A stretch of 64,000 nt of DNA from assembly GCA_900552125.1 (NCBI GenBank), contig URYK01000002.1:62001-126000 (forward strand), given 5' to 3'. The DNA comes from an uncultured Solobacterium sp. (GTDB lineage: Bacteria; Bacillota_I; Bacilli_A; Erysipelotrichales; Erysipelotrichaceae). Position 1 is the first letter of the stretch. Each line of letters opens with the position of its first letter. This document shows, one piece after another, positions 1-64,000 of this stretch. The notes beneath the pieces are model-generated. The model had not been told where the DNA came from. It saw only the letters and a list, made by a program, of their open reading frames with translations, and searched no databases. The translations under genes and the position numbers were made by a program.

Positions 1-16
1 ATACTCGTTAAATTAT

Positions 17-346
17 TCATTGTAAGAACTTTTCTTTTTCTTTTTTTATGTATCCCTGTATGTATTCTGTTTCTGTATCTCCGCAATCCTCATGCAAAAC
101 TTCAAGTATATCCTCTTCAATGTTATGACATATTTTTTCATCTTTTCTAATTTCTTCTATGATTTCTATTTCATCAGTATCAGCAATATCAAGATAACTG
201 TTGAAACGATTTCTACCTATTAGTGCCATTTCAAGATAACGAAATCTATATATCTCAGCTTGTGTTAATCTGATAATTTTTCCTTCTCTTTCAATTTGGA
301 AAACTCCATTTTCAAATTGATTTAATGTGTTTAATTGTTCTTTCAT
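17..346 (-). CDS. Hypothetical acidic protein, 109 aa
   Basis: Unrecognised small soluble protein, strongly acidic in the middle (many E/D around residues 55-90) and lysine-rich at the C-terminus. The ATG is supported by an AAGGAG ribosome-binding site 8 bases upstream. It is the last gene seen in a minus-strand series of small element genes. No signal peptide or membrane segment is visible. Function unknown. Confidence 0.7.
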   Translation of the reverse strand: MKEQLNTLNQFENGVFQIEREGKIIRLTQAEIYRFRYLEMALIGRNRFNSYLDIADTDEIEIIEEIRKDEKICHNIEEDILEVLHEDCGDTETEYIQGYIKKEKEKFLQ

Positions 347-488
347 TTCAATTTTCTCCTTCTTTTGACTATGATTATGTATATATCCTTTAAGTTTTAC
401 TTCCTACAATTATATTGAAAGTTTCATTTAGTTAAGGATGCTGTTTTGCATCTCTTTTCTTATCTTTCAATCATCACTAGCTCCTTTC

Positions 489-905
489 CTAATATGACAT
501 CTCGGTATCGAATGAATAATCATTCAATAATTCTCGTGCATATTTGATTGCTATCTCATCTGTCGTTTGGCATCTACATTTCTTATTTGTTACCACTGTG
601 ATGCATCCTCTCACATAACGTAACTTATCATGAAGGATCTCGATGATGATGGCTGCATCTTTATCCTTGATATATTTCTGAAGCGCATTGATGAATTCTT
701 CATATGTTTCTTCTTGCTCATCATAGTTTACTTCTCCATATCCATCAATGCATCCATAACATCCGAAGCCAAACAGTGTTCTTGTGTCTTTTTTCTTTTT
801 GAAGATGTTCACTTTCTCTCCATTCGTATATACATTGTTCATGAATTCTAGAAACGCTTTTTCATCATTCACTTCAAAATAATTTGTTCTTGTTATCCAA
901 CTCAT
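489..905 (-). CDS. Hypothetical element protein, 138 aa (MSWITRTNYF family)
   Basis: Small cytosolic protein with an N-terminal MSW-TRTNYF motif and a central FGFGCYGCIDGYGE glycine/cysteine stretch. I recall similar proteins of unknown function in Firmicutes phages and ICEs, but assign no role. The ATG at 905 is preferred over the TTG one codon earlier because AAGGGAG lies 8 bases upstream. The gene follows the interrupted frame at 921-1283. Confidence 0.7.
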   Translation of the reverse strand: MSWITRTNYFEVNDEKAFLEFMNNVYTNGEKVNIFKKKKDTRTLFGFGCYGCIDGYGEVNYDEQEETYEEFINALQKYIKDKDAAIIIEILHDKLRYVRGCITVVTNKKCRCQTTDEIAIKYARELLNDYSFDTEMSY

Positions 906-920
906 CAAAAAAACTCCCTT

Positions 921-1073
921 CTATTTAGCATTCCTTCTAATAACAAACAATTCCTGTTTCAATTCTGCTATTTCATCATTGTCCGATACTGTTACCTCAT
1001 GTATATCGTAATCTCTGTTTACATCTAAATGATAATATTCCTCAAAGGTGATTGTTTCATTTAGCAATTCTTC
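921..1073 (-). pseudogene. In-frame continuation of the upstream 69-aa gene after a TAG stop
   Basis: Directly after the TAG that ends the gene at 1074-1283, the same frame stays open for 50 more codons with coding-like composition (it includes ITFEEYYHLDVNRDYDIHEV) and ends in its own TAG at 921-923. There is no convincing start with a ribosome-binding site for it as a separate gene. The simplest reading is one gene of about 119 residues split by a nonsense codon; a separate TTG-started peptide or stop-codon readthrough are alternatives. Confidence 0.5.
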
Positions 1074-1283
1074 CTAGTATGTCCAACAGTCGAAATCAAG
1101 AATAGACTTATTATTTTCCCAACAGTAAACGAATTCTTTTTGATGTTTTCTTGTAAAATCGTTATCCAAGTTATCATTTCCTGTCTGCATTCTAAAATGT
1201 CCTAAAGCCCGCTTAAATATATTATTATCTACTGATACTTTGACCTCGAGCCTTTCACTTTCATTGTTCTTCATATTGTTCAT
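1074..1283 (-). CDS. Hypothetical protein, 69 aa (possibly truncated by TAG)
   Basis: Unrecognised short protein, first gene behind leader copy 1. ATG at 1283 has CCTCCTT (AAGGAGG on the coding strand) 9 bases upstream, and that Shine-Dalgarno sits immediately after the last leader hairpin. The frame continues past its TAG for another 50 codons, so this may be the N-terminal part of a longer ancestral protein. Confidence 0.6.
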   Translation of the reverse strand: MNNMKNNESERLEVKVSVDNNIFKRALGHFRMQTGNDNLDNDFTRKHQKEFVYCWENNKSILDFDCWTY

Positions 1284-1292
1284 AAAATATTT

Positions 1293-1476
1293 CCTCCTTG
1301 CGGTTCCACCGCTATTCTCTGTAAGATTTCTATATCTTACGCTTTTATCAGCTCACAACTGAACGTTTGTCAAAGGCGAACCTAGTGAGTTCATATTACC
1401 TTTGACAAGAAAGTTAAGGTGTGATAAGTCAGAATAAAGAAATAAATTGTACTTTCATATAGTTCTATAAAAAGCC
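1293..1476 (-). promoter_or_regulatory. Structured leader RNA, copy 1
   Basis: Read on the minus strand: a conserved upstream block with CTTTTTATA (about 1440-1476); an outer stem TTATCA (1422-1427) with TGATAA (1345-1350) plus a variable paired segment; an inner stem TTGTCAAAGG (1399-1408) with CCTTTGACAA (1367-1376); and a GAAC/GTTC hairpin inside it around the conserved ACTCACT loop. Two further hairpins follow, GTAAGAT/ATCTTAC (1321-1340) and GCGG/CCGC (1300-1312), the last touching the AAGGAGG site. Three similar copies occur at 2544-2722, 3516-3674 and 13810-13925. A cis-acting regulatory RNA is inferred. Confidence 0.6.
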
Positions 1477-1486
1477 ATTATCCTAC

Positions 1487-1509
1487 AAAAAGAGCAGCGT
1501 TTGCTGCTC
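1487..1509 (-). terminator. Rho-independent terminator after the 99-aa gene
   Basis: GAGCAGC/GCTGCTC arms at 1492-1498 and 1503-1509 with a 4-base loop, followed on the minus strand by five T's. It ends transcription of the 1523-2115 genes just before leader copy 1 begins. Confidence 0.8.
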
Positions 1510-1522
1510 AATATATCTTGCT

Positions 1523-1822
1523 CTATCTCATATCTAAGAACATTTTTATGTAGTCTAGGTCATATTCTTCAAGATAATAATCTATGTTTTCTTCTAATTC
1601 TTCATCTAAATAATTTTTCATATCCTTATTTATTTCTAATTCTTTAAAATCATGACAATAGTCTAAAATGAATTCCAAAACTTCCATTCTTTGATTTTTG
1701 ATTTCTTCTATAAACTTTACTGAATGTTTTTCTTTATTAATTATGATTACTGTTTCCTTATCCTCAATAATTAATATTTCATTATCTTCTTTAGTAAAGA
1801 GTCTTGCAATTACTTGTATCAT
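1523..1822 (-). CDS. Hypothetical acidic protein, 99 aa
   Basis: Unrecognised protein; the N-terminal third looks like beta strands (LIIEDKETVIIIN) and the C-terminal half is very acidic (EELEENIDYYLEEYDLDY). ATG at 1822 has GGAGG 7 bases upstream and lies next to the stop of the preceding gene, so the two are probably co-transcribed and end at the terminator at 1487-1509. Confidence 0.65.
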   Translation of the reverse strand: MIQVIARLFTKEDNEILIIEDKETVIIINKEKHSVKFIEEIKNQRMEVLEFILDYCHDFKELEINKDMKNYLDEELEENIDYYLEEYDLDYIKMFLDMR

Positions 1823-1824
1823 GA

Positions 1825-2115
1825 TTATGCCTCCATTATGATTTTTTCATTCTTTGTTTTTCTTTTTAAATCTTTCTCCTTTAGTAATTTATCGTTTCTC
1901 ACTATTTCCTTATTTATTTCATCTTTGGTTATTTCTTCTTCTATATATGCTCTAAGTGTTGTTTCGTGTCCATGCATTACAACGTCTAAATAATATCTGT
2001 ATAGATCATCAAGAGAATAGTTTTCTAGTATTATACCCACATCATGATAGATACCATGATGAGTCCTCATTCTACTGGTCAGATCTTTTTGTATCTTCAT
2101 ATTAATATTTTCCAT
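1825..2115 (-). CDS. Hypothetical protein, 96 aa
   Basis: Unrecognised, predicted helical, with a lysine/glutamate-rich C-terminal tail. The ATG has AAGGAT 7 bases upstream. It sits 16 bases after the DUF4314 gene and 2 bases before the 99-aa gene, so the three probably form one transcript driven from leader copy 2. Confidence 0.65.
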   Translation of the reverse strand: MENINMKIQKDLTSRMRTHHGIYHDVGIILENYSLDDLYRYYLDVVMHGHETTLRAYIEEEITKDEINKEIVRNDKLLKEKDLKRKTKNEKIIMEA

Positions 2116-2131
2116 TTCTGTTATCCTTCCT

Positions 2132-2536
2132 TTATTTTTTTCTGATTATATGACCGCCATCAATATTAGACTTCCAATGATGATAGTTTCCTTGTTCATC
2201 TCGGAATTCAATGTCATGGATTTCTTCTTTTAAGAAAATGTAAGAGTCTTGTGTTAAAATAGTTGCTACCTTAATTTTCTGACCGTTACATATGATTACA
2301 TCATCAACCTTGATATCTTCTGCTATTACTTCAAAGATATCTTCATCAACCACCAATCCTAGTGAAGAACCATTTTCCCATGCCATATGTATTGTTCCTG
2401 CATCATCGACATTTCTAACTGAGCCTATTGTTCCGCTCGGAACAGGATTATATTTATCTTTCATCAGCACACACTTAATTCTCGTACCTTTCGGATATTT
2501 TTTTCTTAACTCATTTACTATTTCATTTTGTTTCAT
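2132..2536 (-). CDS. DUF4314 domain protein, 134 aa
   Basis: Residues 14-70 match the DUF4314 pattern as I know it: PKGTRIKCVLMKDKY, PSGTIGSV, DDAGTIHMAWENGSSLGL. This small beta-barrel-like domain is common in ICEs and phages of Firmicutes; its biochemical role is unknown. The C-terminal half (residues 75-134) resembles no family I can name. The ATG at 2536 follows AAGGAGG (2544-2550), which directly abuts the last hairpin of leader copy 2. Confidence 0.85.
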   Translation of the reverse strand: MKQNEIVNELRKKYPKGTRIKCVLMKDKYNPVPSGTIGSVRNVDDAGTIHMAWENGSSLGLVVDEDIFEVIAEDIKVDDVIICNGQKIKVATILTQDSYIFLKEEIHDIEFRDEQGNYHHWKSNIDGGHIIRKK

Positions 2537-2543
2537 TCTATTT

Positions 2544-2722
2544 CCTCCTTGCGGTTCTACCGCTATCCTCTGTAAGATTTATTAATCTTACACTTTTACC
2601 AGCTCATGATCGAACGTCTGTCAAAGGCGAACGCAGTGAGTTCATATCACCTTTGACAGGATAGTGAGAGCATGATAATGTTCAAATAAGAAAAATAATA
2701 TCTTTCGGTCATATAAAAAGCC
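2544..2722 (-). promoter_or_regulatory. Structured leader RNA, copy 2
   Basis: Same architecture as copy 1. Outer stem TTATCA-GCTC (about 2668-2678) pairs with GAGC-TGGTAA (2596-2605), including a G-U pair; inner stem CTGTCAAAGG (2650-2659) pairs with CCTTTGACAG (2618-2627). Its closing C-G replaces the T-A of copy 1, a compensatory change. Hairpins GTAAGAT/ATCTTAC (2572-2591) and GCGG/CCGC (2551-2563) follow, the latter touching AAGGAGG. The upstream CTTTTTATA block is at 2690-2722. Confidence 0.6.
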
Positions 2723-2731
2723 ATATAGTAA

Positions 2732-2819
2732 ATCGCAGTATTTTTACTGCGATCACGCAAATAAAAAAAGTGGCAATATTGCCACATAACAAGGCTGTTA
2801 ACTTTATGACAGCCTTGTT
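2732..2819 (-). terminator. Three tandem hairpins with a T-tract behind the PemK-like gene
   Basis: In minus-strand order: AACAAGGCTGT/ACAGCCTTGTT (2788-2798 with 2809-2819), a perfect 16-base palindrome GTGGCAATATTGCCAC (2770-2785) followed by seven T's, and ATCGCAGTA/TACTGCGAT (2732-2740 with 2745-2753). The middle one is a classic intrinsic terminator; the outer two may reinforce it or protect RNA ends. Confidence 0.75.
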
Positions 2820-2828
2820 GATTGTATA

Positions 2829-3344
2829 TTATAGTATAATATTGATTACAGCAAGTTTGATTGCTGAGAAAAGATTGCTATGTACCGAAATATGACCTTT
2901 TACATCTATAACTCTAGCAGGGTTTATAAATTTTATGTCATTTAGGAATAAGACACTGTCTTTTTTCATTGCTCCTGCTTTAGGAAAACTAAATAGATGA
3001 CTTTTGCCATTTGGGTTCTTTTCAGATCTAGCTTTGCTTATAGCTTTTGCATTGCTTGTCATTGGAACGACCAATATCTTTCCTCTGCAAATTGAAATCA
3101 CTAAACCGAAATGCTGATATCCTATTTCATGCTGATAAGCTTTTCCAAAGTCAATGTAACATATATCTCCTATATTTATTCTTACTCCTGTTTCATCATT
3201 GCTGGTCATATGTTTCCTCTGATGATAATTTATTTCTGAAACATAGAGATTATTAAATTCCTTTTGATTGCATTTTTTTAATTCATTTAAATTTAATGTC
3301 ATGAATTCTTCAATCATTTCATCATATACCTTGCTTTCCATCAT
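2829..3344 (-). CDS. PemK/MazF-like toxin-family protein, 171 aa
   Basis: Residues 55-171 show the PemK/MazF barrel pattern: GDICYIDFGKAYQHEIG, QHFGLVIS, KILVVPMTSN, and a late LNDIKFINPARV segment. Family members are mostly endoribonucleases that cut mRNA. A helical N-terminal extension of about 50 residues precedes the barrel. The usual RPALVIS segment reads QHFGLVIS here, so the active site may differ. ATG at 3344 overlaps the stop of the 56-aa gene (ATGA), so they are translationally coupled; that small partner does not look like a standard antitoxin. Activity is inferred from family only. Confidence 0.75.
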   Translation of the reverse strand: MMESKVYDEMIEEFMTLNLNELKKCNQKEFNNLYVSEINYHQRKHMTSNDETGVRINIGDICYIDFGKAYQHEIGYQHFGLVISICRGKILVVPMTSNAKAISKARSEKNPNGKSHLFSFPKAGAMKKDSVLFLNDIKFINPARVIDVKGHISVHSNLFSAIKLAVINIIL

Positions 3345-3511
3345 AATGCTACTACAGTTCCTTTCGTTTTACCATTGACCTTTCCGGTGCGAAGTCTGCT
3401 CACCCTGCAATAAAAGCTTTCTATTGTAAGTCCTAAATATTCAGCACATTCTTTAGCGGTTCCTATCATTAGTAAATTTTCGTGTTTGTCATAAACAGCA
3501 TATTCTTTCAT
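3341..3511 (-). CDS. Small HTH-like protein, 56 aa
   Basis: Short protein of a type common in Firmicutes phages and ICEs (AVYDKHENLLMIGTAKECA then EYLGLTIESFYCRVSR), probably a small helix-turn-helix DNA binder. The start is ATG at 3511 with AGGAGG just upstream; a longer TTG-started frame would place the Shine-Dalgarno inside the coding region. It is first behind leader copy 3 and overlaps the PemK-like gene by 4 bases, so it might act as its regulator or antitoxin. Confidence 0.65.
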   Translation of the reverse strand: MKEYAVYDKHENLLMIGTAKECAEYLGLTIESFYCRVSRLRTGKVNGKTKGTVVAL

Positions 3512-3515
3512 TGTA

Positions 3516-3674
3516 TTCCTCCTCAACAAGTATAAGTAAGTTACCTTACACCTTTATCAGCTCATACTTGAACGATTGTCAAAGGCGAACAAAGTGAGTA
3601 CCATTTACCTTTGATAAGAAAGAGAAAGTATGATAAGTTTTATAAAATAAATAATCTTTCCAGTTGCATAAAAA
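3516..3674 (-). promoter_or_regulatory. Structured leader RNA, copy 3
   Basis: Outer stem TTATCATACTT (3626-3636) pairs with AAGTATG...TGATAA (3554-3569); the inner stem TTATCAAAGG (3608-3617) pairs with CCTTTGACAA (3576-3585) with one A-C mismatch. The 5-base hairpin GTAAG/CTTAC (3536-3549) is kept, while the GCGG/CCGC hairpin is missing. The ATTTTTATG...GAAAGATTATT block (3645-3674) matches the upstream block of copies 1 and 2. It precedes the 56-aa gene and the PemK-like gene. Confidence 0.55.
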
Positions 3675-3689
3675 TATTTTGAAAAAAGA

Positions 3690-3869
3690 TTATAAAATAT
3701 GATTACCCTTATCATCGGAAATCGATAAATCTAACAACAAACACAAGTGCATTTCATCAAAATTTGTTTTACTATTGTGATGTATCAGTATTTCATTTAT
3801 ATTTACATTATGCACAGAAAAAAACAGGTCTGCTTTACTTAAAACGCATCCCTGTCCTTTTATTTTCAT
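3690..3869 (-). CDS. Possible small protein, 59 aa
   Basis: Open frame from ATG at 3869 to TAA at 3690 with coding-like composition (VHNVNINEILIHHNSK). No good Shine-Dalgarno is visible, and an inverted repeat TTTCATGA/TCATGAAA straddles the start. An ACAGG...CCTGT hairpin with seven T's (about 3825-3857) lies inside the frame and could instead be a terminator for transcripts from the 4-kb region. Coding status uncertain. Confidence 0.3.
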   Translation of the reverse strand: MKIKGQGCVLSKADLFFSVHNVNINEILIHHNSKTNFDEMHLCLLLDLSISDDKGNHIL

Positions 3870-4157
3870 GAGCTATTTCAAATATTACAGTTCATGAAAG
3901 TATTATAACGTATTTGTACACAAACTATTACGATCTCCTATCTTATGAATAGAATGGAAATCATTTAGAATTATCTTTCAATATGAAAAATCTTTTAATA
4001 CTCTATCAGTCAACGTATCACATGTATAGAATGATAGAGTGAAATAAAACAAATTTCAAATACCAAAATTTATCTTTCATCATATTCATTTCTCCAAGAA
4101 TAAAATCATAAAAGTTATTACCTGAAAAAGAAGGACAAATATAAGATTGCTGCTTTT
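3870..4157. other. AT-rich stretch without a convincing gene
   Basis: Very AT-rich, with several imperfect inverted repeats, including ACTCTATC/GATAGAGT (about 4000-4041) and TTTCATGA/TCATGAAA near 3865-3899. No open frame with a ribosome-binding site, tRNA or clear terminator was found. It separates the leader-controlled genes from the secreted-peptide island and may hold promoters or a small RNA. Confidence 0.4.
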
Positions 4158-4397
4158 TTATTTAAGTGGAACTATCCATGAAAAAATTTCTATGAGTAAA
4201 TTCAGAATATAAGGAAATTTAGATTTAGATATTTTTTCATGGTTTTTTGCTACACATGCTATTTGTTCTTTATTAAACCCTTCCTTTAAAAGATCTTTTA
4301 ATTCTTCATCACTAAGATAGTTTTTGATTAATTTGTCTTGTTCTTCCTCGGTCAATGGTAGTTTGTTTTGAGAAACTTTCTTTTTATTTCTGAACAT
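4158..4397 (-). CDS. Small protein, possible immunity partner, 79 aa
   Basis: Charged helical protein (LPLTEEEQDKLIKNYLSDEE) ending in a hydrophobic/amphipathic tail (PYILNLLIEIFSWIVPLK) that could attach to the membrane. The ATG at 4397 lies 9 bases after the stop of the secreted 171-aa gene; with no clear Shine-Dalgarno, translational coupling is likely. Position and size fit an immunity protein for that peptide, but this is inference; no family is recognised. A longer upstream start (4454) would overlap the preceding gene and is less likely. Confidence 0.5.
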   Translation of the reverse strand: MFRNKKKVSQNKLPLTEEEQDKLIKNYLSDEELKDLLKEGFNKEQIACVAKNHEKISKSKFPYILNLLIEIFSWIVPLK

Positions 4398-4405
4398 ATT
4401 TTTTA

Positions 4406-4921
4406 CTAAACTGAGTATTTGCAAACATAAGTTGTAGCGGAAGTTGGAACACATTCATTGCCATTAGAAAGTTTCACTGATTTCAATTTTTGGTTTTCAG
4501 CATAGGCATCAGTCATATTACTAAAACGGTTATAAGCATGTTTAAGTTGGTTTCTTAATTCGGCTCTTATATTATAGCCATCTGCTGCCATAATTACTCC
4601 ACCTGCGGCCATCCAACCTGCGACATATGGAAAACCATCAATAAAAAACCAAATAACAACAGACCAAACTATTTTTCCATCTACGTATAATTTACCATCA
4701 ATTACTTCAACTTTTTGTCCTTCATAAGGAGTATTCATCAATTCTTTTTCAGAAAATGTATAATCTGCTTTTTTAAGTTGTTCTTTTTGTTCTTGACTAT
4801 ATTCCTCTGTTTCTACTACGTATTCTTCTGGAACTTCTTTAGCATTAACAAATTGATTTGCTCCTCCTGTGACCCCTAAAAAAAGACTTAATGTTACAAC
4901 TATAGTTATTAATTTTTTCAT
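4406..4921 (-). CDS. Secreted peptide precursor with hydrophobic hairpin, 171 aa
   Basis: Sec signal peptide (residues 1-27, KK then a hydrophobic core, probable cleavage after VNA), an acidic region containing ETEEYSQEQKEQ, then a long hydrophobic stretch (about 86-118, including VVIWFFIDGFPYVAGWMAAG), and two cysteines near the C-terminus (NECV and YVCKY) that may form a disulfide. The start of the mature region resembles that of the secreted protein at 7274-7945 (AK-[ED], then ET..EYS.E), suggesting related precursors. It is divergent from the BlaI/BlaR-like pair. Bacteriocin-like toxin is the leading guess; no named family was recognised. Confidence 0.6.
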   Translation of the reverse strand: MKKLITIVVTLSLFLGVTGGANQFVNAKEVPEEYVVETEEYSQEQKEQLKKADYTFSEKELMNTPYEGQKVEVIDGKLYVDGKIVWSVVIWFFIDGFPYVAGWMAAGGVIMAADGYNIRAELRNQLKHAYNRFSNMTDAYAENQKLKSVKLSNGNECVPTSATTYVCKYSV

Positions 4922-5133
4922 AATATTTTACCTCTCTTTCTAACTATAATACATTACGTTTAATTTTGTACCTCATATTATTCGGCTTTTTAAACTTCCA
5001 TTGTTATCACCGTCCCCTTTTTCTAATCAAAACTACTACTTTTACCTAAAGTATATAACGTTTATAAAAAATTACAAGCGATTTTTTTAAAAATATCTAT
5101 TTTTTTTTGACATGGCTTTTATTTTTTTATATT

Positions 5134-5153
5134 TGTACTATAATTATTGTACA
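5134..5153. promoter_or_regulatory. Candidate BlaI-type operator
   Basis: A 20-base near-perfect palindrome, TGTACTATAATTATTGTACA (18 of 20 positions symmetric), sits 11 bases before the ATG of the BlaI-like gene and contains TATAAT. TGTAC/GTACA half-sites resemble the TACA/TGTA half-sites of BlaI/MecI operators. A TTGACA lies at 5107-5112. Autorepression of the regulatory pair is inferred. Confidence 0.6.
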
Positions 5154-5164
5154 GAGGTGATTAT

Positions 5165-5533
5165 ATGATATTTTCAAAACTGACAAAAAGAGAAAATGAA
5201 ATTATGGAAATTCTTTGGAATAATGATAAAGAAATGTCTGCAACTGACATTATGAATGCATCCAATGGAATTAGCTTAAACACTATTCAACAAACTCTAC
5301 AGAAACTATTAAAAATGAATTACATATATGTTTCTAGTGTTGGAATGAACAAAAAAGCACTAACACGACTTTATCGACCATCAATTGAAGAAGTTGATTA
5401 CATATCTGCATTCATAAACGAATCTACTTACGCTAAACTCGCATCAAGTTTTATTACACAAACCAAAGATGATAAAATATTAGAGGAACTTAGCCAATTA
5501 ATTGAAGAGAAAAGAAAAAGTTTGAAAGGATAA
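5165..5533 (+). CDS. BlaI/MecI-family transcriptional repressor
   Basis: 122 aa. The N-terminal winged helix shows the family pattern LTKRENEIMEILWNNDKEMS, ATDIMNA, LNTIQQTLQKLLKMNYI. In BlaI/MecI this domain binds operator DNA as a dimer and is released when the partner metalloprotease is activated. The C-terminal part (KLASSFITQTKDDKI) fits the dimerisation helices. ATG at 5165 has GAGGTG 6 bases upstream; the longer TTG frame would start inside the operator. The M56 protease gene follows 4 bases after the stop. Confidence 0.85.
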   Translation: MIFSKLTKRENEIMEILWNNDKEMSATDIMNASNGISLNTIQQTLQKLLKMNYIYVSSVGMNKKALTRLYRPSIEEVDYISAFINESTYAKLASSFITQTKDDKILEELSQLIEEKRKSLKG

Positions 5534-5537
5534 CACT

Positions 5538-6653
5538 ATGTCAATCACTTCTTCTTCAATCTTTATTACTATTTGTATTTCCTCTTTGCTAATTATAGCT
5601 TTAAATTATTTTATCTCTAAAACAAATAAATTTAAGATATTTAGAACTGATTTTTTTACTTTTCTAATAGTGATAATTATTTTAAAACTTATGTTTCCAA
5701 TCGAACTGTTTTTTACGAAAACTATTCCAGCAAGCACTATAATGAACCCTATCTTTTCGTTATTAAATTATGAACTTATTACAGGTGTAACTGTCCAACA
5801 AATTATTTTATTAATTTGGTTGTGTGGAATTATTGTATTTGGAAAAAAGTTTGTTCAACAAATAATTGTATCGTATAGAATTGCCAATAGAATACATAAA
5901 AAATCATCATGCTATAAAGCAAGTGAGTTACTCAGTAATTATGAAGGAAAAGATTATTTGATTATGATTTCAGATTTAGTGTCTTCTCCTATGGTGTTTG
6001 GTCTTAATAAAATTATATTTTTGCCAAATATTAAATTTTCTCAAATTGATTTAAATAATATAGTATTACATGAAATACAGCATATAAAAAATCATGATGT
6101 ATTTATTAAACTTTTTTTAAATATAATTGTGATTATATACTGGTGGTTTCCTCCTATATATTTATTACAAAAAAATATGAGCTTATTTCTAGAAATAAGA
6201 GTAGATGATCAAGTGACGAAAACTATGTCTTCAGATTCTAGATTTAATTATGCAGAATCATTGATCAGCGTACAAAAAGCAATTAGAAATACAAATTCAA
6301 ATTATAAAGAATTAGTATTCAGTTCTTTTATAAATGATTCAGCAGAAATTCTCTCATATAGAGTTAATTATCTTTTGGATGGAAATTTCATAAAGAAAAC
6401 AAATTCGATATTTCTAGCATTGTTATGTATTCTTCCGTTTTTATCAAATATGATAATATTGGAACCTGCATTTTATAATACTGAAATAATAGAGGGAACG
6501 CTGACAAATGATGAACTTAAAAAAGGATATATAACAGCACATAGCGATGGAACATATAGTCTGACAATTAATGGAGAAACTGTAGAAATAGGGAAAAGAA
6601 TCCCAAATGATTTAATTGACTTACCAGTTATAGATGAAAATGAAAGGAAGTAA
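5538..6653 (+). CDS. BlaR1/MecR1-like M56 metallopeptidase without penicillin-binding sensor
   Basis: 371 aa with several N-terminal membrane segments, then the zinc-protease motif in VLHEIQHIKNHD (HExxH) at about residues 178-189 and another membrane segment near 285-310. In BlaR1/MecR1 signal sensing leads to protease activation and removal of BlaI/MecI. Here only about 60 residues follow the last membrane segment, far too few for the roughly 250-residue beta-lactam-binding domain, so the signal must be something else. The short tail contains a GTYSLTINGETVEIGK strand-like motif. It is followed 4 bases later by a secreted-peptide gene. Confidence 0.8.
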   Translation: MSITSSSIFITICISSLLIIALNYFISKTNKFKIFRTDFFTFLIVIIILKLMFPIELFFTKTIPASTIMNPIFSLLNYELITGVTVQQIILLIWLCGIIVFGKKFVQQIIVSYRIANRIHKKSSCYKASELLSNYEGKDYLIMISDLVSSPMVFGLNKIIFLPNIKFSQIDLNNIVLHEIQHIKNHDVFIKLFLNIIVIIYWWFPPIYLLQKNMSLFLEIRVDDQVTKTMSSDSRFNYAESLISVQKAIRNTNSNYKELVFSSFINDSAEILSYRVNYLLDGNFIKKTNSIFLALLCILPFLSNMIILEPAFYNTEIIEGTLTNDELKKGYITAHSDGTYSLTINGETVEIGKRIPNDLIDLPVIDENERK

Positions 6654-6657
6654 TTTT

Positions 6658-6888
6658 ATGAAAAAGAAATGTATTATTATAATTCTTATTATCACAGCTC
6701 TAATGCCTTATTCTAACATAAACGCTACAGAGAAATATGCTGTAGATAATAATGCCAAAGAAGATATTGAAGCGTATGCTGATATTAAAGAATGGCGCTA
6801 CAAAATAATGGATGGTTACTTATATAAACGTTTATATAATGTATCTAAAGGAAAATGGGAAGGACCTTGGATCAAAGTATATGAATAA
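6658..6888 (+). CDS. Small secreted peptide, 76 aa
   Basis: Signal peptide (MKKKCIIIILIITALMP, probable cleavage after NINA) and a mature part of about 53 residues rich in aromatic and basic residues (KEWRYKIMDGYLYKRLYNVS, then KWEGPWIKVYE). ATG at 6658 has AAGGAAG 8 bases upstream; it is the third gene of the BlaI-BlaR-like operon. It may be the ligand, a modulator of the M56 sensor, or an antimicrobial peptide. No family recognised. Confidence 0.65.
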   Translation: MKKKCIIIILIITALMPYSNINATEKYAVDNNAKEDIEAYADIKEWRYKIMDGYLYKRLYNVSKGKWEGPWIKVYE

Positions 6889-7021
6889 ATTCTTTTAATA
6901 ATAGTATAAAAGCAGGAGCTAATAAGGTCACTTGAAGATATAAAATATCTTTTAGAAACAGCTTTGACAATAATCGTAAAAAAAGTATTTCTTTTTGCAA
7001 GTACATAAGAAGTTATTAAAG

Positions 7022-7048
7022 AAAGCCGGAGAATAATCTCACGGCTTT
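7022..7048. terminator. Bidirectional terminator between convergent genes
   Basis: AAAGCCG-GAG / CTC-A-CGGCTTT hairpin with a T-run on the plus strand and A's on the other side. It can end the plus-strand regulatory operon and the minus-strand secreted-protein operon. Confidence 0.75.
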
Positions 7049-7049
7049 T

Positions 7050-7298
7050 TTATATTATGTTTATGATGACAAATAATATTATAATTGTTAACCAAAAAAT
7101 GGCTGATATCAATTTTGATTTTCCAGATTCTTTATCCTTTATATACATATAAATATTAACTAATGAATTTAACACTAATATTGGAATTAAAGCATGTGAA
7201 TAAAACTTCAAATATTTTCCAAAAAACAAAGCCACTATAAGTGTTGCTGAAACAAGAATTTCAGTTATAGTATTTAAGGTTTTTGTGTATCGAACCAT
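7050..7298 (-). CDS. Small membrane protein, possible immunity protein, 82 aa
   Basis: Three predicted membrane segments (about residues 10-27, 33-50 and 62-82) separated by a short charged loop (KDKESGKSK). Its ATG at 7298 lies inside the last codons of the secreted 223-aa gene (25-base overlap), so translation is coupled. Small multi-span proteins encoded right after a secreted toxin are typical bacteriocin immunity proteins; that role is inferred from layout only. Confidence 0.6.
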   Translation of the reverse strand: MVRYTKTLNTITEILVSATLIVALFFGKYLKFYSHALIPILVLNSLVNIYMYIKDKESGKSKLISAIFWLTIIILFVIINII

Positions 7299-7945
7299 GA
7301 ACCATTACCATATGAATAAGTAGAATATTTATTCTTATATCCAATTCTTACAGCTAGTTTTCTATTAAGGTTTCTAGCTTTATGAGTAGTAAAATTATTT
7401 TCTTGTGAATATTCAAAGTAACCATTCACACTTACGCCAGGAAAAAATGCATTAAGTAGTGAACCGTCTCCACCATACTTAAAGAACTTTGATAATCCTG
7501 CAGACAATGCAGCTTTTCCAACCCCTGCTACTGCTGCAGCAGAAACAAATGAACTAACTGCCAAAATTGAACCTATAATTGCACCAACACTTTCAGGATT
7601 TACATCGAATTTTGTTCTAAATGGTCCTGCAATAAAATTTCCTCTGGTTGACAAATCAATAGTAGTATATCCTCTACCAATATAATTGCCATGCTCATCA
7701 TGTAACATTTGTGTTGCTTTATCATAAATAGCCGTATATACTTCACCTGTTTCTGAATTTTCAGTAATTACAGTTCTTGTAGAATCATTTTCAGTAATTT
7801 TAAAGGTAAGTTCTTCTATTTTTAATATTGTTTCTTCTGAATATTCTTGTGTAGTTTCTGAAATATCTTTAGCATTAATTGTAGAGACGTTCACTAACCC
7901 TAAAGACATAGCGAATGTTATAATTACTATTAAAATTTTTTTCAT
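7274..7945 (-). CDS. Secreted protein with glycine/alanine-rich hydrophobic segment, 223 aa
   Basis: Signal peptide (MKKILIVIITFAMSLG, cleavage probably after TINA), an acidic region with ETTQEYSEET resembling the other secreted precursor, a conserved-looking middle (ATQMLHDEHGNYIGRGY), a hydrophobic small-residue segment at about 131-165 (VGAIIGSILAVSSFVSAAAV), and an aromatic C-terminus ending YGNGSWFDTQKP. ATG at 7945 has AAGGTG 6 bases upstream; an earlier TTG lacks one. It could be a pore-forming secreted toxin paired with the overlapping membrane gene. Not assigned to any known family. Confidence 0.6.
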   Translation of the reverse strand: MKKILIVIITFAMSLGLVNVSTINAKDISETTQEYSEETILKIEELTFKITENDSTRTVITENSETGEVYTAIYDKATQMLHDEHGNYIGRGYTTIDLSTRGNFIAGPFRTKFDVNPESVGAIIGSILAVSSFVSAAAVAGVGKAALSAGLSKFFKYGGDGSLLNAFFPGVSVNGYFEYSQENNFTTHKARNLNRKLAVRIGYKNKYSTYSYGNGSWFDTQKP

Positions 7946-8072
7946 AAAATACACCTTCTTTCTTTTTTCTAAAAACAAACATATGTTCCCATCTTCTCAC
8001 CGCTCTCTTTTTTTCTACTAAAATTTTATATTTTATATCTCAATTAAACAAGACTATTATTTTTTGTTTAAA

Positions 8073-8089
8073 TGTTATATAATATAACA
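8073..8089. promoter_or_regulatory. Perfect 17-base palindrome upstream of the secreted-protein gene
   Basis: TGTTATAT-A-ATATAACA, perfectly symmetric around one base, in the gap between the 271-aa membrane gene and the secreted gene that starts at 7945. It may be an operator; it differs from the TGTAC/GTACA site at 5134. Confidence 0.4.
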
Positions 8090-8148
8090 GTAGTTAAAAA
8101 AAATATAAGATATTTAAAATTAAAATCATTATATTAAATAAAGCATCA

Positions 8149-8964
8149 TCAATTTGCTATCTTTTCTGTAATTTTTGATACCTTATATTTAACATAGAAT
8201 AATATTCCACACAGAATGCTATATATAATGCATGTATATGATAGGATGATATTATTCCATATATAGGCAGTATCATAATCTTCCTTGTATTTTTGATAAT
8301 TTTCATCAATAATTTCTTCTTTTGATTTACAATGTTCTGTCGTTGGTTTATCATCTAAAAACAATAATTGATATGAGACCATTTCGGCATTTTTATTATT
8401 AGGAAATTTAAGTGTTTCTTTTATAGTTTTTACCTGATATTCTGTTGCTTCTTCTATCTTCTTATCAGTGTTATATATTCCACAAGCATTCTGCGAAGAA
8501 TAGAAATTATATTTATGCGTCATTCCATTTTCTGTAGAAACTGTAGCGTATTTCACCTTATCTTCTTTGATATATTCTTCAACGGGTTCATATGTTATAA
8601 TTTCTGTCTCTTTTTTATATTCCCTATAAGTCATTATGTCTGTTGAATATATATTCCAGCATAACAAAACAATGATGAAAATGAAAATTTTAATTGCTTT
8701 TGATAACGATACGTGATAGTCAAGATGCCATTCTTCATCAAATTTAAATACTGTCTCGCTAAAGATGAAGAACAGCATATAAACGCTTGCTACGATTGAA
8801 GATAATAAGCTTAAGGTTTGATTAATTGGAATTTCTTCGTTACCAAGTAAATCATGCAAATATAGAAGTAATATAATAATTCCAATGAAGTATAGTATTG
8901 AGGTTATAATTGATAAACCGTGCCCCCAATCATCTAAGAATTCTTTTAATTTCTTTTCTTTCAT
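8149..8964 (-). CDS. Four-span membrane protein of unknown function, 271 aa
   Basis: Two membrane segments in the first 75 residues, one near 90-107 and a last one near 235-257. A loop of about 120 residues between the third and fourth carries two cysteines (NACGIYN and EHCKSKEE) and many charged residues. No motif recognised. It has ATG with GAAAGAAAGGTAGG just upstream and lies 2 bases from the stop of the next gene upstream, so it belongs to the element's minus-strand operon rather than clearly to the secreted-peptide island. Confidence 0.65.
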   Translation of the reverse strand: MKEKKLKEFLDDWGHGLSIITSILYFIGIIILLLYLHDLLGNEEIPINQTLSLLSSIVASVYMLFFIFSETVFKFDEEWHLDYHVSLSKAIKIFIFIIVLLCWNIYSTDIMTYREYKKETEIITYEPVEEYIKEDKVKYATVSTENGMTHKYNFYSSQNACGIYNTDKKIEEATEYQVKTIKETLKFPNNKNAEMVSYQLLFLDDKPTTEHCKSKEEIIDENYQKYKEDYDTAYIWNNIILSYTCIIYSILCGILFYVKYKVSKITEKIAN

Positions 8965-8966
8965 TT

Positions 8967-9326
8967 TTACCTACCTTTCTTTCCACTTCTCTTATAGCTG
9001 TACCAAATCATTTCTAGACATTTCATGATATTTTCTCTTTTTTTCCGAGCTTTGTCGTACATTTCCAGCACTTTAAAGCGCTCCTCAAATGGGAAGTCTG
9101 TTATGTTTGTCTTTAGTATATTATTTTCTATCTGCTTATCCTTTTCAGTTAGCTTCCTTTGTATCCTTTTTCGAACTAAATCCTGACAGAAAGGATAATT
9201 ATCTAGCTCAAGTGCAAACATGACGATTTCCAAAAGATCATCCTTCGAAAATATCCTGCTTAAAAGTTTTTTGAGTTCATCTTCTTTATTTTTCTTTATA
9301 TATCCTCCAGTGATTAATTTAATCAA
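8967..9326 (-). CDS. Hypothetical helical protein, 119 aa
   Basis: Helical, lysine-rich protein (DELKKLLSRIFSKDDLLEIV; KRIQRKLTEKDKQIENN) with no recognised family. The start is uncertain: the frame opens with TTG at 9326, while a GGAGG at 9304-9308 lies inside the frame with no ATG at proper spacing. It sits between a small acidic gene and the four-span membrane gene. Confidence 0.55.
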   Translation of the reverse strand: MIKLITGGYIKKNKEDELKKLLSRIFSKDDLLEIVMFALELDNYPFCQDLVRKRIQRKLTEKDKQIENNILKTNITDFPFEERFKVLEMYDKARKKRENIMKCLEMIWYSYKRSGKKGR

Positions 9327-9335
9327 CTTGATACA

Positions 9336-9596
9336 TTATTCTTCTTTCTCTTTAATTTTTATATCAATCTCATCCTTAGTCCCCATTTTTAGCTGAATGT
9401 ATTCCTTTACTATCTCATCAATCGTATCCATTACATTGATTTCAATCTTCTCTCCATCATAATCCGCAGTTGCTTTCATTTCTTCCATCCAGTCTGTTGC
9501 TGTATGAAGACAACCGATTGCTACGATTGCTTTTCTTGCTTTTAGCAAGTTATCTTTGCTTATCTGTAAATCCTTACTTAGATTTTCTTGTGTCAT
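9336..9596 (-). CDS. Hypothetical protein, 86 aa
   Basis: Helical N-terminal half and acidic/lysine-rich C-terminus. ATG at 9596 is preferred because AGGAAA lies 6-7 bases upstream; an ATG five codons earlier (9611) has no Shine-Dalgarno. No family recognised. Confidence 0.6.
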   Translation of the reverse strand: MTQENLSKDLQISKDNLLKARKAIVAIGCLHTATDWMEEMKATADYDGEKIEINVMDTIDEIVKEYIQLKMGTKDEIDIKIKEKEE

Positions 9597-9620
9597 ATTT
9601 ATTTCCTGCATTTCTAAAGA

Positions 9621-9935
9621 TCAAATGTCAAATTCGATTTGGTTGATCTGGACGGAAATGAAAAGATTTGAAATCACCCATGTTGCAAATATTGCTAGAA
9701 ATCTCAATGGATTCGCTTCTCCGCCAGTATCCTTTATATATGATAACGTTATGGTAATGAATACAAGATAGAAAATATAAACTGTAAAACGTGATAATTT
9801 TTCAAAGGATCCACTATATTGTTTAGATTTAACTTTCATACAAAGCTTTACGAGTAAAAAAATACCTAGTACCATCATTGCATTAAATCCTACAAATTCA
9901 TATATTGAAATTAAGAGTTGGTAGGTTATTGACAA
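9621..9935 (-). CDS. Small membrane protein, up to 104 aa
   Basis: Three hydrophobic segments (about 20-33, 50-65 and 78-97) separated by basic and polar loops (KVKSKQYSGSFEK; KDTGGEANP). The frame opens with TTG at 9935 overlapping the preceding gene; an internal ATG at 9878 with AGGA upstream is an equally good start (85 aa). It forms a pair with the next membrane gene. Function unknown. Confidence 0.55.
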   Translation of the reverse strand: MSITYQLLISIYEFVGFNAMMVLGIFLLVKLCMKVKSKQYSGSFEKLSRFTVYIFYLVFITITLSYIKDTGGEANPLRFLAIFATWVISNLFISVQINQIEFDI

Positions 9936-10140
9936 TCACATAATGAACAGGAAAGAAAAAAATAGCTAAAAATAAAATTAAAGTCGTAGAAAGAAACTTA
10001 TCATTCCCATAGTGACTTGTAGAAACGATACTATTTATAAATAAAAAACTATAAACCAATAACGTTAGATATCCTATCAATTTCATTAAAGCAAATCCTA
10101 TTTGAGATACGTATAAAATCATTTCAGACATATATGACAT
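9898..10140 (-). CDS. Small membrane protein, 80 aa
   Basis: Two strong hydrophobic segments (about 12-38 and 48-70) and little else. ATG at 10140 has AGGAGG with fitting spacing. Two consecutive small multi-span proteins in an element of this kind could belong to a conjugation or exclusion module, but nothing in the sequence proves it. Confidence 0.6.
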   Translation of the reverse strand: MSYMSEMILYVSQIGFALMKLIGYLTLLVYSFLFINSIVSTSHYGNDKFLSTTLILFLAIFFFPVHYVIVNNLPTLNFNI

Positions 10141-10204
10141 ATATCATCTTCCTCCTTTTTATGTCCTTTACTTTCACAAATGAAAGTAGAAAAATTCTTT
10201 TGCA

Positions 10205-10438
10205 TCATAGCGCTTCGATAATAATAGTTTTTGTTATTTCCCTGCGGGTAGGAGAGGGGCAATCTTCACATATGAAATCATCTATCTTCTTGATCACTCT
10301 GACCTTTAAGCCTGCCTCTTTTTCACAGAATTCTTTTATTACTTTTCTTCCATATTTCCTGTAGCATTCTCCCGATATGACCGTATTTCCATATGTTTTC
10401 AGCGCCAATAATTGCTGCTTTGAAAAAATCTCTTCCAT
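10205..10438 (-). CDS. Small cysteine-containing protein, 77 aa
   Basis: Contains four cysteines, SGECYRK and KEFCEKE in the middle and ICEDC near residue 60. They could bind a metal, but the spacing matches no zinc finger I know. ATG at 10438 lies 3 bases from the stop of the YopX-like gene, so the two are co-transcribed. Confidence 0.55.
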   Translation of the reverse strand: MEEIFSKQQLLALKTYGNTVISGECYRKYGRKVIKEFCEKEAGLKVRVIKKIDDFICEDCPSPTRREITKTIIIEAL

Positions 10439-10441
10439 ACA

Positions 10442-10777
10442 TTATTCTCCTGTTTCTAATGTATTTCCTATGCAGATATATGACCCAATCTCTACATGAA
10501 GAGATATAATTTTCTCATTATCAAGTATGGTCTTATTTCCCTTTTCATTCATCACGATATCCTGCTCATATAATGGAACACCGTTTCTATCACATTGAAT
10601 GTACTGCTGCATGACCATGTAGCGTTTGGTTGCTGCTGGAACAGCTTCTATCAGATATCTCTTATCATCCAGGTTTACGTATTCCTGAAGCTCATATAGT
10701 TCTCCATCCGTTCCGATAAGAAATTCGTCATAGTGCATCTTTTGTTCTTTTTTATCCCATACTCTAAACCCCTTCAT
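10442..10777 (-). CDS. YopX-family protein, 111 aa
   Basis: N-terminal FRVWDKKEQKMHYDEF and the later GVPLYEQDIVM match the YopX family known from phage SPBeta and many ICEs and phages of Firmicutes. The family forms a beta-rich fold of unknown role. The ATG has GGAGG 10 bases upstream inside the end of the resolvase-tail gene, giving a 14-base overlap. Confidence 0.8.
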   Translation of the reverse strand: MKGFRVWDKKEQKMHYDEFLIGTDGELYELQEYVNLDDKRYLIEAVPAATKRYMVMQQYIQCDRNGVPLYEQDIVMNEKGNKTILDNEKIISLHVEIGSYICIGNTLETGE

Positions 10778-11126
10778 TAGTTCTTATCCTCCCTTCAATC
10801 TTTAGATCCTCTTTGTACCACTTTAAGAATGTAGTCTGCGAAACTTTAAGCATAGCTGCCGCTTCCCGTGTGCTTAATTCTGCATTTAGATATTTTTCTG
10901 CAATTTCTTTATATCCATCTGGTCTTTTCAGGACAGGTCTCCCAAATTTGATTCCCCGCTCTTTTGCATCCATTATTCCTTTTTTCTGCTTTGATTTCCG
11001 TTCTCTTTCAGATTGTTCGATATATCTTTGTGCTACCTTGATTAGGCTCAAAAAGAAATTTTTTCTTAAAGAATTTAAGCTTCTATAAAAGTCGATCAGA
11101 TATTTTTCACTTTCATCTAATTCCAT
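10764..11126 (-). CDS. Resolvase C-terminal tail protein (no catalytic domain), 120 aa
   Basis: Residues 50-107 match the part of serine recombinases that follows the catalytic domain: KQKKGIMDAKERGIKFGRP, then an HTH with LSTREAAAMLKVSQTTFLKWY. The catalytic N-terminal domain (with its serine) is missing, and residues 1-40 are unrelated helix. The gene has its own start and GAGGG ribosome-binding site, so it looks like a free-standing DNA-binding derivative of a resolvase rather than a recent wreck. It overlaps the YopX-like gene. Confidence 0.75.
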   Translation of the reverse strand: MELDESEKYLIDFYRSLNSLRKNFFLSLIKVAQRYIEQSERERKSKQKKGIMDAKERGIKFGRPVLKRPDGYKEIAEKYLNAELSTREAAAMLKVSQTTFLKWYKEDLKIEGRIRTNEGV

Positions 11127-11275
11127 ATATATCCCTCTTTCTTTTTTTATTAGAACTCCTTCCCTCGTGGTAGACTGCCATAGTTTTTAATAGATATGGA
11201 GGAAAGGGAAGTATGAATCAGTTTATTCAATTATGACAATCTACCATGAAGGAAGAAATCCCTCTTAAACTTAAC

Positions 11276-11497
11276 TTACTTGGTTTTGGAATTCATGCCG
11301 AGCTTATAGGCACAGATGCATAAAAGCATACCTGCTATGCATAAACAGCTGATGCTTACAAGATTGAATTCTCCCTGCAATATAGCTATCATGACTAGTT
11401 CCAGAATTCCTGCCACATAAAGCACGAATGTATTATGGATCAGTTCTTCTTCTGAATGTGGTATAAGACTTGCTTTAAAATATCTATTCTTTTTCAT
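11276..11497 (-). CDS. Small two-span membrane protein, 73 aa
   Basis: Two hydrophobic segments (about 23-42 and 45-66) flanked by basic residues (KKNRYFK; KLGMNSKTK). Its GGGAGG ribosome-binding site directly follows a GCGG/CCGC hairpin identical in design to that of leader copies 1 and 2. Function unknown. Confidence 0.6.
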   Translation of the reverse strand: MKKNRYFKASLIPHSEEELIHNTFVLYVAGILELVMIAILQGEFNLVSISCLCIAGMLLCICAYKLGMNSKTK

Positions 11498-11503
11498 TTT
11501 TTT

Positions 11504-11524
11504 CCTCCCTGCGGTTTATCCCGC
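11504..11524 (-). promoter_or_regulatory. Stand-alone GCGG/CCGC hairpin next to ribosome-binding site
   Basis: GCGG (11521-11524 on the coding strand) pairs with CCGC (11511-11514) across a 6-base loop, and GGGAGG follows at once. The flank GAGGATAGCGG also matches leader copy 2, but the rest of the leader is absent here. It probably tunes access of ribosomes to the 73-aa gene and overlaps the end of the 28-aa gene. Confidence 0.5.
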
Positions 11525-11610
11525 TATCCTCGTTTTTTCCCGAATAAATAACTGATGAATGCTGCCATGTTGATAAGTAAGAAGATGGCTATTTTTCTCA
11601 TATCATCCAT
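11524..11610 (-). CDS. 28-aa membrane micropeptide
   Basis: ATG at 11610, TAG at 11524; the peptide has a charged N-terminus (MDDMRK), one hydrophobic segment (IAIFLLINMAAFISYLF) and a basic end (GKKRG). GAGGG lies 8 bases upstream of the ATG. Its stop overlaps the hairpin that precedes the 73-aa membrane gene, suggesting coupled expression. Size and topology are those of small regulatory or helper membrane peptides. Confidence 0.55.
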   Translation of the reverse strand: MDDMRKIAIFLLINMAAFISYLFGKKRG

Positions 11611-11647
11611 TTTAAGTCCCTCTATCTGACTTCTAGACTGACAGTTC

Positions 11648-12415
11648 CTACAATTCCTTAATTCTGCCTTTTTTATCAGCTAAAATAACACTTATATTTA
11701 AGCTGTTTTTTACCGTTCTAGGAATTTCATTCCACTGTCTGCGATATACGATTGAATCATTGAAAGCGATACTGTAATGAACGGAAGCATCATCCATATG
11801 TTTTAATAATTCAATCAATTGTGCTGACAATGCCTCTGTTTTTCCTCTCTTCACTCCCTGTACATTTATCACCCAATGCCTATTCTCATTGCTTGCTACG
11901 ATAAAATCTTCATCTTCAGTTGTTTTCCAGCCATGTTCTTCTAACCATTTTTTTACCAGCTCTCGCAATTCCTCTGTATTTTTCTTCTTTTTTGCTTTTT
12001 TAGCTGCAAGTTTTTCTTCTTTGCTCTTTGCTGGACGACCTCTTTTTTTATCAGGGAACATTCTTTCTCTTTCTTCTAATTTTTCTAGATAAAACCGTAC
12101 TGTTAAATATGAGCCAAATCCTGTATTGCCTTTTGGTCTACTCAAGATTTCATCACCATCCAGCATTTGTTTATAGATTGCCTGACAGCATGTTGGCATC
12201 CTGTTGTAATTTGGACTGACGATTGCATGAAGTTCTTTTGCGTTTACCTCAATAAACTTTTTCCCTTCGTTATGTGCTTCGTTCTTCATAGCTTCAATAA
12301 CACTACAAAAATCTTTAATTCCTGGAGCTTTCATCAAATCACTCTCCTTTGCAAAATCAGTTAATCTATCATCCTTCGATAAGATCCTTGCGACCGATGT
12401 CATATTCAATTCCAT
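11648..12415 (-). CDS. AT-hook-containing protein, about 255 aa
   Basis: Helical N-terminal part, then a lysine/glutamate-rich linker with an AT-hook-like [13 protein letters not shown] followed by an alanine/lysine run (residues about 125-150), then a C-terminal domain of about 100 residues ([37 protein letters not shown]). Probably DNA-associated. ATG at 12415 has GGGAG upstream; a start at 12445 lacks one. It overlaps the end of the DUF2786 gene by 47 bases. No family name assigned. Confidence 0.65.
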
Positions 12416-13043
12416 GCTTTTCTCCCAATGTAAAGGCATTGACATCCGAAACGCTAAGCTCTCTTTTCCTTACATGGACATTTTCTTTAAACCATTCTTT
12501 TACAGGAGTAGGTACCCCTATAACTGCAAGTTCATATTTTTCCTCCAGTTTCATATCAAGCAGAAGCTGATCAAGCTGTTTTTTTAGTCCTTTAGCAAAA
12601 CCTGCCAGATAATCCCGCTTATATATCCTGAAATCGCTATTACCGATATAGCATTGCTTAAGATCGTTCAGGACTTCTGAAAGATAATAGATCAGTCCTT
12701 CCGCCACAGGAACACATATTTCTACATCTTCTTTTAGTCCGATGATGCTGAACAAAACATCGTTGCGGTTTACCTTTCCTTCAAATGCAGATCTGCACTG
12801 AAAATTTTCTGCCAGGACCTGTAATGCCCATTGGATATAGCCGCAGCCTTTATGTTCCAGAGTCTTATAGATGACCTCTTCGCATTTAGCATGTTCGAAT
12901 AGTTCAGCTTCTTCAATCTTATATTTGACCCTCAGCTTATTGGCGCGATACACTGCAAGCTGTATCTCCTGATCTGATGCTGTACTGTCACTGGAGATTG
13001 CCATCAGCTTCTGAATCTTTCTGATCACATCTTCTTTTTTCAT
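12369..13043 (-). CDS. DUF2786-domain protein, 224 aa
   Basis: Residues 3-45 ([19 protein letters not shown], then [12 protein letters not shown]) match the start of DUF2786 proteins, a family common in phages and mobile elements. The rest ([16 protein letters not shown], then [10 protein letters not shown]) matches the companion C-terminal region. Biochemical role unknown; a nucleic-acid-related role is only a guess. ATG at 13043 overlaps the stop of the upstream 43-aa gene as ATGA. Confidence 0.8.
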
Positions 13044-13171
13044 ATCTCATCCTCCTCATAACCTGCTAATTCATCTGCCTGACCTCCTGCTTTGCACGCT
13101 ACAATAACGACAACACAGATAAGAATCACAGTTATCATAAGAGTCATTGCTATGCTAACGATTACCATCAT
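13040..13171 (-). CDS. 43-aa single-span membrane peptide
   Basis: ATG at 13171 with AAGGTG 6-7 bases upstream, TGA overlapping the ATG of the DUF2786 gene (ATGA). It has one hydrophobic segment ([20 protein letters not shown]) followed by an acidic tail ([12 protein letters not shown]). The precise four-base coupling to the next gene makes it very likely to be real. Function unknown. Confidence 0.6.
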
Positions 13172-13400
13172 TTTTATTCACCTTACTCTTTACCTTTTCT
13201 TCAATTGCTTTCATATCATGGTATGGAAAGCTAAGATCAATCAACTCCTCTTCCAACTGTGCTACATAATCACCATACATAGATGGATTTTTGATATATT
13301 TCTTAAGAGCCGATCTGTAGATCTTCATTATCTCTGCATGAGAATGTACTGTCTTTCCTCCAAAGGTTAATCCGTTTTCCGGGACTCTTATCCTTTTCAT
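13155..13400 (-). CDS. Hypothetical protein, 81 aa
   Basis: Small basic N-terminus (MKRIRVPENGLTFGGKTVHS) and a helical remainder. ATG at 13400 has AGGAGG nearby. It overlaps the 43-aa gene by 17 bases in the same operon. No family recognised. Confidence 0.6.
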   Translation of the reverse strand: MKRIRVPENGLTFGGKTVHSHAEIMKIYRSALKKYIKNPSMYGDYVAQLEEELIDLSFPYHDMKAIEEKVKSKVNKNDGNR

Positions 13401-13411
13401 AAAATTCCTCC

Positions 13412-13618
13412 TTATTTGATATGCTCTATATCAGCATTTGGGTGATTCAGAAGATATTCATCTATGTCGCATAAGTTAGCATTCCAGATGATATGCTTAT
13501 CTGAATGTATCATTTCAGCCAGCTTTTCCTTGGAACAGACAGCCTTTCTTATTATCAAAGAACCGAAGCTATTGCGTTCCTGTTTTCTGCTGTATTCGAT
13601 GTTATATCCCATGTACAT
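13412..13618 (-). CDS. Hypothetical protein, 68 aa
   Basis: Small protein (GYNIEYSRKQERNSFGSLII...) with excellent initiation signals: AGGAGGTG 7 bases before ATG 13618. One cysteine-containing segment near the C-terminus (NANLCDIDEYLL). Part of the minus-strand operon after leader copy 4. Function unknown. Confidence 0.6.
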   Translation of the reverse strand: MYMGYNIEYSRKQERNSFGSLIIRKAVCSKEKLAEMIHSDKHIIWNANLCDIDEYLLNHPNADIEHIK

Positions 13619-13624
13619 TCAAAT

Positions 13625-13804
13625 TCACCTCCTGTAATTCAGCTTAGCTAAGGCTTTTCTGTATTCTTTTGCCTTATTTGACCATTCGCTAAATTTCTTA
13701 AAATCTTCATTTGTCTGGATTCCCCATGCTAGATCATCCATATTCTTTTCACATGTTTTTAATTTCTCATATAGCTCTTTTTGTTTGGATTCTTTTTTCA
13801 TCAT
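13625..13804 (-). CDS. Hypothetical helical protein, 59 aa
   Basis: Lysine-rich, entirely helical (KELYEKLKTCEKNMDDLAWG). The first gene behind leader copy 4. GGAGG lies 5 bases before ATG 13804; a second ATG follows immediately. Function unknown. Confidence 0.6.
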   Translation of the reverse strand: MMKKESKQKELYEKLKTCEKNMDDLAWGIQTNEDFKKFSEWSNKAKEYRKALAKLNYRR

Positions 13805-13809
13805 CAATT

Positions 13810-13925
13810 CCTCCAGTCATTATCTTTGTCAGCTTACACTTTTATTGGCTCATTCGGGAACGATTGTCAAAGGCGAATGAAATGAGTGCAGTTTACCTTT
13901 GACAAATAGAGAGCGAATGATACGG
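13810..13925 (-). promoter_or_regulatory. Structured leader RNA, copy 4
   Basis: Outer stem ATCATTCG (about 13914-13921) pairs with CGAATGAG (13849-13856); inner stem TTGTCAAAGG (13896-13905) pairs with CCTTTGACAA (13864-13873), with the conserved ACTCAT and TTCGCC residues inside. The variable outer-stem bases differ from those of copies 1-3 yet still pair. The downstream GTAAG hairpin is degenerate and the GCGG hairpin absent. It precedes the 59-aa gene by a few bases. Confidence 0.55.
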
Positions 13926-13940
13926 TCAGGTAAAGAGGAA

Positions 13941-14031
13941 GTGGCTATGCCACATAAGGTTTTGTTAAAATTAGTAAGATGCGAATGCATTTTACTTTCG
14001 GAACTATTTTGGCTTTGACGAAATAGTTCCG
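13941..14031. repeat. Two inverted repeats upstream of leader copy 4
   Basis: GTGGC-TAT-GCCAC (13941-13953) and an 11-base perfect inverted repeat CGGAACTATTT / AAATAGTTCCG (13999-14009 with 14021-14031, 11-base loop). Neither has a proper T-tract on the minus strand. They may be binding sites or part of a transfer/replication origin, but no nick-site motif is identified. Confidence 0.5.
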
Positions 14032-14063
14032 ACAAAATTTTTTAAAATAGAGGATATAAAGAT

Positions 14064-14369
14064 TTATTTACCTATCAGTATTTTCTTCTCGATATTTTCC
14101 ATATATGGGGAAAAATCCATAATAGATATATTTAAAACCTTACATACCTTGATGCAGCTGTTGAGGGAAAGCTGTTTTCTTCCGCTTTCGATCATTTCCA
14201 TATAAGGGATGGTAAAATCCAGCTTTTTGGCTAATTGTTCTACGGAAAGATTTCTTTTCTCTCTTTCTGCCTTAATGAATAGACCTGCTTTCTTGTTTGC
14301 GAAGGGTCTCTTTTCTATTACATACTTCTGATTACCGATAACTACGATTTTTTGTTTTTCACTTTTCAT
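14064..14369 (-). CDS. XRE-family HTH regulator, 101 aa
   Basis: Residues 28-85 form a lambda-repressor-like HTH: LFIKAEREKRNLSVEQLAKK, TIPYMEMIESGRKQLSLN, KVCKVLNIS. The N-terminal 25 residues are a short basic extension. A cytoplasmic DNA-binding regulator, probably controlling the element. Its upstream region carries the inverted repeat CTAGG/CCTAG near a TTGAAA, a candidate operator. Confidence 0.8.
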   Translation of the reverse strand: MKSEKQKIVVIGNQKYVIEKRPFANKKAGLFIKAEREKRNLSVEQLAKKLDFTIPYMEMIESGRKQLSLNSCIKVCKVLNISIMDFSPYMENIEKKILIGK

Positions 14370-14459
14370 AAACCACCTTTTAGCCTATATATTTGCTATC
14401 CTTTCATAATGTTTTCTTCATTTCCTACACATATATCAATATAGAAACGTTTTTTTCAA

Positions 14460-14474
14460 CTAGGGATTTCCTAG
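14460..14474. promoter_or_regulatory. Inverted repeat in front of the XRE gene
   Basis: CTAGG-GATTT-CCTAG, next to TTGAAA in the 189-base gap between the primase gene and the XRE gene. It may be an operator of the XRE protein; the rest of the gap shows nothing else. Confidence 0.35.
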
Positions 14475-14558
14475 CCTTTCATATATTCGGAATATCACAG
14501 ATTTTAGTTATTCTGAGCGTTCTTTTCTATAAATGGATGTATAACAATATCCGGGAAT

Positions 14559-16037
14559 TCAACCATCCTGTATAAGCCTCAAAATGCTTCTGTTCGCCAG
14601 CACAGAAAATCCTTCCTGTATCGATTGAAGGATCTGAAGCTGTCGCTTGTATACCTCCTTCAGCTTAAATTCTTTAGTTTTGGAATATGCATCCAATTCC
14701 CGTAAAAAGATTTCAATCTTTTTGATAAATTCACTCGGATTGTTTCTGATGTAATGTAGATCTCTTGTGATCAATCCTTTATCTACGCCCAGTTTTTCTG
14801 CAATTTCTTTATTTTTAAGTCCTTTTTCATATTTCAGATAAAGTACAGATTTTCTTCTCTCCATGATCTGTATCTGTTTCTCTGTACGATTCAACAGCAG
14901 ATGTCTTCTTTGTTTCCTTGCCCTCTGTCTGCACTTCATATTCTTCGTTTTCAGCATCTGCATACCCTTCATTTCTTCAGCAGATATCTGCAATCGGAAC
15001 ATGATTGTTTCCAAAGACGTTTTGTATCTTCCTTTGGAAGGTTTGCAGGTCTTCTCTACATCATATTCTGATAGAGGAACATCAAAGAGCTGATTGATCT
15101 GCTGAGCTATCCGAATACTTTCATCTATCGTATATCCGCTCCATTCGGCTCTTTCTCTGATGATATATAGGGCGTATTCACGAAATCCTTCCATTGTATC
15201 TCTTAGCTTTATTAGCTTCTTTATGTCACTGATGAAAATTCTGAAATAATATTTACGCCGGTCAAAATTAGCTTTCTGTTTGATCTCCTCAATTTTCTTG
15301 ATATCTTCGTTCTTCCTATTCTTTCGGTGTTCCTTTACCTCCTGCAATGAATACGGAAGATATACAGCAAGATCCTGAATTTTATAAAGATTATCGGGCA
15401 TCAGTTCTATGATCTGAACCTCACGTAGTGAGCGGCTGTTGATGCTTCCTGGTAGTCTAATGACCTGGGTTATATTCATAGCTTTTGGATCCATTCCATA
15501 GCCACCCAGCTTCTGATACATCCATTTGGTTATCTCTTTATATAGCTTTGACATATGATACGAGCAGTGCTTGATCACATACAGTACATATAGTCCTCTG
15601 CCGGAATCAATAACGGCAGTCGGAGGCAAAGGCAATCTGTCTTTAAGCACTGATTCATAGAAACCCTCAGGACTCAGTTCCTTATATTGGTCCAGCTTAT
15701 AGAAATCAAAGTCCAGTATGAATGCATTGATATGTCTTACATCCTCAGAAGATTTGTTTTCTCTCCAGAAGGAATTTATGGAGAAATATACATCTTCTTT
15801 TTCCTCGGTCATCATCCTTCTTGCAATTCTGAAAAATCCTTCCTGTTTTTCTATCCTGTCAAACATTCCTGCTTCATGGTTCTTCAGCAGACAGTATTTA
15901 TAAAGATCTTTTGCTTTTAGAACATCCAATTCTTCCTTCGTATAGTCATCTTCGCTCCATTGTTTCAGAATTGCCGCATAACATGAGTCATCCATCTCAT
16001 GATGTATCAGCTTTAGGAGTCTTTCATTCTTATCCAT
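14559..16037 (-). CDS. AEP-type primase/replication protein, 492 aa
   Basis: An archaeo-eukaryotic primase-type catalytic core is visible: DFD metal site at 109-111 (HINAFILDFDFYK), SGRGLYVLY at about 145-153 (the SGxG nucleotide-binding element), and VIRLPGSINSRS at 192-203. The C-terminal third has an HTH (NKEIAEKLGVDKGLITRDL), which may bind origin DNA. Such proteins prime replication of plasmids, ICEs and phages. It starts 2 bases after the preceding gene, so the two are one unit at the element edge. Confidence 0.75.
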   Translation of the reverse strand: MDKNERLLKLIHHEMDDSCYAAILKQWSEDDYTKEELDVLKAKDLYKYCLLKNHEAGMFDRIEKQEGFFRIARRMMTEEKEDVYFSINSFWRENKSSEDVRHINAFILDFDFYKLDQYKELSPEGFYESVLKDRLPLPPTAVIDSGRGLYVLYVIKHCSYHMSKLYKEITKWMYQKLGGYGMDPKAMNITQVIRLPGSINSRSLREVQIIELMPDNLYKIQDLAVYLPYSLQEVKEHRKNRKNEDIKKIEEIKQKANFDRRKYYFRIFISDIKKLIKLRDTMEGFREYALYIIRERAEWSGYTIDESIRIAQQINQLFDVPLSEYDVEKTCKPSKGRYKTSLETIMFRLQISAEEMKGMQMLKTKNMKCRQRARKQRRHLLLNRTEKQIQIMERRKSVLYLKYEKGLKNKEIAEKLGVDKGLITRDLHYIRNNPSEFIKKIEIFLRELDAYSKTKEFKLKEVYKRQLQILQSIQEGFSVLANRSILRLIQDG

Positions 16038-16039
16038 AA

Positions 16040-16972
16040 CTACTTCGCTCCTTTTACTTCTGAATACTTTTGAGAATATAACAGTTTGATGTTCCTGTTC
16101 TTTGCGAAGAATTCATTCATCTCTTCATTGCTGTTAAAATGAAGAATCATCTTGGTATCACTTTCATTCTTAAAGACCATATGAACAGGAAGATCTCTGC
16201 TTTTATCTAGCATTTCTATTTTTTTATAAAATTCATTCAGATATATATCTGATTTGGTTCGCAGATGATATTCAGCTTCCAGTGTCCTCTTATCAATATG
16301 AAGCGGATGATCTTCAGGAAGGATATAAGCTATGAATAATAATGCTATGAGAATTATCTTTCTATCATTGGATGTAAGTATCTCTTTATTTAGTCTTCTT
16401 TCTATTTTTTCCTGCATGATTTCAGGCAGGCAGGCGATTCTTTTTTTGTAGAAGGACCTATTGAAGGAAATAGATCGCAGCATGCTCTCTTTCCACTGAT
16501 TGGATAATTTTAAATGAGAACAATAGACCATCTGCAATTTATCGTAATCTATATCCAGAAAATCAATATTAGGATTTTGATAAGCTATCTTATATATAGC
16601 TAGTTCAATTTTTTTCTTAATATATGCTCTAGATTTATCAAATTCCTGAATCATTTCAGTAATATTTCTATTTCTAAAATATCTTGCTTTTATGATTGCA
16701 GATTCTTCCTCTGTCAGATAATTAATGTATTGATTATAGCTTTGATATAATAGTCTATCTTCTAATTCCTTAGAGATATGATTCGTCATTTTATTTTCTG
16801 TATTAATGCTAGTTCCGCTGGAGTGGTCAACAATTATAAATGAAGTAGTTTGAGATGGTATACGTTCCCATAATGTCGGAACGCCATTTCTTTTCATATA
16901 TCCCCACCATGATAGATCGGAATGAACCTTCGATTTTATGTCATCTAATTTTTCAATAAAACTTAGTTCCAT
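16040..16972 (-). CDS. ArpU/sigma-like DNA-binding protein, 310 aa
   Basis: Residues about 20-50 (KVHSDLSWWGYMKRNGVPT) and 85-140 (LTEEESAIIKARYFRNRNIT with an HTH-like follow-up) resemble ArpU-type late regulators and sigma region 4. The remainder is unassigned. ATG at 16972 has AAGGAG 9 bases upstream. The same frame stays open and coding-like upstream to a TTG at 17053, where it runs into the tRNA terminator, so the original N-terminus may have been cut at the integration junction. Pairs with the primase gene. Confidence 0.6.
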   Translation of the reverse strand: MELSFIEKLDDIKSKVHSDLSWWGYMKRNGVPTLWERIPSQTTSFIIVDHSSGTSINTENKMTNHISKELEDRLLYQSYNQYINYLTEEESAIIKARYFRNRNITEMIQEFDKSRAYIKKKIELAIYKIAYQNPNIDFLDIDYDKLQMVYCSHLKLSNQWKESMLRSISFNRSFYKKRIACLPEIMQEKIERRLNKEILTSNDRKIILIALLFIAYILPEDHPLHIDKRTLEAEYHLRTKSDIYLNEFYKKIEMLDKSRDLPVHMVFKNESDTKMILHFNSNEEMNEFFAKNRNIKLLYSQKYSEVKGAK

Positions 16973-17051
16973 ATATACCAACTCCTTTCTTTCGATAGGA
17001 GTTTCGTCTAATTTTTTCGGTCGAACTAAATTTAAAAGTTCGTCAAAATGC

Positions 17052-17083
17052 AAAAAAAGCTACTAGACATCGTCTAGTAGCTT
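17052..17083 (-). terminator. Terminator of the tRNA-Ile/tRNA-Ala unit
   Basis: A perfect 12-base stem AAGCTACTAGAC / GTCTAGTAGCTT with a 3-base loop and a T7 tail on the minus strand, 14 bases after the tRNA-Ala CCA end. Confidence 0.9.
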
Positions 17084-17097
17084 AATTCCTTTTGTCA

Positions 17098-17173
17098 TGG
17101 TGGAGCGTATCGGGATCGAACCGATGACCCCCTGCGTGCAAGGCAGGTGCTCTCCCAGCTGAGCTAACACCCC
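17098..17173 (-). tRNA. tRNA-Ala (anticodon TGC)
   Basis: 76-base cloverleaf with encoded CCA. The acceptor stem GGGGTGT/ACGCTCC closes, the T arm reads GGTTCGATCC, and the anticodon loop is TTGCACG giving TGC. It follows tRNA-Ile by 19 bases. The accessory element begins just beyond its terminator. Confidence 0.95.
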
Positions 17174-17192
17174 AAATGTATATTTAATTCGA

Positions 17193-17269
<77 letters not shown>

Positions 17270-17291
17270 GTTTTCCATCGAATGCCTGTAT

Positions 17292-17320
17292 ATAATACCA
17301 TAGGCTCTATACTCTGTCAA
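17292..17320 (-). promoter_or_regulatory. Sigma-A promoter of the tRNA pair
   Basis: TTGACA, a 17-base spacer and TATTAT on the minus strand, ending about 22 bases before tRNA-Ile. Near-consensus, as expected for stable RNA. Confidence 0.85.
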
Positions 17321-17379
17321 CAACTTTTTTCTTTTTTTTCAACAAATTTATTCCTGTTTTTATTTACTATAACAGAATA

Positions 17380-18078
17380 TCAAGATAAAAACTGAAAATA
17401 TTCCACAATACTATCATATAAAGTCTGGGCAAGTTTCTGCTGATAATTATCTTCTATCAGATTTGCTTTATCTTCTGCATTTGATAAAAAACCACATTCA
17501 ACTAAAACACCTATTTTTTCTGTATTCTTCAAAATATAATAATCTCCTGGTTTACTAGTCATCCTGGTATCCGTAAGACCTTTTAGATGATTTTGTACAA
17601 TATTCGCAAATACCTTCGATATTTCATTTTCGACCGCATAAAAAGCTTGAGCTCCTTTCACACTAGGATTAGGATAAGCATTCAAATGAATACTTAAAAA
17701 TAAATCTGTCTTTTCCTCATTAATTAATTCCACTCGCTTTTTCATATCTGCCTTCTTCCTTGAACCTGCACTATCATCCGCAAGATCATAATCTCCCTCC
17801 CTTGTCATAACCACGCTCGCACCATTCTTCTCCAGCAAATCTTTCAGTTTCTCAGTTATTTTAAGATTAATATCCTTTTCCTTAACATCTATGCTTTTAG
17901 CACCGCCATCATTGCCACCATGTCCTGGATCAAGCACAATTGTTACTCCATCTAATATTCTTACACTGCGATTTGCGCTTATTGAAGTAATATGAGAAAA
18001 ACAAATAGATGAAATTATTACTGTACAAACAAATCCAATTCCTAACATAAATCTATTTCTTTTCATGTTCTTCACCAT
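17380..18078 (-). CDS. cwlD: N-acetylmuramoyl-L-alanine amidase (CwlD-type)
   Basis: 232 aa, amidase_3 fold. Zinc ligands and catalytic residues are visible: DPGHGG (His near 50), KEKDINL (Glu near 66), LSIHLNAY (His near 131) and VECGFLSN (catalytic Glu near 194). An N-terminal hydrophobic segment anchors it outside the membrane. Length and layout match CwlD, which removes stem peptides so that muramic-delta-lactam can form in spore cortex. Start is ATG 18078, or ATG 18066, which has a weak GGTG upstream. It is divergent from a SpoIID-like/peptidoglycan-binding pair, which supports a spore role. Confidence 0.85.
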   Translation of the reverse strand: MVKNMKRNRFMLGIGFVCTVIISSICFSHITSISANRSVRILDGVTIVLDPGHGGNDGGAKSIDVKEKDINLKITEKLKDLLEKNGASVVMTREGDYDLADDSAGSRKKADMKKRVELINEEKTDLFLSIHLNAYPNPSVKGAQAFYAVENEISKVFANIVQNHLKGLTDTRMTSKPGDYYILKNTEKIGVLVECGFLSNAEDKANLIEDNYQQKLAQTLYDSIVEYFQFLS

Positions 18079-18149
18079 TTTGATTATATGTATTTTTACT
18101 TAATAAAATTTCTCTTTTTGATTAAAATACTCCATACTAGGCGAATACC

Positions 18150-18599
18150 ATGAGTAACAAGGCATTTGTACGCATACCTTGTAATGGAGGTGATGGTATT
18201 TTTACAGGATATATCATGGTAAGAACCATGTCAGCACAAAATCAGCCTTTACAGGATGTTACAGTCAAAATATTTCAAAGAAAAAATCATCAGAATTTGT
18301 TAATTCATGAAAGTAAAACAGATATTAAAGGAGAAAGTAAGAAAATAAGTCTAGAGAGTCCAGATGCATCATTATCTTTAAATCCATTATCTACAGCTCG
18401 TCCATATGCACAATATAATTTTCACATATCTAAAGAAGGATATATTTCAGAAATTCGTAATGGTATTCATATTTTTTCTGGCATAGATTCTACATTAGAA
18501 ATCATAATGGAAAAGAATACTTCTGAAAAAGAAAAAATGAATTCTATCAATATGGAAGATCATATTCTTTTAAGACATAGAGGTGGAGCAGAATGTTAG
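18150..18599 (+). CDS. Carboxypeptidase-regulatory-like beta-domain protein, 149 aa
   Basis: Residues 18-100 look like a transthyretin-like/carboxypeptidase regulatory beta-sandwich (GYIMVRTMSAQNQPLQDVTV, then KTDIKGESKKISL, then YNFHISKEGYISEI). No signal peptide. The stop overlaps the start of the SpoIID-like gene by 7 bases, so the two proteins are made together. I infer a structural role in the spore or cell surface; the exact job is unknown. Confidence 0.6.
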   Translation: MSNKAFVRIPCNGGDGIFTGYIMVRTMSAQNQPLQDVTVKIFQRKNHQNLLIHESKTDIKGESKKISLESPDASLSLNPLSTARPYAQYNFHISKEGYISEIRNGIHIFSGIDSTLEIIMEKNTSEKEKMNSINMEDHILLRHRGGAEC

Positions 18600-19663
18600 A
18601 AGATATTATTTTACCTATCACTATTACAGTGCATTTAGGCAGACCAAATGATTCAGCCGAAAATCTTACAATCGGGTTTGAAGATTATATAAAAAATGTC
18701 GCATCTAGTGAAATCTTTCCAACATGGCCATATGAAGCTATACGCGCAAATGTCTGGTGCCAGATATCGATTGCGTTAAATCGTATATATACGGAATGGT
18801 ATACAAGCAGAGGATATCCCTTCAACATTACAAACTCTACTGCATATGATCAGTCATTTGTGAAAGGAAGAAATATTTATGACTCTATTGCAGCTATCGT
18901 AGATGAGGTAATGGGTGATTTTTTAAAGAAACCTTTTTATAGAGAACCATACTATGCAGAATACTGTGATGGAAGAATTGCACAATGTCCCGGTCTAAAA
19001 CAGTGGGGTACATTAGATCTGGCAAATCGAGGTTATGATTCTTACGCAATCATTCGTTACTACTATGGAGATCAAATTGAATTTTTATCAACCGATAACT
19101 GGCAGCCAATTACACCATCTTATCCAGGAACTCCAATCCGTGAAGGAGATAGTGGCTTATATGTCTTTATTATCCAAGAATTATTAAATGGCATAGCAGT
19201 AAATTATCCTAGAATTCCTTTGATTTATCCACCAGATAGATTTTTTGGACCAGTAACAGAAAGTGCCGTCTTAGCCTTTCAGGAAATTTTTGATTTAAAT
19301 GTTGATGGAATCGTAGGATCACAAACTTGGTATGCTATTTCACGAATCTATGTTGGAGTACGTAAGCTTGCGGAACTTGGAAGTTTAGGCCGTTTAGAAG
19401 GTTACTTTACTGGTTTATGGACAGGAAAAGTACTACGAAGAGGAGATGTAGGAATCGAAGTCCAGCAGTTACAGTATTTTCTTTCTGTAGTTTCTGAAAG
19501 CTATCCTTCTATCCCTCCTGTAACTATTGACAGTCGTTTTGGACCAGCCCTTGAACAAGCTGTCCGTGCATTTCAACGTGAATTTGGTTTGGCGGAAGAT
19601 GGACTAGTAGGTCGTTATACTTGGAATGCTATCTTTGAAACTTATGAGACACTATCTTCATAA
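18593..19663 (+). CDS. SpoIID-like domain plus two peptidoglycan-binding domains, 356 aa
   Basis: Residues 28-150 resemble the SpoIID/LytB domain (FEDYIKNVASSEIFPTWPYE, then AIRANVWCQISIALNRIYTE). Two PG_binding_1 repeats follow at about 185-252 and 280-350, each with FGP-T/A-AVLAFQ-DG-VG-TW signatures. SpoIID is a lytic transglycosylase of engulfment; this version lacks an obvious signal peptide or anchor. Next to cwlD it probably acts in spore peptidoglycan. The catalytic glutamate may be the E of SSEIFPTWP, by analogy with SpoIID. Confidence 0.7.
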   Translation: MLEDIILPITITVHLGRPNDSAENLTIGFEDYIKNVASSEIFPTWPYEAIRANVWCQISIALNRIYTEWYTSRGYPFNITNSTAYDQSFVKGRNIYDSIAAIVDEVMGDFLKKPFYREPYYAEYCDGRIAQCPGLKQWGTLDLANRGYDSYAIIRYYYGDQIEFLSTDNWQPITPSYPGTPIREGDSGLYVFIIQELLNGIAVNYPRIPLIYPPDRFFGPVTESAVLAFQEIFDLNVDGIVGSQTWYAISRIYVGVRKLAELGSLGRLEGYFTGLWTGKVLRRGDVGIEVQQLQYFLSVVSESYPSIPPVTIDSRFGPALEQAVRAFQREFGLAEDGLVGRYTWNAIFETYETLSS

Positions 19664-19671
19664 CACAAAAA

Positions 19672-19709
19672 AAGCAGGCAAAACACTAAATAAGAGTTCG
19701 CCTGTTTTT
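19672..19709. terminator. Bidirectional terminator between convergent genes
   Basis: AAAAGCAGGC ... GCCTGTTTTT, with A/T tracts on both sides, between the plus-strand SpoIID-like gene and the minus-strand B12 operon. Confidence 0.7.
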
Positions 19710-19716
19710 AATTCAA

Positions 19717-20145
19717 TTAATACTGATCTGTATAACGGAATGTAAAATGATCTCCATCTTCGATTTTTAAACTACTGATCGCATCACAGTATCCAGCAGC
19801 TTGACATGCATCATTGTTTTCAGATTCATATAACCACCATGGGCCCTTATTAAAATCTTCTGTTTCAACACCCATCATACCCATCAATGTTTTTCCATAG
19901 CTGCCATCTTCTACTACAACCTGTAGCTCTTCTGCTTTATCAAGGAAATCATATAGCGTTTCTACTGTACCCTCAACACTAACATCTCCATTGTATAATT
20001 CTTTATCATTTACTTCATCTTTAACTTCAATATGTAAAGTAGTAGTTTCTGCTGTATTGTCTGATTCTTTTGCAGGTTCATTACTTGAACATCCTCCCAC
20101 TAACAATAAAGCACAGATAAATCCTAATTTAATAAGTTTTTTCAT
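19717..20145 (-). CDS. DUF4430 (transcobalamin-like) lipoprotein
   Basis: 142 aa. Lipobox LLVGGCSS at residues 15-22 gives a lipid-anchored surface protein after signal-peptidase II. Residues 60-140 match DUF4430 (VEGTVETLYDFLDKAEE, GPWWLYESEN, ISSLKIEDGDHFTFRYT), the domain shared with the C-terminal part of vertebrate transcobalamin/intrinsic factor. Last gene of a cobalamin-riboswitch operon, overlapping the ECF S-component gene by 17 bases. I infer a B12-capturing lipoprotein that hands the vitamin to the S component. Confidence 0.8.
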   Translation of the reverse strand: MKKLIKLGFICALLLVGGCSSNEPAKESDNTAETTTLHIEVKDEVNDKELYNGDVSVEGTVETLYDFLDKAEELQVVVEDGSYGKTLMGMMGVETEDFNKGPWWLYESENNDACQAAGYCDAISSLKIEDGDHFTFRYTDQY

Positions 20146-20641
20146 AATGTAATCTTCCTTCCAATCTTTTTAAAACACTAACAACCGGTTTATAACACAC
20201 GAAACAGAATGCTGCGGACATAGCACCTTGAATAAGTGATGTCTTTAACCCTAAAAGTATATAAATCATTGTTATTTTATTAGATATAAGCATAAACGGC
20301 AGCTGTACGAGCTGACCAGTTAAAAATGATAACACTCCACATACGATCACTGTACATATGAAATGTTTATCAAGAAATTTTTTACAACTTCCAATTAACA
20401 GACTATAAGTTGGATAGATCAGACAATACATCATTGACCAAGGAGTTACTCCCTGCATCGTTAGATTAATGATTGTAAATACTACTGCACCCAACACTGC
20501 CTGTTTTCTTTGAAATGTCATAGAGAATACTAATACCGTAAAGGTAATGCATTCCAGATATAGAATGAACGAAAATGATGTGAATACAACCGCTTCAATT
20601 GCGCCTATGACTGCCACAAAACATAATTCTCTAACTTTCAT
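20129..20641 (-). CDS. ECF transporter S component, probably cobalamin
   Basis: 170 aa with five or six membrane segments and the N-terminal pattern of ECF S components (LCFVAVIGAIEAVVFTSFSF). These proteins bind a vitamin and associate with the shared EcfT/EcfA energising module, which is not in this window. Between a riboswitch-controlled adenosyltransferase-like gene and a transcobalamin-like lipoprotein, the substrate is most likely cobalamin or a precursor. ATG at 20641 overlaps the previous stop (ATGA). Confidence 0.75.
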   Translation of the reverse strand: MKVRELCFVAVIGAIEAVVFTSFSFILYLECITFTVLVFSMTFQRKQAVLGAVVFTIINLTMQGVTPWSMMYCLIYPTYSLLIGSCKKFLDKHFICTVIVCGVLSFLTGQLVQLPFMLISNKITMIYILLGLKTSLIQGAMSAAFCFVCYKPVVSVLKRLEGRLHYEKTY

Positions 20642-21129
20642 ACATACGATTTACTAACAAATTCTTTTTCCATGATACCTTCTTTCGCATTTTCATATAA
20701 ACACATCATAAAAAAGGTATTTGATAATAAATTCATAAAATCAAAAAGAACTTGCTGGATTAATATCCCTTCTCTTTCTATCCTATGCATAATTCGAATT
20801 ACTGCTTTCGTTTCAGCACGTAAAACATGTAAATGACTAGCTCCTATACAGCCATCAGGCAGCACAAAACGTTCCATCCGTATATAGTACTTCGCATGCA
20901 TAGCTTTAAGAACAGATAATTCTTCATCACCAATTGCACACTTACCACGTATGGAACCATTCGCATGATAAACAAATTCTAACAATGTCTGCATATCATC
21001 TTGTGCTACATGTTTGATAAAATGGCGTGTAACTGAAATTAAAGAAGTTAGTCGATCAGTCGCAATTTCATAATCACAAAGATTACTTTCTTCCTTTAGA
21101 AACGGATATGCACAATAATCAGCATTCAT
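20638..21129 (-). CDS. Cobalamin adenosyltransferase-like protein
   Basis: 163 aa, predicted all-helical bundle. FVLPDGCIGASHLHVLRAET resembles the PduO/EutT-type ATP:cob(I)alamin adenosyltransferase signature (FVLPGG...A..H..R...R), and LFDFMNLLSNTFFM resembles the late LNRLSDxLF segment. The enzyme makes adenosylcobalamin from cob(I)alamin and ATP. ATG at 21129 with GAGGG upstream is preferred over a start at 21183 that would add an odd hydrophobic leader. It directly follows the cobalamin riboswitch. Confidence 0.75.
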   Translation of the reverse strand: MNADYCAYPFLKEESNLCDYEIATDRLTSLISVTRHFIKHVAQDDMQTLLEFVYHANGSIRGKCAIGDEELSVLKAMHAKYYIRMERFVLPDGCIGASHLHVLRAETKAVIRIMHRIEREGILIQQVLFDFMNLLSNTFFMMCLYENAKEGIMEKEFVSKSYV

Positions 21130-21221
21130 AATTCTTACCCTCACTTTCTTTACGTCAGCGGGTAGAAAAAATATAAAAAACATCTATATTTTTCAGCACC
21201 CAGCAGAAAAAAACTGTTGTA

Positions 21222-21395
21222 TTACAGGCAAGTCTCCCGACTTAACTTCATCCTACTCTTCACCTTCTCATGCATAGCACAATGGTTATTGAATTTCGTC
21301 TGTATCACGGTTGCTGGGGCAGTTGGAGATGTTCGCTCCATTCCTTATTAAGTACTTCCATACACCTGTTATACGTTATTCCCATTCATTCCTGC
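21222..21395 (-). promoter_or_regulatory. Cobalamin riboswitch
   Basis: On the minus strand the conserved elements occur in order: ACAGGTG (near 21367), CTGCCCCAGCAACCGTG, CCATTGTGC, GAGAAGGTGAAGAGTAGGATG, and AAGTCGGGAGACTTGCCTGT (ending near 21222). This is the B12 riboswitch core and its closing helix. It lies about 90 bases before the adenosyltransferase-like gene and should reduce operon expression when cobalamin is plentiful. The 315-base gap around it holds no gene. Confidence 0.9.
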
Positions 21396-21498
21396 TTATT
21401 ATAATAGGAAGGAAAGCTTCTGTCTATAGAATATATAGAAAAACCGCAAGAATGAGAATAAAGCTCCTCATTATCGCAGTTTTACACAGTAAAATTAA

Positions 21499-22599
21499 TT
21501 ATTTCGTTTGTTCATAATCCTTAATCTTACGAATGTACTCATCTAAAGTATAACCATTGCACACAACATCAGGTTCTGTATTGTATGGTAAATGAGCAGC
21601 AGATTCCAACCGAATAAGAAGATGAGTGTTTGGCAGTTCTACCATCAATGGATCAATTACTCCACCTGCACCACGTGTTGTATCACCAACTAAAGTTGCA
21701 TAACCCTGTTCTTTCGCAAACTGTACAAAATTTTCTGATGCGGAAAATACTTTGTCACTTGTCAAAATATAGACTTTTTCAAAATCCCTATAATGTTTAG
21801 ACTTGATAGAATTATTACTGGTATAAGTAAAACCTTTCCCATCATCCTGCATAGTCACTTTCCCTACATTGCTTTCCACATATTCTTTAGAAAGCTTTCC
21901 CCTACCTGATATAGTTTTAGAATATGTATAGTCTTTAAAGGAAGTCAGGCTTACTAAATCCATCCAATACATATCACTTCCACCACCATTTTCTCTAATA
22001 TCTATCACTAGCGTATTACCAGTAAATGTTGAAAGCTTCTGTTTGATTTCTTCTATCTGAGGTTCTATGAATCTAGCTTCAAAACTAGGAATCTTAATCA
22101 CTAACATATTATCCTCTTCATGAATCTCAAAGTCATTTGATAGTTCTCCTGTACTTTGTTCTTTAAACCACTTCATCAGTTCTGCTTTATCAACACCTAG
22201 TTCTTCCATTAATCTTTCATAAGCATCCTTGATCTTTTGATCATTCAAAATGGAAAATCTTTCTCTAATCTCAGGAATTGTTTCATAATCATATTCTAAG
22301 CTAGTATAAAATCCTGGACTTATTATAGAAAGATGTCCTGCTTCCCCATAAAGATAAAGAGAATTTACAAGCGTTTGATAAAATTCTTTATCACTTTCAC
22401 ATTCAAGACTTTTTTCTATCCACACTTGTTTCTCCTCATCACTAGGTATCTTCTCTAAGATTAAATTATTTTCTTCCACACAATCAAAGAAATACTGCAT
22501 ATCTTCTGCATATTGGTCAGCTTTATTATTCATCATTACATATCCGCCACATAATAAACAAGCTATGCATATTATTATAATCCTCACTTTCTTTTTCAT
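21499..22599 (-). CDS. S41-family (C-terminal processing) peptidase
   Basis: 366 aa with an N-terminal signal/anchor (residues 5-23). The catalytic half carries NTLVIDIRENGGGSDMYW, then the nucleophile region VYILTSDKVFSASENFVQFA, then GDTTRGAGG. These match the S41 core in which Ser and Lys act together; the Ser is probably that of SASE. No PDZ domain is evident. An extracytoplasmic protease of unknown substrate. ATG at 22599; the gene stands alone. Confidence 0.85.
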   Translation of the reverse strand: MKKKVRIIIICIACLLCGGYVMMNNKADQYAEDMQYFFDCVEENNLILEKIPSDEEKQVWIEKSLECESDKEFYQTLVNSLYLYGEAGHLSIISPGFYTSLEYDYETIPEIRERFSILNDQKIKDAYERLMEELGVDKAELMKWFKEQSTGELSNDFEIHEEDNMLVIKIPSFEARFIEPQIEEIKQKLSTFTGNTLVIDIRENGGGSDMYWMDLVSLTSFKDYTYSKTISGRGKLSKEYVESNVGKVTMQDDGKGFTYTSNNSIKSKHYRDFEKVYILTSDKVFSASENFVQFAKEQGYATLVGDTTRGAGGVIDPLMVELPNTHLLIRLESAAHLPYNTEPDVVCNGYTLDEYIRKIKDYEQTK

Positions 22600-22717
22600 A
22601 TGAACTCAACACCCCTTCCGTTTTATCTTAAGATTAATAAATTATCTTTGTTTATATTATAATTTATAAATTTACATTTATAAATATATCCCTGTTTACA
22701 AACACTTACTTCTACAC

Positions 22718-22747
22718 AAAAAGCAGCATACCTCTGCATACTGCTTA
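22718..22747 (-). terminator. Terminator of the GGDEF gene
   Basis: AGCAGTATGCAGAGGTATGCTGCT-type hairpin with TTTTTG on the minus strand, overlapping the gene's last bases. Confidence 0.7.
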
Positions 22748-23731
22748 TCTTTCATATATATAATATAGACTCTTCGTTTTCTTTGCCTCATACATAGCAT
22801 CATCTACATGCTGGAATAACGTCTGATAATCTTTGCCATGTTCTGGATAGTAAGCTATCCCTACACTAATGGATATAGTTTCTTCAAAATCAAAATCCTC
22901 TTGTGCTTTTTGCCATATTTCATAAAAATATTGAAGTTTTTTCTTAAGTACGCTCTCTTCCACATAGTTTGAACAATATACCAGAAATTCATCCCCACCT
23001 ATACGAGAAACAATATCTTCTGGAAAAGTTTTCTGTAATGCTTTAGAGAAAGCAATCAGAATCTGATCGCCTGCTAAATGACCATAGGTATCATTGAAAT
23101 ATTTAAAACGATCCACATCCATCATTAAAATCGTACCATTTGAATGTGTATTCATACTCTCTGCAATTTCTTTTTCGCAATAATAGCGATTCATTAAATT
23201 TGTTAAATAATCGTGATGAGAATAATATATAACAGCTTTATTACTTTCTTCCAATTCTTTAGTTTTCTGTTCTATCTTCTCTCTAAATTGCTCATTACTT
23301 TCTTCTATTAAACGTTTTGGAAAGAACTCATCACTATTTTGATTTATATCAGGCACAGATTGATGTACATGTAGAAGTTTCCATTCTTCATCTATTAACC
23401 GAAATATCATTGTAAAACGAAAATGAAGAATATAATTAATTCGATCCCTAGAATCTTCCGTAACATCAAATGTTCCATATACTGCACAATAATCCTCTGT
23501 CATAGGTATTTCATGATATGCTTCATTCTTGATGATAAATTTCCCATCCCATTGTTCAACTTCCTGTTGTAAAGAAAACACCAATTCCTGCAAAGAATAA
23601 AAAATTTCATGTTCTCCTGTTCCAATTACACTAACTTCTGAACAAACAAACTTTGAAACTTTGTTCATATTTCTATCTTCGAGATAATGATGCCAAAGAG
23701 TACGGCAAACCTGCTTAGCCGAATTGCTCAT
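22745..23731 (-). CDS. Diguanylate cyclase with N-terminal NTF2-like sensor domain
   Basis: 328 aa. Residues 5-125 look like a SnoaL/NTF2-like fold (YLEDRNMNKVSKFVCSEVSV, then IFRLIDEEWKLLHVHQS), which may bind a small ligand. A coiled linker precedes a GGDEF domain with DHYLTNLMNRYY-like start, MMDVDRFKYFNDTYGHLAGD and RIGGDEFLVY. The intact GGDEF suggests cyclic-di-GMP synthesis. No membrane segment, so cytosolic. The GTG at 23761 is a poorer start than ATG 23731, which has AAGGAG 9 bases upstream. Confidence 0.85.
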   Translation of the reverse strand: MSNSAKQVCRTLWHHYLEDRNMNKVSKFVCSEVSVIGTGEHEIFYSLQELVFSLQQEVEQWDGKFIIKNEAYHEIPMTEDYCAVYGTFDVTEDSRDRINYILHFRFTMIFRLIDEEWKLLHVHQSVPDINQNSDEFFPKRLIEESNEQFREKIEQKTKELEESNKAVIYYSHHDYLTNLMNRYYCEKEIAESMNTHSNGTILMMDVDRFKYFNDTYGHLAGDQILIAFSKALQKTFPEDIVSRIGGDEFLVYCSNYVEESVLKKKLQYFYEIWQKAQEDFDFEETISISVGIAYYPEHGKDYQTLFQHVDDAMYEAKKTKSLYYIYER

Positions 23732-23848
23732 CCTTTTCAACTCCTTCTCATAATTGTACACTATTATCTCAAAAATAATAAAATGTTTCCAGTCTTATAT
23801 CTGAATTAAGCAATTAATTTTTACATTACCTATAATAATCCAAATTAA

Positions 23849-23876
23849 AAGCGGCTCCTATTTTAGGATAACCGCA
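23849..23876 (-). terminator. Terminator of the DUF885 gene
   Basis: GCGGTTATCCTAAAATAGGA-type hairpin with GCGG/CCGC and CCTA/TAGG arms, then TTTT on the minus strand. Confidence 0.75.
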
Positions 23877-23882
23877 TGAATT

Positions 23883-25667
23883 TTATTCTTCTTTTGCTGT
23901 TTCAATATAATTATCTACATATTTTTCTACTACAGAGAAAGGAGCATTTCCACTTTCTAAAATAGCTGTATTAAAATCTTTATTATTAAACTTATCTCCT
24001 AATTCTTCCTGGGCTTTTTCTTTTAATTCGCTAAATTCAAAATAACCAATATAATATGGCGCAAAAGCTGCAGGATTTGCTTGAAGCTGTAAATACAATT
24101 CCTTTCCTTCACTTGTTCCAAGAGCTAGCCCCTGTTCATCTAAACTAGCCATAAACTCTTCAAAAGATAAGCCATCATAATGAATAGAAATATCCGCTAA
24201 AAGTGTTATACAGTACGTAAAGATTTCATTAGCTTTTGTTAACTCTAGATAATCCTTATCTATCGAATCTAAATAAGCTAAACTTTCATATTGTGCATAG
24301 GTTGCATATCCTTCTGTATAGGCATTAGAGTTAGCACAAACTTTCACAAAATTGTTATCTTCATTTTCATACATATAAGCATATTGATACATATGACCAG
24401 GGAATCCTTCATGTGTAATAGTGGTATATGTTGAAATAGATGTAATATCACTCATATTAGGATTTACACGCAGCTGTTTAATGGAATCTCCATCAATTGG
24501 TGGAATATTAAAGTAAGCTGCTACTCCTGAATCTGTTGCCAATTCTTTATTTATATCCTCAATATGATATTGCAGATTATTTACTTTAGGGAAATCCTCC
24601 CCCATTTTATTTTTCACATCATTTAATATCTCTGTATAACTTTCATAGTTAGTTTCAGGGAGATCCTCACTTACAAAATACTGTAAAATATCTTCATTTC
24701 GTAAGAAGATTGCCTGTACATCTATAATACTTTCTTCCATTTTATCTTCCAGCATGCTTCTGATTTCTTCTACAGATTTTGTTGAACCAATGTTTTGCTG
24801 GAGCAGAAGCTCATAATATTCTTTTCCATCTTCAAACTTTGCAAGACCTTCGGTATTATTCGTTCCTGATACTTGAAATGACTCCATGGTATCTTTCATT
24901 GCCTGATAAGCTGGCAGAAATGATGAGGTAAATGCATCTTCCAGCTGTTTCTGGTAATCTTTAGTAAGCGATTCATCTAATTTAAGGGCTTCTACTTTTT
25001 CCTGCATAGAAGATAATACGGAACTATCTTTTCCTTTTTCCAAGATTTGTTCACAATGCTGTATGATAGAATCTAAATCTAACATCAGCAGTCCTTTTTC
25101 TTCTTGTGTTTTCGTATACTCTAAAGCACTATCTACATATGGTTTAACATCTTTTAATAATAAAACCAGATCTTTAACATCTTGTTCATTTCTTACTTCC
25201 CAATCCGCAAATAAAGTAGGAAGCTGAAAATGAAGACCACTCATACTTTCAAACACAGATGCATAATAATCAAATTTTTCATCATTTAATTCTTCTGATA
25301 GGGATGCTTGATATTCATACATATCATAAATATCCTGTTGTTCACTTGTTAAGTCATCGCGATCAAATTCTTTAAATTCTTCATAAGAAGCATTTACTTC
25401 CTCCATCGCTTTCTGCTGACTTTTCTCATCAAGACGTGTACCCAAATTAACTTCTACTTTATCTGTATCAATTCCAAAATCTTCAGGATTTTGCATATAG
25501 ACATGCATAGAAGTATAATCAGACTCCATTGTTTCAACAAATTCCCGTTCTATAAACTCATCAAATTTCTTTTGTTCCTCTGCCTTATCTTTCTTTGAAC
25601 AGCTAGCCATGGGTAGAACCATGATTCCAACAAGCATTAGGACTATTAAACGTTTCACTTGTTTCAT
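23883..25667 (-). CDS. DUF885 zinc-peptidase lipoprotein
   Basis: 594 aa. Lipobox MASCSKKD near residue 20. The metalloprotease motif of the family is present: THEGFPGHMYQYAY near residue 415 (HExxxxH), with an acidic partner region further on (ANSNAYTEGYATYAQYESLA). DUF885 proteins are secreted or surface peptidases of the M1-like/gluzincin type. It is divergent from the histidine kinase gene. ATG with AGGAGGGG upstream. Confidence 0.8.
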   Translation of the reverse strand: MKQVKRLIVLMLVGIMVLPMASCSKKDKAEEQKKFDEFIEREFVETMESDYTSMHVYMQNPEDFGIDTDKVEVNLGTRLDEKSQQKAMEEVNASYEEFKEFDRDDLTSEQQDIYDMYEYQASLSEELNDEKFDYYASVFESMSGLHFQLPTLFADWEVRNEQDVKDLVLLLKDVKPYVDSALEYTKTQEEKGLLMLDLDSIIQHCEQILEKGKDSSVLSSMQEKVEALKLDESLTKDYQKQLEDAFTSSFLPAYQAMKDTMESFQVSGTNNTEGLAKFEDGKEYYELLLQQNIGSTKSVEEIRSMLEDKMEESIIDVQAIFLRNEDILQYFVSEDLPETNYESYTEILNDVKNKMGEDFPKVNNLQYHIEDINKELATDSGVAAYFNIPPIDGDSIKQLRVNPNMSDITSISTYTTITHEGFPGHMYQYAYMYENEDNNFVKVCANSNAYTEGYATYAQYESLAYLDSIDKDYLELTKANEIFTYCITLLADISIHYDGLSFEEFMASLDEQGLALGTSEGKELYLQLQANPAAFAPYYIGYFEFSELKEKAQEELGDKFNNKDFNTAILESGNAPFSVVEKYVDNYIETAKEE

Positions 25668-25822
25668 ATTGACCCCTCCTGTTATTATTGTAACCTATTT
25701 CATTTACGATTCCTATATAAAAGTGATTACTTTTCTTTTCAATTACATTTTAAATTACCACAAGCACTTTCTCTTGCTTTTCTTATTCATTTACTTCATA
25801 ATTTAGGACAAGAGGTGGTTGT

Positions 25823-27346
25823 ATGCGTTATAAAGATATATCAATACGAAAGAAAATATTACTTTCTAATTTTTTGATGGTACTGATTCCTATCATTTTC
25901 GTATGTTTCTTTTTATCCATATTACTGCTAGGATTTTCTTTTATCACACATTCTCCTTCTGCTCTTGTCCGTAATGTTTTATTAAATTCATCTAATTATG
26001 GACCAACTTTATTGATAAAGGGATTAAATGATGAATTGGCAGAAAATCCATCAATCTCATCGGAAGCTTCAAGAATACTCAATGTTTTAGAAGAAGCAGG
26101 CTTACATATTCTTATCGAAGATGCAGATACCAATTCAGTTGTGTATAATACAGAAGGAATGACAATTGATCTTATGGAAGAAGAATTCCATAGTATTGCG
26201 AATAGTGATATTTATGCATCTCCTTATTTTGTCTGGAATCAGAAAGGGATGGCATATCAGGCACAATTAAAAAATATAAATGATCAGACTCTGCAGGTAA
26301 CCTTTTCCGGCAAGGGCTTGATTTTCCCACAGGACTTTTATAGTTCCTGGGAACATACTAAGTTAATCATTAAAATATCCATCATCGGTATCGGTACTTT
26401 CATGGTATTATTCATAGTCGTATTAGGTGCTGTCCTTACTAAAAAACTGGCTTTACATATATTGAATCCACTAGAGGCATTAAATAAAGCCACAAGTGAG
26501 ATTCGTGATGGAAATTTAAATCAGCATATTTCTATCTCAAATGAAGATGAAATCGGTGAATTATGTTTAAATTTTGAGGCTATGCGTTTACAGCTCATTG
26601 AATCTGAAGAGATGCGACAACAGTATGAACAAAATCGTAAGAAACTGATTGCGGGCATTTCTCATGATTTATCTTCTCCACTAACGTCCATTCAAGGATA
26701 TGTGAATGGCTTATTGGATGGTATTGCGGATACTCCTGAAAAACAGATTCATTATCTTCATATCATACAAGAAAAAACAAATGCAATGAATGCTTTAGTA
26801 GATAGCTTATTCTTATTATCAAAGCTAGACTTAGGACAGGTTCCTTTCCATAATGAACGTATCCATATTATAGATTTTATGCAGGATTGGTATTCTGAAT
26901 GTCCAATTCGCTATGAGAATGCCGATATTAAATTCCATAACGTAACTACTGATGATTTATGTATTCTTATGGATCGTACATATTTTATAAGAGTATTAGA
27001 CAACATATGCCAAAATAGTATAAAATATAGAAGAAGTGATCCAGTCCATATTGATGTGACAATACAGCAGATAAATGATGATGTTGTCTTATCATTTAAA
27101 GACGATGGTATTGGCATTGATCAAAGTGAGGCCGATCGTTTATTTGATAGCTTCTATCGCAGTGATCCGGCTCGTAGTTCTAAAATAAAAGGCAATGGAT
27201 TAGGATTATCTATTACAAAACAGATTATTACACAGATGAATGGAAAAATTTCTGCTAGCGGTGAAGTAAACAAAGGATTGTGCATAACAATACATCTACC
27301 GCTTTTAAAGGGAGGAATAACAAATGAAGAGAATATTGATCGTTGA
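25823..27346 (+). CDS. Sensor histidine kinase
   Basis: 507 aa. Two membrane segments (about 15-40 and 185-210) enclose an extracellular sensor of about 140 residues; a HAMP-like linker follows (NPLEALNKATSEIRDGNLNQ). The kinase has an H box (AGISHDLSSPLTSIQGYVN), N box (DNICQNSIKYR), G1 (FKDDGIGIDQ), F (LFDSFYRS) and G2 (GNGLGLSI). It passes phosphate to the response regulator encoded next, which overlaps by 23 bases. Here the kinase gene comes first, unlike the usual order. Signal unknown. Confidence 0.9.
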   Translation: MRYKDISIRKKILLSNFLMVLIPIIFVCFFLSILLLGFSFITHSPSALVRNVLLNSSNYGPTLLIKGLNDELAENPSISSEASRILNVLEEAGLHILIEDADTNSVVYNTEGMTIDLMEEEFHSIANSDIYASPYFVWNQKGMAYQAQLKNINDQTLQVTFSGKGLIFPQDFYSSWEHTKLIIKISIIGIGTFMVLFIVVLGAVLTKKLALHILNPLEALNKATSEIRDGNLNQHISISNEDEIGELCLNFEAMRLQLIESEEMRQQYEQNRKKLIAGISHDLSSPLTSIQGYVNGLLDGIADTPEKQIHYLHIIQEKTNAMNALVDSLFLLSKLDLGQVPFHNERIHIIDFMQDWYSECPIRYENADIKFHNVTTDDLCILMDRTYFIRVLDNICQNSIKYRRSDPVHIDVTIQQINDDVVLSFKDDGIGIDQSEADRLFDSFYRSDPARSSKIKGNGLGLSITKQIITQMNGKISASGEVNKGLCITIHLPLLKGGITNEENIDR

Positions 27347-28019
27347 AGATGACAAAGCAATTGCGGAGTTAGAACGTGACTATTTAGAAGCCAATGATTA
27401 TAAAGTCGATATTTGTGAAGATGGAGAAAGCGGTCTACAAAAAGCTCTAAATGAAGATTATGCTTTAGTATTATTAGATGTCATGCTGCCAAAGGAAGAC
27501 GGCTTTCAGGTATGCAAGAAACTAAGAAATGAGAAGAATATTCCTATTATTCTGGTTTCTGCCAAACGAGAAGACATTGATAAGATTCGAGGCTTAGGAC
27601 TTGGAGCTAATGATTATATCGTAAAACCATTTAATCCAAGTGAATTAATTGCTCGTGTTAAATCACAGATTGCGAATTATGAACGTCTTACCAGCAAACC
27701 TAAAGAAGAAGAAAATGTCCTTCACATCGATAACTTGCGTATCAATATAGATTCCCATGAAGTTTTCCTTGATAATAATTTAATCGTACTTCCAAATAAA
27801 GAATTTGAGTTACTAGTCTTTCTCGCAAAACATCCTAATATAGTATTCAGTAAAGACCAGTTATTTGAAAAAATATGGGGACTAGATGCAATTGGTGAAA
27901 TATCCACAGTTACAGTTCATGTCAATCGTGTTCGTGAGAAGATTGAAAAAGACACTGCTAATCCCAAATTTATTGAAACTGTGTGGGGCAGTGGTTATCG
28001 ATTCCGTAAATATGACTAA
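27324..28019 (+). CDS. OmpR-family response regulator
   Basis: 231 aa. The receiver domain has the acidic pair in IVEDDKAIAE, the phospho-acceptor Asp in LVLLDVMLPKEDGF, and Lys in YIVKPFNPSEL. The winged-helix output (residues 130-230) has ELLVFLAKHPNIVFSKDQLF and VTVHVNRVREKIE with the final TVWGSGYRF. DNA-binding regulator partner of the upstream kinase; targets are not evident. Confidence 0.92.
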   Translation: MKRILIVEDDKAIAELERDYLEANDYKVDICEDGESGLQKALNEDYALVLLDVMLPKEDGFQVCKKLRNEKNIPIILVSAKREDIDKIRGLGLGANDYIVKPFNPSELIARVKSQIANYERLTSKPKEEENVLHIDNLRINIDSHEVFLDNNLIVLPNKEFELLVFLAKHPNIVFSKDQLFEKIWGLDAIGEISTVTVHVNRVREKIEKDTANPKFIETVWGSGYRFRKYD

Positions 28020-28034
28020 AAAACACATAAAAAG

Positions 28035-28065
28035 TACACTATAATATATCCACAGTGTATTTTTT
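28035..28065 (+). terminator. Terminator of the two-component operon
   Basis: TACACT/AGTGTA hairpin (28035-28040 with 28054-28059) followed by a T-run. Confidence 0.7.
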
Positions 28066-28106
28066 ACAATTAGGAAATCCCATTCCTATGAAAGAAGTAA
28101 GGAATT

Positions 28107-28334
28107 ATGGCAAAATATTCAAATACAACTAATTTGTTTTATAATAAGATTATTTTGCATCGTGGGTTACCGTTTGACATGGAGCTACCAACGGAAAAAC
28201 CTGTTGATGTATCAATACTTACAGAAGAAAAATTTAATGCGGAACTTGAGAAAGGCTATGCGGATATGAAAGCCGGACGTGTAAAAGATGCAAGACAGGC
28301 TCTTACGGATATTCACAAAGATTATAATCTATGA
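28107..28334 (+). CDS. RelB/DinJ-type antitoxin, N-terminally shortened, 75 aa
   Basis: NTTNLFYNKIILHRGLPFDM matches the middle of RelB/DinJ antitoxins, and the C-terminal half (ILTEEKFNAELEKGYADMKA) matches the usual tail. The N-terminal ribbon-helix-helix strand and first helix, normally about 20 residues, are missing or replaced by MAKYS. The stop overlaps the start of the wrecked toxin (ATGA). It may still be translated (AAGGA before the ATG), but DNA binding is doubtful. Confidence 0.7.
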   Translation: MAKYSNTTNLFYNKIILHRGLPFDMELPTEKPVDVSILTEEKFNAELEKGYADMKAGRVKDARQALTDIHKDYNL

Positions 28335-28445
28335 TATTTGAAGTCAAATTACCATAACAGGCTGATAATGATTTAACAAATATATATGAGTGTATTCGAA
28401 TTGCAATCTCCTGAAAATGCAGAAGGACAAATATTTAACAACTGA
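28331..28445 (+). pseudogene. Wrecked ParE/RelE-type toxin
   Basis: Starts with ATG overlapping the antitoxin stop and reads IFEVKLP, then TAA, then QADNDLTNIYECIRIAI, then, after a frameshift, SPENAEGQIF before a stop. These pieces match the beginning of ParE/YafQ-like toxins (QADxDLxxIYxYI ... SPENAxxQ). A nonsense codon, a frameshift and early truncation make it inactive. Confidence 0.75.
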
Positions 28446-28460
28446 ATAACAAATATATGA

Positions 28461-28491
28461 GCGGCAATCAGAAACAGATTATCGCTTTTTT
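28461..28491 (+). terminator. Terminator behind the decayed toxin-antitoxin pair
   Basis: GCGGCAATC/GATTATCGC hairpin followed by TTTTTT. Confidence 0.7.
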
Positions 28492-28535
28492 AACACTTAT
28501 TTTCTGAAACCAAGAGATGTTTTAAGTGATGAAAA

Positions 28536-28555
28536 AAAGAAGCCAAAGCTTCTTT
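28536..28555. terminator. Bidirectional terminator
   Basis: AAAGAAGC-CAAA-GCTTCTTT perfect palindrome with A-run and T-run flanks, between the plus-strand toxin remnant and the minus-strand thioredoxin-like gene. Confidence 0.7.
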
Positions 28556-28629
28556 TATATATTATTCAAATTCTTCATTAGGATAACTCACATCAATTTT
28601 TTCCTTTAAGGCTGAAGACAATCCTTTTA

Positions 28630-29088
28630 CTATTTTTTCTCATCTAATTTATATCGCTGAACCCAGTCATCAAATCTTTCTTCTGTTAAACCTTCTTCTC
28701 CATTCTCTAACTGATTTTCCATTTCACCATCTTTTACATAATATAAGGATGGTGTCTGATTCATCCCCGGGAAGGTTTCTCTTATTGTATTTAACTCAGA
28801 TTTACGCTCATCAGCAGGAGCTTCATCTAATACTACATCATATAGCACAATATTATGATCCAATAAATATGTATTTAACATCTCTTTAAATTCAATACAA
28901 TGACCACATGTTGTCTGTGTAAATACAATCGCAAAGCTTTCTTTATTATCAATCATTTCCTGCATTTCTGCAACTCTAATATTTATAACTTCTCCAGTAC
29001 TAGTATCTCTTTCATAACTAGAGCCACAGCCTGTTAAAAAGACTAACAGCATTCCTAGCACCGCAAATAATTTACCTATTTTTTTCAT
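28630..29088 (-). CDS. Thioredoxin-like lipoprotein
   Basis: 152 aa. Lipobox FLTGCGSS near residue 18, then a thioredoxin-like domain with CxxC in FTQTTCGHCIEFKEML and the cis-proline region NQTPSLYYVKDG. Probably a surface thiol-disulfide protein. ATG 29088 starts a normal signal peptide (MKKIGKLFAVLGM). Just past its stop the +1 frame stays open for about 23 codons and would read on (IVKGLSSALKEKIDV) if the final A6 run had seven A's, so a one-base indel may have shortened the protein. Confidence 0.8.
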   Translation of the reverse strand: MKKIGKLFAVLGMLLVFLTGCGSSYERDTSTGEVINIRVAEMQEMIDNKESFAIVFTQTTCGHCIEFKEMLNTYLLDHNIVLYDVVLDEAPADERKSELNTIRETFPGMNQTPSLYYVKDGEMENQLENGEEGLTEERFDDWVQRYKLDEKK

Positions 29089-29104
29089 TTCAACACTCCT
29101 AGCT

Positions 29105-29332
29105 TTATTGTTGAGAAAGATCACCAATCATCTGTTCGATCTTATCTTTTACTTCCTGTCTTTTTTCTTCTTTTACTTTATCTAATAGATATAAGATCAT
29201 ACGCTTTAATTCTCCCATATCAAATTCTTCTTCTAAAAAAACATCAATTGCCATATTACATTCATCCATATAGGTTGGCTGTACATTTGATGTGATAAGC
29301 ACAAATGCACGGTTGGCATTTCTTATATCCAT
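29105..29332 (-). CDS. Hypothetical protein, 75 aa
   Basis: Small acidic protein; the first half is hydrophobic beta-like (ANRAFVLITSNVQPTYMDE) and the second helical (LLDKVKEEKRQEVKDKIEQM). ATG 29332 has GAGGAGG upstream; the longer frame (29365) is unlikely. It precedes the thioredoxin-like lipoprotein by 16 bases, so both are probably one transcript. No family recognised. Confidence 0.6.
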   Translation of the reverse strand: MDIRNANRAFVLITSNVQPTYMDECNMAIDVFLEEEFDMGELKRMILYLLDKVKEEKRQEVKDKIEQMIGDLSQQ

Positions 29333-29463
29333 ATAAATCCTCCTCACCCTAGTATCATACCACAATATTTTCTGTACTACACCTTTCCTATGTTAATTTT
29401 TATTTAATTCTGCTTTCTTTCTGTAATTTCATGTGATATCTTTTATCTGAAAGAGGTGGTTTT

Positions 29464-30054
29464 ATGGACGTACAATTACGTAATGCGAAAGGTGAAACAG
29501 AAGAAGAATTTTTGAAAAATTACGATCCTAATCGTTATCCCTGTCCTGCTGTGACTGTTGATATTATTGTCTTCCAAAAACAAGGTAATCGTTTAAAAGT
29601 TTTGCTGGTGAAGAGAAAGAATCACCCATACATTGGAAATTGGGCATTCCCTGGTGGTTTTTTAGATATTGATGAAGATATCAAAGATGCTGCATATCGT
29701 GAGCTGAAGGAAGAGACATCAGTAGAAGTACATCAGGTAGAACTGCATCAATTACATACCTATGGGAATATTCATCGAGATCCTAGAATGCGTGTCATAT
29801 CCATAGCTTATATAGCAATAGTTCATCAGGATATTCCTGTAAAAGCAATGGATGATGCAGAAGATGCTGCTTGGTTCTACATCACAATGGATCAGCAACA
29901 GCTTACTCTTAACCATGATGATATAAACCTTAGATTTATAAAGACAGATGATGGTTTTCAAAAAATGTCAGATAGTTTAAGCCTTGCCTTTGATCACCTA
30001 AACATCTTATCCGATGCTTTACAGTATTTAAAAGATAATAATTTAATAAAATAA
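29464..30054 (+). CDS. NUDIX hydrolase
   Basis: 196 aa. Nudix box GGFLDIDEDIKDAAYREL-KEET at about residues 65-87 has the required Gly, Glu, Arg and Glu-Glu residues for Mg2+-dependent hydrolysis of a nucleoside-diphosphate-linked compound. N-terminal PCPAVTVDIIVFQ and MRVISIAYIAIV resemble ADP-ribose pyrophosphatases and NrtR-like proteins, but there is no clear C-terminal winged helix. Substrate not deducible. ATG with GAGGTGG upstream. Confidence 0.85.
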   Translation: MDVQLRNAKGETEEEFLKNYDPNRYPCPAVTVDIIVFQKQGNRLKVLLVKRKNHPYIGNWAFPGGFLDIDEDIKDAAYRELKEETSVEVHQVELHQLHTYGNIHRDPRMRVISIAYIAIVHQDIPVKAMDDAEDAAWFYITMDQQQLTLNHDDINLRFIKTDDGFQKMSDSLSLAFDHLNILSDALQYLKDNNLIK

Positions 30055-30130
30055 TTAAATTTTATAAGATCCTATTGACATTCCAGTTACTGAAAGGTGT
30101 ATCAAAGAAGTAGAAAAGGAGGCAAGACTT

Positions 30131-31216
30131 ATGAAAATTAAGCAGGCAGCAGAAAAATCAGGGTTATCCACAAGAAACATTCGTTTCTATGAAGAAAGTG
30201 GTTTGATAGGGGTAGGAAGAGAGGAAAATGGATATCGTGAATATAATGAACAAGATGTAATTCGTTTAAAACAGATTCGTGTATTAAGAGAGCTAGGCAT
30301 CAGTATCGAAGATATTCGAGCGTATTTCAAAAAACAGGTATCTTTAAACGAATTAATGAAAAAGCGAAAAGAAGAACTCATAACTCAAAAAGAAGATGTA
30401 CAGTCATTATTGGATATATGTGAAAAAATAGAGAAACAGGATCTTCCTCTTACAGAATATACCACAAATAATATTGAAAAAGTTCTAAATAATCGATCAA
30501 ATAATACATATGATAAACAATATGGAAAAATATTAACTTCTAACATCAATAAGCGTCTATCTAGAAGAAGTTTGATCTGGAACTTTCTTTGGTCAACAGC
30601 AGTTATTGTATTTATGACATGGGTGATATGTTTTAATATGTTTAATCTAGTATTTTCTGATTACTCAAACATATTGATGCCATCACAAATAAACGAATTA
30701 ACTTTTTTGATGATCATCTTAGCCATTATTTTTTGTTTTATTCATATGGTAATCGGAACAAAAAGCAATTATTTTGAATTGAGAGAGGATGGAATCTATT
30801 TTATTGATTCCAATGTAAATAAATCAGCCTGGACTTGTTTCAAAAACATAATGAAGAATGAAACCTTAAAAAACTTTGATTTCATTCACTATGATGACAT
30901 TTCAGCTGTAAAAGCAGGTGTGCAGGAGGCTGGAATGATTACAGGCGGAGATTATCTATTTAAGTTTTATCTTGTGGTTTTCACGAAAGATGATAAGGCA
31001 ATTCGACTAGATTCACAATTGTTCTTTAATGGTAAACATTTTATGACGACTTTAAGAATCTTACATGATAAGGCTCCCAAGTGGATTGACCCAAAACATT
31101 TAGCTCAATTATTAGAAATGCCACATGAAAAAGCATATAAGATATTGAATGATTATTATTGGAGTAAACGTCCTTGGCATAATAAAAATCTATATAAAAG
31201 ATTATCTAAGAAATAG
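30131..31216 (+). CDS. MerR-family regulator with membrane-anchored C-terminal domain
   Basis: 361 aa. Residues 1-70 are a MerR HTH (IKQAAEKSGLSTRNIRFYEE, then GLIGVGREENGYREYNEQDV, then LRELGISIEDIRAY), followed by a coiled-coil dimerisation helix. Two membrane segments (about 150-175 and 190-210) and a cytosolic beta-rich region follow, an unusual design for MerR. It lies 120 bases before the ABC ATPase-permease gene and probably senses envelope stress or a peptide to control it; that link is inference. Confidence 0.8.
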   Translation: MKIKQAAEKSGLSTRNIRFYEESGLIGVGREENGYREYNEQDVIRLKQIRVLRELGISIEDIRAYFKKQVSLNELMKKRKEELITQKEDVQSLLDICEKIEKQDLPLTEYTTNNIEKVLNNRSNNTYDKQYGKILTSNINKRLSRRSLIWNFLWSTAVIVFMTWVICFNMFNLVFSDYSNILMPSQINELTFLMIILAIIFCFIHMVIGTKSNYFELREDGIYFIDSNVNKSAWTCFKNIMKNETLKNFDFIHYDDISAVKAGVQEAGMITGGDYLFKFYLVVFTKDDKAIRLDSQLFFNGKHFMTTLRILHDKAPKWIDPKHLAQLLEMPHEKAYKILNDYYWSKRPWHNKNLYKRLSKK

Positions 31217-31336
31217 ATCGATTCTTAACGTATAGCTCCCTTTGTCTTTATTTTATTAACATTTCCTGTTTTCATTGCCTTAGCAATTCGACAGTGCTAT
31301 AATCAGCATGTTACTAATCAGGAAGGAGTACGAACA

Positions 31337-33916
31337 ATGCTGGAATTAAAAGATATAAAAAAAGATTATGTCAGTGGCAATGAAACTGTTCATGCATTAA
31401 AAGGTATTTCACTTTCCTTTAGGGAAAATGAATTTGTATCGATTCTTGGACAAAGCGGTTGTGGAAAAACAACTATGTTGAATATTATTGGAGGATTAGA
31501 TCAATATACAAGCGGCGATTTGATTATTAATGGTACTTCTACGAAAAACTACAAAGCTCGTGATTGGGATACTTATCGTAACCATACGATTGGCTTTGTA
31601 TTTCAAAGCTATAATCTAATCCCTCATCAGAATGTTTTATCCAATGTAGAATTGGCATTAACACTGTCCGGTGTACCTAAAGAAGAGCGTAGAAGACGGG
31701 CAAAAGAAGCTCTAATCAAAGTTGGTTTGGAAGATCAGATGTATAAACGTCCAAATCAGATGAGTGGAGGACAGATGCAGCGTGTTGCGATAGCTCGTGC
31801 ATTAGTGAATAATCCAGATGTTTTATTGGCAGATGAACCTACTGGGGCATTAGATTCTGAAACCAGTGTTGCCATTATGGAGCTTTTAAAAGAAGTCGCA
31901 AAAGACAAACTGGTTATTATGGTTACCCATAACCCAGAACTTGCAGAAAAATATTCTACACGTATCATTAATTTATTAGATGGGAACATTGTCAGTGATT
32001 CTAATCCTGTTGGTTTAAAAGAAGAAATTAAACAAACTAGTTTATCCTTAAAGAAAACAAGCATGTCTTTCTTAACTGCTTTATCTCTAAGTTTAAACAA
32101 TTTAATGACAAAGAAAACAAGAACATTCTTAACTGCTTTTGCGGGAAGTATTGGTATTATTGGTATTGCCTTGATTCTTTCTTTATCCAATGGGGTGCAG
32201 AACTATATTGATGGTGTTGAAAAAGATACCTTATCAAGTTATCCTATCACAATTGAAGATAATTCTATGAATATGGATGTTATGATGGAAACCATGATGG
32301 GTATGGGACAAAATCAAAAGACTTACAATGATGATAAAATTCATTCTCGTCAGATGATCAATGATATTTTAAAGACAATGTCAGAAGAAATGGAAACCAA
32401 TAATATGGAAGCCTTTAAAGATTATCTAGACAATGATAACACTTTCCGGGAACATGCAAAAGCAATCGAATATGCATATAACTTAAGTATACAATCTTAT
32501 TATCAGGACGATCAAGGTGAATGGATTCGTTCTAATCCAAATGAACTAATGGACAAATTAGGATTTAGCGAAGTCATCAGTGCACGTAATTCCTTCATGG
32601 GCTCATTCACATCCATGATGCCTGGCAATGATGTATGGCAAAAACTGCCTTCCACAACTTCTATGCGTGATGAACAATACGAAGTAGTAGAAGGTCGCTG
32701 GCCAACTGCTTATAATGAAGTAGTAATTTCTGTTGATAAAGATAATCAAATCAATGATTTTGTCTTATACTCTTTAGGTTTTATGGATCAGCAGGAATTG
32801 GTTGACAATTACAATGCAATCTTAAACGGTGAAGAAGTAAAAGAAGGCAAAGCACAATCTTATACTGTAGATGAGCTTTTAAATAAAAAATTTAAGCTCT
32901 TATTAAATACAGATTATTATAAGAAAGTAAATAATATCTGGATGGATATGAGCGAAGATGAAGATTATATCACTGATAAAGTTAAAGATGCACAGGATAT
33001 CAACATCGTAGGTATCATTAAGGCAAAGGAAAATACTGTTTCAAGCTCAGAAATGGGTGGAATTTATTATACTGATGAGCTTCAGGAATATGTAATCGAT
33101 CAATCTAATAACTCTGAAATTGTAAAAGATCAGAAAGAAAATAAAGATGTTAATGTTTTAACCGGTACAAAATTCAGTGATTCTAAAACATTAAATATGA
33201 GCAACTTATCTGATGAACAAAAAATGGCACTTGCTAGTCTATCACAAGAAGAATTAACTCAATACATGAGTGCATATAGTGAAAATGCAAATGCTACTTA
33301 TGAGTCTAATCTTGAGAAATTTGGCGCAATTGATTTAGATAATCCAAGCAGTATCAGTATCTATGCAAACTCCTTTGATGATAAAGAAGCTATCGCTGAT
33401 TTAATCAATGCATATAATACAAAACAGGAAGATGCAGGAAATGAAAGCAATGTCATCAGCTATAACGATATCGTTGGCACAATGATGGAATCTGTAACTT
33501 CCATCATCGATATGATTAGTTATGTCTTAATGGCGTTTGTTAGTGTTTCCTTGATTGTTTCTAGTATTATGATTGGTATCATTACCTATATTTCCGTATT
33601 AGAGCGTACGAAAGAAATTGGTATCTTAAGAAGTATTGGTGCTAGTAAAAAAGATATTTCCCGTGTATTTAATACGGAAACATTCCTTATCGGTCTAACC
33701 TCCGGTTTATTAGGTATTGGAATTACCGTATTATTAAATATTCCAATCAGTATGATAGTAGAAGATTTAACCGGTGTTGCTAATATCGCATCCTTGCCTT
33801 ATGCTGGAGGAATTATCTTAATTCTAATTTCATTAATTCTTACGGTAATTGCAGGATTGATTCCATCACGCATTGCGTCTAAAAAAGATCCAGTAGAAGC
33901 ATTAAGAACAGAATAA
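31337..33916 (+). CDS. ABC transporter ATPase-permease fusion (MacB-like)
   Basis: 859 aa. The ATPase is at residues 1-225, with Walker A (GQSGCGKTT), signature MSGGQMQR and Walker B VLLADEPTGALD. One membrane segment near 265 is followed by a large extracellular region (about 285-715), then three membrane segments with an FtsX-type permease domain (VSLIVSSIMIGIITYISVLE, then RTKEIGILRSIGASKKDISR). This layout is the MacB-like type VII ABC family, which usually handles peptides, antibiotics or lipoproteins. Probably under control of the adjacent MerR regulator. Confidence 0.88.
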   Translation: MLELKDIKKDYVSGNETVHALKGISLSFRENEFVSILGQSGCGKTTMLNIIGGLDQYTSGDLIINGTSTKNYKARDWDTYRNHTIGFVFQSYNLIPHQNVLSNVELALTLSGVPKEERRRRAKEALIKVGLEDQMYKRPNQMSGGQMQRVAIARALVNNPDVLLADEPTGALDSETSVAIMELLKEVAKDKLVIMVTHNPELAEKYSTRIINLLDGNIVSDSNPVGLKEEIKQTSLSLKKTSMSFLTALSLSLNNLMTKKTRTFLTAFAGSIGIIGIALILSLSNGVQNYIDGVEKDTLSSYPITIEDNSMNMDVMMETMMGMGQNQKTYNDDKIHSRQMINDILKTMSEEMETNNMEAFKDYLDNDNTFREHAKAIEYAYNLSIQSYYQDDQGEWIRSNPNELMDKLGFSEVISARNSFMGSFTSMMPGNDVWQKLPSTTSMRDEQYEVVEGRWPTAYNEVVISVDKDNQINDFVLYSLGFMDQQELVDNYNAILNGEEVKEGKAQSYTVDELLNKKFKLLLNTDYYKKVNNIWMDMSEDEDYITDKVKDAQDINIVGIIKAKENTVSSSEMGGIYYTDELQEYVIDQSNNSEIVKDQKENKDVNVLTGTKFSDSKTLNMSNLSDEQKMALASLSQEELTQYMSAYSENANATYESNLEKFGAIDLDNPSSISIYANSFDDKEAIADLINAYNTKQEDAGNESNVISYNDIVGTMMESVTSIIDMISYVLMAFVSVSLIVSSIMIGIITYISVLERTKEIGILRSIGASKKDISRVFNTETFLIGLTSGLLGIGITVLLNIPISMIVEDLTGVANIASLPYAGGIILILISLILTVIAGLIPSRIASKKDPVEALRTE

Positions 33917-33923
33917 ATTATAT

Positions 33924-33954
33924 GGAAAGATGTCCCTTGCATCTTTCCTTTTTA
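33924..33954 (+). terminator. Terminator of the ABC gene
   Basis: GGAAAGATG/CATCTTTCC stem with a 7-base loop followed by TTTTTATT. Confidence 0.85.
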
Positions 33955-34011
33955 TTACCTAATTAGTACTAAATATAAAATAAAAGCATAATAAAAAATA
34001 AAAAAACAGGA

Positions 34012-34428
34012 TTACCCTGCTTTCTTCTGTTCATCATCCCATTCTTTGATTACTTCTTCCAACACACTAGCAGCAGCTGCTACTGTACGTTCACATTTCT
34101 TTTCCTTACTATGGAATACTGGTTTAATCTCAGCACATAATCTAGATCCCATTCGTTTCTGAAATGCGATGACCAATTTCTGTGTTAAAGGACGAAGAAA
34201 TGCACAATCATGAGCTTTTGTCTCTACATAACGACTAGAAATAACACATGCTGCCCCACTCAATGCTCCACATACATCACCAAGCTGAAAGCCGCCACCA
34301 AATGCTGCAGTCATGATCATATCCTTATCATGTAAACCTAAATCATATACTTCATTCCCTGCTCGTATAATACTTTCGGCACAATTATACCCCATATGAT
34401 AATATTTAATAGCTGTTTCTGATAACAT
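34012..34428 (-). CDS. C_GCAxxG_C_C family protein
   Basis: 138 aa. YNCAESII near residue 15, GGGFQLGDVCGALSGAACVI at about 45-64, then a Cys in HDCAFLRPL and KKCERTVAAA near the C-terminus match this family of redox-cysteine proteins, often linked with metal or electron transfer. Role unknown. It ends with a short CAGG/CCTG hairpin and seven T's overlapping its stop (34001-34020), a likely terminator. Confidence 0.8.
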   Translation of the reverse strand: MLSETAIKYYHMGYNCAESIIRAGNEVYDLGLHDKDMIMTAAFGGGFQLGDVCGALSGAACVISSRYVETKAHDCAFLRPLTQKLVIAFQKRMGSRLCAEIKPVFHSKEKKCERTVAAAASVLEEVIKEWDDEQKKAG

Positions 34429-34588
34429 AATAAACCTCCGATATTTTCCATGGTCAGTATAACAGATTTTGAATTTGCTAGCTAGTCATAATTTTATAGT
34501 TTTCATTTCAAAACCAGTAATAATGTAAGAATATATTTATATTGTTTTGTAAAAGTTATGATATAATCAAAAAGCAAGGAGGATGGTC

Positions 34589-35209
34589 ATGAAAATATTA
34601 GATACTCTTGGTAAAACAAAAAAAGCAATTGGCGGAGTCATTGCGATACTTCTTGTCTGTGTTGTAATTTTCTTTGCCGGTGCATTTTTCGGAAATAGAC
34701 AAAGTGAACCAATCATTACATCAACAGCCTTGACCCAGCAATTACAGGAAGTAAATGATTTAGCCGTGTTGGAATACAATTATACAAAAGTAGGAAAATT
34801 TGAAAATTCACTAACATTAAATGGCTGGAATATTCCCCTCACAAAGAAAAGTTTTTTACTGACTTATGCTGGTAAGCTAACAGCTGGTGTTTCCATGGAA
34901 GATGCACAGGTAAATGTAAATAATTCAACCATTACAGTAACCCTGCCTGAAGTTGAAATCTTAAGCAATGTTATTGATGAAAATAGTATTGAAGTCTATG
35001 ATGAAACAAAGAACATCTTTAACCCTATCAGCATTGAAGACTACACTGCTTTCGCGACTCAACAGAAAGCAGCCGTAGAAGAAGAAGCTATTGAAAACGG
35101 ATTATTAAGTGAAGCTGCCACAAAAACACAGTCTGCGATTCAAAAATTCTTAAATATGATTCCAGACATTCAAGAAAATTATGAAATAAAAGTACAATTT
35201 CAGTCCTAA
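34589..35209 (+). CDS. DUF4230 membrane-anchored protein
   Basis: 206 aa. One membrane segment (about 15-35), then DUF4230 features: LAVLEYNYTKVGKFENS, GWNIPLTKKSFLLTYAGKLTAGV, then VNNSTITVTLPEVEIL. The domain lies outside the cell; the function is unknown. ATG 34589 is supported by AGGAGG six bases upstream. Confidence 0.8.
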   Translation: MKILDTLGKTKKAIGGVIAILLVCVVIFFAGAFFGNRQSEPIITSTALTQQLQEVNDLAVLEYNYTKVGKFENSLTLNGWNIPLTKKSFLLTYAGKLTAGVSMEDAQVNVNNSTITVTLPEVEILSNVIDENSIEVYDETKNIFNPISIEDYTAFATQQKAAVEEEAIENGLLSEAATKTQSAIQKFLNMIPDIQENYEIKVQFQS

Positions 35210-35234
35210 AACCAGTGATTTACTGGTTTTTTTC
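35207..35234 (+). terminator. Terminator of the DUF4230 gene
   Basis: AAACCAGT/ACTGGTTT stem with a short loop and T-run. Confidence 0.85.
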
Positions 35235-35321
35235 ATTAAGTTTATACAATTTTTATATCTAGAAGATTTTTTCTTTACGTTTTATGTCCATAATATAGAA
35301 AGTAAAGAAAAAGGTGAGTAA

Positions 35322-37643
35322 ATGAAAAACAAAGACAGTATTCAAGGTTTAACTGATATTGAAGTAAAACAGCAGATGGATAAAGGACTAATTAACCATG
35401 CAAATACTTCTATTACAAAAAGTAAAAAACAAATATTTAAAGAAAACATTTGTACATTATTTAATTTATTAAATTTCTTAATCGCAATTGCTTTATTACT
35501 TGTACAGGCATATTCTAATTTATTCTTCATTGTAATTATTATATGTAATATATGCATTGGTATACTACAGGAATTACATGCAAAAAAGCTAATTGATGAT
35601 TTATCTTTACTTATTAAACAAAAAGCCTTAGTTATGCGTAATGGCAAGCAACAGAGGGTAGAATCAGATCATCTGGTATTAGGTGATGTTATGGTTTTAT
35701 CGAGTGGAGAACAAATCTTATGTGATGCTGTTATCTTACAAGGTGAGGTAGAAGCAAATGAAGCATTATTAACTGGTGAATCTGATCCAATACATAAAAA
35801 ACAGGATGATTTACTATTATCAGGAAGTTCCATTATCAGTGGAAAATGTTATGCGAAAATCATTCATATCAATGAAGACAATTATGCAAACAAAATCACA
35901 GATGCAGTTAAAGAAGTTCGAGTTGTTAATTCTAACTTGTTGAAGTCAATTCGTAAAGTAACTCGCTTTACAAGTATATTAATTATTCCTTTAGGAATTA
36001 TATTATTTCTTCAAGCCTATTATTTACGTGATGCTTCCCTTCAGGAAAGTGTAATTGCTAGTTCTGCTGGTTTGTTGGGAATGCTGCCAAAAGGATTGGT
36101 ATTATTAATCAGTGTATCACTAGCAACTGGTGTAACTCGCCTAGCAAAAAAGAACATTCTTGTACAGGATCTTTATTCATTAGAAACATTAGCTAATGTA
36201 GATGTCTTGTGTCTAGATAAAACCGGTACCATTACAACAGGTGACTTACAAGTAGATGATGTCATTCCTTTAGCTAGTCATAAAGATGAATATATGGAAT
36301 ACATCAAATCTTATTTATATTATAGTGATGATAATAATGCTACCTATCAGGCTTTATGTAATCATGTAGGTACTTCTGATATTCATGAACCAACGCATCG
36401 TATTCCATTTTCTTCAGTAAGAAAGTGGAGCAGTGCATATTTTGATGGTTTTGGTACAGTTGTAATGGGAGCCCCTGATAAATTAATTAAACAACAGACT
36501 AGTCAGTTTAATGAACTTATGGAAGATGGAAAACGTATCATTATTATTGGATATACAGATAAGCAAGTATCAATGAATGAGCCTTTACCAGAAATCAAGC
36601 CATGGTATGCTTTTGTCCTATGTGATACTATTCGTCCTCATGTAGAAGAATCTCTAGAATATTTCAGAAAAGAAGGCGTAGAAATTAAAATCATTTCAGG
36701 GGATCATATTACTTCCGTATCTAATATCGCAAGACTTGCTGGGCTAAAACGCTGGAATGCATGTATAGATATGAGTACAATTGGAGAAAATGCAGAATGC
36801 ATTGAACAGATTGCGGAACAATACTCTGTATTTGGACGTGTAACGCCTTTACAGAAAAAACTATTAGTTACCGCTCTACAAAAGAAAGGTCATTCTGTAG
36901 CCATGAGTGGTGATGGTGTCAATGACATGCTGGCATTAAAAGAAGCTGATTGTAGTATTGCCATTGCAGAAGGCAGTGAAGCAGTAAAACAGATGTCACA
37001 AATTGTTTTATTGGATTCTGACTTTTCCGCATTACCAAGAATATTAAAAGAAGGAAGACGTGTAATTAATAATACAACTAGAGTAGCAGGCGTATTCTTT
37101 ATTAAAACCATGTACTCTATCATGTTATCTATACTATGTTTAGCATTAAATCTGCCATTCCCTTTCATTCCTATTCAAGTAACATTAATTGACCTAGTGA
37201 TTGAAGCTTTTCCTTCATTCTTCACTATGTTGGAACCAGATTATCACAAAGTAGAAAAGAACTTCTTATCGACAGTATTATGGAGAGCATTACCAAATGC
37301 AATCACAATCGTATGCAGTTTCTTAGCTATTCAATATCTGTCTTCTCAGTGTAATATATCTCAAGATGTCGCATCTACTATGCTGTATCTGTGTGTTACA
37401 GTTATATCTTTATTTGCTGTTTATCGTTCTTTCCGCCCATTTACAACATTACGATATATTATTTCTATCCTAATGACTGGAGGTATTATAGTTGCGATAG
37501 TATTATTCAGGGAACTACTTCATCTAGTATTTATCCCAAGTGAATTATGGCTGATTTCTTTAATATTATTTATCTCTGTAATCTTACTTCAACAATTACT
37601 AGTAATTCTCTTACCATATTTTAGACGTGATAATAAATCATAA
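35322..37643 (+). CDS. P-type cation-transporting ATPase
   Basis: 773 aa. Actuator TGES in EALLTGESDP near residue 152, phosphorylation motif CLDKTGTITTGD near 298, and hinge AMSGDGVNDMLAL near 530; membrane helices near 40-80, 215-270 and 600-765. No N-terminal heavy-metal-binding domain, so it is in the broad E1-E2 group close to Ca2+/Mg2+-type pumps, but the ion cannot be told from sequence alone. ATG with AAAGGTGAG upstream; single gene with its own terminator. Confidence 0.88.
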   Translation: MKNKDSIQGLTDIEVKQQMDKGLINHANTSITKSKKQIFKENICTLFNLLNFLIAIALLLVQAYSNLFFIVIIICNICIGILQELHAKKLIDDLSLLIKQKALVMRNGKQQRVESDHLVLGDVMVLSSGEQILCDAVILQGEVEANEALLTGESDPIHKKQDDLLLSGSSIISGKCYAKIIHINEDNYANKITDAVKEVRVVNSNLLKSIRKVTRFTSILIIPLGIILFLQAYYLRDASLQESVIASSAGLLGMLPKGLVLLISVSLATGVTRLAKKNILVQDLYSLETLANVDVLCLDKTGTITTGDLQVDDVIPLASHKDEYMEYIKSYLYYSDDNNATYQALCNHVGTSDIHEPTHRIPFSSVRKWSSAYFDGFGTVVMGAPDKLIKQQTSQFNELMEDGKRIIIIGYTDKQVSMNEPLPEIKPWYAFVLCDTIRPHVEESLEYFRKEGVEIKIISGDHITSVSNIARLAGLKRWNACIDMSTIGENAECIEQIAEQYSVFGRVTPLQKKLLVTALQKKGHSVAMSGDGVNDMLALKEADCSIAIAEGSEAVKQMSQIVLLDSDFSALPRILKEGRRVINNTTRVAGVFFIKTMYSIMLSILCLALNLPFPFIPIQVTLIDLVIEAFPSFFTMLEPDYHKVEKNFLSTVLWRALPNAITIVCSFLAIQYLSSQCNISQDVASTMLYLCVTVISLFAVYRSFRPFTTLRYIISILMTGGIIVAIVLFRELLHLVFIPSELWLISLILFISVILLQQLLVILLPYFRRDNKS

Positions 37644-37669
37644 ATATGCTTCAACAATAATTCATTAAT

Positions 37670-37720
37670 AAAAAGCTATGACGAATTAGGATACATTTCC
37701 TATAAGTCATAGCTTTTTAT
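37670..37720 (+). terminator. Terminator of the P-type ATPase gene
   Basis: AAAAAGCTATGAC/GTCATAGCTTTTT, a 13-base perfect stem, able to work on both strands. Confidence 0.85.
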
Positions 37721-37838
37721 ATATTTTCTTGTCATCTATACTAATAGCTTTGCCATTTTTTTATTCAATTTATACATTTAATTTAGGTATCTTTAATTTT
37801 TTTATCATTAGAATTTTATTAAGAAATTATATCTAAGT

Positions 37839-39050
37839 TTAAAAATCTTTACTCAACAGAAAATCTGCAATATGCATTGTTTTAATCCCCTCATAATTCC
37901 CATCAGCGAACAAGTCTGTTCGTAGAACATATTTAGGGTAATTATCTCTAATTTTCAAAAGTCTTTCATACTCTCTTTTTTCAGTTTTCTCTGTTCGAAT
38001 TTCCTGTGTCACTTGAACATATATTTTTTCATTCTGTCTTTCCGCCACAAAATCTATTTCACCTTCATCGAATTTACCAACATAAACATTGTATCCTCTT
38101 CGGCATAATTCCAAATAAACAATATTTTCAAGACTTGAGGCAACGTTATCCTCTGAATAACCAAGTACACTATATCTCAATGCAACATCCGCAAGATAGA
38201 ATTTCTCCTGTGTTTTCAAGATTTCCTTTCCTCTCAAATCATATCGGGAACATCGGTGAAGTAAATATGCTTTTTCCAATTTTTCAAGATAACTGTATAC
38301 TGTTTCATTATCAAGCTTTCTGTGTTCAGCCTTGAGATAATCCGATATAGACTTAGCAGAGAAAGTATTTCCTATATTATTAAAAGTATATTTTACAACT
38401 CTCTCAAGCTGATCTATTTTTCGTAATTGATTACGTTTTACAATATCTGAGAAAATTGTTGAATTATAAATATCTCTGACAATTGTATACACTTCATCCT
38501 GTTCATATTTCTTCAAATGAGTTGCTGGAAATCCACCAAGTCTAACATAATTTGCAAATTCTGTTTTTATATCACCAATAGTATCATATTCAGATTTAAA
38601 TGAAAGATATTCCTCAAAAGATAGTGTATAAATATGGAATGAAACGTATCTTCCGGTCAAATAAGTAGAAATTTCTGATGACATCATACGAGAATTAGAC
38701 CCTGTTACATAAATATCTACATCATAATCAGAAGATAAAGAATTAATTACTTTTTCCCAGCCAGATATTTCTTGTACTTCATCAAGAAAAAGATAAGTCT
38801 TTCCTCCTTGTATTATCCTTCCCTTTAATTCAATATACATCTGCTTTGCAGTCATATCATCGTATTCCATTGAATCAAAGCGGTAAGATACAATACGTTC
38901 AGGTGGAACATTTCTTTCCTTTTGTAGTTTTTCCATTATCATTTTGAGTATAGTAGATTTTCCACAACGGCGAACACCAGTAAGAATTTTAACAAATGGT
39001 GTATCAGTATACGCCATAATCTTATCTACATATAGTGGCCTATTTATCAT
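37839..39050 (-). CDS. AAA-type ATPase with DUF4143 domain
   Basis: 403 aa. N-terminal P-loop (ILTGVRRCGKSTILKMIM), Walker B (YLFLDEVQEISGWE), sensor STGSNSRM-like segment (IYVTGSNSRMMSSEI), then DUF4143 with a C-terminal PD-(D/E)xK-like region (EIDFVAERQNEKIYVQV). This family is widespread and mobile; its role is not settled. ATG 39050 has GGAGGTGG upstream. It is likely a horizontally acquired stand-alone gene; a second member lies at 51913. Confidence 0.8.
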   Translation of the reverse strand: MINRPLYVDKIMAYTDTPFVKILTGVRRCGKSTILKMIMEKLQKERNVPPERIVSYRFDSMEYDDMTAKQMYIELKGRIIQGGKTYLFLDEVQEISGWEKVINSLSSDYDVDIYVTGSNSRMMSSEISTYLTGRYVSFHIYTLSFEEYLSFKSEYDTIGDIKTEFANYVRLGGFPATHLKKYEQDEVYTIVRDIYNSTIFSDIVKRNQLRKIDQLERVVKYTFNNIGNTFSAKSISDYLKAEHRKLDNETVYSYLEKLEKAYLLHRCSRYDLRGKEILKTQEKFYLADVALRYSVLGYSEDNVASSLENIVYLELCRRGYNVYVGKFDEGEIDFVAERQNEKIYVQVTQEIRTEKTEKREYERLLKIRDNYPKYVLRTDLFADGNYEGIKTMHIADFLLSKDF

Positions 39051-39100
39051 ATTAACCACCTCCACAGTTAATATTATACCGTAAAATCTGTTAATTATCT

Positions 39101-39131
39101 ATAGTTTTGCGATTATAAACCGCAAAACTAT
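39101..39131. repeat. 11-base inverted repeat upstream of the ATPase gene
   Basis: ATAGTTTTGCG / CGCAAAACTAT, perfect, with a 9-base AT-rich loop, about 50 bases before the ATG of the minus-strand DUF4143 gene. Could be an operator or an RNA hairpin; it has no T-tract. Confidence 0.6.
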
Positions 39132-39170
39132 GGCTTTGCTATCTAAAATGACAATATTAATACAATTAGA

Positions 39171-39191
39171 AAACCCGCATAACACGGGTTG
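39171..39191 (-). terminator. Terminator of the S24 repressor gene
   Basis: AACCCG/CGGGTT stem followed by TTCT on the minus strand. The T-tract is weak. Confidence 0.55.
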
Positions 39192-39245
39192 AATAACTTT
39201 ATTAGGCTTCATATATCCATATCTTTACTAGATACACTGGCTTTA

Positions 39246-39839
39246 TTATAAATAATTTTTACTAAAAATTACTTTCCCTAATATCTTCAATGATACATTT
39301 TCTGCTTCTTCAAAAGTAAAATGACGGTTTTCAACTGAAGGATTCTCCGCAATCAAATCATATCCAGCTTCAGTCTTATAAAAACGTTTAACTGTAACTT
39401 CATCATTAAAGCTAATTACCGCAATATCCCCATTTTTCACAAATGAGCATTGTTTAACATAAACTAATCCTCCATCTGTAATTCCTGCATTTATCATAGA
39501 ATTTCCTTCAACTCGTAAAAAGAAGTCACCTTGTTTATATTCATCAATAGAAACTGGTTCATCACCTAGGTAATTTTCTTCTAAAAATAAATCATATCCA
39601 GCTTTTGCAATCCCTAGAATTGGACGTTTCATACTAATTGCTTTTCCTGACAATAATGCCTGTACATCATATCCTAAAACCTGACTAATATTGTATGCTG
39701 TATCATCCTGCAGGTTTTTCACTTCACCACGCAACCATCTAGCAACTGTATTTGGTGTTACTTTAAAACGTTCCGCAATCTGCACATTTGATAGATGAAA
39801 TCTATTCTTGTATTCTCTGATAAGATCTCTTAGTTCCAC
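39246..39839 (-). CDS. XRE/S24 LexA-like repressor
   Basis: 197 aa. HTH at residues 15-45 (LSNVQIAERFKVTPNTVARW), then an S24 peptidase domain with a probable self-cleavage site AKAG at 78-81, catalytic Ser114 (RVEGNSMINAG) and Lys151 (DEVTVKRFY). Such proteins repress stress or prophage genes until RecA-triggered autocleavage. No phage genes adjoin it, so it is probably a chromosomal regulator. TATACA-type half-sites lie upstream of its start. Confidence 0.85.
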   Translation of the reverse strand: MELRDLIREYKNRFHLSNVQIAERFKVTPNTVARWLRGEVKNLQDDTAYNISQVLGYDVQALLSGKAISMKRPILGIAKAGYDLFLEENYLGDEPVSIDEYKQGDFFLRVEGNSMINAGITDGGLVYVKQCSFVKNGDIAVISFNDEVTVKRFYKTEAGYDLIAENPSVENRHFTFEEAENVSLKILGKVIFSKNYL

Positions 39840-40197
39840 ACTATCACCTCACTAAAAGTATACATGAAAAAGATAAATAATGAAACACAAACTATACAAA
39901 ATTTACTTATTTATGTGTATATAATAATTATCCATATTTAAAAAAATCCGATACTCATATAAATAGTTTATGATGAATAAAAGATACTTTTTTAGCTATA
40001 ATAATAAGCAGACTATATTATTGATTTTTCCCTATTTATACACGATTTCAAGCTATATTTATAGACTTTAGATTAAAATCTCTATAGTATTCTTTATTCT
40101 TTAACAATTTTCATGAATAAGATAACAATAACGGTTTACTTTTTGGTTGAAATATCTTAAAATTTAAACGTATGCAAATACATGAAGGAGGCTAATT
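39840..40197. promoter_or_regulatory. Divergent control region between S24 repressor and PPi-PFK
   Basis: 358 AT-rich bases without a gene. Three TATACA/TGTATA half-sites occur close to the repressor start (in AGTATACATG near 39857, ACTATACAAA near 39892 and GTGTATATAA near 39917) and could form its autoregulatory operator. The pfp side ends with AAGGAGG six bases before the ATG. No riboswitch recognised. Confidence 0.45.
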
Positions 40198-41856
40198 ATG
40201 AAAATTTCATCACTACAGAAAGCTAGATATGAGTATTCTCCAAAACTTCCTGGAATGCTAAGAAATGGTATTGCAGAAATTTCTGTTAACGAAGGAGAAG
40301 AAACTCAAAGTGTAGCAGATCAAGAAAAGATTAAAGCTCTTTTTCCAAATACTTATGGTAAAAAGGAAATCACTTTCCAAAAAGGAGAAAACACTTCTGA
40401 AGCAAAAAAACAAGTTGTTGGTGTTATTCTTTCCGGTGGTCAGGCACCTGGTGGACACAACGTTATTTGTGGACTATATGATGCTTTAAAAGCAACTAAC
40501 AAAGAAAATGTGCTTTATGGATTTAAAAATGGTCCTATTGGGCTAATTGAAGATGACTACCTAATTTTTGATGACGAATACATCGATCAGTTCAGAAACA
40601 CTGGTGGATTTGATATCATTGGTTCAGGTAGAACAAAACTTGAAACAAACGAACAATTTGCTATTGTTGCAGAAGTTTGTAAAAAACATGGTATTACCGC
40701 AATCGTTATCATCGGTGGAGATGATTCAAACACTAATGCAGCTGTTCTTGCTGAATATTTTGCTGCTCATAACACTGGTGTTCAGGTAATCGGATGCCCT
40801 AAAACAATTGATGGTGACCTTAAAAATGAAGATATCGAATGTTCATTTGGTTTCGACACAGCTACAAAAACATATAGCGAAATCATTGGAAACATCGAAA
40901 GAGATGCTAACTCTGCTAAAAAATATTGGCACTTCATTAAAGTAATGGGACGTTCTGCTTCTCATGTTGCTTTAGAATGTGCTTTAGAAACTCAGCCAAA
41001 CATTTGTTTAATTTCTGAAGAAGTTTCTGCTAAGAAAATGTCTCTTTCTCAGATTGCTGATTACATTGCTGATTCAGTAGAAAAAAGAGCAGCTAAAGGA
41101 ATGAACTTCGGTGTTGCAATTATTCCTGAAGGTGTAGTTGAATTCGTACCAGAATTCTCTGTATTGATCCAGGAAATCAATGAACTTCTTGCTGGTGAAA
41201 AAGCAGATGCATTCAATGCACTACCAACATGGAAAGATAAATATGAATTTATCGAAAATGGTTTAACTAAAGAATCTATGGATGTTTTCGCAATTCTTCC
41301 AGAAAGTATCCAACAGCAGTTATTCCTAGAAAGAGATCCTCATGGAAACGTACAGGTATCTCTAATTGAATCTGAAAAATTATTCTCAGCTCTTGTAAAA
41401 GACAAATTAGAAGAAAGAAAGAAAGCTGGTACATACAAAGGTAAATTCAGCCCTCTTCACCACTTCTTAGGATATGAAGGAAGATGTGCATTCCCTTCTA
41501 ACTTCGATTCTGACTATTGCTATTCTTTAGGATATAATGCATTTATGCTAATCCAATATGGTTACAATGGTTACTTATCAAAAATCTCTAACCTTTCTAA
41601 ACCAGCTAGCGAATGGGTTGCTGGTGGTATGCCAATCACTAAGATGATGAACATTGAAAGAAGACATGGAGAAGACAAACCAGTTATCAAAAAAGCTCTA
41701 GTAGAACTTGATGGAAATCCATTCAAATACTTTGAAGCTCATAGAGAAGAATGGTCAGTTGAAACTTGTTTCGTATATCCTGGTGCTATCCAGTATTATG
41801 GACCAACTGAAGTTTGTGATATCACAACAAAAACTCTTGCTCTTGAACAAGAATAA
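40198..41856 (+). CDS. pfp: Pyrophosphate-dependent phosphofructokinase
   Basis: 552 aa, the long PPi-PFK type. It converts fructose-6-phosphate and PPi to fructose-1,6-bisphosphate and Pi, reversibly, in glycolysis. Motifs: [11 protein letters not shown] (near 80), [11 protein letters not shown] with GGDD instead of the GGDG of ATP enzymes, [10 protein letters not shown] with the Lys that favours PPi, and [11 protein letters not shown]. Codon use is the most biased in the window (runs of identical preferred codons), as expected for a highly expressed enzyme. Strong AAGGAGG ribosome-binding site. Confidence 0.93.
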
Positions 41857-41872
41857 TTAAATAAACAAATTA

Positions 41873-41910
41873 TCCACTAGAAATACAATCATTCTAGTGG
41901 ATTTTTATTT
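41873..41910 (+). terminator. Terminator of pfp
   Basis: TCCACTAGAA/TTCTAGTGGA 10-base stem with a T-rich tail. Confidence 0.9.
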
Positions 41911-41980
41911 TCCTTCACTACTTTGTGAACTCATTTATATATAAAAAGCACTCTTTATCAAAAGAATGCTTTTTATTACT

Positions 41981-43837
41981 TTAATCTAATTCGAACTGAC
42001 CAGTATACAACTGATAATAACGTCCTTTCGCAGCCAGTAACTCATCATGACTTCCTCGTTCAATTATTTCCCCATGATCTAATACCATAATCGCATCTGA
42101 ATTACGAACAGTCGATAAACGATGCGCAATGACAAATACCGTACGATTCTCCATCAATCGATCCATACCTTTTTCAATTAATTTTTCTGTACGAGTATCA
42201 ATTGAACTAGTAGCTTCATCTAAAATCAAAACCGGAGGATTTGAAATAGCTGCTCTTGCGATAGCCAATAACTGACGCTGTCCTTGAGAAAGATTAGCTC
42301 CATCACCTGTCAGCATCGTATCATAACCCTTTGGTAAACGTTTGATAAAGCTGTGTGCATTTGCCAGCTTAGCAGCTTGAATCACATCATCCATATCTGC
42401 ATGCAAATTTCCATAACGAATATTATCCGCAATAGTGCCTGTAAATAAATGTGTATCCTGTAATACAATAGAAATTGATTTTCTCAAATCTTCTTTCTTA
42501 ATTAATTTCACATCTATTCCATCATAAGTTATACTACCTTCTCTAATATCATAGAAGCGATTAATCAGATTTGTAATTGTTGTTTTTCCTGCTCCTGTAC
42601 TACCTACAAAAGCAATTTTCTGTCCTGGTTTTGCATATAGATTTATTCCTTTTAGTATTGTTACGTTAGGTTCATAGCCGAAAACAACATCATGAAATCT
42701 TACATCACCTTTAAGTTCTACTAATTCTATTTGACCATCATGAGGATGTCTCCATGCCCAATAACCAGTATGTTCTTTACATTCCTGTAAAGTTCCATCT
42801 TTCAATTTGCGAACTCTAGCTAGGGTAACATGTCCTTCATCTACTTCTTCCTCTTCTTCCATCATAGAGAAAATACGCTCTGCACCTGCCATTGCGGCTA
42901 GGATAAAGTTTAACTGCTGTGTAAACTGATTAATTGGTAATGCTGTCTGTCTTACATAAACTAAATAGGAAGCTAATGCACCTAAACCAATAGATCCAGA
43001 AATAGCAAAGAAACCACCAATACATGCGACAATGGCATAATTGATATACGAAATACTTACAACAGTAGGTACTGTACGACCAGAATAAGTCAACGCTTCT
43101 GTGCTGGCTTTTCTTAATCTCTCGTTACGTTCTAGAAATTCATCATAATTTTTTTGTTCATGATTAAATACTTTAACAACTTTACTGCCTTCTACCATTT
43201 CTTCAATAAATCCATTTAAATTTCCCATAGCTGCCTGCTGATGAGAAAAATAGAATTTACTGCGTTTACTATAATATTGTATTAAAAGATAATTAATAAT
43301 CATAAAGAATAACACTATCAGAGATAATTTCCAATTTAAAATGAAAATCGCCAATAATGTTCCTGTTATCATAATAAAACTTTGAATCAGGTTATCAAAA
43401 CAGTTATTTAAAGCATCCTGTACAGTATCCAAATCATTAGTAAAATGACTCATGATATCCCCATGTGCGTTAGTATCAAAGAAACGCAAAGGCAGTTTCT
43501 GCATTTTACTAAATAAATCTCTACGTATTTCCTTTACAATTTTCTGTGCTGTATGTGTCATCAGCTGTTTATAAATAGCAGTACAGATAACACCACCAAG
43601 ATACATACAGATCATAAAGATAACAGCTCTTAATAATCCATCATAATCATTTGGAAGTATGTAGTTTTCAATAATCGGATTTAATAAATACGTTCCATAT
43701 AGATTTGCCCCAGCACTCAATACGACAAGAATAGCCACAAACAATAGCGCAAATTTATGATTTCCCATATAACGCAGAAAGGTTTTCATTGTTTGTTTCA
43801 TATTAGCCGGCTTTTTAGAAATTCTTTGTTTAGCCAT
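41981..43837 (-). CDS. ABC exporter, second half-transporter
   Basis: 618 aa with six membrane helices then an ATPase: Walker A (FVGSTGAGKTTITNLINR), signature NLSQGQRQLLAIARA, Walker B VLILDEATSSID and H-loop VIAHRLSTV. An insert at about 335-370 (EEEEEVDEGHVTLARVRKLK) between the membrane and ATPase domains is typical of this heterodimer class. Starts overlapping the stop of the first half-transporter by 1 base. Probably a multidrug or lipid exporter controlled by the MarR protein. Confidence 0.9.
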   Translation of the reverse strand: MAKQRISKKPANMKQTMKTFLRYMGNHKFALLFVAILVVLSAGANLYGTYLLNPIIENYILPNDYDGLLRAVIFMICMYLGGVICTAIYKQLMTHTAQKIVKEIRRDLFSKMQKLPLRFFDTNAHGDIMSHFTNDLDTVQDALNNCFDNLIQSFIMITGTLLAIFILNWKLSLIVLFFMIINYLLIQYYSKRSKFYFSHQQAAMGNLNGFIEEMVEGSKVVKVFNHEQKNYDEFLERNERLRKASTEALTYSGRTVPTVVSISYINYAIVACIGGFFAISGSIGLGALASYLVYVRQTALPINQFTQQLNFILAAMAGAERIFSMMEEEEEVDEGHVTLARVRKLKDGTLQECKEHTGYWAWRHPHDGQIELVELKGDVRFHDVVFGYEPNVTILKGINLYAKPGQKIAFVGSTGAGKTTITNLINRFYDIREGSITYDGIDVKLIKKEDLRKSISIVLQDTHLFTGTIADNIRYGNLHADMDDVIQAAKLANAHSFIKRLPKGYDTMLTGDGANLSQGQRQLLAIARAAISNPPVLILDEATSSIDTRTEKLIEKGMDRLMENRTVFVIAHRLSTVRNSDAIMVLDHGEIIERGSHDELLAAKGRYYQLYTGQFELD

Positions 43838-45561
43838 TATAAACCAGCTCCTTCCTGTTGTGAATAATAAATATCCTGATAAATTGAATCATTTTCTAAT
43901 AAAGAGTCATGAGTTCCTATCGCATGTATCTTACCATCTTCAAGAATTATGATCTTATCCGCATGCTGAACAGAGCTGACACGTTGTGCAATAATAATTT
44001 TTGTTGTATCGGTTAAGGTTGCTAGACCATTTCGAATATTAGCTTCAGTTGCGGTATCCACTGCACTAGTGGAGTCATCAAAAATCAAAACCTTAGGCCG
44101 TTTTAATAAAGCTCTCGCAATACATAAACGCTGTTTTTGTCCACCAGAAACATTGACACCGCCTTGTCCTAAGTCTGTATCATAACCTTTTGGAAAGTTA
44201 TGAATAAACTCATCTACACAGGCTACATGACATGCCCAATTAATATCATCATCACTAGCATGTTCATCACCCCATAAAAGGTTTTCTCGAATTGTTCCGC
44301 TAAATAATGTATTTTTCTGTAGAACCATACCAATTGCATCACGTAAATGCTCTACCGGGTATTCCTTTACGTTCTTTCCATCAATACGAACTTCTCCTTC
44401 ACTGACATCATAAAGTCTAGAAATCAGCTGAACTAATGTTGTTTTAGCTGCTCCTGTTCCACCTAATATACCTACGGTACTGCCTTTTTCAATATGCAGA
44501 TTAATATCACTTAACACAAATTCTTCCGCATCTTGTTTATATTTAAAATATACATGATCAAAATCTATTGTGCCGTTTTGTACAGTGGCATTCGCATTAG
44601 GTAAATCTTTAATATCAATTGTTTCATCTAATACTTCAATAATACGTTCCCCACTGGCAATTGATCTGGTCAGCATCAGGAATACATTACTAATCATCAT
44701 TAAAGAGTTTAATATCTGTAAAACATAACTTAAGAATCCAGTTAACTCTCCAACTTTCATCGTACCTTGGAAAATCATATTTCCACCAAACCAGATAATA
44801 CAAACAATAGTGCTATACATGACTAACTGGAATAAAGGAAGATTCCATACTGATGTACGGAATGCTTTTTCACTGTTTTGACGAAGACTATTGTTTACCT
44901 TTTCAAATTTCTCTTCTTCATATCTTCCTCGTACATAAGATTTTACTACACGTATCGCATTCAGATTTTCTTGAACAATAGTATTTACTGCATCTATAGA
45001 TGTCTGCATTAATCGATATAATGGACCGACTTTACTTACAATAGTAAATAATCCTATCCCAAGAATTGGTATCGCGATTAAGAAAACAATAGCTAATTTC
45101 GCATTGATAGTAAATGTCAAAACTAAGGCAGTTAACAACATAACCGGAGATCGTACAATAGGACGTATACCATTACTGATAGCTGTCTGTAAGATTGTCA
45201 CATCACTTGTTAATCGTGTTATTAAGGATGACGTTGAGAAGTGATCAGTATTCGCAAAAGAGAAACTTTGTACTTTTGCAAATTCATCTTTTCTTAATTC
45301 CGCTCCAAATCCCTGTCCGGCTGTTGCGGCATAGCGAGCATATAAAACTCCTAATATCAATGCCATAATAGCACAAAGAATCATCTGCATCCCTTTCAGA
45401 AGAATATATTCTTTATCTCCATTTGCTACTCCTACATCAATAATATCAGCCATGATAATAGGAATAACTAATTCAAATATTGTTTCTGTAATTACACAAA
45501 AACAGCTGATAAATAGATATTTTTTATATGGACGCATATAAGGCCACATTCGTTTAATCAT
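43837..45561 (-). CDS. ABC exporter, first half-transporter
   Basis: 574 aa with six membrane helices and an ATPase with Walker A (ILGGTGAAKTTLVQLISR), signature NVSGGQKQRLCIARA and Walker B VLIFDDSTSAVD, where the catalytic Glu is replaced by Asp, as is common in the degenerate site of heterodimeric exporters. This suggests it forms a heterodimer with the next gene product, which keeps the Glu. It lies 19 bases after marR. Confidence 0.9.
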   Translation of the reverse strand: MIKRMWPYMRPYKKYLFISCFCVITETIFELVIPIIMADIIDVGVANGDKEYILLKGMQMILCAIMALILGVLYARYAATAGQGFGAELRKDEFAKVQSFSFANTDHFSTSSLITRLTSDVTILQTAISNGIRPIVRSPVMLLTALVLTFTINAKLAIVFLIAIPILGIGLFTIVSKVGPLYRLMQTSIDAVNTIVQENLNAIRVVKSYVRGRYEEEKFEKVNNSLRQNSEKAFRTSVWNLPLFQLVMYSTIVCIIWFGGNMIFQGTMKVGELTGFLSYVLQILNSLMMISNVFLMLTRSIASGERIIEVLDETIDIKDLPNANATVQNGTIDFDHVYFKYKQDAEEFVLSDINLHIEKGSTVGILGGTGAAKTTLVQLISRLYDVSEGEVRIDGKNVKEYPVEHLRDAIGMVLQKNTLFSGTIRENLLWGDEHASDDDINWACHVACVDEFIHNFPKGYDTDLGQGGVNVSGGQKQRLCIARALLKRPKVLIFDDSTSAVDTATEANIRNGLATLTDTTKIIIAQRVSSVQHADKIIILEDGKIHAIGTHDSLLENDSIYQDIYYSQQEGAGL

Positions 45562-45580
45562 ATATAATCCCCTTTCTTAT

Positions 45581-46006
45581 TTAAAAATGCTTCCCTGTCA
45601 GATTATGATACATTCGATGTAAATAATCTTTAAAGAGTTCTATTTCTTCCTCACTAAATCCTTCTAATGAATGATTTTCTACCTCTTTACAATGATCTTC
45701 CCATGCTGCAAGCGCTTGTTCTCCTTTAGGAAGTATCGTGATGGATAAAGCTCTTTTATTATTTTTCACAACCTCTCGTTTTATCATTTCCTGTTCTTCT
45801 AGATTATTTAAAATCCGAGATATTGTCGCATTTTCTACATCACAGGCTTCCGCAATATCTTTCAGCATACATTCTTCATGTCCCGCAAGATAACGCAAAA
45901 CTTTTGGCTGTCCTGGGGATAAACCCATTTCTTTCATATTCTGCCGTATTCTGTTTCTTTGCGCATGAAAGGCCTTAAACATCATTTGATAAAAATTTGT
46001 TGTCAT
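45581..46006 (-). CDS. MarR-family regulator
   Basis: 141 aa with the MarR winged helix: LSPGQPKVLRYLAGHEECML, DIAEACDVENATISRILNNL, EEQEMIKREVVKNNKRALSI. First gene of an operon with two ABC half-transporters, so it probably represses export genes until a toxic ligand binds. Two operator-like repeats overlap its promoter. Confidence 0.88.
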   Translation of the reverse strand: MTTNFYQMMFKAFHAQRNRIRQNMKEMGLSPGQPKVLRYLAGHEECMLKDIAEACDVENATISRILNNLEEQEMIKREVVKNNKRALSITILPKGEQALAAWEDHCKEVENHSLEGFSEEEIELFKDYLHRMYHNLTGKHF

Positions 46007-46020
46007 ATAACCCCTCCATT

Positions 46021-46076
46021 GTTAGTATGCTAACTATTAGCAACCTAACTATATAGTTATCTTTATTATTTGTCAA
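46021..46076 (-). promoter_or_regulatory. Promoter and MarR operators
   Basis: TTGACA (46071-46076 on the complement), 17-base spacer and TATAGT (46048-46053). Two related 14-base sites, GTTAGTATGCTAAC (46021-46034) and ATTAGCAACCTAAC (46036-46049), follow in tandem and overlap the -10. Typical for self-repressing MarR operons. Confidence 0.75.
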
Positions 46077-46160
46077 TATACCAAAACACATAAATCTTAA
46101 CTTTATCAAAAAAGACAAATGATTACTGTTTATAACCATCTGTCTACTTTGTTTACAAAA

Positions 46161-47159
46161 TTACCATAGTGCACTTGCTTTCTCTAATAACACACTTGCA
46201 CTTCCCCCACAAATCATACCTTCTTTTGCGGCATCTGTATTTGATAAAGAGAAATGCATGATTGTGGATGTTTCTTCACTTTGAAATAGTTTTTCTGCTT
46301 GTTTTTGTACTGCAAATTCCAGACTTCCACCACCAACACTTCCTTCAATATGCTTATCAGGGAAAATTAACATCTTACTTCCCATACCTCTAGGTGTGGA
46401 GCCTTGATGGCTTAACACAGTCGCAATAATACAATTCTTTTCTATTTTTTCCCATACTTCTGTAACACTTCCTTGTGGACGTAGCACTGCTCTTTCCTGG
46501 ATTAATTCCGCAAGGATACTCACCGCTATTTCAGAAGGGGTAATCGAATGTATCTTTAAACCAATAGGCGCATGTACTTGATCTAATTCCTCTTTTGTAT
46601 AACCTTGTGCCATTAAATGTTCTTTTATCATTGCATTTTTTCTTTTTGACCCAATCATTCCTACATAGGCATGTGGAATCCTCAATACTTCTTTTAAACA
46701 TTTCTCATCACTTAAATGCCCTCTTGTCACAAGTACAAAATAAGAGTCTTCATAAAACTTATACGTTGAAAACAATTGATCAAATGGCATACATACTACT
46801 TCTTTTGCCCATGAAAATCGCCCTTTATTTCCAAATTCTTTTCGATCATCAAAAACATGAACTTCAAAATCACACATACTAGCCATTTGTGCTAATGGTA
46901 ATGCAATAGTACCTCCACCTAAAATATATAAAGGAGTTTTTGTTAAGACACACTCAAACATATAAGACTTTGTATCATCTTTCCAATATGCGGTTTTCTT
47001 TTGTCCACATAATTCTCTAACTTTTTCTGTTTGTAGAAAATTAGGAAGCTGTTCATAGTTTTCCACAATCCAACATTGTGTTTGTCTATCATTTTCTAGC
47101 TGATGTACAACATACATAATTTTTTCTTTTTTTATTTGTTGTTTTAAATTTTCCAACAT
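46161..47159 (-). CDS. XdhC-family protein with swapped domain order
   Basis: 332 aa. The Rossmann (XdhC_C) part comes first: LYILGGGTIALPLAQMAS, HVFDDRKEFG, VLVTRGHLSDE, YVGMIGSKRKNAMI, HAPIGLKIHSITPSEIAVSI. The XdhC_CoxI domain follows at the C-terminus: TVLSHQGSTPRGMGSKML, EGSVGGGSLE, MICGGSASVLLE. In most XdhC proteins the order is reversed. XdhC loads sulfurated Mo cofactor on molybdenum hydroxylases; here it lies with selenium genes and may serve selenium-dependent enzymes. ATG 47159 has AAGGAG upstream. Confidence 0.85.
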   Translation of the reverse strand: MLENLKQQIKKEKIMYVVHQLENDRQTQCWIVENYEQLPNFLQTEKVRELCGQKKTAYWKDDTKSYMFECVLTKTPLYILGGGTIALPLAQMASMCDFEVHVFDDRKEFGNKGRFSWAKEVVCMPFDQLFSTYKFYEDSYFVLVTRGHLSDEKCLKEVLRIPHAYVGMIGSKRKNAMIKEHLMAQGYTKEELDQVHAPIGLKIHSITPSEIAVSILAELIQERAVLRPQGSVTEVWEKIEKNCIIATVLSHQGSTPRGMGSKMLIFPDKHIEGSVGGGSLEFAVQKQAEKLFQSEETSTIMHFSLSNTDAAKEGMICGGSASVLLEKASALW

Positions 47160-47172
47160 GAACACCACTCCT

Positions 47173-47400
47173 TTACAACATAAGCTCTACTACTTGATGA
47201 TAATTTATTTTACTATTTGAAAGAAAATCTAGTAAATCATACTTTAAAGATAATTCACTTTTCCACGCTAATCCACACCCTGATGACAATGATGTTGGAA
47301 GTGGTATTAACCTTCCCTGAATAGGACATTGTGATTCAAAATGCATCGCATCATTTGTTGAAGAAAAGGTAATGATGATCCATTTCTTTTTTACTCGCAT
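47173..47400 (-). CDS. DUF3343 protein, 75 aa
   Basis: Small protein with TFSSTNDAMHFESQCP and LIPLPTSLSSGCGLAWKSEL, the pattern of DUF3343, a family that accompanies selenium-dependent molybdenum hydroxylase genes. The two cysteines (SQCP and SGCG) may bind sulfur or selenium. ATG overlaps the end of the cysteine desulfurase-like gene. Confidence 0.8.
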   Translation of the reverse strand: MRVKKKWIIITFSSTNDAMHFESQCPIQGRLIPLPTSLSSGCGLAWKSELSLKYDLLDFLSNSKINYHQVVELML

Positions 47401-48512
47401 ACTTCCTCCATGATATTTCGTATAGCTGAAACTGCTATATCAATTTCACTATCTGTATTATCTTTTGAAAAGGAGAACCTCAACAATCCACATGTTTCGG
47501 TATGTAGCTGCTGATGAAGCAAAGGAGCACAATGGATACCACCTCTAGTACATATATCATATTCCTCTGATAGTATATCCATCATTCCATCACTTGGAAT
47601 ATCTTTTATATACAGAGAGACTACAGGACAACGATGTATGTTGTCTTCACACATTATTGTTATATTTGGTATACTTTTTATTTGATCCATAAAATATGTT
47701 GTTATTTCCATTTCTTTTTTATAATCTTGTGGCTCCCTTATAGCAGCCTTTAGTGAAGCAATTAACTCCACAGGTAACGTACCTGCTTCCAGACTTTCTG
47801 GTAATGTGGATGGCTGTTCTTTTTCTAAAGATAAAAAACCGCTTCCTCCACTTAACAAAGGAGAAATGTTAAATGGTTCTTTCATAACAATTGCGCCGAT
47901 TCCTCTAGGTGTGCGTAAACCTTTATGCCCACTAAAGCATAATATATCTATTCCTAGTTTCTCCATATCGATTACACAATGTCCCACTGCTTGTGCCGCA
48001 TCTATGATTACTAAGATCTGATACTCATGCGCAATGGTTGAGATTTCTTTTATTGGCTGATATGTTCCTAATACATTGGATGCCATTGCCATAATGATTG
48101 CTTTTGTATTTGGTTTTATTTTTTTTGTTAACTCTTCAATATTTATAATTCCTTCTTCATTAAAGGATATAAAATCTAGCTGAACTCCTTTTTTCTCTAT
48201 TTCATATAAGGGACGTAAAACCGAATTATGTTCCAGTGTAGTTGTAAGAACATGATCACCTTGATGAAACATTCCTTTTATTATAATATTCAGTGCCATT
48301 GTGGCTCCACTTGTAAATACTGCCTCTCCCTTTGGTACATGAAAATATTTTTTGATATCTTCTCTTGTCTGATATACCAAACGCGAAGCATCTAAAGAAG
48401 CTTTATAACTGCCTCTTCCTGCGTTAGCATAAGTATTTGCCGCATGATAGAATGCTTGTAAAGCTTTTTCTGATTTGGGGAAAGATGTTGCGGCATGATC
48501 AAAATAAATCAT
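47391..48512 (-). CDS. Cysteine desulfurase-like aminotransferase class V
   Basis: 373 aa PLP enzyme: YFDHAATSFPK, TSGATMALN, ITTLEHNSV-type segment (TTTLEHNSVLRP), PLP lysine in CFSGHKGLRTPRGIG near 194, and the sulfur-carrying Cys in TRGGIHCAPLLHQ near 325. It probably delivers sulfur or selenium from (seleno)cysteine to the labile selenium cofactor pathway encoded around it. It overlaps yqeB by 4 bases in a tight operon. Confidence 0.88.
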   Translation of the reverse strand: MIYFDHAATSFPKSEKALQAFYHAANTYANAGRGSYKASLDASRLVYQTREDIKKYFHVPKGEAVFTSGATMALNIIIKGMFHQGDHVLTTTLEHNSVLRPLYEIEKKGVQLDFISFNEEGIINIEELTKKIKPNTKAIIMAMASNVLGTYQPIKEISTIAHEYQILVIIDAAQAVGHCVIDMEKLGIDILCFSGHKGLRTPRGIGAIVMKEPFNISPLLSGGSGFLSLEKEQPSTLPESLEAGTLPVELIASLKAAIREPQDYKKEMEITTYFMDQIKSIPNITIMCEDNIHRCPVVSLYIKDIPSDGMMDILSEEYDICTRGGIHCAPLLHQQLHTETCGLLRFSFSKDNTDSEIDIAVSAIRNIMEEVCE

Positions 48513-49303
48513 TGGTTACTTCCTTTCAGATGCAATATAGCTTCCAGTACTCCTCCTGCAATACAACGTGCTTTATCTGAAATTGTTGCGCAGTTTTCCA
48601 CCTGCTCTTTTCTAGGATCAATATCTGCCATTTTTAATCCTTTCCATACATTGAATCCATCAGGAAGAATTCCTCTTAATACTCCGGTTATAGTCGCATA
48701 TACTTCTACATTATTGATAATCGCAATACATTGTCCTTTTTCCACAATATCTCCAATGTTTGCCTTGCATTGTAAAACTCCATCACATGGCGCATGAATT
48801 ACTCTTTCTTTTCCATATCCGCCAATGATTCCTGGAACACCAGTATTCGCAATAGCTTGACCTTCATAATAAATACGTCCTAAAGAATGTCCTCTTTTTG
48901 TTTCTATGACCGCATGTGCATCTTTTCCTGCTTCAAAACCAGGACCTAATGCGATCACAATATCTGCCATTTGCATATGGGTACCTAAATTCTTTTTCGC
49001 AAGAATTGCGTCAACTACTATATCAGGATGTAAGGCTTCTAAACTTGCGCCTATCGGATCTACGAAGATCGCAACTTTTTTATTATGTATAATTTTTTCA
49101 ATCTCATCTATCGTATCTGCTAATTCACAATCCACATTTTCTACTCTTGCTTTTCCTTGATAAATAGCTTCACTAAAGGATACATAACGACGAATAGAAG
49201 TAGGTTTTTCACATTCTAAAATAATTACTTCAAAACCACTTTGAAACAATTTATATACAGTTCCACTAGCTAAATCTCCTCCCCCTCTTACTACGATTCT
49301 CAC
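48509..49303 (-). CDS. yqeB: YqeB-type selenium-dependent molybdenum hydroxylase system protein
   Basis: 264 aa. N-terminal nucleotide-binding-like VRGGGDLASGTVYKLFQSGF, then VDCELADTIDEIE, FVDPIGASLEALHPDIVVDA and VIALGPGFEAGKDAHAVIET, as in the EF2563/YqeB family found only with selenium-dependent hydroxylase genes. Biochemical step unknown. Overlaps yedF and the desulfurase gene by 4 bases each. Confidence 0.88.
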   Translation of the reverse strand: MRIVVRGGGDLASGTVYKLFQSGFEVIILECEKPTSIRRYVSFSEAIYQGKARVENVDCELADTIDEIEKIIHNKKVAIFVDPIGASLEALHPDIVVDAILAKKNLGTHMQMADIVIALGPGFEAGKDAHAVIETKRGHSLGRIYYEGQAIANTGVPGIIGGYGKERVIHAPCDGVLQCKANIGDIVEKGQCIAIINNVEVYATITGVLRGILPDGFNVWKGLKMADIDPRKEQVENCATISDKARCIAGGVLEAILHLKGSNQ

Positions 49304-49893
49304 GGTTGAATCACACCCTTCGCATACATCTGTTTCTCTACAATTTCATACATATTCGTTACTTTTCCTACTTTTAATGTATCTAATAATTGATAATGTG
49401 ATAAACATGTTCCACAGCTTAAGATTTCTACCCCTAATGCTTCTAAATTTTTCAAATCCTCTAGCACTTCAGAACCTTCACATGTTAGCTTAACACCACC
49501 ATTATAAAACAATATACAAGATGGTAATACATCCATCTGTGTTAAACTATATAGAAAACCTTTCATCAATACTTTTCCTAATACATCATCACCGCTTCCC
49601 ATGACTTCACTAGATATAACAACTACTTTATCAATTCTTGCATCTGGGATACAAGTAACAGTTTCCTCTTCCTCTACTATAGTTTCTCCACTTGAAAGAT
49701 TGACTACAAAATCATCATTTCTTTTTTCACTTCGAATCTGATAATTTTTTTGCTTAGCAAGTTTTGTTAAATTCTGAACAGCAATTTCATTATCCACAAG
49801 TATTTCAATTGCATCTGCTTCTTTCATCGCATCTTTTGCCATAATAACGGGAATAGGACATTGTTTTCCTCTTGCGTCTAAGATTTTTTTCAT
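49300..49893 (-). CDS. yedF: YedF-type selenium metabolism protein
   Basis: 197 aa. N-terminal TusA/SirA-like domain with [17 protein letters not shown] (conserved CPxP), then a DsrE-like domain ([20 protein letters not shown], and [20 protein letters not shown], and [16 protein letters not shown]). Members of this fused family co-occur with selD and are thought to carry selenium or sulfur. Start overlaps the selD stop as ATGA. Confidence 0.88.
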
Positions 49894-50927
49894 AAATGTT
49901 CTCCTTTCACATAAATTTCATATCCTTTTTTATTTTCTATTGTTCCTACAATGCCACAAGGTAATTGTAAAGTTTTAATTTCTTCTAATAGAGTATTCGC
50001 ATCCTCTTTATCCACGCTCATTAATAGACCACCACTGGTCTGCGGATCAAATAAAATTTCTTCCATCGCAAAATCTATATTTTCAAATTTAATTTTATCT
50101 TTTAGGAAATTTCGATTTTTCTGGCCTGCTGCAGTTATATAAAACTCATCCGCATATTTTTCTACAGAAGGAAACAGTGGAAGATTTTTCGTATAAATCG
50201 TAGCACTATAAGTATCATCCAACATCTCATGTAAGTGTCCTAAAAATCCAAACCCTGTCACATCCGTACAAGCATGTACATTATATTTTTTCATAATCTC
50301 ACTTGCATAACGATTTAATGTTGTCATAGATTGAATCATTTTATCATATGTTTCTTTTTCAAGAGCCTGCATACGATGCGCACTTAATAAGATACCTACA
50401 CCTAAAGGTTTCGTAAGAAGTAACATATCCCCTTCTTTTACACCACAGTTTTTATATATTTTATCTGGATGTATACTTCCTGTTACACTTAAACCATATT
50501 TAATATCCTCATCTTGAATAGAATGACCGCCAGCTAATACGCCCCCTGCTTCTTCCACTTTAGAAGCACCACCCAATAAAATTTCTCCAAGTATATTCAA
50601 ATCTTCTTTTTCAGGGAAACAAACGATATTTAAAGCACTTAGAACATTTCCTCCCATCGCATAAATATCACTTAATGCATTTGTTGCGGCAATTTGACCA
50701 AAAGTATAAGGATCTTCTACCATTGCGGGGAAAAAATCTAGTGTTGAAACTAATGCTAAATCATCTCTCAATTTATATATAGCCGCATCATCCTTCGCAT
50801 CATAGCCAACTAAAAGATTTGCGTCTTCTTTTCTAGGAAGTTTTGATAATACATGATCAAGGGCTCCAGCTCCTAGTTTTGCACTACATCCGCCACTCTT
50901 ACAAAATATTTTATGTTCCAAATTCAT
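49890..50927 (-). CDS. selD: Selenide, water dikinase
   Basis: 345 aa. Makes selenophosphate from selenide and ATP. The N-terminal catalytic region reads [11 protein letters not shown] (Cys14, Lys17 equivalents; cysteine rather than selenocysteine). The AIRS-type core has [55 protein letters not shown] and [15 protein letters not shown]. No selA/selB/selC is seen here, so selenophosphate probably feeds the molybdenum hydroxylase cofactor. The start region (GTG/ATG near 50927-50930) has AAGG very close, so the exact start is unsure. Confidence 0.92.
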
Positions 50928-50997
50928 CACCTTATTTCTATAGGAATATTTTACAATACTTTTAAATTATTTTATACTATTTTCAGGAAGTGATACG

Positions 50998-51705
50998 ATG
51001 AATTCCGCAATACAAAATTTCATTGAAAAAGCCAAATTAGATAAAGAAAAAACAATATCTATCATAGGAGGAGGTGGTAAAACCTCTTTAGCCTATTCAC
51101 TAAGTGATCAATTTTCTAAAAAAGAAACTACTATCTTAACTACGACTACACATATGTTATTCCCAGAACATTTACATAAGAATCAAATCTGTTTATGTGA
51201 GGATGCATTAGAAATAAAACAAAAACTCTCATCTTCCAATCTTTTATTTCTTGCGAAACCTTTTACCAACAACAAGTTAACATCCGTATCAACTAGCTTT
51301 TTAGAGAATGTCTTGCCACAATGTGACAAAATGATCATAGAAGCCGATGGATCAAAACACTATCCATTAAAGTTCGAAAAAGATGGGGAACCTGCTGTAC
51401 CAGATTTCTCAGATTGTGTAATTCAAATAGCTGGGGCTAGTGCTTTTTTTAAACATGCAAGTGAAACATTACATCGTTATGAAATGGCAAAGGAATACTT
51501 TAAATGGGAAAATGATCCTCGAATAACAGCTTCTATTCTTTCTCAACTATTGATTTATAATTATAATAAAGTAAAGACGAATCGTAAAATCATAGTAATT
51601 AATCAAATTGATACGTTAGAAGATGTTTCCATATTATTTCCATTAAAAGAATTACTTCCTTATGAAATCTATTTTATATCCATAAAAGATAATCTTCTTC
51701 TATAA
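50998..51705 (+). CDS. yqeC: YqeC-type selenium-dependent hydroxylase accessory protein
   Basis: 235 aa. P-loop SIIGGGGKTSLAYSLSD, then TTTTHMLFPEH, EADGSKHYPLK, and a final VINQIDTLEDV. These match the YqeC family linked with the selD-only selenium trait. Nucleotide-binding maturation factor is likely. Divergent from the selD operon with a 67-base shared promoter region. Confidence 0.88.
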   Translation: MNSAIQNFIEKAKLDKEKTISIIGGGGKTSLAYSLSDQFSKKETTILTTTTHMLFPEHLHKNQICLCEDALEIKQKLSSSNLLFLAKPFTNNKLTSVSTSFLENVLPQCDKMIIEADGSKHYPLKFEKDGEPAVPDFSDCVIQIAGASAFFKHASETLHRYEMAKEYFKWENDPRITASILSQLLIYNYNKVKTNRKIIVINQIDTLEDVSILFPLKELLPYEIYFISIKDNLLL

Positions 51706-51912
51706 TGAAAGAAAAAAGTAACACCCCTACGTTATACTCAATTGTCAAAAAAAGATGTTACAAATCAGAAGTAAAATATAAGATTTCTGTCGAATTATGA
51801 AAAATTTTTAAAATTATTCGTGTAATTTAATGTCATTTATTACACATAATTCATTTATTTATACACAATAATCTGTTATAATTTATATAGCAATATAAAT
51901 GGAGGGCTGATT
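51706..51912. other. AT-rich gap before the second DUF4143 gene
   Basis: 207 bases without a gene. An inverted repeat GTGTAAT/ATTACAC lies about 70 bases before the start of the AAA gene, and a TTATAAT-type -10 precedes the GGAGGG ribosome-binding site. No terminator recognised for yqeC. Confidence 0.4.
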
Positions 51913-53208
51913 ATGTATAGAAAAATCATGAGTTTCTTAAAAACGTGGAAAGAAAATAATTATCGTAAACCGCTTATTTTACAAGGTCCTAGACAAGTTG
52001 GCAAAACCTACTCTATTTTGGAGTTTGGGCGTAAGGAATATGAAAATGTAGCATATTTTAATTTTGAAACTAATCCGAAGCTGAACGAAACCTTTGAGGA
52101 AAATATCAGTCCTAATTATTTAATACCGATTTTATCTCATATTGCGGGTCAAACTATCGTAAAAGAAAAAACGCTGATTGTATTTGACGAGGTACAACTA
52201 TGCGAAAGGGCTTTAACTTCTCTAAAATATTTTTGTGAAGATGCACCAGATTATCATATCATTGTAGCAGGTAGCCTGCTTGGTGTAGCGGTCAACAGAG
52301 CAAAGTTTTCATTTCCTGTTGGAAAGGTAGATATGAAAACTCTCTATCCTATGGATATGGAAGAATTTATGCTCGCTATGGGTGAAGATAAACTTGTGGA
52401 GCAGATTAAAAAATGCTTTGAAACAGACAGTCCTATGCCTTCAGCGTTACACGATGCTGCAATGCTACTTTACCGTCAGTATCTTGTTGTGGGTGGTATG
52501 CCTGAGTGTGTAATGCAATTTGTCGAAACAAAAGATTATACTCTCATCCGTCATACACAGGACACTATTCTTACTAGTTATCTCAATGATATGAGTAAGT
52601 ATAACACTTCAAATGAAATAAAGAAAACTAGACTTACCTATGACAACATTACTGTTCAGCTTTCTAAAAAAAATACTCGTTTCCAGTATAAGCTAATTAA
52701 GAAAGGTGGGCGAGCTTCTGAATTTGAAAATGCTATTGAATGGCTATGCTTATCTGGTATTGTATCACAAGTCTATAAGCTGAAACAAATCAAAAAGCCT
52801 TTGGAAAACTATCGTAATATTGATGCATTCAAGATTTATGTATCAGACTTGGGATTGCTTTGTGCCAAGAAAAACTTAGCAGCAACCGATATTCTCTATA
52901 TGGTAGAAGAACTCAATGATTTCAAAGGTGGTATGGCTGAAAACTATGTCAATGTGCAACTATCCATCAATGGCTATGAAACATATTACTGGGAATCTGA
53001 ACGTGGTGCTGAAATTGATTTTGTTATTCAACGAGATGGCAAGCTAATTCCAATAGAGGTAAAGTCTGCTGATAATACCAAAGCAAAGAGCTTAAAGGTT
53101 TATATGGACACTTACAAGCCTGCTTACGCCATCAAGCTCTCTACGAAAAACTTTGGTTGTGAAGATAATAAAAAGACTGTTCCACTTTATGCAGCATTTT
53201 GTATCTAA
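51913..53208 (+). CDS. AAA-type ATPase with DUF4143 domain, second copy
   Basis: 431 aa. P-loop (LILQGPRQVGKTYSI), Walker B (LIVFDEVQLCERALTS), sensor (IIVAGSLLGVAVNR) and C-terminal PD-(D/E)xK-like GAEIDFVIQRDGKLIPIEVK. It differs clearly from the ATPase at 37839 (RQVGKT versus RRCGKS). Codon use is less AT-biased than its neighbours, suggesting transfer. Function of the family unknown. ATG with GGAGGG upstream. Confidence 0.82.
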   Translation: MYRKIMSFLKTWKENNYRKPLILQGPRQVGKTYSILEFGRKEYENVAYFNFETNPKLNETFEENISPNYLIPILSHIAGQTIVKEKTLIVFDEVQLCERALTSLKYFCEDAPDYHIIVAGSLLGVAVNRAKFSFPVGKVDMKTLYPMDMEEFMLAMGEDKLVEQIKKCFETDSPMPSALHDAAMLLYRQYLVVGGMPECVMQFVETKDYTLIRHTQDTILTSYLNDMSKYNTSNEIKKTRLTYDNITVQLSKKNTRFQYKLIKKGGRASEFENAIEWLCLSGIVSQVYKLKQIKKPLENYRNIDAFKIYVSDLGLLCAKKNLAATDILYMVEELNDFKGGMAENYVNVQLSINGYETYYWESERGAEIDFVIQRDGKLIPIEVKSADNTKAKSLKVYMDTYKPAYAIKLSTKNFGCEDNKKTVPLYAAFCI

Positions 53209-53225
53209 ACTCAATTTTACAATGA

Positions 53226-53258
53226 GAACGTTCACTATTTTTGTGAGCGTCTTTTTTT
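53226..53258 (+). terminator. Terminator of the second DUF4143 gene
   Basis: ACGTTCAC/GTGAGCGT stem (one G-T pair) with a T-run. Confidence 0.75.
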
Positions 53259-53385
53259 ATCAAAAGAAAGTCAAAAGATATATTACTTGTCTTTCCAAGC
53301 TGCCTTGAACGAATTATTAGAATAACTTTATTTTCTCTTTTCCTTAACATGAAAAGAAGAGCTACACTAGCCCTTCTTATAAAAG

Positions 53386-54363
53386 TTATGCTTGATTTGA
53401 ACTTTTTCTTGCTAGTGTGATAACTTCCATTACCATAATACTATTTCTTTCAGCTTGTTCTACACTAGCCATATCATGTTCACGAATAATTCGTTCAAAT
53501 TCTACGAATTCAAACTTCATTCGATGTTCATCAGTATGATTATTAAATGTACCTTCTTCTTTTGTATCGCGATATTTGTAATCTACTGTTGCACAAACAG
53601 ATGCAGGTCCAATTGCTTTCAAATATCCATTTTCTCCCTCAATAATCGCAGAAGATGGAGCTTCACAATCTTTTGCCCCTATACACACAGCTTTAAAATT
53701 TTCATATTCTAACACTAAGATACCTGATGTGTCTACTCGTTGTTCAATATTAGCAAAATATTGAACATGCTTTGGCATTCCAAATAAACCAACTGTGAAA
53801 TAAATATTATATACATTTAGATCCATTAATGCGCCGCCTGCTTTATCTGCATCGAATGCTGGCAAGATTTCTCCACGTTTAAACGCATCATAACGAGATG
53901 AATATTGTGAATAATTACAAGATACAATATGAATATTTCCTAATTTTTTAACTTCTTCTTTAATCTTTAAATAGTTTGGACAATATTGACTTGTGATTGC
54001 CTCTAGTAAAATAACTTGATGTTGTTTAGCTAAATCATATAATTCTTTTACTTCATCTACGCATACCGTAAATGGTTTTTCACAAATTACATGTTTTCCT
54101 GCCAAGATAGCTTTCTTACAGAATTCATAATGCAGCTCATTAGTAACCGCAACATATACTGTATCAATTTCCTGTACCTTCAGCATTTCATCATAATCCG
54201 TAAACGTATAGGGAATATGATATTCTTCACTCAAACGCTTTAATTTTTCCTCTGAACGCTTGGTTGCGCTAATCCCCACTATTTCAATTCCTGAAATTTC
54301 ATGTACAAACTGAAGTAATCCTTGTACAACGATCATTCCTGCCCCTGCAATTCCTAGTTTCAT
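53386..54363 (-). CDS. Gfo/Idh/MocA-family oxidoreductase
   Basis: 325 aa. N-terminal NAD(P)-binding motif (KLGIAGAGMIVVQGLLQF), the family signature CEKPFTVCVDEV near residue 95 (EKP with catalytic-type Lys), and GGALMDLNVYNIYF with the later C-terminal beta-sheet domain. Acts probably on a sugar or inositol derivative; the substrate is not deducible. Stands alone. Confidence 0.85.
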   Translation of the reverse strand: MKLGIAGAGMIVVQGLLQFVHEISGIEIVGISATKRSEEKLKRLSEEYHIPYTFTDYDEMLKVQEIDTVYVAVTNELHYEFCKKAILAGKHVICEKPFTVCVDEVKELYDLAKQHQVILLEAITSQYCPNYLKIKEEVKKLGNIHIVSCNYSQYSSRYDAFKRGEILPAFDADKAGGALMDLNVYNIYFTVGLFGMPKHVQYFANIEQRVDTSGILVLEYENFKAVCIGAKDCEAPSSAIIEGENGYLKAIGPASVCATVDYKYRDTKEEGTFNNHTDEHRMKFEFVEFERIIREHDMASVEQAERNSIMVMEVITLARKSSNQA

Positions 54364-54537
54364 AATTCAACCTCTTTTCTATATTTCATACCTTAAATGT
54401 AGCACATCCTAGCTTTTCTGTGAATAATTATTGTTAATAAAACTACATTTATTTGCTAAAACATACAACTTTAATTCGTAAAATATAGAAATCGTAATAT
54501 TTCACAAATAAAAAAAACAGATTTAATCTTAGTACTT

Positions 54538-54828
54538 TTATGCTGAAATGAGTTCTTTTTCATTTTGTATTATTTCAACGTCAACTGTTTTGATGATTTT
54601 TTGACCATATTTATCAGTAACTCTAAATTCGATAGTTTTATGTCCTATATTTCTTGTTGAAATTTTTGTATGTGTCAACTTTCCACCGCTTAAGTTTATA
54701 ACCAAAGAATCATAATTTATCGAATCATATTGAAAGACAGATATTTTACTTTGACACTCCAAAACCAATGCTTCTTTTGAAGTTTTTTTGTTTTCATGAG
54801 TTGCTTTTATAGAGATAATGTTGTTCAT
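54538..54828 (-). CDS. Hypothetical small beta-rich protein, 96 aa
   Basis: Looks like a single immunoglobulin-type beta domain: VLECQSKISVFQYDS, LVINLSGGKLTHTKIS, then IEFRVTDKYGQKIIKTVDV. No signal peptide. Starts 10 bases after the PemK-fold gene and is probably co-transcribed, which makes it a candidate partner protein. Family not recognised. Confidence 0.55.
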   Translation of the reverse strand: MNNIISIKATHENKKTSKEALVLECQSKISVFQYDSINYDSLVINLSGGKLTHTKISTRNIGHKTIEFRVTDKYGQKIIKTVDVEIIQNEKELISA

Positions 54829-54838
54829 TTTTATATCA

Positions 54839-55177
54839 TTAATTTTTTAAATACTCATCAAAAATATATTTACAATTGTCTTCAGAAATAATTACATGCT
54901 CTTCATTTTCTGTCTTTTTACCAAGTTCTCTATTTTTTGATATTGGTTTTACTTGATATAATAATATATATTCATTATCAACCCCATCAGGTCTAGGTAT
55001 AGTATATCTTTCAATACTCCTTTTTTTGGATGTTGTTAATGGAAAAGCCAAATAAAGATCATCTTTGCTTGTTTTCATTAAAATTGCATAATGATCAAAT
55101 CCAAACTCTGGATTGACATTTCCAGATTGATTAATAAGATAAATTCCACCTGTATGAATTTTATTTATTATTCCCAT
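54839..55177 (-). CDS. PemK/MazF-fold toxin-like protein, 112 aa
   Basis: GGIYLINQSGNVNPEFGFDH, then YAILMKTSKDDLYLAFPLTT, then SKKRSIERY and YILLYQVKPISKNREL fit the PemK/MazF or ToxN-type barrel (strand, conserved H-Y-A-ILM, PLT-SK, then VKPISK). Members are endoribonucleases of type II or type III toxin-antitoxin systems. ATG has TAGGAG upstream. It lies behind a promoter, a multi-hairpin leader and an intrinsic terminator, and before a small beta-domain gene. Confidence 0.65.
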   Translation of the reverse strand: MGIINKIHTGGIYLINQSGNVNPEFGFDHYAILMKTSKDDLYLAFPLTTSKKRSIERYTIPRPDGVDNEYILLYQVKPISKNRELGKKTENEEHVIISEDNCKYIFDEYLKN

Positions 55178-55194
55178 ATTATCTAATCTCCTAT

Positions 55195-55378
55195 AAATAA
55201 AAAAATGAAATACTGAAAGTACCTCATTTTTTAAAATAAAATTCCAAAGAATTTTTGGGAAAGAACATAATTTTAAAGACTAATTATGTTCCTAAGGTCG
55301 TTGCTCCTCAAAGCAACTTTAATGAGATTGTTATCATCTCTGTAAAGGCATGATAACATACATATCATATTATGTCAA
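55195..55378 (-). promoter_or_regulatory. Promoter, structured leader and internal terminator before the toxin-like gene
   Basis: TTGACA (complement of 55373-55378), 17-base spacer, TATCAT (55350-55355). Downstream hairpins: GAGAT/ATCTC (55324-55340), GTTGCT/AGCAAC (55300-55317), GAACATAATT/AATTATGTTC (55263-55291), then AATGA..TACT/AGTA..TCATT (55204-55228) with seven T's, a terminator just ahead of the ribosome-binding site. The last element should limit expression of the toxin-like gene. No clear tandem repeat as in type III antitoxin RNAs. Confidence 0.65.
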
Positions 55379-55479
55379 TAAACCATGAGACATTATGAGC
55401 TCTTTCTCTACACTATATTATATGCAAATTTATTATAAAATGTACTTTTTTATCCATCTCAAATAAATCTAATTTAAAA

Positions 55480-55940
55480 TTAAATTACGAATTGGTCAAT
55501 CCGATAATATTTCACTGCTATAGACACCAATTTATAGCCACGCATTTATCTCCCTTACACCATTTGTTTCTGTAAACACAAAATCAAACTAACACCTATT
55601 TAGTCAATATAGACACTTTCTTCCGGTATTTGTTCTACTCCCATCCTAAGATTATTCTCAAGATAGTTTTCCATTTTCAAATAATGTTTGAACTGAGTAT
55701 ACCGCTAACCTTCAAGATACATTTTTGTAGTCAAACCAGATGAAAAAAAGATTTGTCTTCAGTTTATTAGTTAAAGAATTATAGACCTTAGAGAAATCTA
55801 GTAAAGAATTATGCATAGCAGTAATTTTTTACTTGATACCGTAATCGTACTGTTTCCTATGGTTAATCATGCTTGTATATCGCGACAAGAATAATCATCT
55901 TCCAGTATTTCTAGGATGATAGTAGTACTTTTCTGCATAA
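55480..55940 (-). pseudogene. Decayed IS21-type transposase (istA-like) remnant
   Basis: In three frames with several stops one reads MQKSTTIILEILEDDYSCRD followed by IGNSTITV-like residues, then AMHNSLLDFSKVYNSL, FFSSGLTTKMYLE, RYTQFKHYLKMEN, and NNLRMGVEQIPEESVYID. The last piece matches the start of the IS21 IstA catalytic domain (...ERIPGExVYIDW-GD), whose Trp codon is now a stop. Catalytically dead; no istB was found. It shows that this spot next to tRNA-Arg has received mobile DNA. Confidence 0.65.
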
Positions 55941-56224
55941 AAATTCCTTCATTTTACAGGTAAACTATAGTATAGAGAAAGGAAGTGCATCGTTACACTG
56001 TCTTAACGCACCGAAGCATTTGCCATTTGCATCATAAATTCAGTTTATTTCGTCTATTTCTTTTAGATACTCTACATGATTTATTTTTTTATCATAAATC
56101 AATCATCCTTTCTATTTTGTTTGTGAAATTTTATAGTTTTCTTACTTTACGAATTAAAGATACTACGTAAAATTACTCATTTCAATCATCTAGAAAGTAT
56201 GATATAATAGCATCTGCAGCAGAT
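55941..56224. other. Gap between transposase remnant and tRNA-Arg
   Basis: About 280 AT-rich bases without a supported gene. A TATAAT (in GTATGATATAATAGC near 56200-56215) lies about 15-20 bases before tRNA-Arg and is its likely -10, with a TTTCAATC-like -35 region. Confidence 0.45.
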
Positions 56225-56301
56225 GTGCCCGTAGCTCAATTGGATAGAGTATCAGATTCCGATTCTGACGGTTGCAGGTTCGACCCCTGTCGGGTGCGCC
56301 A
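56225..56301 (+). tRNA. tRNA-Arg (anticodon CCG)
   Basis: 77-base cloverleaf with encoded GCCA end. Acceptor GTGCCCG/CGGGTGC (two G-U pairs), anticodon arm TCAGA-TTCCGAT-TCTGA with anticodon CCG, T arm CAGGTTCGACCCCTG. Flanked on the left by mobile DNA and on the right by ogt and the Wadjet system. Confidence 0.95.
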
Positions 56302-56310
56302 GAATATTAT

Positions 56311-56358
56311 AAAAAAGGATGTAATGGAGTAAACTTATACTTCTATACATCCTTTTTT
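56311..56358. terminator. Bidirectional terminator between tRNA-Arg and ogt
   Basis: AAAAAAGGATGTA/TACATCCTTTTTT, a 13-base stem with A- and T-runs; it ends both the plus-strand tRNA and the minus-strand ogt/jet operon. Confidence 0.85.
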
Positions 56359-56360
56359 CT

Positions 56361-56819
56361 CTATTTTTTATATATTGCTTTCTCCAAATCCAATAGATAG
56401 ATTTTCTTATTTATTCCACCACCATACCCAACAAGTTTTCCACTTGCGCCAATTACTCGATGGCAAGGAATAATAATAGATATAGGATTACGATTATTCG
56501 CCATTCCAACAGCACGACTTGCCTTTGGATTACCAATCATTTTCGCAATCTCGCCATAACTTCTAGTTTCACCATATGGAATACTACACAACGCTTCCCA
56601 CACTGCCTGTTGAAAAGATGTTCCTATCGGAGATAAAGGTAAATTAAACACCTTTCTTTTTCCTTCAAAATATTCCATTAATTGATTAGTCACTTCTTGT
56701 GTTAATGCATTAGGATTATCCTCTTTTTCATTTTCCACAAAGATAACTTCATTAATTGCTTCATTATTCGCCGTTATTTTTATGAATCCAATAGGACTAT
56801 TCAAATACTGATAAAACAT
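56361..56819 (-). CDS. ogt: Methylated-DNA--protein-cysteine methyltransferase
   Basis: 152 aa. Active site IIIPCHRVIGASGKLVGYGG near residue 120 with the methyl-accepting Cys, and the HTH before it (IPYGETRSYGEIAKMIGNP, then ASRAVGMANNRN). Repairs O6-methylguanine in DNA. ATG 56819 has GAGGTGAG upstream; the longer frame overlaps jetD. It lies 10 bases after jetD, so may be read with the defence operon. Confidence 0.92.
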   Translation of the reverse strand: MFYQYLNSPIGFIKITANNEAINEVIFVENEKEDNPNALTQEVTNQLMEYFEGKRKVFNLPLSPIGTSFQQAVWEALCSIPYGETRSYGEIAKMIGNPKASRAVGMANNRNPISIIIPCHRVIGASGKLVGYGGGINKKIYLLDLEKAIYKK

Positions 56820-56829
56820 ATTCTCACCT

Positions 56830-58077
56830 CTACATTGTCTGTAAAGTAATTGCTTCCTGTTCCAATACTTTTCCACATTCCGCAATACGTTCTAATATTT
56901 CTTGAAATTCAGGCATATCTTCTTTTTCAATAAGCTGTTTTATCTTATCTAGATAATCTTTGGAAACTATTCTTGCGCAATGAAGATATGTATTATACAT
57001 TTTTATATTCATATTCATTGGCTCTATTTTCGAAAATACTTCATTTCTTAATCGGTAATACATTATAAATCCACCCAAATCAATATCAGACCATAGATAA
57101 ATCAGATTATCATTCAGTTCAAACAGCTGATAAAATCTTTTACGTTCCGGACTGAAATGTCCTCCTGCAAATATAACGATTTCATTTTCATTACAGTGAT
57201 TCAGATACTGATAGTAGGTTGTCTTGTTTTCCACTAATATGATTTTATTACCTTTTTCTACTTCTAATCTTTGAATATCATCTAACATATCTGCCTGTAG
57301 AAGAAAGCCTTTCTGATAGTTTGAAGAATCCAAAATATCTCCATTTTGTAAATAAATTCTTATGTTCCCTTTCCATGCGAATTCTTCCGGATACATTAAG
57401 AAACCTAGACTACGAAATATTTCATTATCATCCATTTTATATTCTTCTTCTTTTGCCTGTAAATATGTTGGCTCATACTTTCTCACAATGGAAAGAAAAT
57501 TATTCTTTAGATTATTTTCAAAATATTTAGAATCGTGAAATAACTGTACTGACATATTTCTTATATAACTTAGATTTCTTCCATCTAAATATAGAAATAC
57601 TTTACACAAGTTTTCCACCGTTTCTTTTTCTTTTCCCATATACGCATGTACTTTACCATTCTTTACTAAATAGGTTATTTCATCATTGATACATTCTTTT
57701 ATCCATGGAATAGATAGTCTTTTCTCCACATTCTCTAATAATTCTTTTATTTGAAATACTACCAAGGTCTTTGGATCTTTTCCATATACATCACGATATA
57801 TTGTTTCAGCTTTTTCTAGATTCAAATCCACATGAGTAATAATATCTTTATGATCTGAATTAAAAGTAATATGAATATAACCTAATCTTTCTAATTCTTC
57901 TAACTGTTCTTTGACTTCTTCTCTGATTTCATAATCTTGAACTTTATACACTTTTTTATACTTATTCATATGATAGCGAACTACACGTCCGCTATCTTCT
58001 ATAAATGGATTAGAATATGCACTATTTTCATAACTCTCAATGAGTTTATCTAAAATAAACTTTGCATGTTCTTTCAT
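56830..58077 (-). CDS. jetD: Wadjet nuclease subunit JetD
   Basis: 415 aa. The C-terminal DUF2220/TOPRIM-like nuclease domain has the expected residues: IILVENKTTYYQYL (Glu), IVIFAGGHFSPER and LIYLWSDIDLGGFIMYYRL (DxD). In Wadjet the SMC complex extrudes plasmid DNA and JetD cuts it. The N-terminal part (residues 1-200) is the arm-type region that contacts the complex. ATG 58077 overlaps the jetC stop as ATGA. Confidence 0.85.
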   Translation of the reverse strand: MKEHAKFILDKLIESYENSAYSNPFIEDSGRVVRYHMNKYKKVYKVQDYEIREEVKEQLEELERLGYIHITFNSDHKDIITHVDLNLEKAETIYRDVYGKDPKTLVVFQIKELLENVEKRLSIPWIKECINDEITYLVKNGKVHAYMGKEKETVENLCKVFLYLDGRNLSYIRNMSVQLFHDSKYFENNLKNNFLSIVRKYEPTYLQAKEEEYKMDDNEIFRSLGFLMYPEEFAWKGNIRIYLQNGDILDSSNYQKGFLLQADMLDDIQRLEVEKGNKIILVENKTTYYQYLNHCNENEIVIFAGGHFSPERKRFYQLFELNDNLIYLWSDIDLGGFIMYYRLRNEVFSKIEPMNMNIKMYNTYLHCARIVSKDYLDKIKQLIEKEDMPEFQEILERIAECGKVLEQEAITLQTM

Positions 58078-61000
58078 GATAATTCTACCTGCTGTTTCCA
58101 CTTCTGCACCGTAGATACACGCTGTCCATTTCGCTCATCGGTTGTCGCAATCAAAGTCGCATCTGCTACTTTACTTAAGTTAGATTTTTTATCGGTTGGA
58201 GTTACGATAATTGCCTGGAAACCTAAAGATTTCAATAGATAAATACATTCTTCTATACGTTCATTATCCATCTTATCAAAGGCTTCATCAAACACTGCCA
58301 ACTGTAAGCCATCATGTGCTTTATCATATACACTAAATAATGATACTAATACAGCTACATAGAATGGAGTCTGTGTTTCACCACCTGAACTTGAACCAAT
58401 AGTAGCACGTAAAGAGTTTCCATTCTCAAGAATATCAAATTTTAGATAGGTAGTAAAACGTGATAAACGCTGAACTTCCTGCTGCAGCTGTTGATAGGCT
58501 TTCGGATCAGACATAGTGGATAAGTCTGAAATCTTTTTAAATAATTCCTGAATCAATTCCTGATTTTCTTCATACACCTGTGTATTCAATAAATTACGTC
58601 CATTTAACTCTTTATTCGTAATCAGATTATAATATTCACGATAATCTTCATTACATGTACATACAAATTCATAGCGAGATCTTCCAAACTGATGTTTGCG
58701 AATAGAACGATTTAAACGATCAATCTGTGTTTTTACATTTTCAATCTTACTATTCAAAGCACTAAAGAAATTATTCTGGAAACACTCATAAGCTTTGCTC
58801 TCTGCCAATGCACATTTATCCACATACTCTTCCACAATATTCTGTGAATGTTTTTCATATTCACGTTCATAATCATCGCATAAGAAATTAGGATTTAACG
58901 CAATACGGAATGTGTCATTATAATGAAGCTTCTGATACATTAATTTATCTTTATGATTATCAATCTGAGAACTAGTTTCTCGAATATCATATCGGATTTG
59001 TTCCTGTTTCTTTCGCATATTATCAACAGAAGTAATCAATAATATACTTTCTGGAATACCCTGTTCAGGCTCAGTTTTTTCTTCTAAAGTTTCTTTAACT
59101 TTACCTATGATATCATTGCATGTATTAATATCTCTTTCTAATAAATCTTTACGCTTATCCTGTTCCACACGTATCGTATAATTACGATTTAACTGTTTTT
59201 CCACCTGCTCGATTTTCTTATCCAGCAATGCTAATTCTTCTAAAGATTCTGGAGTCATAGAACGACGGTATTCCTCAATTGTTTTCGTTAATTTATCCAT
59301 CATCTGTGCTTTTTCAATACTTCTTGATAACTGCAAAGTAAAATCTTCATTAAAAATCTGCCGGAACTGAATCTGTTTAGCCGCTTCTATAATTTCCTGT
59401 TTCATCTGATAATTCTTCTCAAGCTTATGTAACTGAATCATTATTTCCTGTAGCTGTTTTTCTATAGAATCCATACCGATAAATGGAGTTTTATATAATT
59501 GAGGGTTCATATGAGAAACTGCATAGCCACTATATAACATACAATCTTTTGTAACACTTACTGGATAATCACGAATTCTTTCATCATCTTCACAACAGAC
59601 AACTCTGCCTAATAAGTATTCCACATATGCTTTAACATCTTCTCTTTCTACATAGACACAATCATACAAGGTTTTTACCCCTTGCAGGCTTCTAGGTTTT
59701 GCCTTAGCAATATCCACAATGGAGAAAGTATGAATACCATATCCTTCCTTTATATCTTTATAAATACGATAAGCATCCATAAAGTATTCTTCTTCCACAA
59801 TCAGATTTAGTTTCTGATTATGAATATATCCTTCAATGGCATTACGATATGCTTCATCCTTGATCTGCATAATATCTGCCAAAATAGATACATCTACTTT
59901 TTTATGATGTAATGCTTCTAATCGTCTTTCTAATTCTCTTTTTAAGACTAATAGATTCTTAGGATAATTTTTTCTTCCTTCTTCTAACTCTTTACGATTT
60001 TCACGCAATTCCTGCAGCTGATTTTTTTGATTCATCATTTCCTGTCGTAAAGCAGCTAATTGTGAGTTCATATGCTCTTCTAATGCCAATAAATCATCTT
60101 TTAATTCCTGATACTGCCCCATATCAAAATCAGATAGATGATCAGTTGCATGCATGAATTTTTTTACTTCTAGTTTTTTCTTAGATAAGTCATAATCTTC
60201 TAAAGCTAAGATTTCATCATCTTCCACTTCTTCCAATGCGGACAATTGTTCTTCAATCTGATGTACTTTTCTTAAAGCTTGTTTAGTCGCCGCATCTACA
60301 TCGATTTTCAATTCATTTTGTTTTTCTTCACAGCTTTCAATATTTCTCTGTAACATGCCAGCTGCATTATCTCTTTTCGCATCTTTTAGAGAATCTTTTT
60401 CTTTATTTAACGCAACACGCTCTTCCTCTGTAGCCTGTGCATCTTTCATCAACTTCTGATACTCTTTTGTATATGTTTCATATTGTTTAATTGCTTCCTG
60501 TTTCTCTAAAATCAAACACTGATAATCCGCAGCTTCCTGTTCAATCTTAAGTGTATCTAAACGCTCCTGCTCATTACATATTTCTACATACTGTTCATGT
60601 ATTTCTGATAATTGAGCTTTTTTATTTTGTACTTCTTCCAGCTTTTCTTTCATCTGGCGATAATCATTGATTTCTTCCTGCATTTCTTCTAAATCCAGAC
60701 TTTCTTCTTCCTGACATATGTTTTTCACAATAAACTCTGATATATTCATCATCGGTGTATAAGCAACTGCCATCTTAAACACATCAAAGAAACGCTGATC
60801 TTTAATCATCATACGTGCCTGAAAGAAATTACGATAATCCATGTTCGTATTAAACATACGACATTTACTACGATCCTGCATACTATCTAAATATTTCTTC
60901 ATACGACGAATATCAAATACCCGTCCATCTTCTATAAAACAATGATCTGGAATTGCATGATTCATCATATAGAAGCGATATTCCATATCACTACGTGTTG

Positions 61001-61343
61001 CGCCATCCACATCAAATACGATACCAAAACAATATGCCTGTTTATGTTCATCTTCAAACTCCATACATAAATGTGTACTAAAAGAACCTTGATCACGTTT
61101 AAAAGTACCATTTTTATATTTTCCCTTTAAGTACCCCATCAAATCACGTGTTGTTTTATCATTTGCGGATTTATTAAAAATTGAGTTATCACAGCGACCT
61201 AAGATGACCAGCTGCATTGCGTCAATTAATGCTGACTTTCCTTCTCCTGTTTTCCCACTAAGAAAAACAATATCCTCAAAGTTCAGGATCGTCTTCTCGT
61301 AATACAGCCAATTGATCAGCAGCATTCTCTTCAGTTTCATCAT
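58074..61343 (-). CDS. jetC: Wadjet SMC-like ATPase JetC
   Basis: About 1089 aa. MukB-type ABC ATPase: Walker A VFLSGKTGEGKSALIDAMQ in the first 50 residues, long coiled coils with a hinge region (about 520-620), then signature IGSSSGGETQTPF and Walker B LAVFDEAFDKMDNERI near the C-terminus. It is the motor that loops and recognises small circular DNA. Start near 61340-61343 (tandem ATGs after GGAAG), inside the jetB end. Confidence 0.88.
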   Translation of the reverse strand: MMKLKRMLLINWLYYEKTILNFEDIVFLSGKTGEGKSALIDAMQLVILGRCDNSIFNKSANDKTTRDLMGYLKGKYKNGTFKRDQGSFSTHLCMEFEDEHKQAYCFGIVFDVDGATRSDMEYRFYMMNHAIPDHCFIEDGRVFDIRRMKKYLDSMQDRSKCRMFNTNMDYRNFFQARMMIKDQRFFDVFKMAVAYTPMMNISEFIVKNICQEEESLDLEEMQEEINDYRQMKEKLEEVQNKKAQLSEIHEQYVEICNEQERLDTLKIEQEAADYQCLILEKQEAIKQYETYTKEYQKLMKDAQATEEERVALNKEKDSLKDAKRDNAAGMLQRNIESCEEKQNELKIDVDAATKQALRKVHQIEEQLSALEEVEDDEILALEDYDLSKKKLEVKKFMHATDHLSDFDMGQYQELKDDLLALEEHMNSQLAALRQEMMNQKNQLQELRENRKELEEGRKNYPKNLLVLKRELERRLEALHHKKVDVSILADIMQIKDEAYRNAIEGYIHNQKLNLIVEEEYFMDAYRIYKDIKEGYGIHTFSIVDIAKAKPRSLQGVKTLYDCVYVEREDVKAYVEYLLGRVVCCEDDERIRDYPVSVTKDCMLYSGYAVSHMNPQLYKTPFIGMDSIEKQLQEIMIQLHKLEKNYQMKQEIIEAAKQIQFRQIFNEDFTLQLSRSIEKAQMMDKLTKTIEEYRRSMTPESLEELALLDKKIEQVEKQLNRNYTIRVEQDKRKDLLERDINTCNDIIGKVKETLEEKTEPEQGIPESILLITSVDNMRKKQEQIRYDIRETSSQIDNHKDKLMYQKLHYNDTFRIALNPNFLCDDYEREYEKHSQNIVEEYVDKCALAESKAYECFQNNFFSALNSKIENVKTQIDRLNRSIRKHQFGRSRYEFVCTCNEDYREYYNLITNKELNGRNLLNTQVYEENQELIQELFKKISDLSTMSDPKAYQQLQQEVQRLSRFTTYLKFDILENGNSLRATIGSSSGGETQTPFYVAVLVSLFSVYDKAHDGLQLAVFDEAFDKMDNERIEECIYLLKSLGFQAIIVTPTDKKSNLSKVADATLIATTDERNGQRVSTVQKWKQQVELS

Positions 61344-61941
61344 CTTCACTTCCTTCCTCATTAATTTTTCTAAGGATTTCATCCACTCGCTGTGGACTTA
61401 ATACACAGCATATATATGGCAATACCCATAATAGTTCTTCATCACCTTGTGAGTATTTTTGAATCACATTTAATTTCTGCAGATTCAATAAAGCCGCATT
61501 AATTAAATTTCCTGAAGGTTTACTAGGTACTAACGCAAACACATCGACTAATAAACGAAGTAATTCATTTACTGAAATACGAATAGTCAAAGAACTATCT
61601 AATTCTATCATTTTCTCTTCATAATAATTTCTAAGAATCAGCAATAATTGCGTTTCTAGCTTCGTTAGACGATAGCGACATCCACAATCTTCTCTTTCAT
61701 TGCGGATATAAATCATCCCCATATAAGAAGAACGTTCTTTCATAAGCAGCCAGCCTGCATATCGTAAATATTCCTCAAAACAATCCCAATGATCATTAAT
61801 AAATGAATAATCGGCATTTCGTTCTTTTTTCTCAAATTTTTGTATTTTAGAATACTGATATATACAATTTTCTGCCAATAATACATTGACAATACGTCCA
61901 AATTCTTCTCGATCTTTTAAATCTAATTGCTCTACTTTCAT
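61276..61941 (-). CDS. jetB: Wadjet MukE-like subunit JetB (DUF4194)
   Basis: 221 aa. Winged-helix repeats (EEFGRIVNVLLAENCIYQYS, and LTKLETQLLLILRNYYEEKM, and GNLINAALLNLQKLNVIQKY) match DUF4194/MukE-like kite subunits that bridge the kleisin and the SMC arms. The acidic C-terminal tail (EEGSEDDETEENAADQ) overlaps the jetC start. Order jetA-B-C-D on the minus strand is complete. Confidence 0.85.
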   Translation of the reverse strand: MKVEQLDLKDREEFGRIVNVLLAENCIYQYSKIQKFEKKERNADYSFINDHWDCFEEYLRYAGWLLMKERSSYMGMIYIRNEREDCGCRYRLTKLETQLLLILRNYYEEKMIELDSSLTIRISVNELLRLLVDVFALVPSKPSGNLINAALLNLQKLNVIQKYSQGDEELLWVLPYICCVLSPQRVDEILRKINEEGSEDDETEENAADQLAVLREDDPEL

Positions 61942-61942
61942 A

Positions 61943-63361
61943 TTAATCCTTTCTTTTAATCAATAAATTTGGATAGTGGAAACTACCCTCATCAATTCCT
62001 TCTGTTTCATTTGGCAATACACTTGCAGTAATATTCATCTTACGATCTCTTCCATATACATAGACAAGGATGGAACGAATATAATCATCCATATCCTTTA
62101 CACCCATATCCTTTAATTTTCCAGCTTTTTCTCCGTGTAATTTATCACGATAATATGCCGATATACTTTCTTTTGAGAATTGCGAAATACGGTCAAAACC
62201 AATTCTCTCTTCTAATGCTTTCTGATCTTTCTGCATATCTTCAAAATCAAATGTCATAACCTCTTTTTCTGTTTTACGTTTTCGCTGATCAAAAGTATAT
62301 ACTTCATCTTTCTCAATATAATGTATTTGCTGGATATGTAGATTATCATTAACTATCTCACACATATTATCTGGATCATCTTTCATATGTAGAATCAAAT
62401 CCACTAATTTCCCCTTTAATCCCTGATCACTATTGCATAGATACATGATTTTCTGTTTTGCTAAACGTCGATAATTCGTATCACTTTCTACTAATTGAGC
62501 AGTTAAAGTTTCCACAATATTTAAATCGTTATACATTGAATATAACATTTCTTCTATACTTTCCTGAGCTTGTTTTCTACTTGGTACACGATAATGACTG
62601 ACTGCACTATCTATGATTTTTTCCTTCATATCTTCTTCATATAGTAATGATTCTAGTATTGTTGCGACTGGATTTTTAAATCTCTTTAGACTATCTTCTA
62701 CTAAGGTAGGAAATACATAACCCTCTACAATATCGCCATAATAAACATCAAAGAAATCATGATAAATCCCTGTTGACGCTTTTTTTACCTGTATCGCATA
62801 ATAATCTTTAATACGTGCATTTGTTTGTTCCAAAGTTAGGATTAATTCCTTAAAGTCTGCGTAAGCATTACGAATATGCTGATAACTATCCTGTATTTTA
62901 ATTGGATCATCCATGTCTTTAAGTGATGCATGAATACGAATCAAATATCCAATCTGCTCTCTTTCTTTTATAATATCATTCACAAAAGAAATAAATACTC
63001 GCGTATGGTATGGTAAAGATACCATTTTTTTCATTGTGTCCATATGTAAATCTATTGAAATCCAAGTATGCTTTTCAAATAAACGCAATAAAAACTGTAT
63101 ATCTCTATCATAAACATCCTTCTCTTGGCGTAATTCCTGTTCTATGCTAGCATATTCAGCTTCTTCTCTAAAATCAATTTCATATTTTTTATCTTGAACA
63201 TAGTCTTCTAGTAAATCCTGTAATAAAGAGCGCTCCATACTCATAGTCTGATTACGATATATACAATCATGAATCTGAAGTAATAAATCTATATAGATAT
63301 CACGATTTTTCGATACTAAAATTGTAAAAAATGATGGGTTTATTTTCTCAAAAAGGGACAC
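61943..63361 (-). CDS. jetA: Wadjet kleisin-like subunit JetA
   Basis: 472 aa, mostly helical. N-terminal INPSFFTILVSKNRDIYIDL and the later YHTRVFISFVNDIIKEREQI fit the MukF-like JetA of type II Wadjet systems (DUF5716-type) better than the DUF3375 type; this subtype call is tentative. It would link the two JetC heads. Start is GTG 63361 with GGAGGTG upstream. First gene of the defence operon. Confidence 0.78.
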   Translation of the reverse strand: MSLFEKINPSFFTILVSKNRDIYIDLLLQIHDCIYRNQTMSMERSLLQDLLEDYVQDKKYEIDFREEAEYASIEQELRQEKDVYDRDIQFLLRLFEKHTWISIDLHMDTMKKMVSLPYHTRVFISFVNDIIKEREQIGYLIRIHASLKDMDDPIKIQDSYQHIRNAYADFKELILTLEQTNARIKDYYAIQVKKASTGIYHDFFDVYYGDIVEGYVFPTLVEDSLKRFKNPVATILESLLYEEDMKEKIIDSAVSHYRVPSRKQAQESIEEMLYSMYNDLNIVETLTAQLVESDTNYRRLAKQKIMYLCNSDQGLKGKLVDLILHMKDDPDNMCEIVNDNLHIQQIHYIEKDEVYTFDQRKRKTEKEVMTFDFEDMQKDQKALEERIGFDRISQFSKESISAYYRDKLHGEKAGKLKDMGVKDMDDYIRSILVYVYGRDRKMNITASVLPNETEGIDEGSFHYPNLLIKRKD

Positions 63362-63549
63362 GTTGACACCTCCAATTGTTTGTTAATTATACCATAATTT
63401 TAACCTTTCATGTTGAGGAATTTTATATGAGAAAACACTAACCAGCTACTAAATAATTCTATGACAAATCTTTTATTTGTTTTTCATCATTCACTACAAC
63501 AAATTCTTATTTTATAGATCGCTTATAAATTAGAATTTTTCATAAAAAA
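63362..63549. other. Gap between jetA and the cold-shock gene
   Basis: About 190 AT-rich bases, presumed jetA promoter region; a TTGTTTG..TATAATT-type signal is poorly defined (GTTAATTATACCATAATTT near 63381-63400). No gene. Confidence 0.35.
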
Positions 63550-63571
63550 AACACCTAATCAAATTAGGTGC
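63546..63571 (-). terminator. Terminator of the cold-shock gene
   Basis: CACCTAAT-TTG-ATTAGGTG 8-base stem with eight T's on the minus strand. Confidence 0.9.
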
Positions 63572-63581
63572 AAGAAACAAA

Positions 63582-63785
63582 TTAAGCTATTGTTACTTCA
63601 CTAGCCTGAAGCCCGCGATTGCTTTCAACAGCAACAAACGTTACTTTTTGTCCTTCTTCCAGAGTTCTAAACCCTGTAGTCTCGATTGCAGAATAATGTA
63701 CGAATATATCTTTACCATCATCTGATGTGATGAATCCGTATCCTTTATCTGCGTTAAACCATTTTACTTTACCTGTACTAATCAT
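63582..63785 (-). CDS. Cold-shock protein (CspA family)
   Basis: 67 aa single OB fold with the RNA-binding motifs [14 protein letters not shown] (RNP1) and DIFVHYSAI (RNP2). RNA chaperone. ATG has AAGGAGG upstream. A 5' leader probably precedes it, as is usual for cold-shock genes, but I cannot mark its start. Confidence 0.95.
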
Positions 63786-64000
63786 TGTAGTACCTCCTTC
63801 TTATATTTGTAAAGAAGGTCACTTATAAATAAAAACATTGATAATAGCTTTTATACATTCAGTGACTATTTCGCTAATACCAATGATACTTTTGAAACAT
63901 ATTACTTCTTTGCATGTATCTATAATAACACATATAAATATTAAAGCAAGCTTTATTTGCATTATTTTCAATTATTAGCTATTATAACCCTTCATATATT
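63786..64000. other. Upstream region of the cold-shock gene
   Basis: 215 AT-rich bases containing the ribosome-binding site and probably a long leader; short inverted repeats are present, but no gene or recognised cold-box could be supported. Confidence 0.4.

Follow-up and report, generated by a model that had tools for sequence, protein, structure and literature searches.

The four copies of a structured element found in the window, the whole 64-kb stretch of DNA analyzed here, belong to a bulged-hairpin family that is spread over mobile elements, many of which have a single-stranded stage. This family has apparently not been described before. The copies, their structure and covariation, the family, and its carriers are demonstrated below; the function that we tentatively favor is that of a hairpin in single-stranded DNA.

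Four copies of a bulged hairpin in the window

A sequence-only reading of this DNA had placed four minus-strand copies of one structured leader ahead of four small genes, and all four were confirmed at those places (Table 1). A covariance model built from the four copies, as that reading had proposed, recovered each at 103-113 bits, and its only other matches in the 64-kb window were three weak reverse complements of the copies (15-18 bits, E up to 5). The outer stem was said to vary while staying paired, which is what we observed: both sides had changed in 4 of 7 pairs, 89% of cells were paired, and the unpaired cells, a C.T each in copies 1 and 2 and a C.C in copy 4, were confined to two pairs. 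Across the whole structure, 94% of cells were paired, against 27-49% in slid controls, and five pairs had changed on both sides. In 500 shuffles, the mean number of such changes was 1.8, with five pairs reached by 5 shuffles, and the covariation score of 0.295 was reached by none. Single-sequence RNA folding was better than shuffles for copies 1-3 (z of -4.8, -3.6, and -2.6, with copy 3 matched by 2 of 200 shuffles); copy 4 folded no better than its shuffles (z of -0.7, 51 of 200 as good). When the outer arms were tested more strictly, against those of other members, copy 1 exceeded the 95% level and copies 2-4 did not.

Other parts of the proposed layout held in part. The stem TTGTCAAAGG, described as conserved, is intact in the window copies bar copy 3, where an A.C pair interrupts it, but it changes in relatives. 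The supposedly fixed ACTCACT loop is kept in copies 1-3 and altered in copy 4. A GTAAG/CTTAC hairpin (copies 1-3) and a GCGG/CCGC hairpin (copies 1 and 2) are indeed present, as local additions. A pseudoknot between loop CACU and a downstream AGUG was rejected, as by eye it fails in copy 1 and in relatives.

Table 1. Copies, associated hairpins, and genes of the window element. Adopted gene starts are 3511 (copy 3) and 13804 (copy 4).
Feature	Position	Strand	Remarks
Copy 1 core	1336..1428	-	P1 1417-1423/1354-1360; P2 1398-1408/1367-1377; bulge TAATATGAAC 1389-1398
Copy 2 core	2587..2679	-	Layout as copy 1; bulge TGATATGAAC
Copy 3 core	3545..3637	-	Bulge TAAATGGTAC; A.C breaks one P2 pair
Copy 4 core	13833..13924	-	Bulge TAAACTGCAC; ACTCATT replaces ACTCACT
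Small GCGG/CCGC hairpin, copy 1	1300..1312	-	Adjoins ribosome-binding site
Counterpart of small hairpin, copy 2	2551-2563
Terminator-like hairpin	1492..1509	-	Immediately ahead of copy 1
Terminator-like hairpin	2770..2785	-	Immediately ahead of copy 2
Gene behind copy 1	1074..1283	-	69 aa; no Pfam or PHROG match
Gene behind copy 2	2132..2536	-	134 aa; DUF4314 (Pfam, 1e-27)
Gene behind copy 3	3341..3511	-	56 aa; PHROG 803 "host nuclease inhibitor" (1e-7)
PemK/MazF-like gene	2829-3344		Follows copy-3 gene
Gene behind copy 4	13625..13804	-	~59 aa; no Pfam or PHROG match; opens run of small genes
Replication-type protein	14559..16037	-	Relatives in [Clostridium] innocuum and Breznakia

A tblastn search with a relative of the replication-type protein, from carrier G127, matched plasmid proteins, some of them annotated as replication proteins. 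We found no relatives of the replication-type protein in viral contigs and recognized no relaxase in the 64-kb window.

A hairpin family on mobile elements

Beyond the four copies of the window, further homologues with compensatory changes were found, an outcome on which the sequence-only reading had made its proposal depend. The family signature is a stem with a bulge TRAWNNGNAC, opposite which the other strand is empty; in most members, an apical hairpin stacks on this stem. Among relatives, the constant part comprises this bulge and its closing C-G pair. The earlier reading did not recognize the structure as a named class, and this agrees with Rfam 15, in which no family reached cut-off at the element in the stretches searched (the window at gathering threshold, window positions 1000-4000, and L160, L163, L170, L303, L305, L315, L319, L184, and L215). 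BLAST of the window copies against plasmids and phages likewise gave no match.

Of the 315 genomes examined from the presumed order, 4 have an intact copy in a relative of the window's conjugative element, and a fifth has a decayed copy. In a presumed Clostridia class (391 genomes), we kept 9 of 18 pattern matches as members, 5 of which adjoin transposase-family genes. Those set aside (L306-L310, L314, and L316-L318) lack a family-type P1, P3, or P2 extension; L311 was kept despite having just 8 nt of upstream sequence, so that its P1 is not judgeable. The element also occurs on small plasmids, including one of 2.4 kb that encodes mobV, and in inovirus-like records. Carrier G127 encodes a MobL relaxase and an AAA/TraG-type ATPase, and carrier G185 a relaxase and a NikA/MobC-like protein.

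Several candidates were rejected along the way. An initial pattern, TCAAAGGT..TTCGCCTTTGA, searched in viral and genome contigs, gave only chance matches as judged by spacing and flanks, among the genome matches listed. The pattern TGTCAA..TTGACA matched 99 stretches of viral contigs, about what a rough hand estimate of chance predicts, and the whole structure is present in L184, its relative L254, L215, and L248; loci such as L271 and L250 look like divergent promoters and were set aside. In the microvirus loci L333 and L334, the stems fit, but the bulge differs (AAGTAAAC) and E is ~2, and these were not counted as members. Weak matches were seen in genome G225 (L176, 25 bits) and in genome G284 (L300), where P2 is good but P1 and P3 are weak. 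L301 and L302 fold unlike the element.

Which strand folds and what the hairpin may do

The sequence-only reading had proposed a cis-regulatory RNA. Of this, the multi-copy cis element, structured and covarying and placed ahead of genes of a single mobile element, was borne out; its action as RNA is not established. In 40 members (L311, L313, L316, L300, L416, and L371 left out; L333 kept although not counted as a member), isolated non-Watson-Crick pairs of the outer stem, read on the gene-sense strand, comprised 5 G-T and 26 A-C (two-sided binomial, 2e-4; member sign-flip, 0.004). Against a composition null from cross-paired arms (199:333), the one-sided value was 0.009. Without the deviant L333, the count became 5 to 23 (0.022 against composition), and without two near-duplicates as well, 5 to 19 (0.067). 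The conjugative group alone gave 1 G-T and 6 A-C (0.06 to 0.20); the labels conjugative, IS, and inovirus were assigned by us, some by eye (L315, L393). Folded as DNA, the complement was stabler in 23 and less stable in 7 of 32 members (random 90-mers, 42%; Wilcoxon, 4e-4), these being the 40 without L169, L164a, L331, L333, L415, L377, L340, and L184b.

In inoviruses, the packaged strand is the gene-sense strand. The element lies antisense to the coding majority in all five inovirus-like records, which places its complement on the gene-sense strand. Four of these (L248, L337, L344, and L348) were labeled by a Zot match and L335 by record taxonomy; as the Zot search also matched 5 of 14 control genomes, the label of the four leans partly on size and one-way gene order. 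The element runs antisense in 6 of the remaining 13 viral records and sense in 7, a split that we count against a hairpin in single-stranded DNA. Across the family, three observations, namely the scarcity of G-T wobbles, the greater stability of the complement as DNA, and the orientation in inovirus-like records, lean toward the complementary strand, with statistical support for the family and not for the window copies alone. The four window copies fold equally well on both strands as DNA (differences of -0.1, -0.4, -0.5, and +0.5 kcal/mol), and for these alone neither strand is favored.

Our leading reading, a tentative one, is that of a single-stranded-DNA hairpin acting in the manner of a single-strand initiation (ssi) site or as a single-strand promoter, rather than as a messenger-RNA switch. 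The functional fold would form on the complement of the downstream gene, that is, the template strand, which in a conjugative element would be the transferred strand. There, an enzyme of the host or of the element would enter at the fold to prime complementary-strand synthesis, to start early transcription of the adjoining gene, or both. F and ColIb-P9 have single-strand promoters that act in the second of these ways. We count in favor of the single-stranded reading the likeness of the copy-3 gene to a host nuclease inhibitor, the mobilization proteins of the carriers (MobL, relaxase, NikA/MobC-like, mobV), and the gene order of G185, where a PD-(D/E)XK nuclease gene separates the genes behind the copies from the NikA-like and relaxase genes toward which they run, an order that would fit a transferred template strand. 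Counted against it are the transposase-linked copies, which have no obvious single-stranded stage, the lack of a recognized relaxase in the window, and the loss of TTGACA in viral relatives together with the lack of a conserved -10 box. Our confidence was lowered further by the weakening of the wobble test without L333 and the near-duplicates and by the Zot matches in control genomes.

The placement of copies in conjugative elements also counts against a single-stranded hairpin and is expected of an mRNA leader, in which the hairpin would be transcribed with each operon and would control it by binding a ligand, a protein of the element or of the host, or RNA polymerase (antitermination). We judge this reading almost as probable as our first choice. 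All 13 conjugative-element copies seen (four in the window, one in L169, and two each in L160, L163, L164, and L170) precede an RBS-like sequence and a start codon in the same orientation; in L169 this gene has decayed, and the count includes the second L163 copy, behind which the reading frame was not measured. The window cores end 28-52 nt ahead of the start codon, terminator-like hairpins precede copies 1 and 2, small hairpins by the ribosome-binding site recur, and the canT RNA of Tn916 (PMC11658703) and conAn2 RNA of pLS20 (PMC8955417) offer precedents. Against a leader stand the family-wide strand tests, which favor the complement, if weakly once cleaned, the antisense inovirus-like copies, and some transposase-linked copies (L215, L303, L305) that sit 3' of the gene. 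Moreover, in 12 copies, an upstream promoter scored no better than in shuffles (lowest p, 0.19).

We consider it unlikely that the element is a duplex-DNA site, whether an inverted repeat to which a recombinase or regulator binds or a promoter shared across the element, with TTGACA as its -35 box. Each of the four window copies does carry TTGACA in its 3' arm, and GATAAA or AATAAA, 18 nt beyond it, is the top downstream promoter match in copies 1 and 4, though not above shuffles. However, outer-stem pairs vary and mostly stay paired, which a duplex site does not need, and a sigma-A promoter was rejected, as no -10 occupies that position in relatives L160, L163, and L170 and TTGACA is missing from viral relatives. 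Readings as attC-, dif-, or oriT-like sites were also considered and not favored. Least probable is that the hairpin is selfish or has spread passively, as a repeat of the REP or MITE type or as an IS-borne part that landed on many mobile elements: near-identical copies do lie within a 1.33-kb IS in two genomes, and copies adjoin rve/HTH_21 (IS3-like), Mutator (IS256-like), and UPF0236 genes, but arm sequences differ among copies with complementarity kept, and copies in conjugative elements keep to one position and orientation ahead of genes.

Known systems and meaning of the family

A close likeness is to Frpo/ssi of F and ColIb-P9, which are hairpins on conjugative elements, in several copies, upstream of establishment genes that run toward relaxosome genes, as here. 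The ColIb-P9 order is comparable to that of G185 (toward NikA-like and relaxase genes, with a nuclease gene between), but other genes intervene; in F, ssb and psiB likewise run toward traM. What is shared is a hairpin that lies ahead of genes in a conjugative element. The -35 and -10 within the Frpo/ssi hairpin are not shared: the family hairpin, of ~90 nt with a bulge signature, has no conserved -10, and its TTGACA, found in the window and in relatives, is missing from viral copies. Descriptor and pattern searches of F (45-68 kb) and ColIb-P9 (20-69 kb) were negative.

EGeRS1 of the pLS20 family is similarly a repeated structured sequence directly before the RBS of several conjugative-element operons, with no sigma-A promoter found, but it is branched and spans 420-750 bp (PMC8708921). 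In pLS20 40-60 kb, search model R1 and the descriptor found no match, the sole match of R2 was a fragment of 10.8 bits (E 1.8), and no homology to EGeRS1 in sequence or structure was found. The pLS20 authors considered single-strand promoters highly unlikely, as the transferred strand there is the non-template strand (PMC8708921), and we count this against the single-stranded reading. Like conAn2 and canT, the window copies are cis elements of a Gram-positive conjugative element near operon starts. The canT report describes active pieces of 341-452 nt and a single canT mapped on Tn916 (PMC11658703); conjugative elements here have 2-4 short copies, and the descriptor did not match pLS20 1-60 kb. 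Complementary-strand origins (ssi/sso) in phages and in rolling-circle plasmids are hairpins on single-stranded replicons, and carriers here include inovirus-like records and a mobilizable plasmid; the descriptor and patterns did not match pUB110, the rolling-circle plasmid compared. Finally, the "Transposase-resistance" motif, graded ambiguous by Weinberg et al. 2010 (PMC2864571), recalls the transposase-linked copies by its name and spread ("Several phyla"), a likeness drawn from its table row.

It is possible, though less likely than not, that the TRAWNNGNAC bulge between two stems marks a class of single-stranded-DNA hairpin that has not been described before. Filamentous phages, mobilizable plasmids, and conjugative elements from several bacterial groups would then share it as a landing site on incoming DNA that is still single-stranded, and the window element would start each early operon from the transferred strand. 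Early gene expression and second-strand synthesis after entry have been detailed for few plasmids and are little known for Gram-positive elements. The family would offer a concrete hairpin for testing, and a short signature common to conjugative elements, small plasmids, and inovirus-like phages would mark establishment genes, likely anti-defense, in unannotated elements.

Four structured copies and the anatomy of the element

The repeated structure is real, multi-copy and covarying, and it is a member of a wider family. As the sequence-only reading had proposed, four structured copies lie on the minus strand of the window, each preceding a different gene. A covariance model built from them (R1) recovered all four at 103–113 bits in a search of the window, and the matches of a relaxed descriptor there were exactly these four. 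Both-sided changes were found at 4 of 7 outer-stem pairs, and whole-structure counts for the four copies exceeded most shuffles and all slid controls. Taken singly, copies 1–3 folded better than shuffles; copy 4 did no better than shuffles. No Rfam 15 family reached its cut-off at the element, in the window or in the stretches of relatives searched; the sequence-only reading had recognised no named class either. Nor was the family found in the papers searched by sequence strings, motif name or topics, the string search giving a single, unrelated match.

Coordinates of the element copies and other features of the window
Feature	Position	Strand	Observation
Copy 1 core	1336-1428	minus
Copy 2 core	2587-2679	minus
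Copy 3 core	3545-3637	minus
Copy 4 core	13833-13924	minus
Inverted repeat	13998-14032		14 pairs; between the HTH gene and copy 4, immediately upstream of the latter
HTH gene	14064-14369
Replication-type protein	14559-16037
tRNA-Ala and tRNA-Ile	17098-17269	minus	adjoin the replication-gene end of the mobile element
Cobalamin riboswitch	21210-21384	minus	Rfam RF00174, 86.8 bits; beyond the mobile element

The element comprises an outer stem (P1), mostly long and free in sequence, an inner stem (P2) and an apical hairpin (P3). P2 is TGTCAA/TTGACA in copies on conjugative elements, with one A.C in copy 3, and only about CAAGG/CCTTG is retained in viral copies. Between P2 and P3 sits the bulge TRAWNNGNAC, facing an empty side, and its final C forms a pair with a G that stacks on P2. 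In the window copies, the bulge and the closing C-G are retained and P3 is lost in that register. Compared with cross-paired arms, the P1 score passed the 95% level in 32 of 41 members; window copies 2–4 are among the nine that fall short because an internal loop sets off their P1. In conjugative-element copies, the segment from P1 to the ribosome-binding site repeatedly contains an unpaired tail of the GAYARAAAGTG type. At three loci (L160, L163 and L164), most copies are directly preceded by an extra GGTGGC/GCCACC hairpin together with repeated TATGGAA-like motifs, so the full leader may reach about 200 nt there. The inverted repeat next to copy 4 is taken as a terminator or operator, and the tRNA pair is a possible integration site of the mobile element.

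Relatives within the order and beyond

Relatives of the replication-type protein occur in [Clostridium] innocuum and Breznakia; of 315 genomes from the same order, presumed to be Erysipelotrichales, 10 also encode one. In these 315 genomes R1 found one decayed copy (G051, 50.7 bits) and further weak matches adjoining replication-gene relatives; reading of the flanks showed that genomes G127, G128, G131 and G185 carry two copies each. Homologues with compensatory changes were found: in the subfamily alignment (A5), both partners differ at seven base pairs, of which two belong to the apical stem. The pattern TGTCAAN{2,3}TRAWNNGNACN{4,28}TTGACA matched 14 times across 10 of the 315 genomes, versus 2 for the reversed control. 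The complete structure is present at eight of these sites, in four genomes, and a ninth is the decayed G051 copy. Among 296 genomes drawn from the class, four matched, two of them previously known, and the matches in the two new genomes do not fold as the element.

In 391 genomes of what we presume to be the class Clostridia, the same pattern matched 18 times in 17 genomes, and none of the control columns listed matched. The structure is present in nine matches (L303, L304, L305, L311, L312, L313, L315, L319 and L320). L303, L304 and L320 are one sequence, within a 1.33-kb IS; an rve/HTH_21 transposase gene precedes L305, and L312 reaches into the end of a UPF0236 gene (ISLre2-type). Matches L306, L307 and L308, upstream of a ~208-aa lexA-looking helix-turn-helix gene with GAACATTTGTTC boxes, were set aside as chance.

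The viral pattern CAAGGNTRAANTGNACN{4,28}CCTTG retrieved 85 stretches with 67 distinct cores, 19 of which have a paired P2 extension and a P3 of at least 3 pairs (shuffled mean 0.95, maximum 5 in 2000). One of the copies on viral contigs, L215, lies behind a Mutator-type (IS256-like) gene. BLAST with a 41-nt core returned 478 plasmid records, mostly weak matches, of which 218 cover >80% of the query. These include 2.4-kb plasmids at E 0.04, one of which, when examined, has mobV, and a Thiothrix plasmid matching near repB at E 0.01, without P1. The phage search returned an Inoviridae record at E 7 with the fold present. Base-shuffled sequence totalling 2.08 Mb contained no match to the strict descriptor, and 1.09 Mb of real sequence unrelated to the element contained one. 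The last about 0.7 kb of a Klebsiella T4-like phage record, L332 (OP617746.1), closely resembles a 2.4-kb MobV plasmid; the record is possibly chimeric.

The folding strand

Two main readings were weighed, a single-stranded-DNA hairpin on the complement (template) strand and an mRNA leader. On the gene-sense strand, non-Watson-Crick P1 pairs in 41 members were 20 G-T, 45 A-C and 105 other, and isolated mismatches in 40 members were 5 G-T versus 26 A-C. Against a composition null of 199:333, the wobble test gave a one-sided p of 0.009; p was 0.022 for unique events, likewise without L333, and 0.067 once L333, L415 and L164a were dropped. Folded as DNA, the complement was more stable in 23 of 32 members and less stable in 7 (random 90-mers, 42%). 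Relative to the coding majority, the element runs antisense in 5/5 inovirus-like records and in 6 of 13 other viral records examined. Wobble counts, DNA stability and inovirus-like orientation lean toward the template of the downstream gene as the folding strand. The four window copies are neutral on this question, and the strand bias is not significant in the conjugative subset alone.

In favour of an mRNA leader, a start codon lies downstream of all 13 conjugative-element copies seen. Around 12 copies, no sigma-A promoter scored better than shuffles. Antitermination RNAs act in pLS20 and Tn916 (PMC8955417, PMC11658703), and single-strand promoters drive establishment genes in F and ColIb-P9 (PMC11541004, PMC8708921), with EGeRS1 perhaps playing the same part in pLS20 (PMC8708921). 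The cis-regulatory RNA first proposed is one of two live options, the family-wide evidence leaning moderately to single-stranded DNA.

Carriers and gene context

The G127 carrier encodes a MobL relaxase and an AAA/TraG-type ATPase, the G185 carrier a relaxase and a NikA/MobC-like protein, and both encode ParB-type proteins. Zot matched in 4 of 20 viral records, though the same search was also positive in 5 of 14 control genomes. Among the carriers classified, many are thus conjugative, mobilizable or inovirus-like, with transposase-linked copies as the main exception. By descriptor and pattern, the element is absent from pLS20 1–60 kb, F 45–68 kb, ColIb-P9 20–69 kb and pUB110.

In the window, the operon behind copy 3 begins with a match to a PHROG ‘host nuclease inhibitor’ and also holds a PemK/MazF-like gene. 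The genes that follow the copies in G185 are oriented toward the NikA-like and relaxase genes, from which a PD-(D/E)XK nuclease gene separates them; comparably, the order ardA, Rpn nuclease, nikA, nikB is seen in ColIb-P9, interrupted by other genes, and ssb and psiB of F also run toward traM. The ColIb-P9 and F stretches are leading regions. This gene context fits an establishment regulon.
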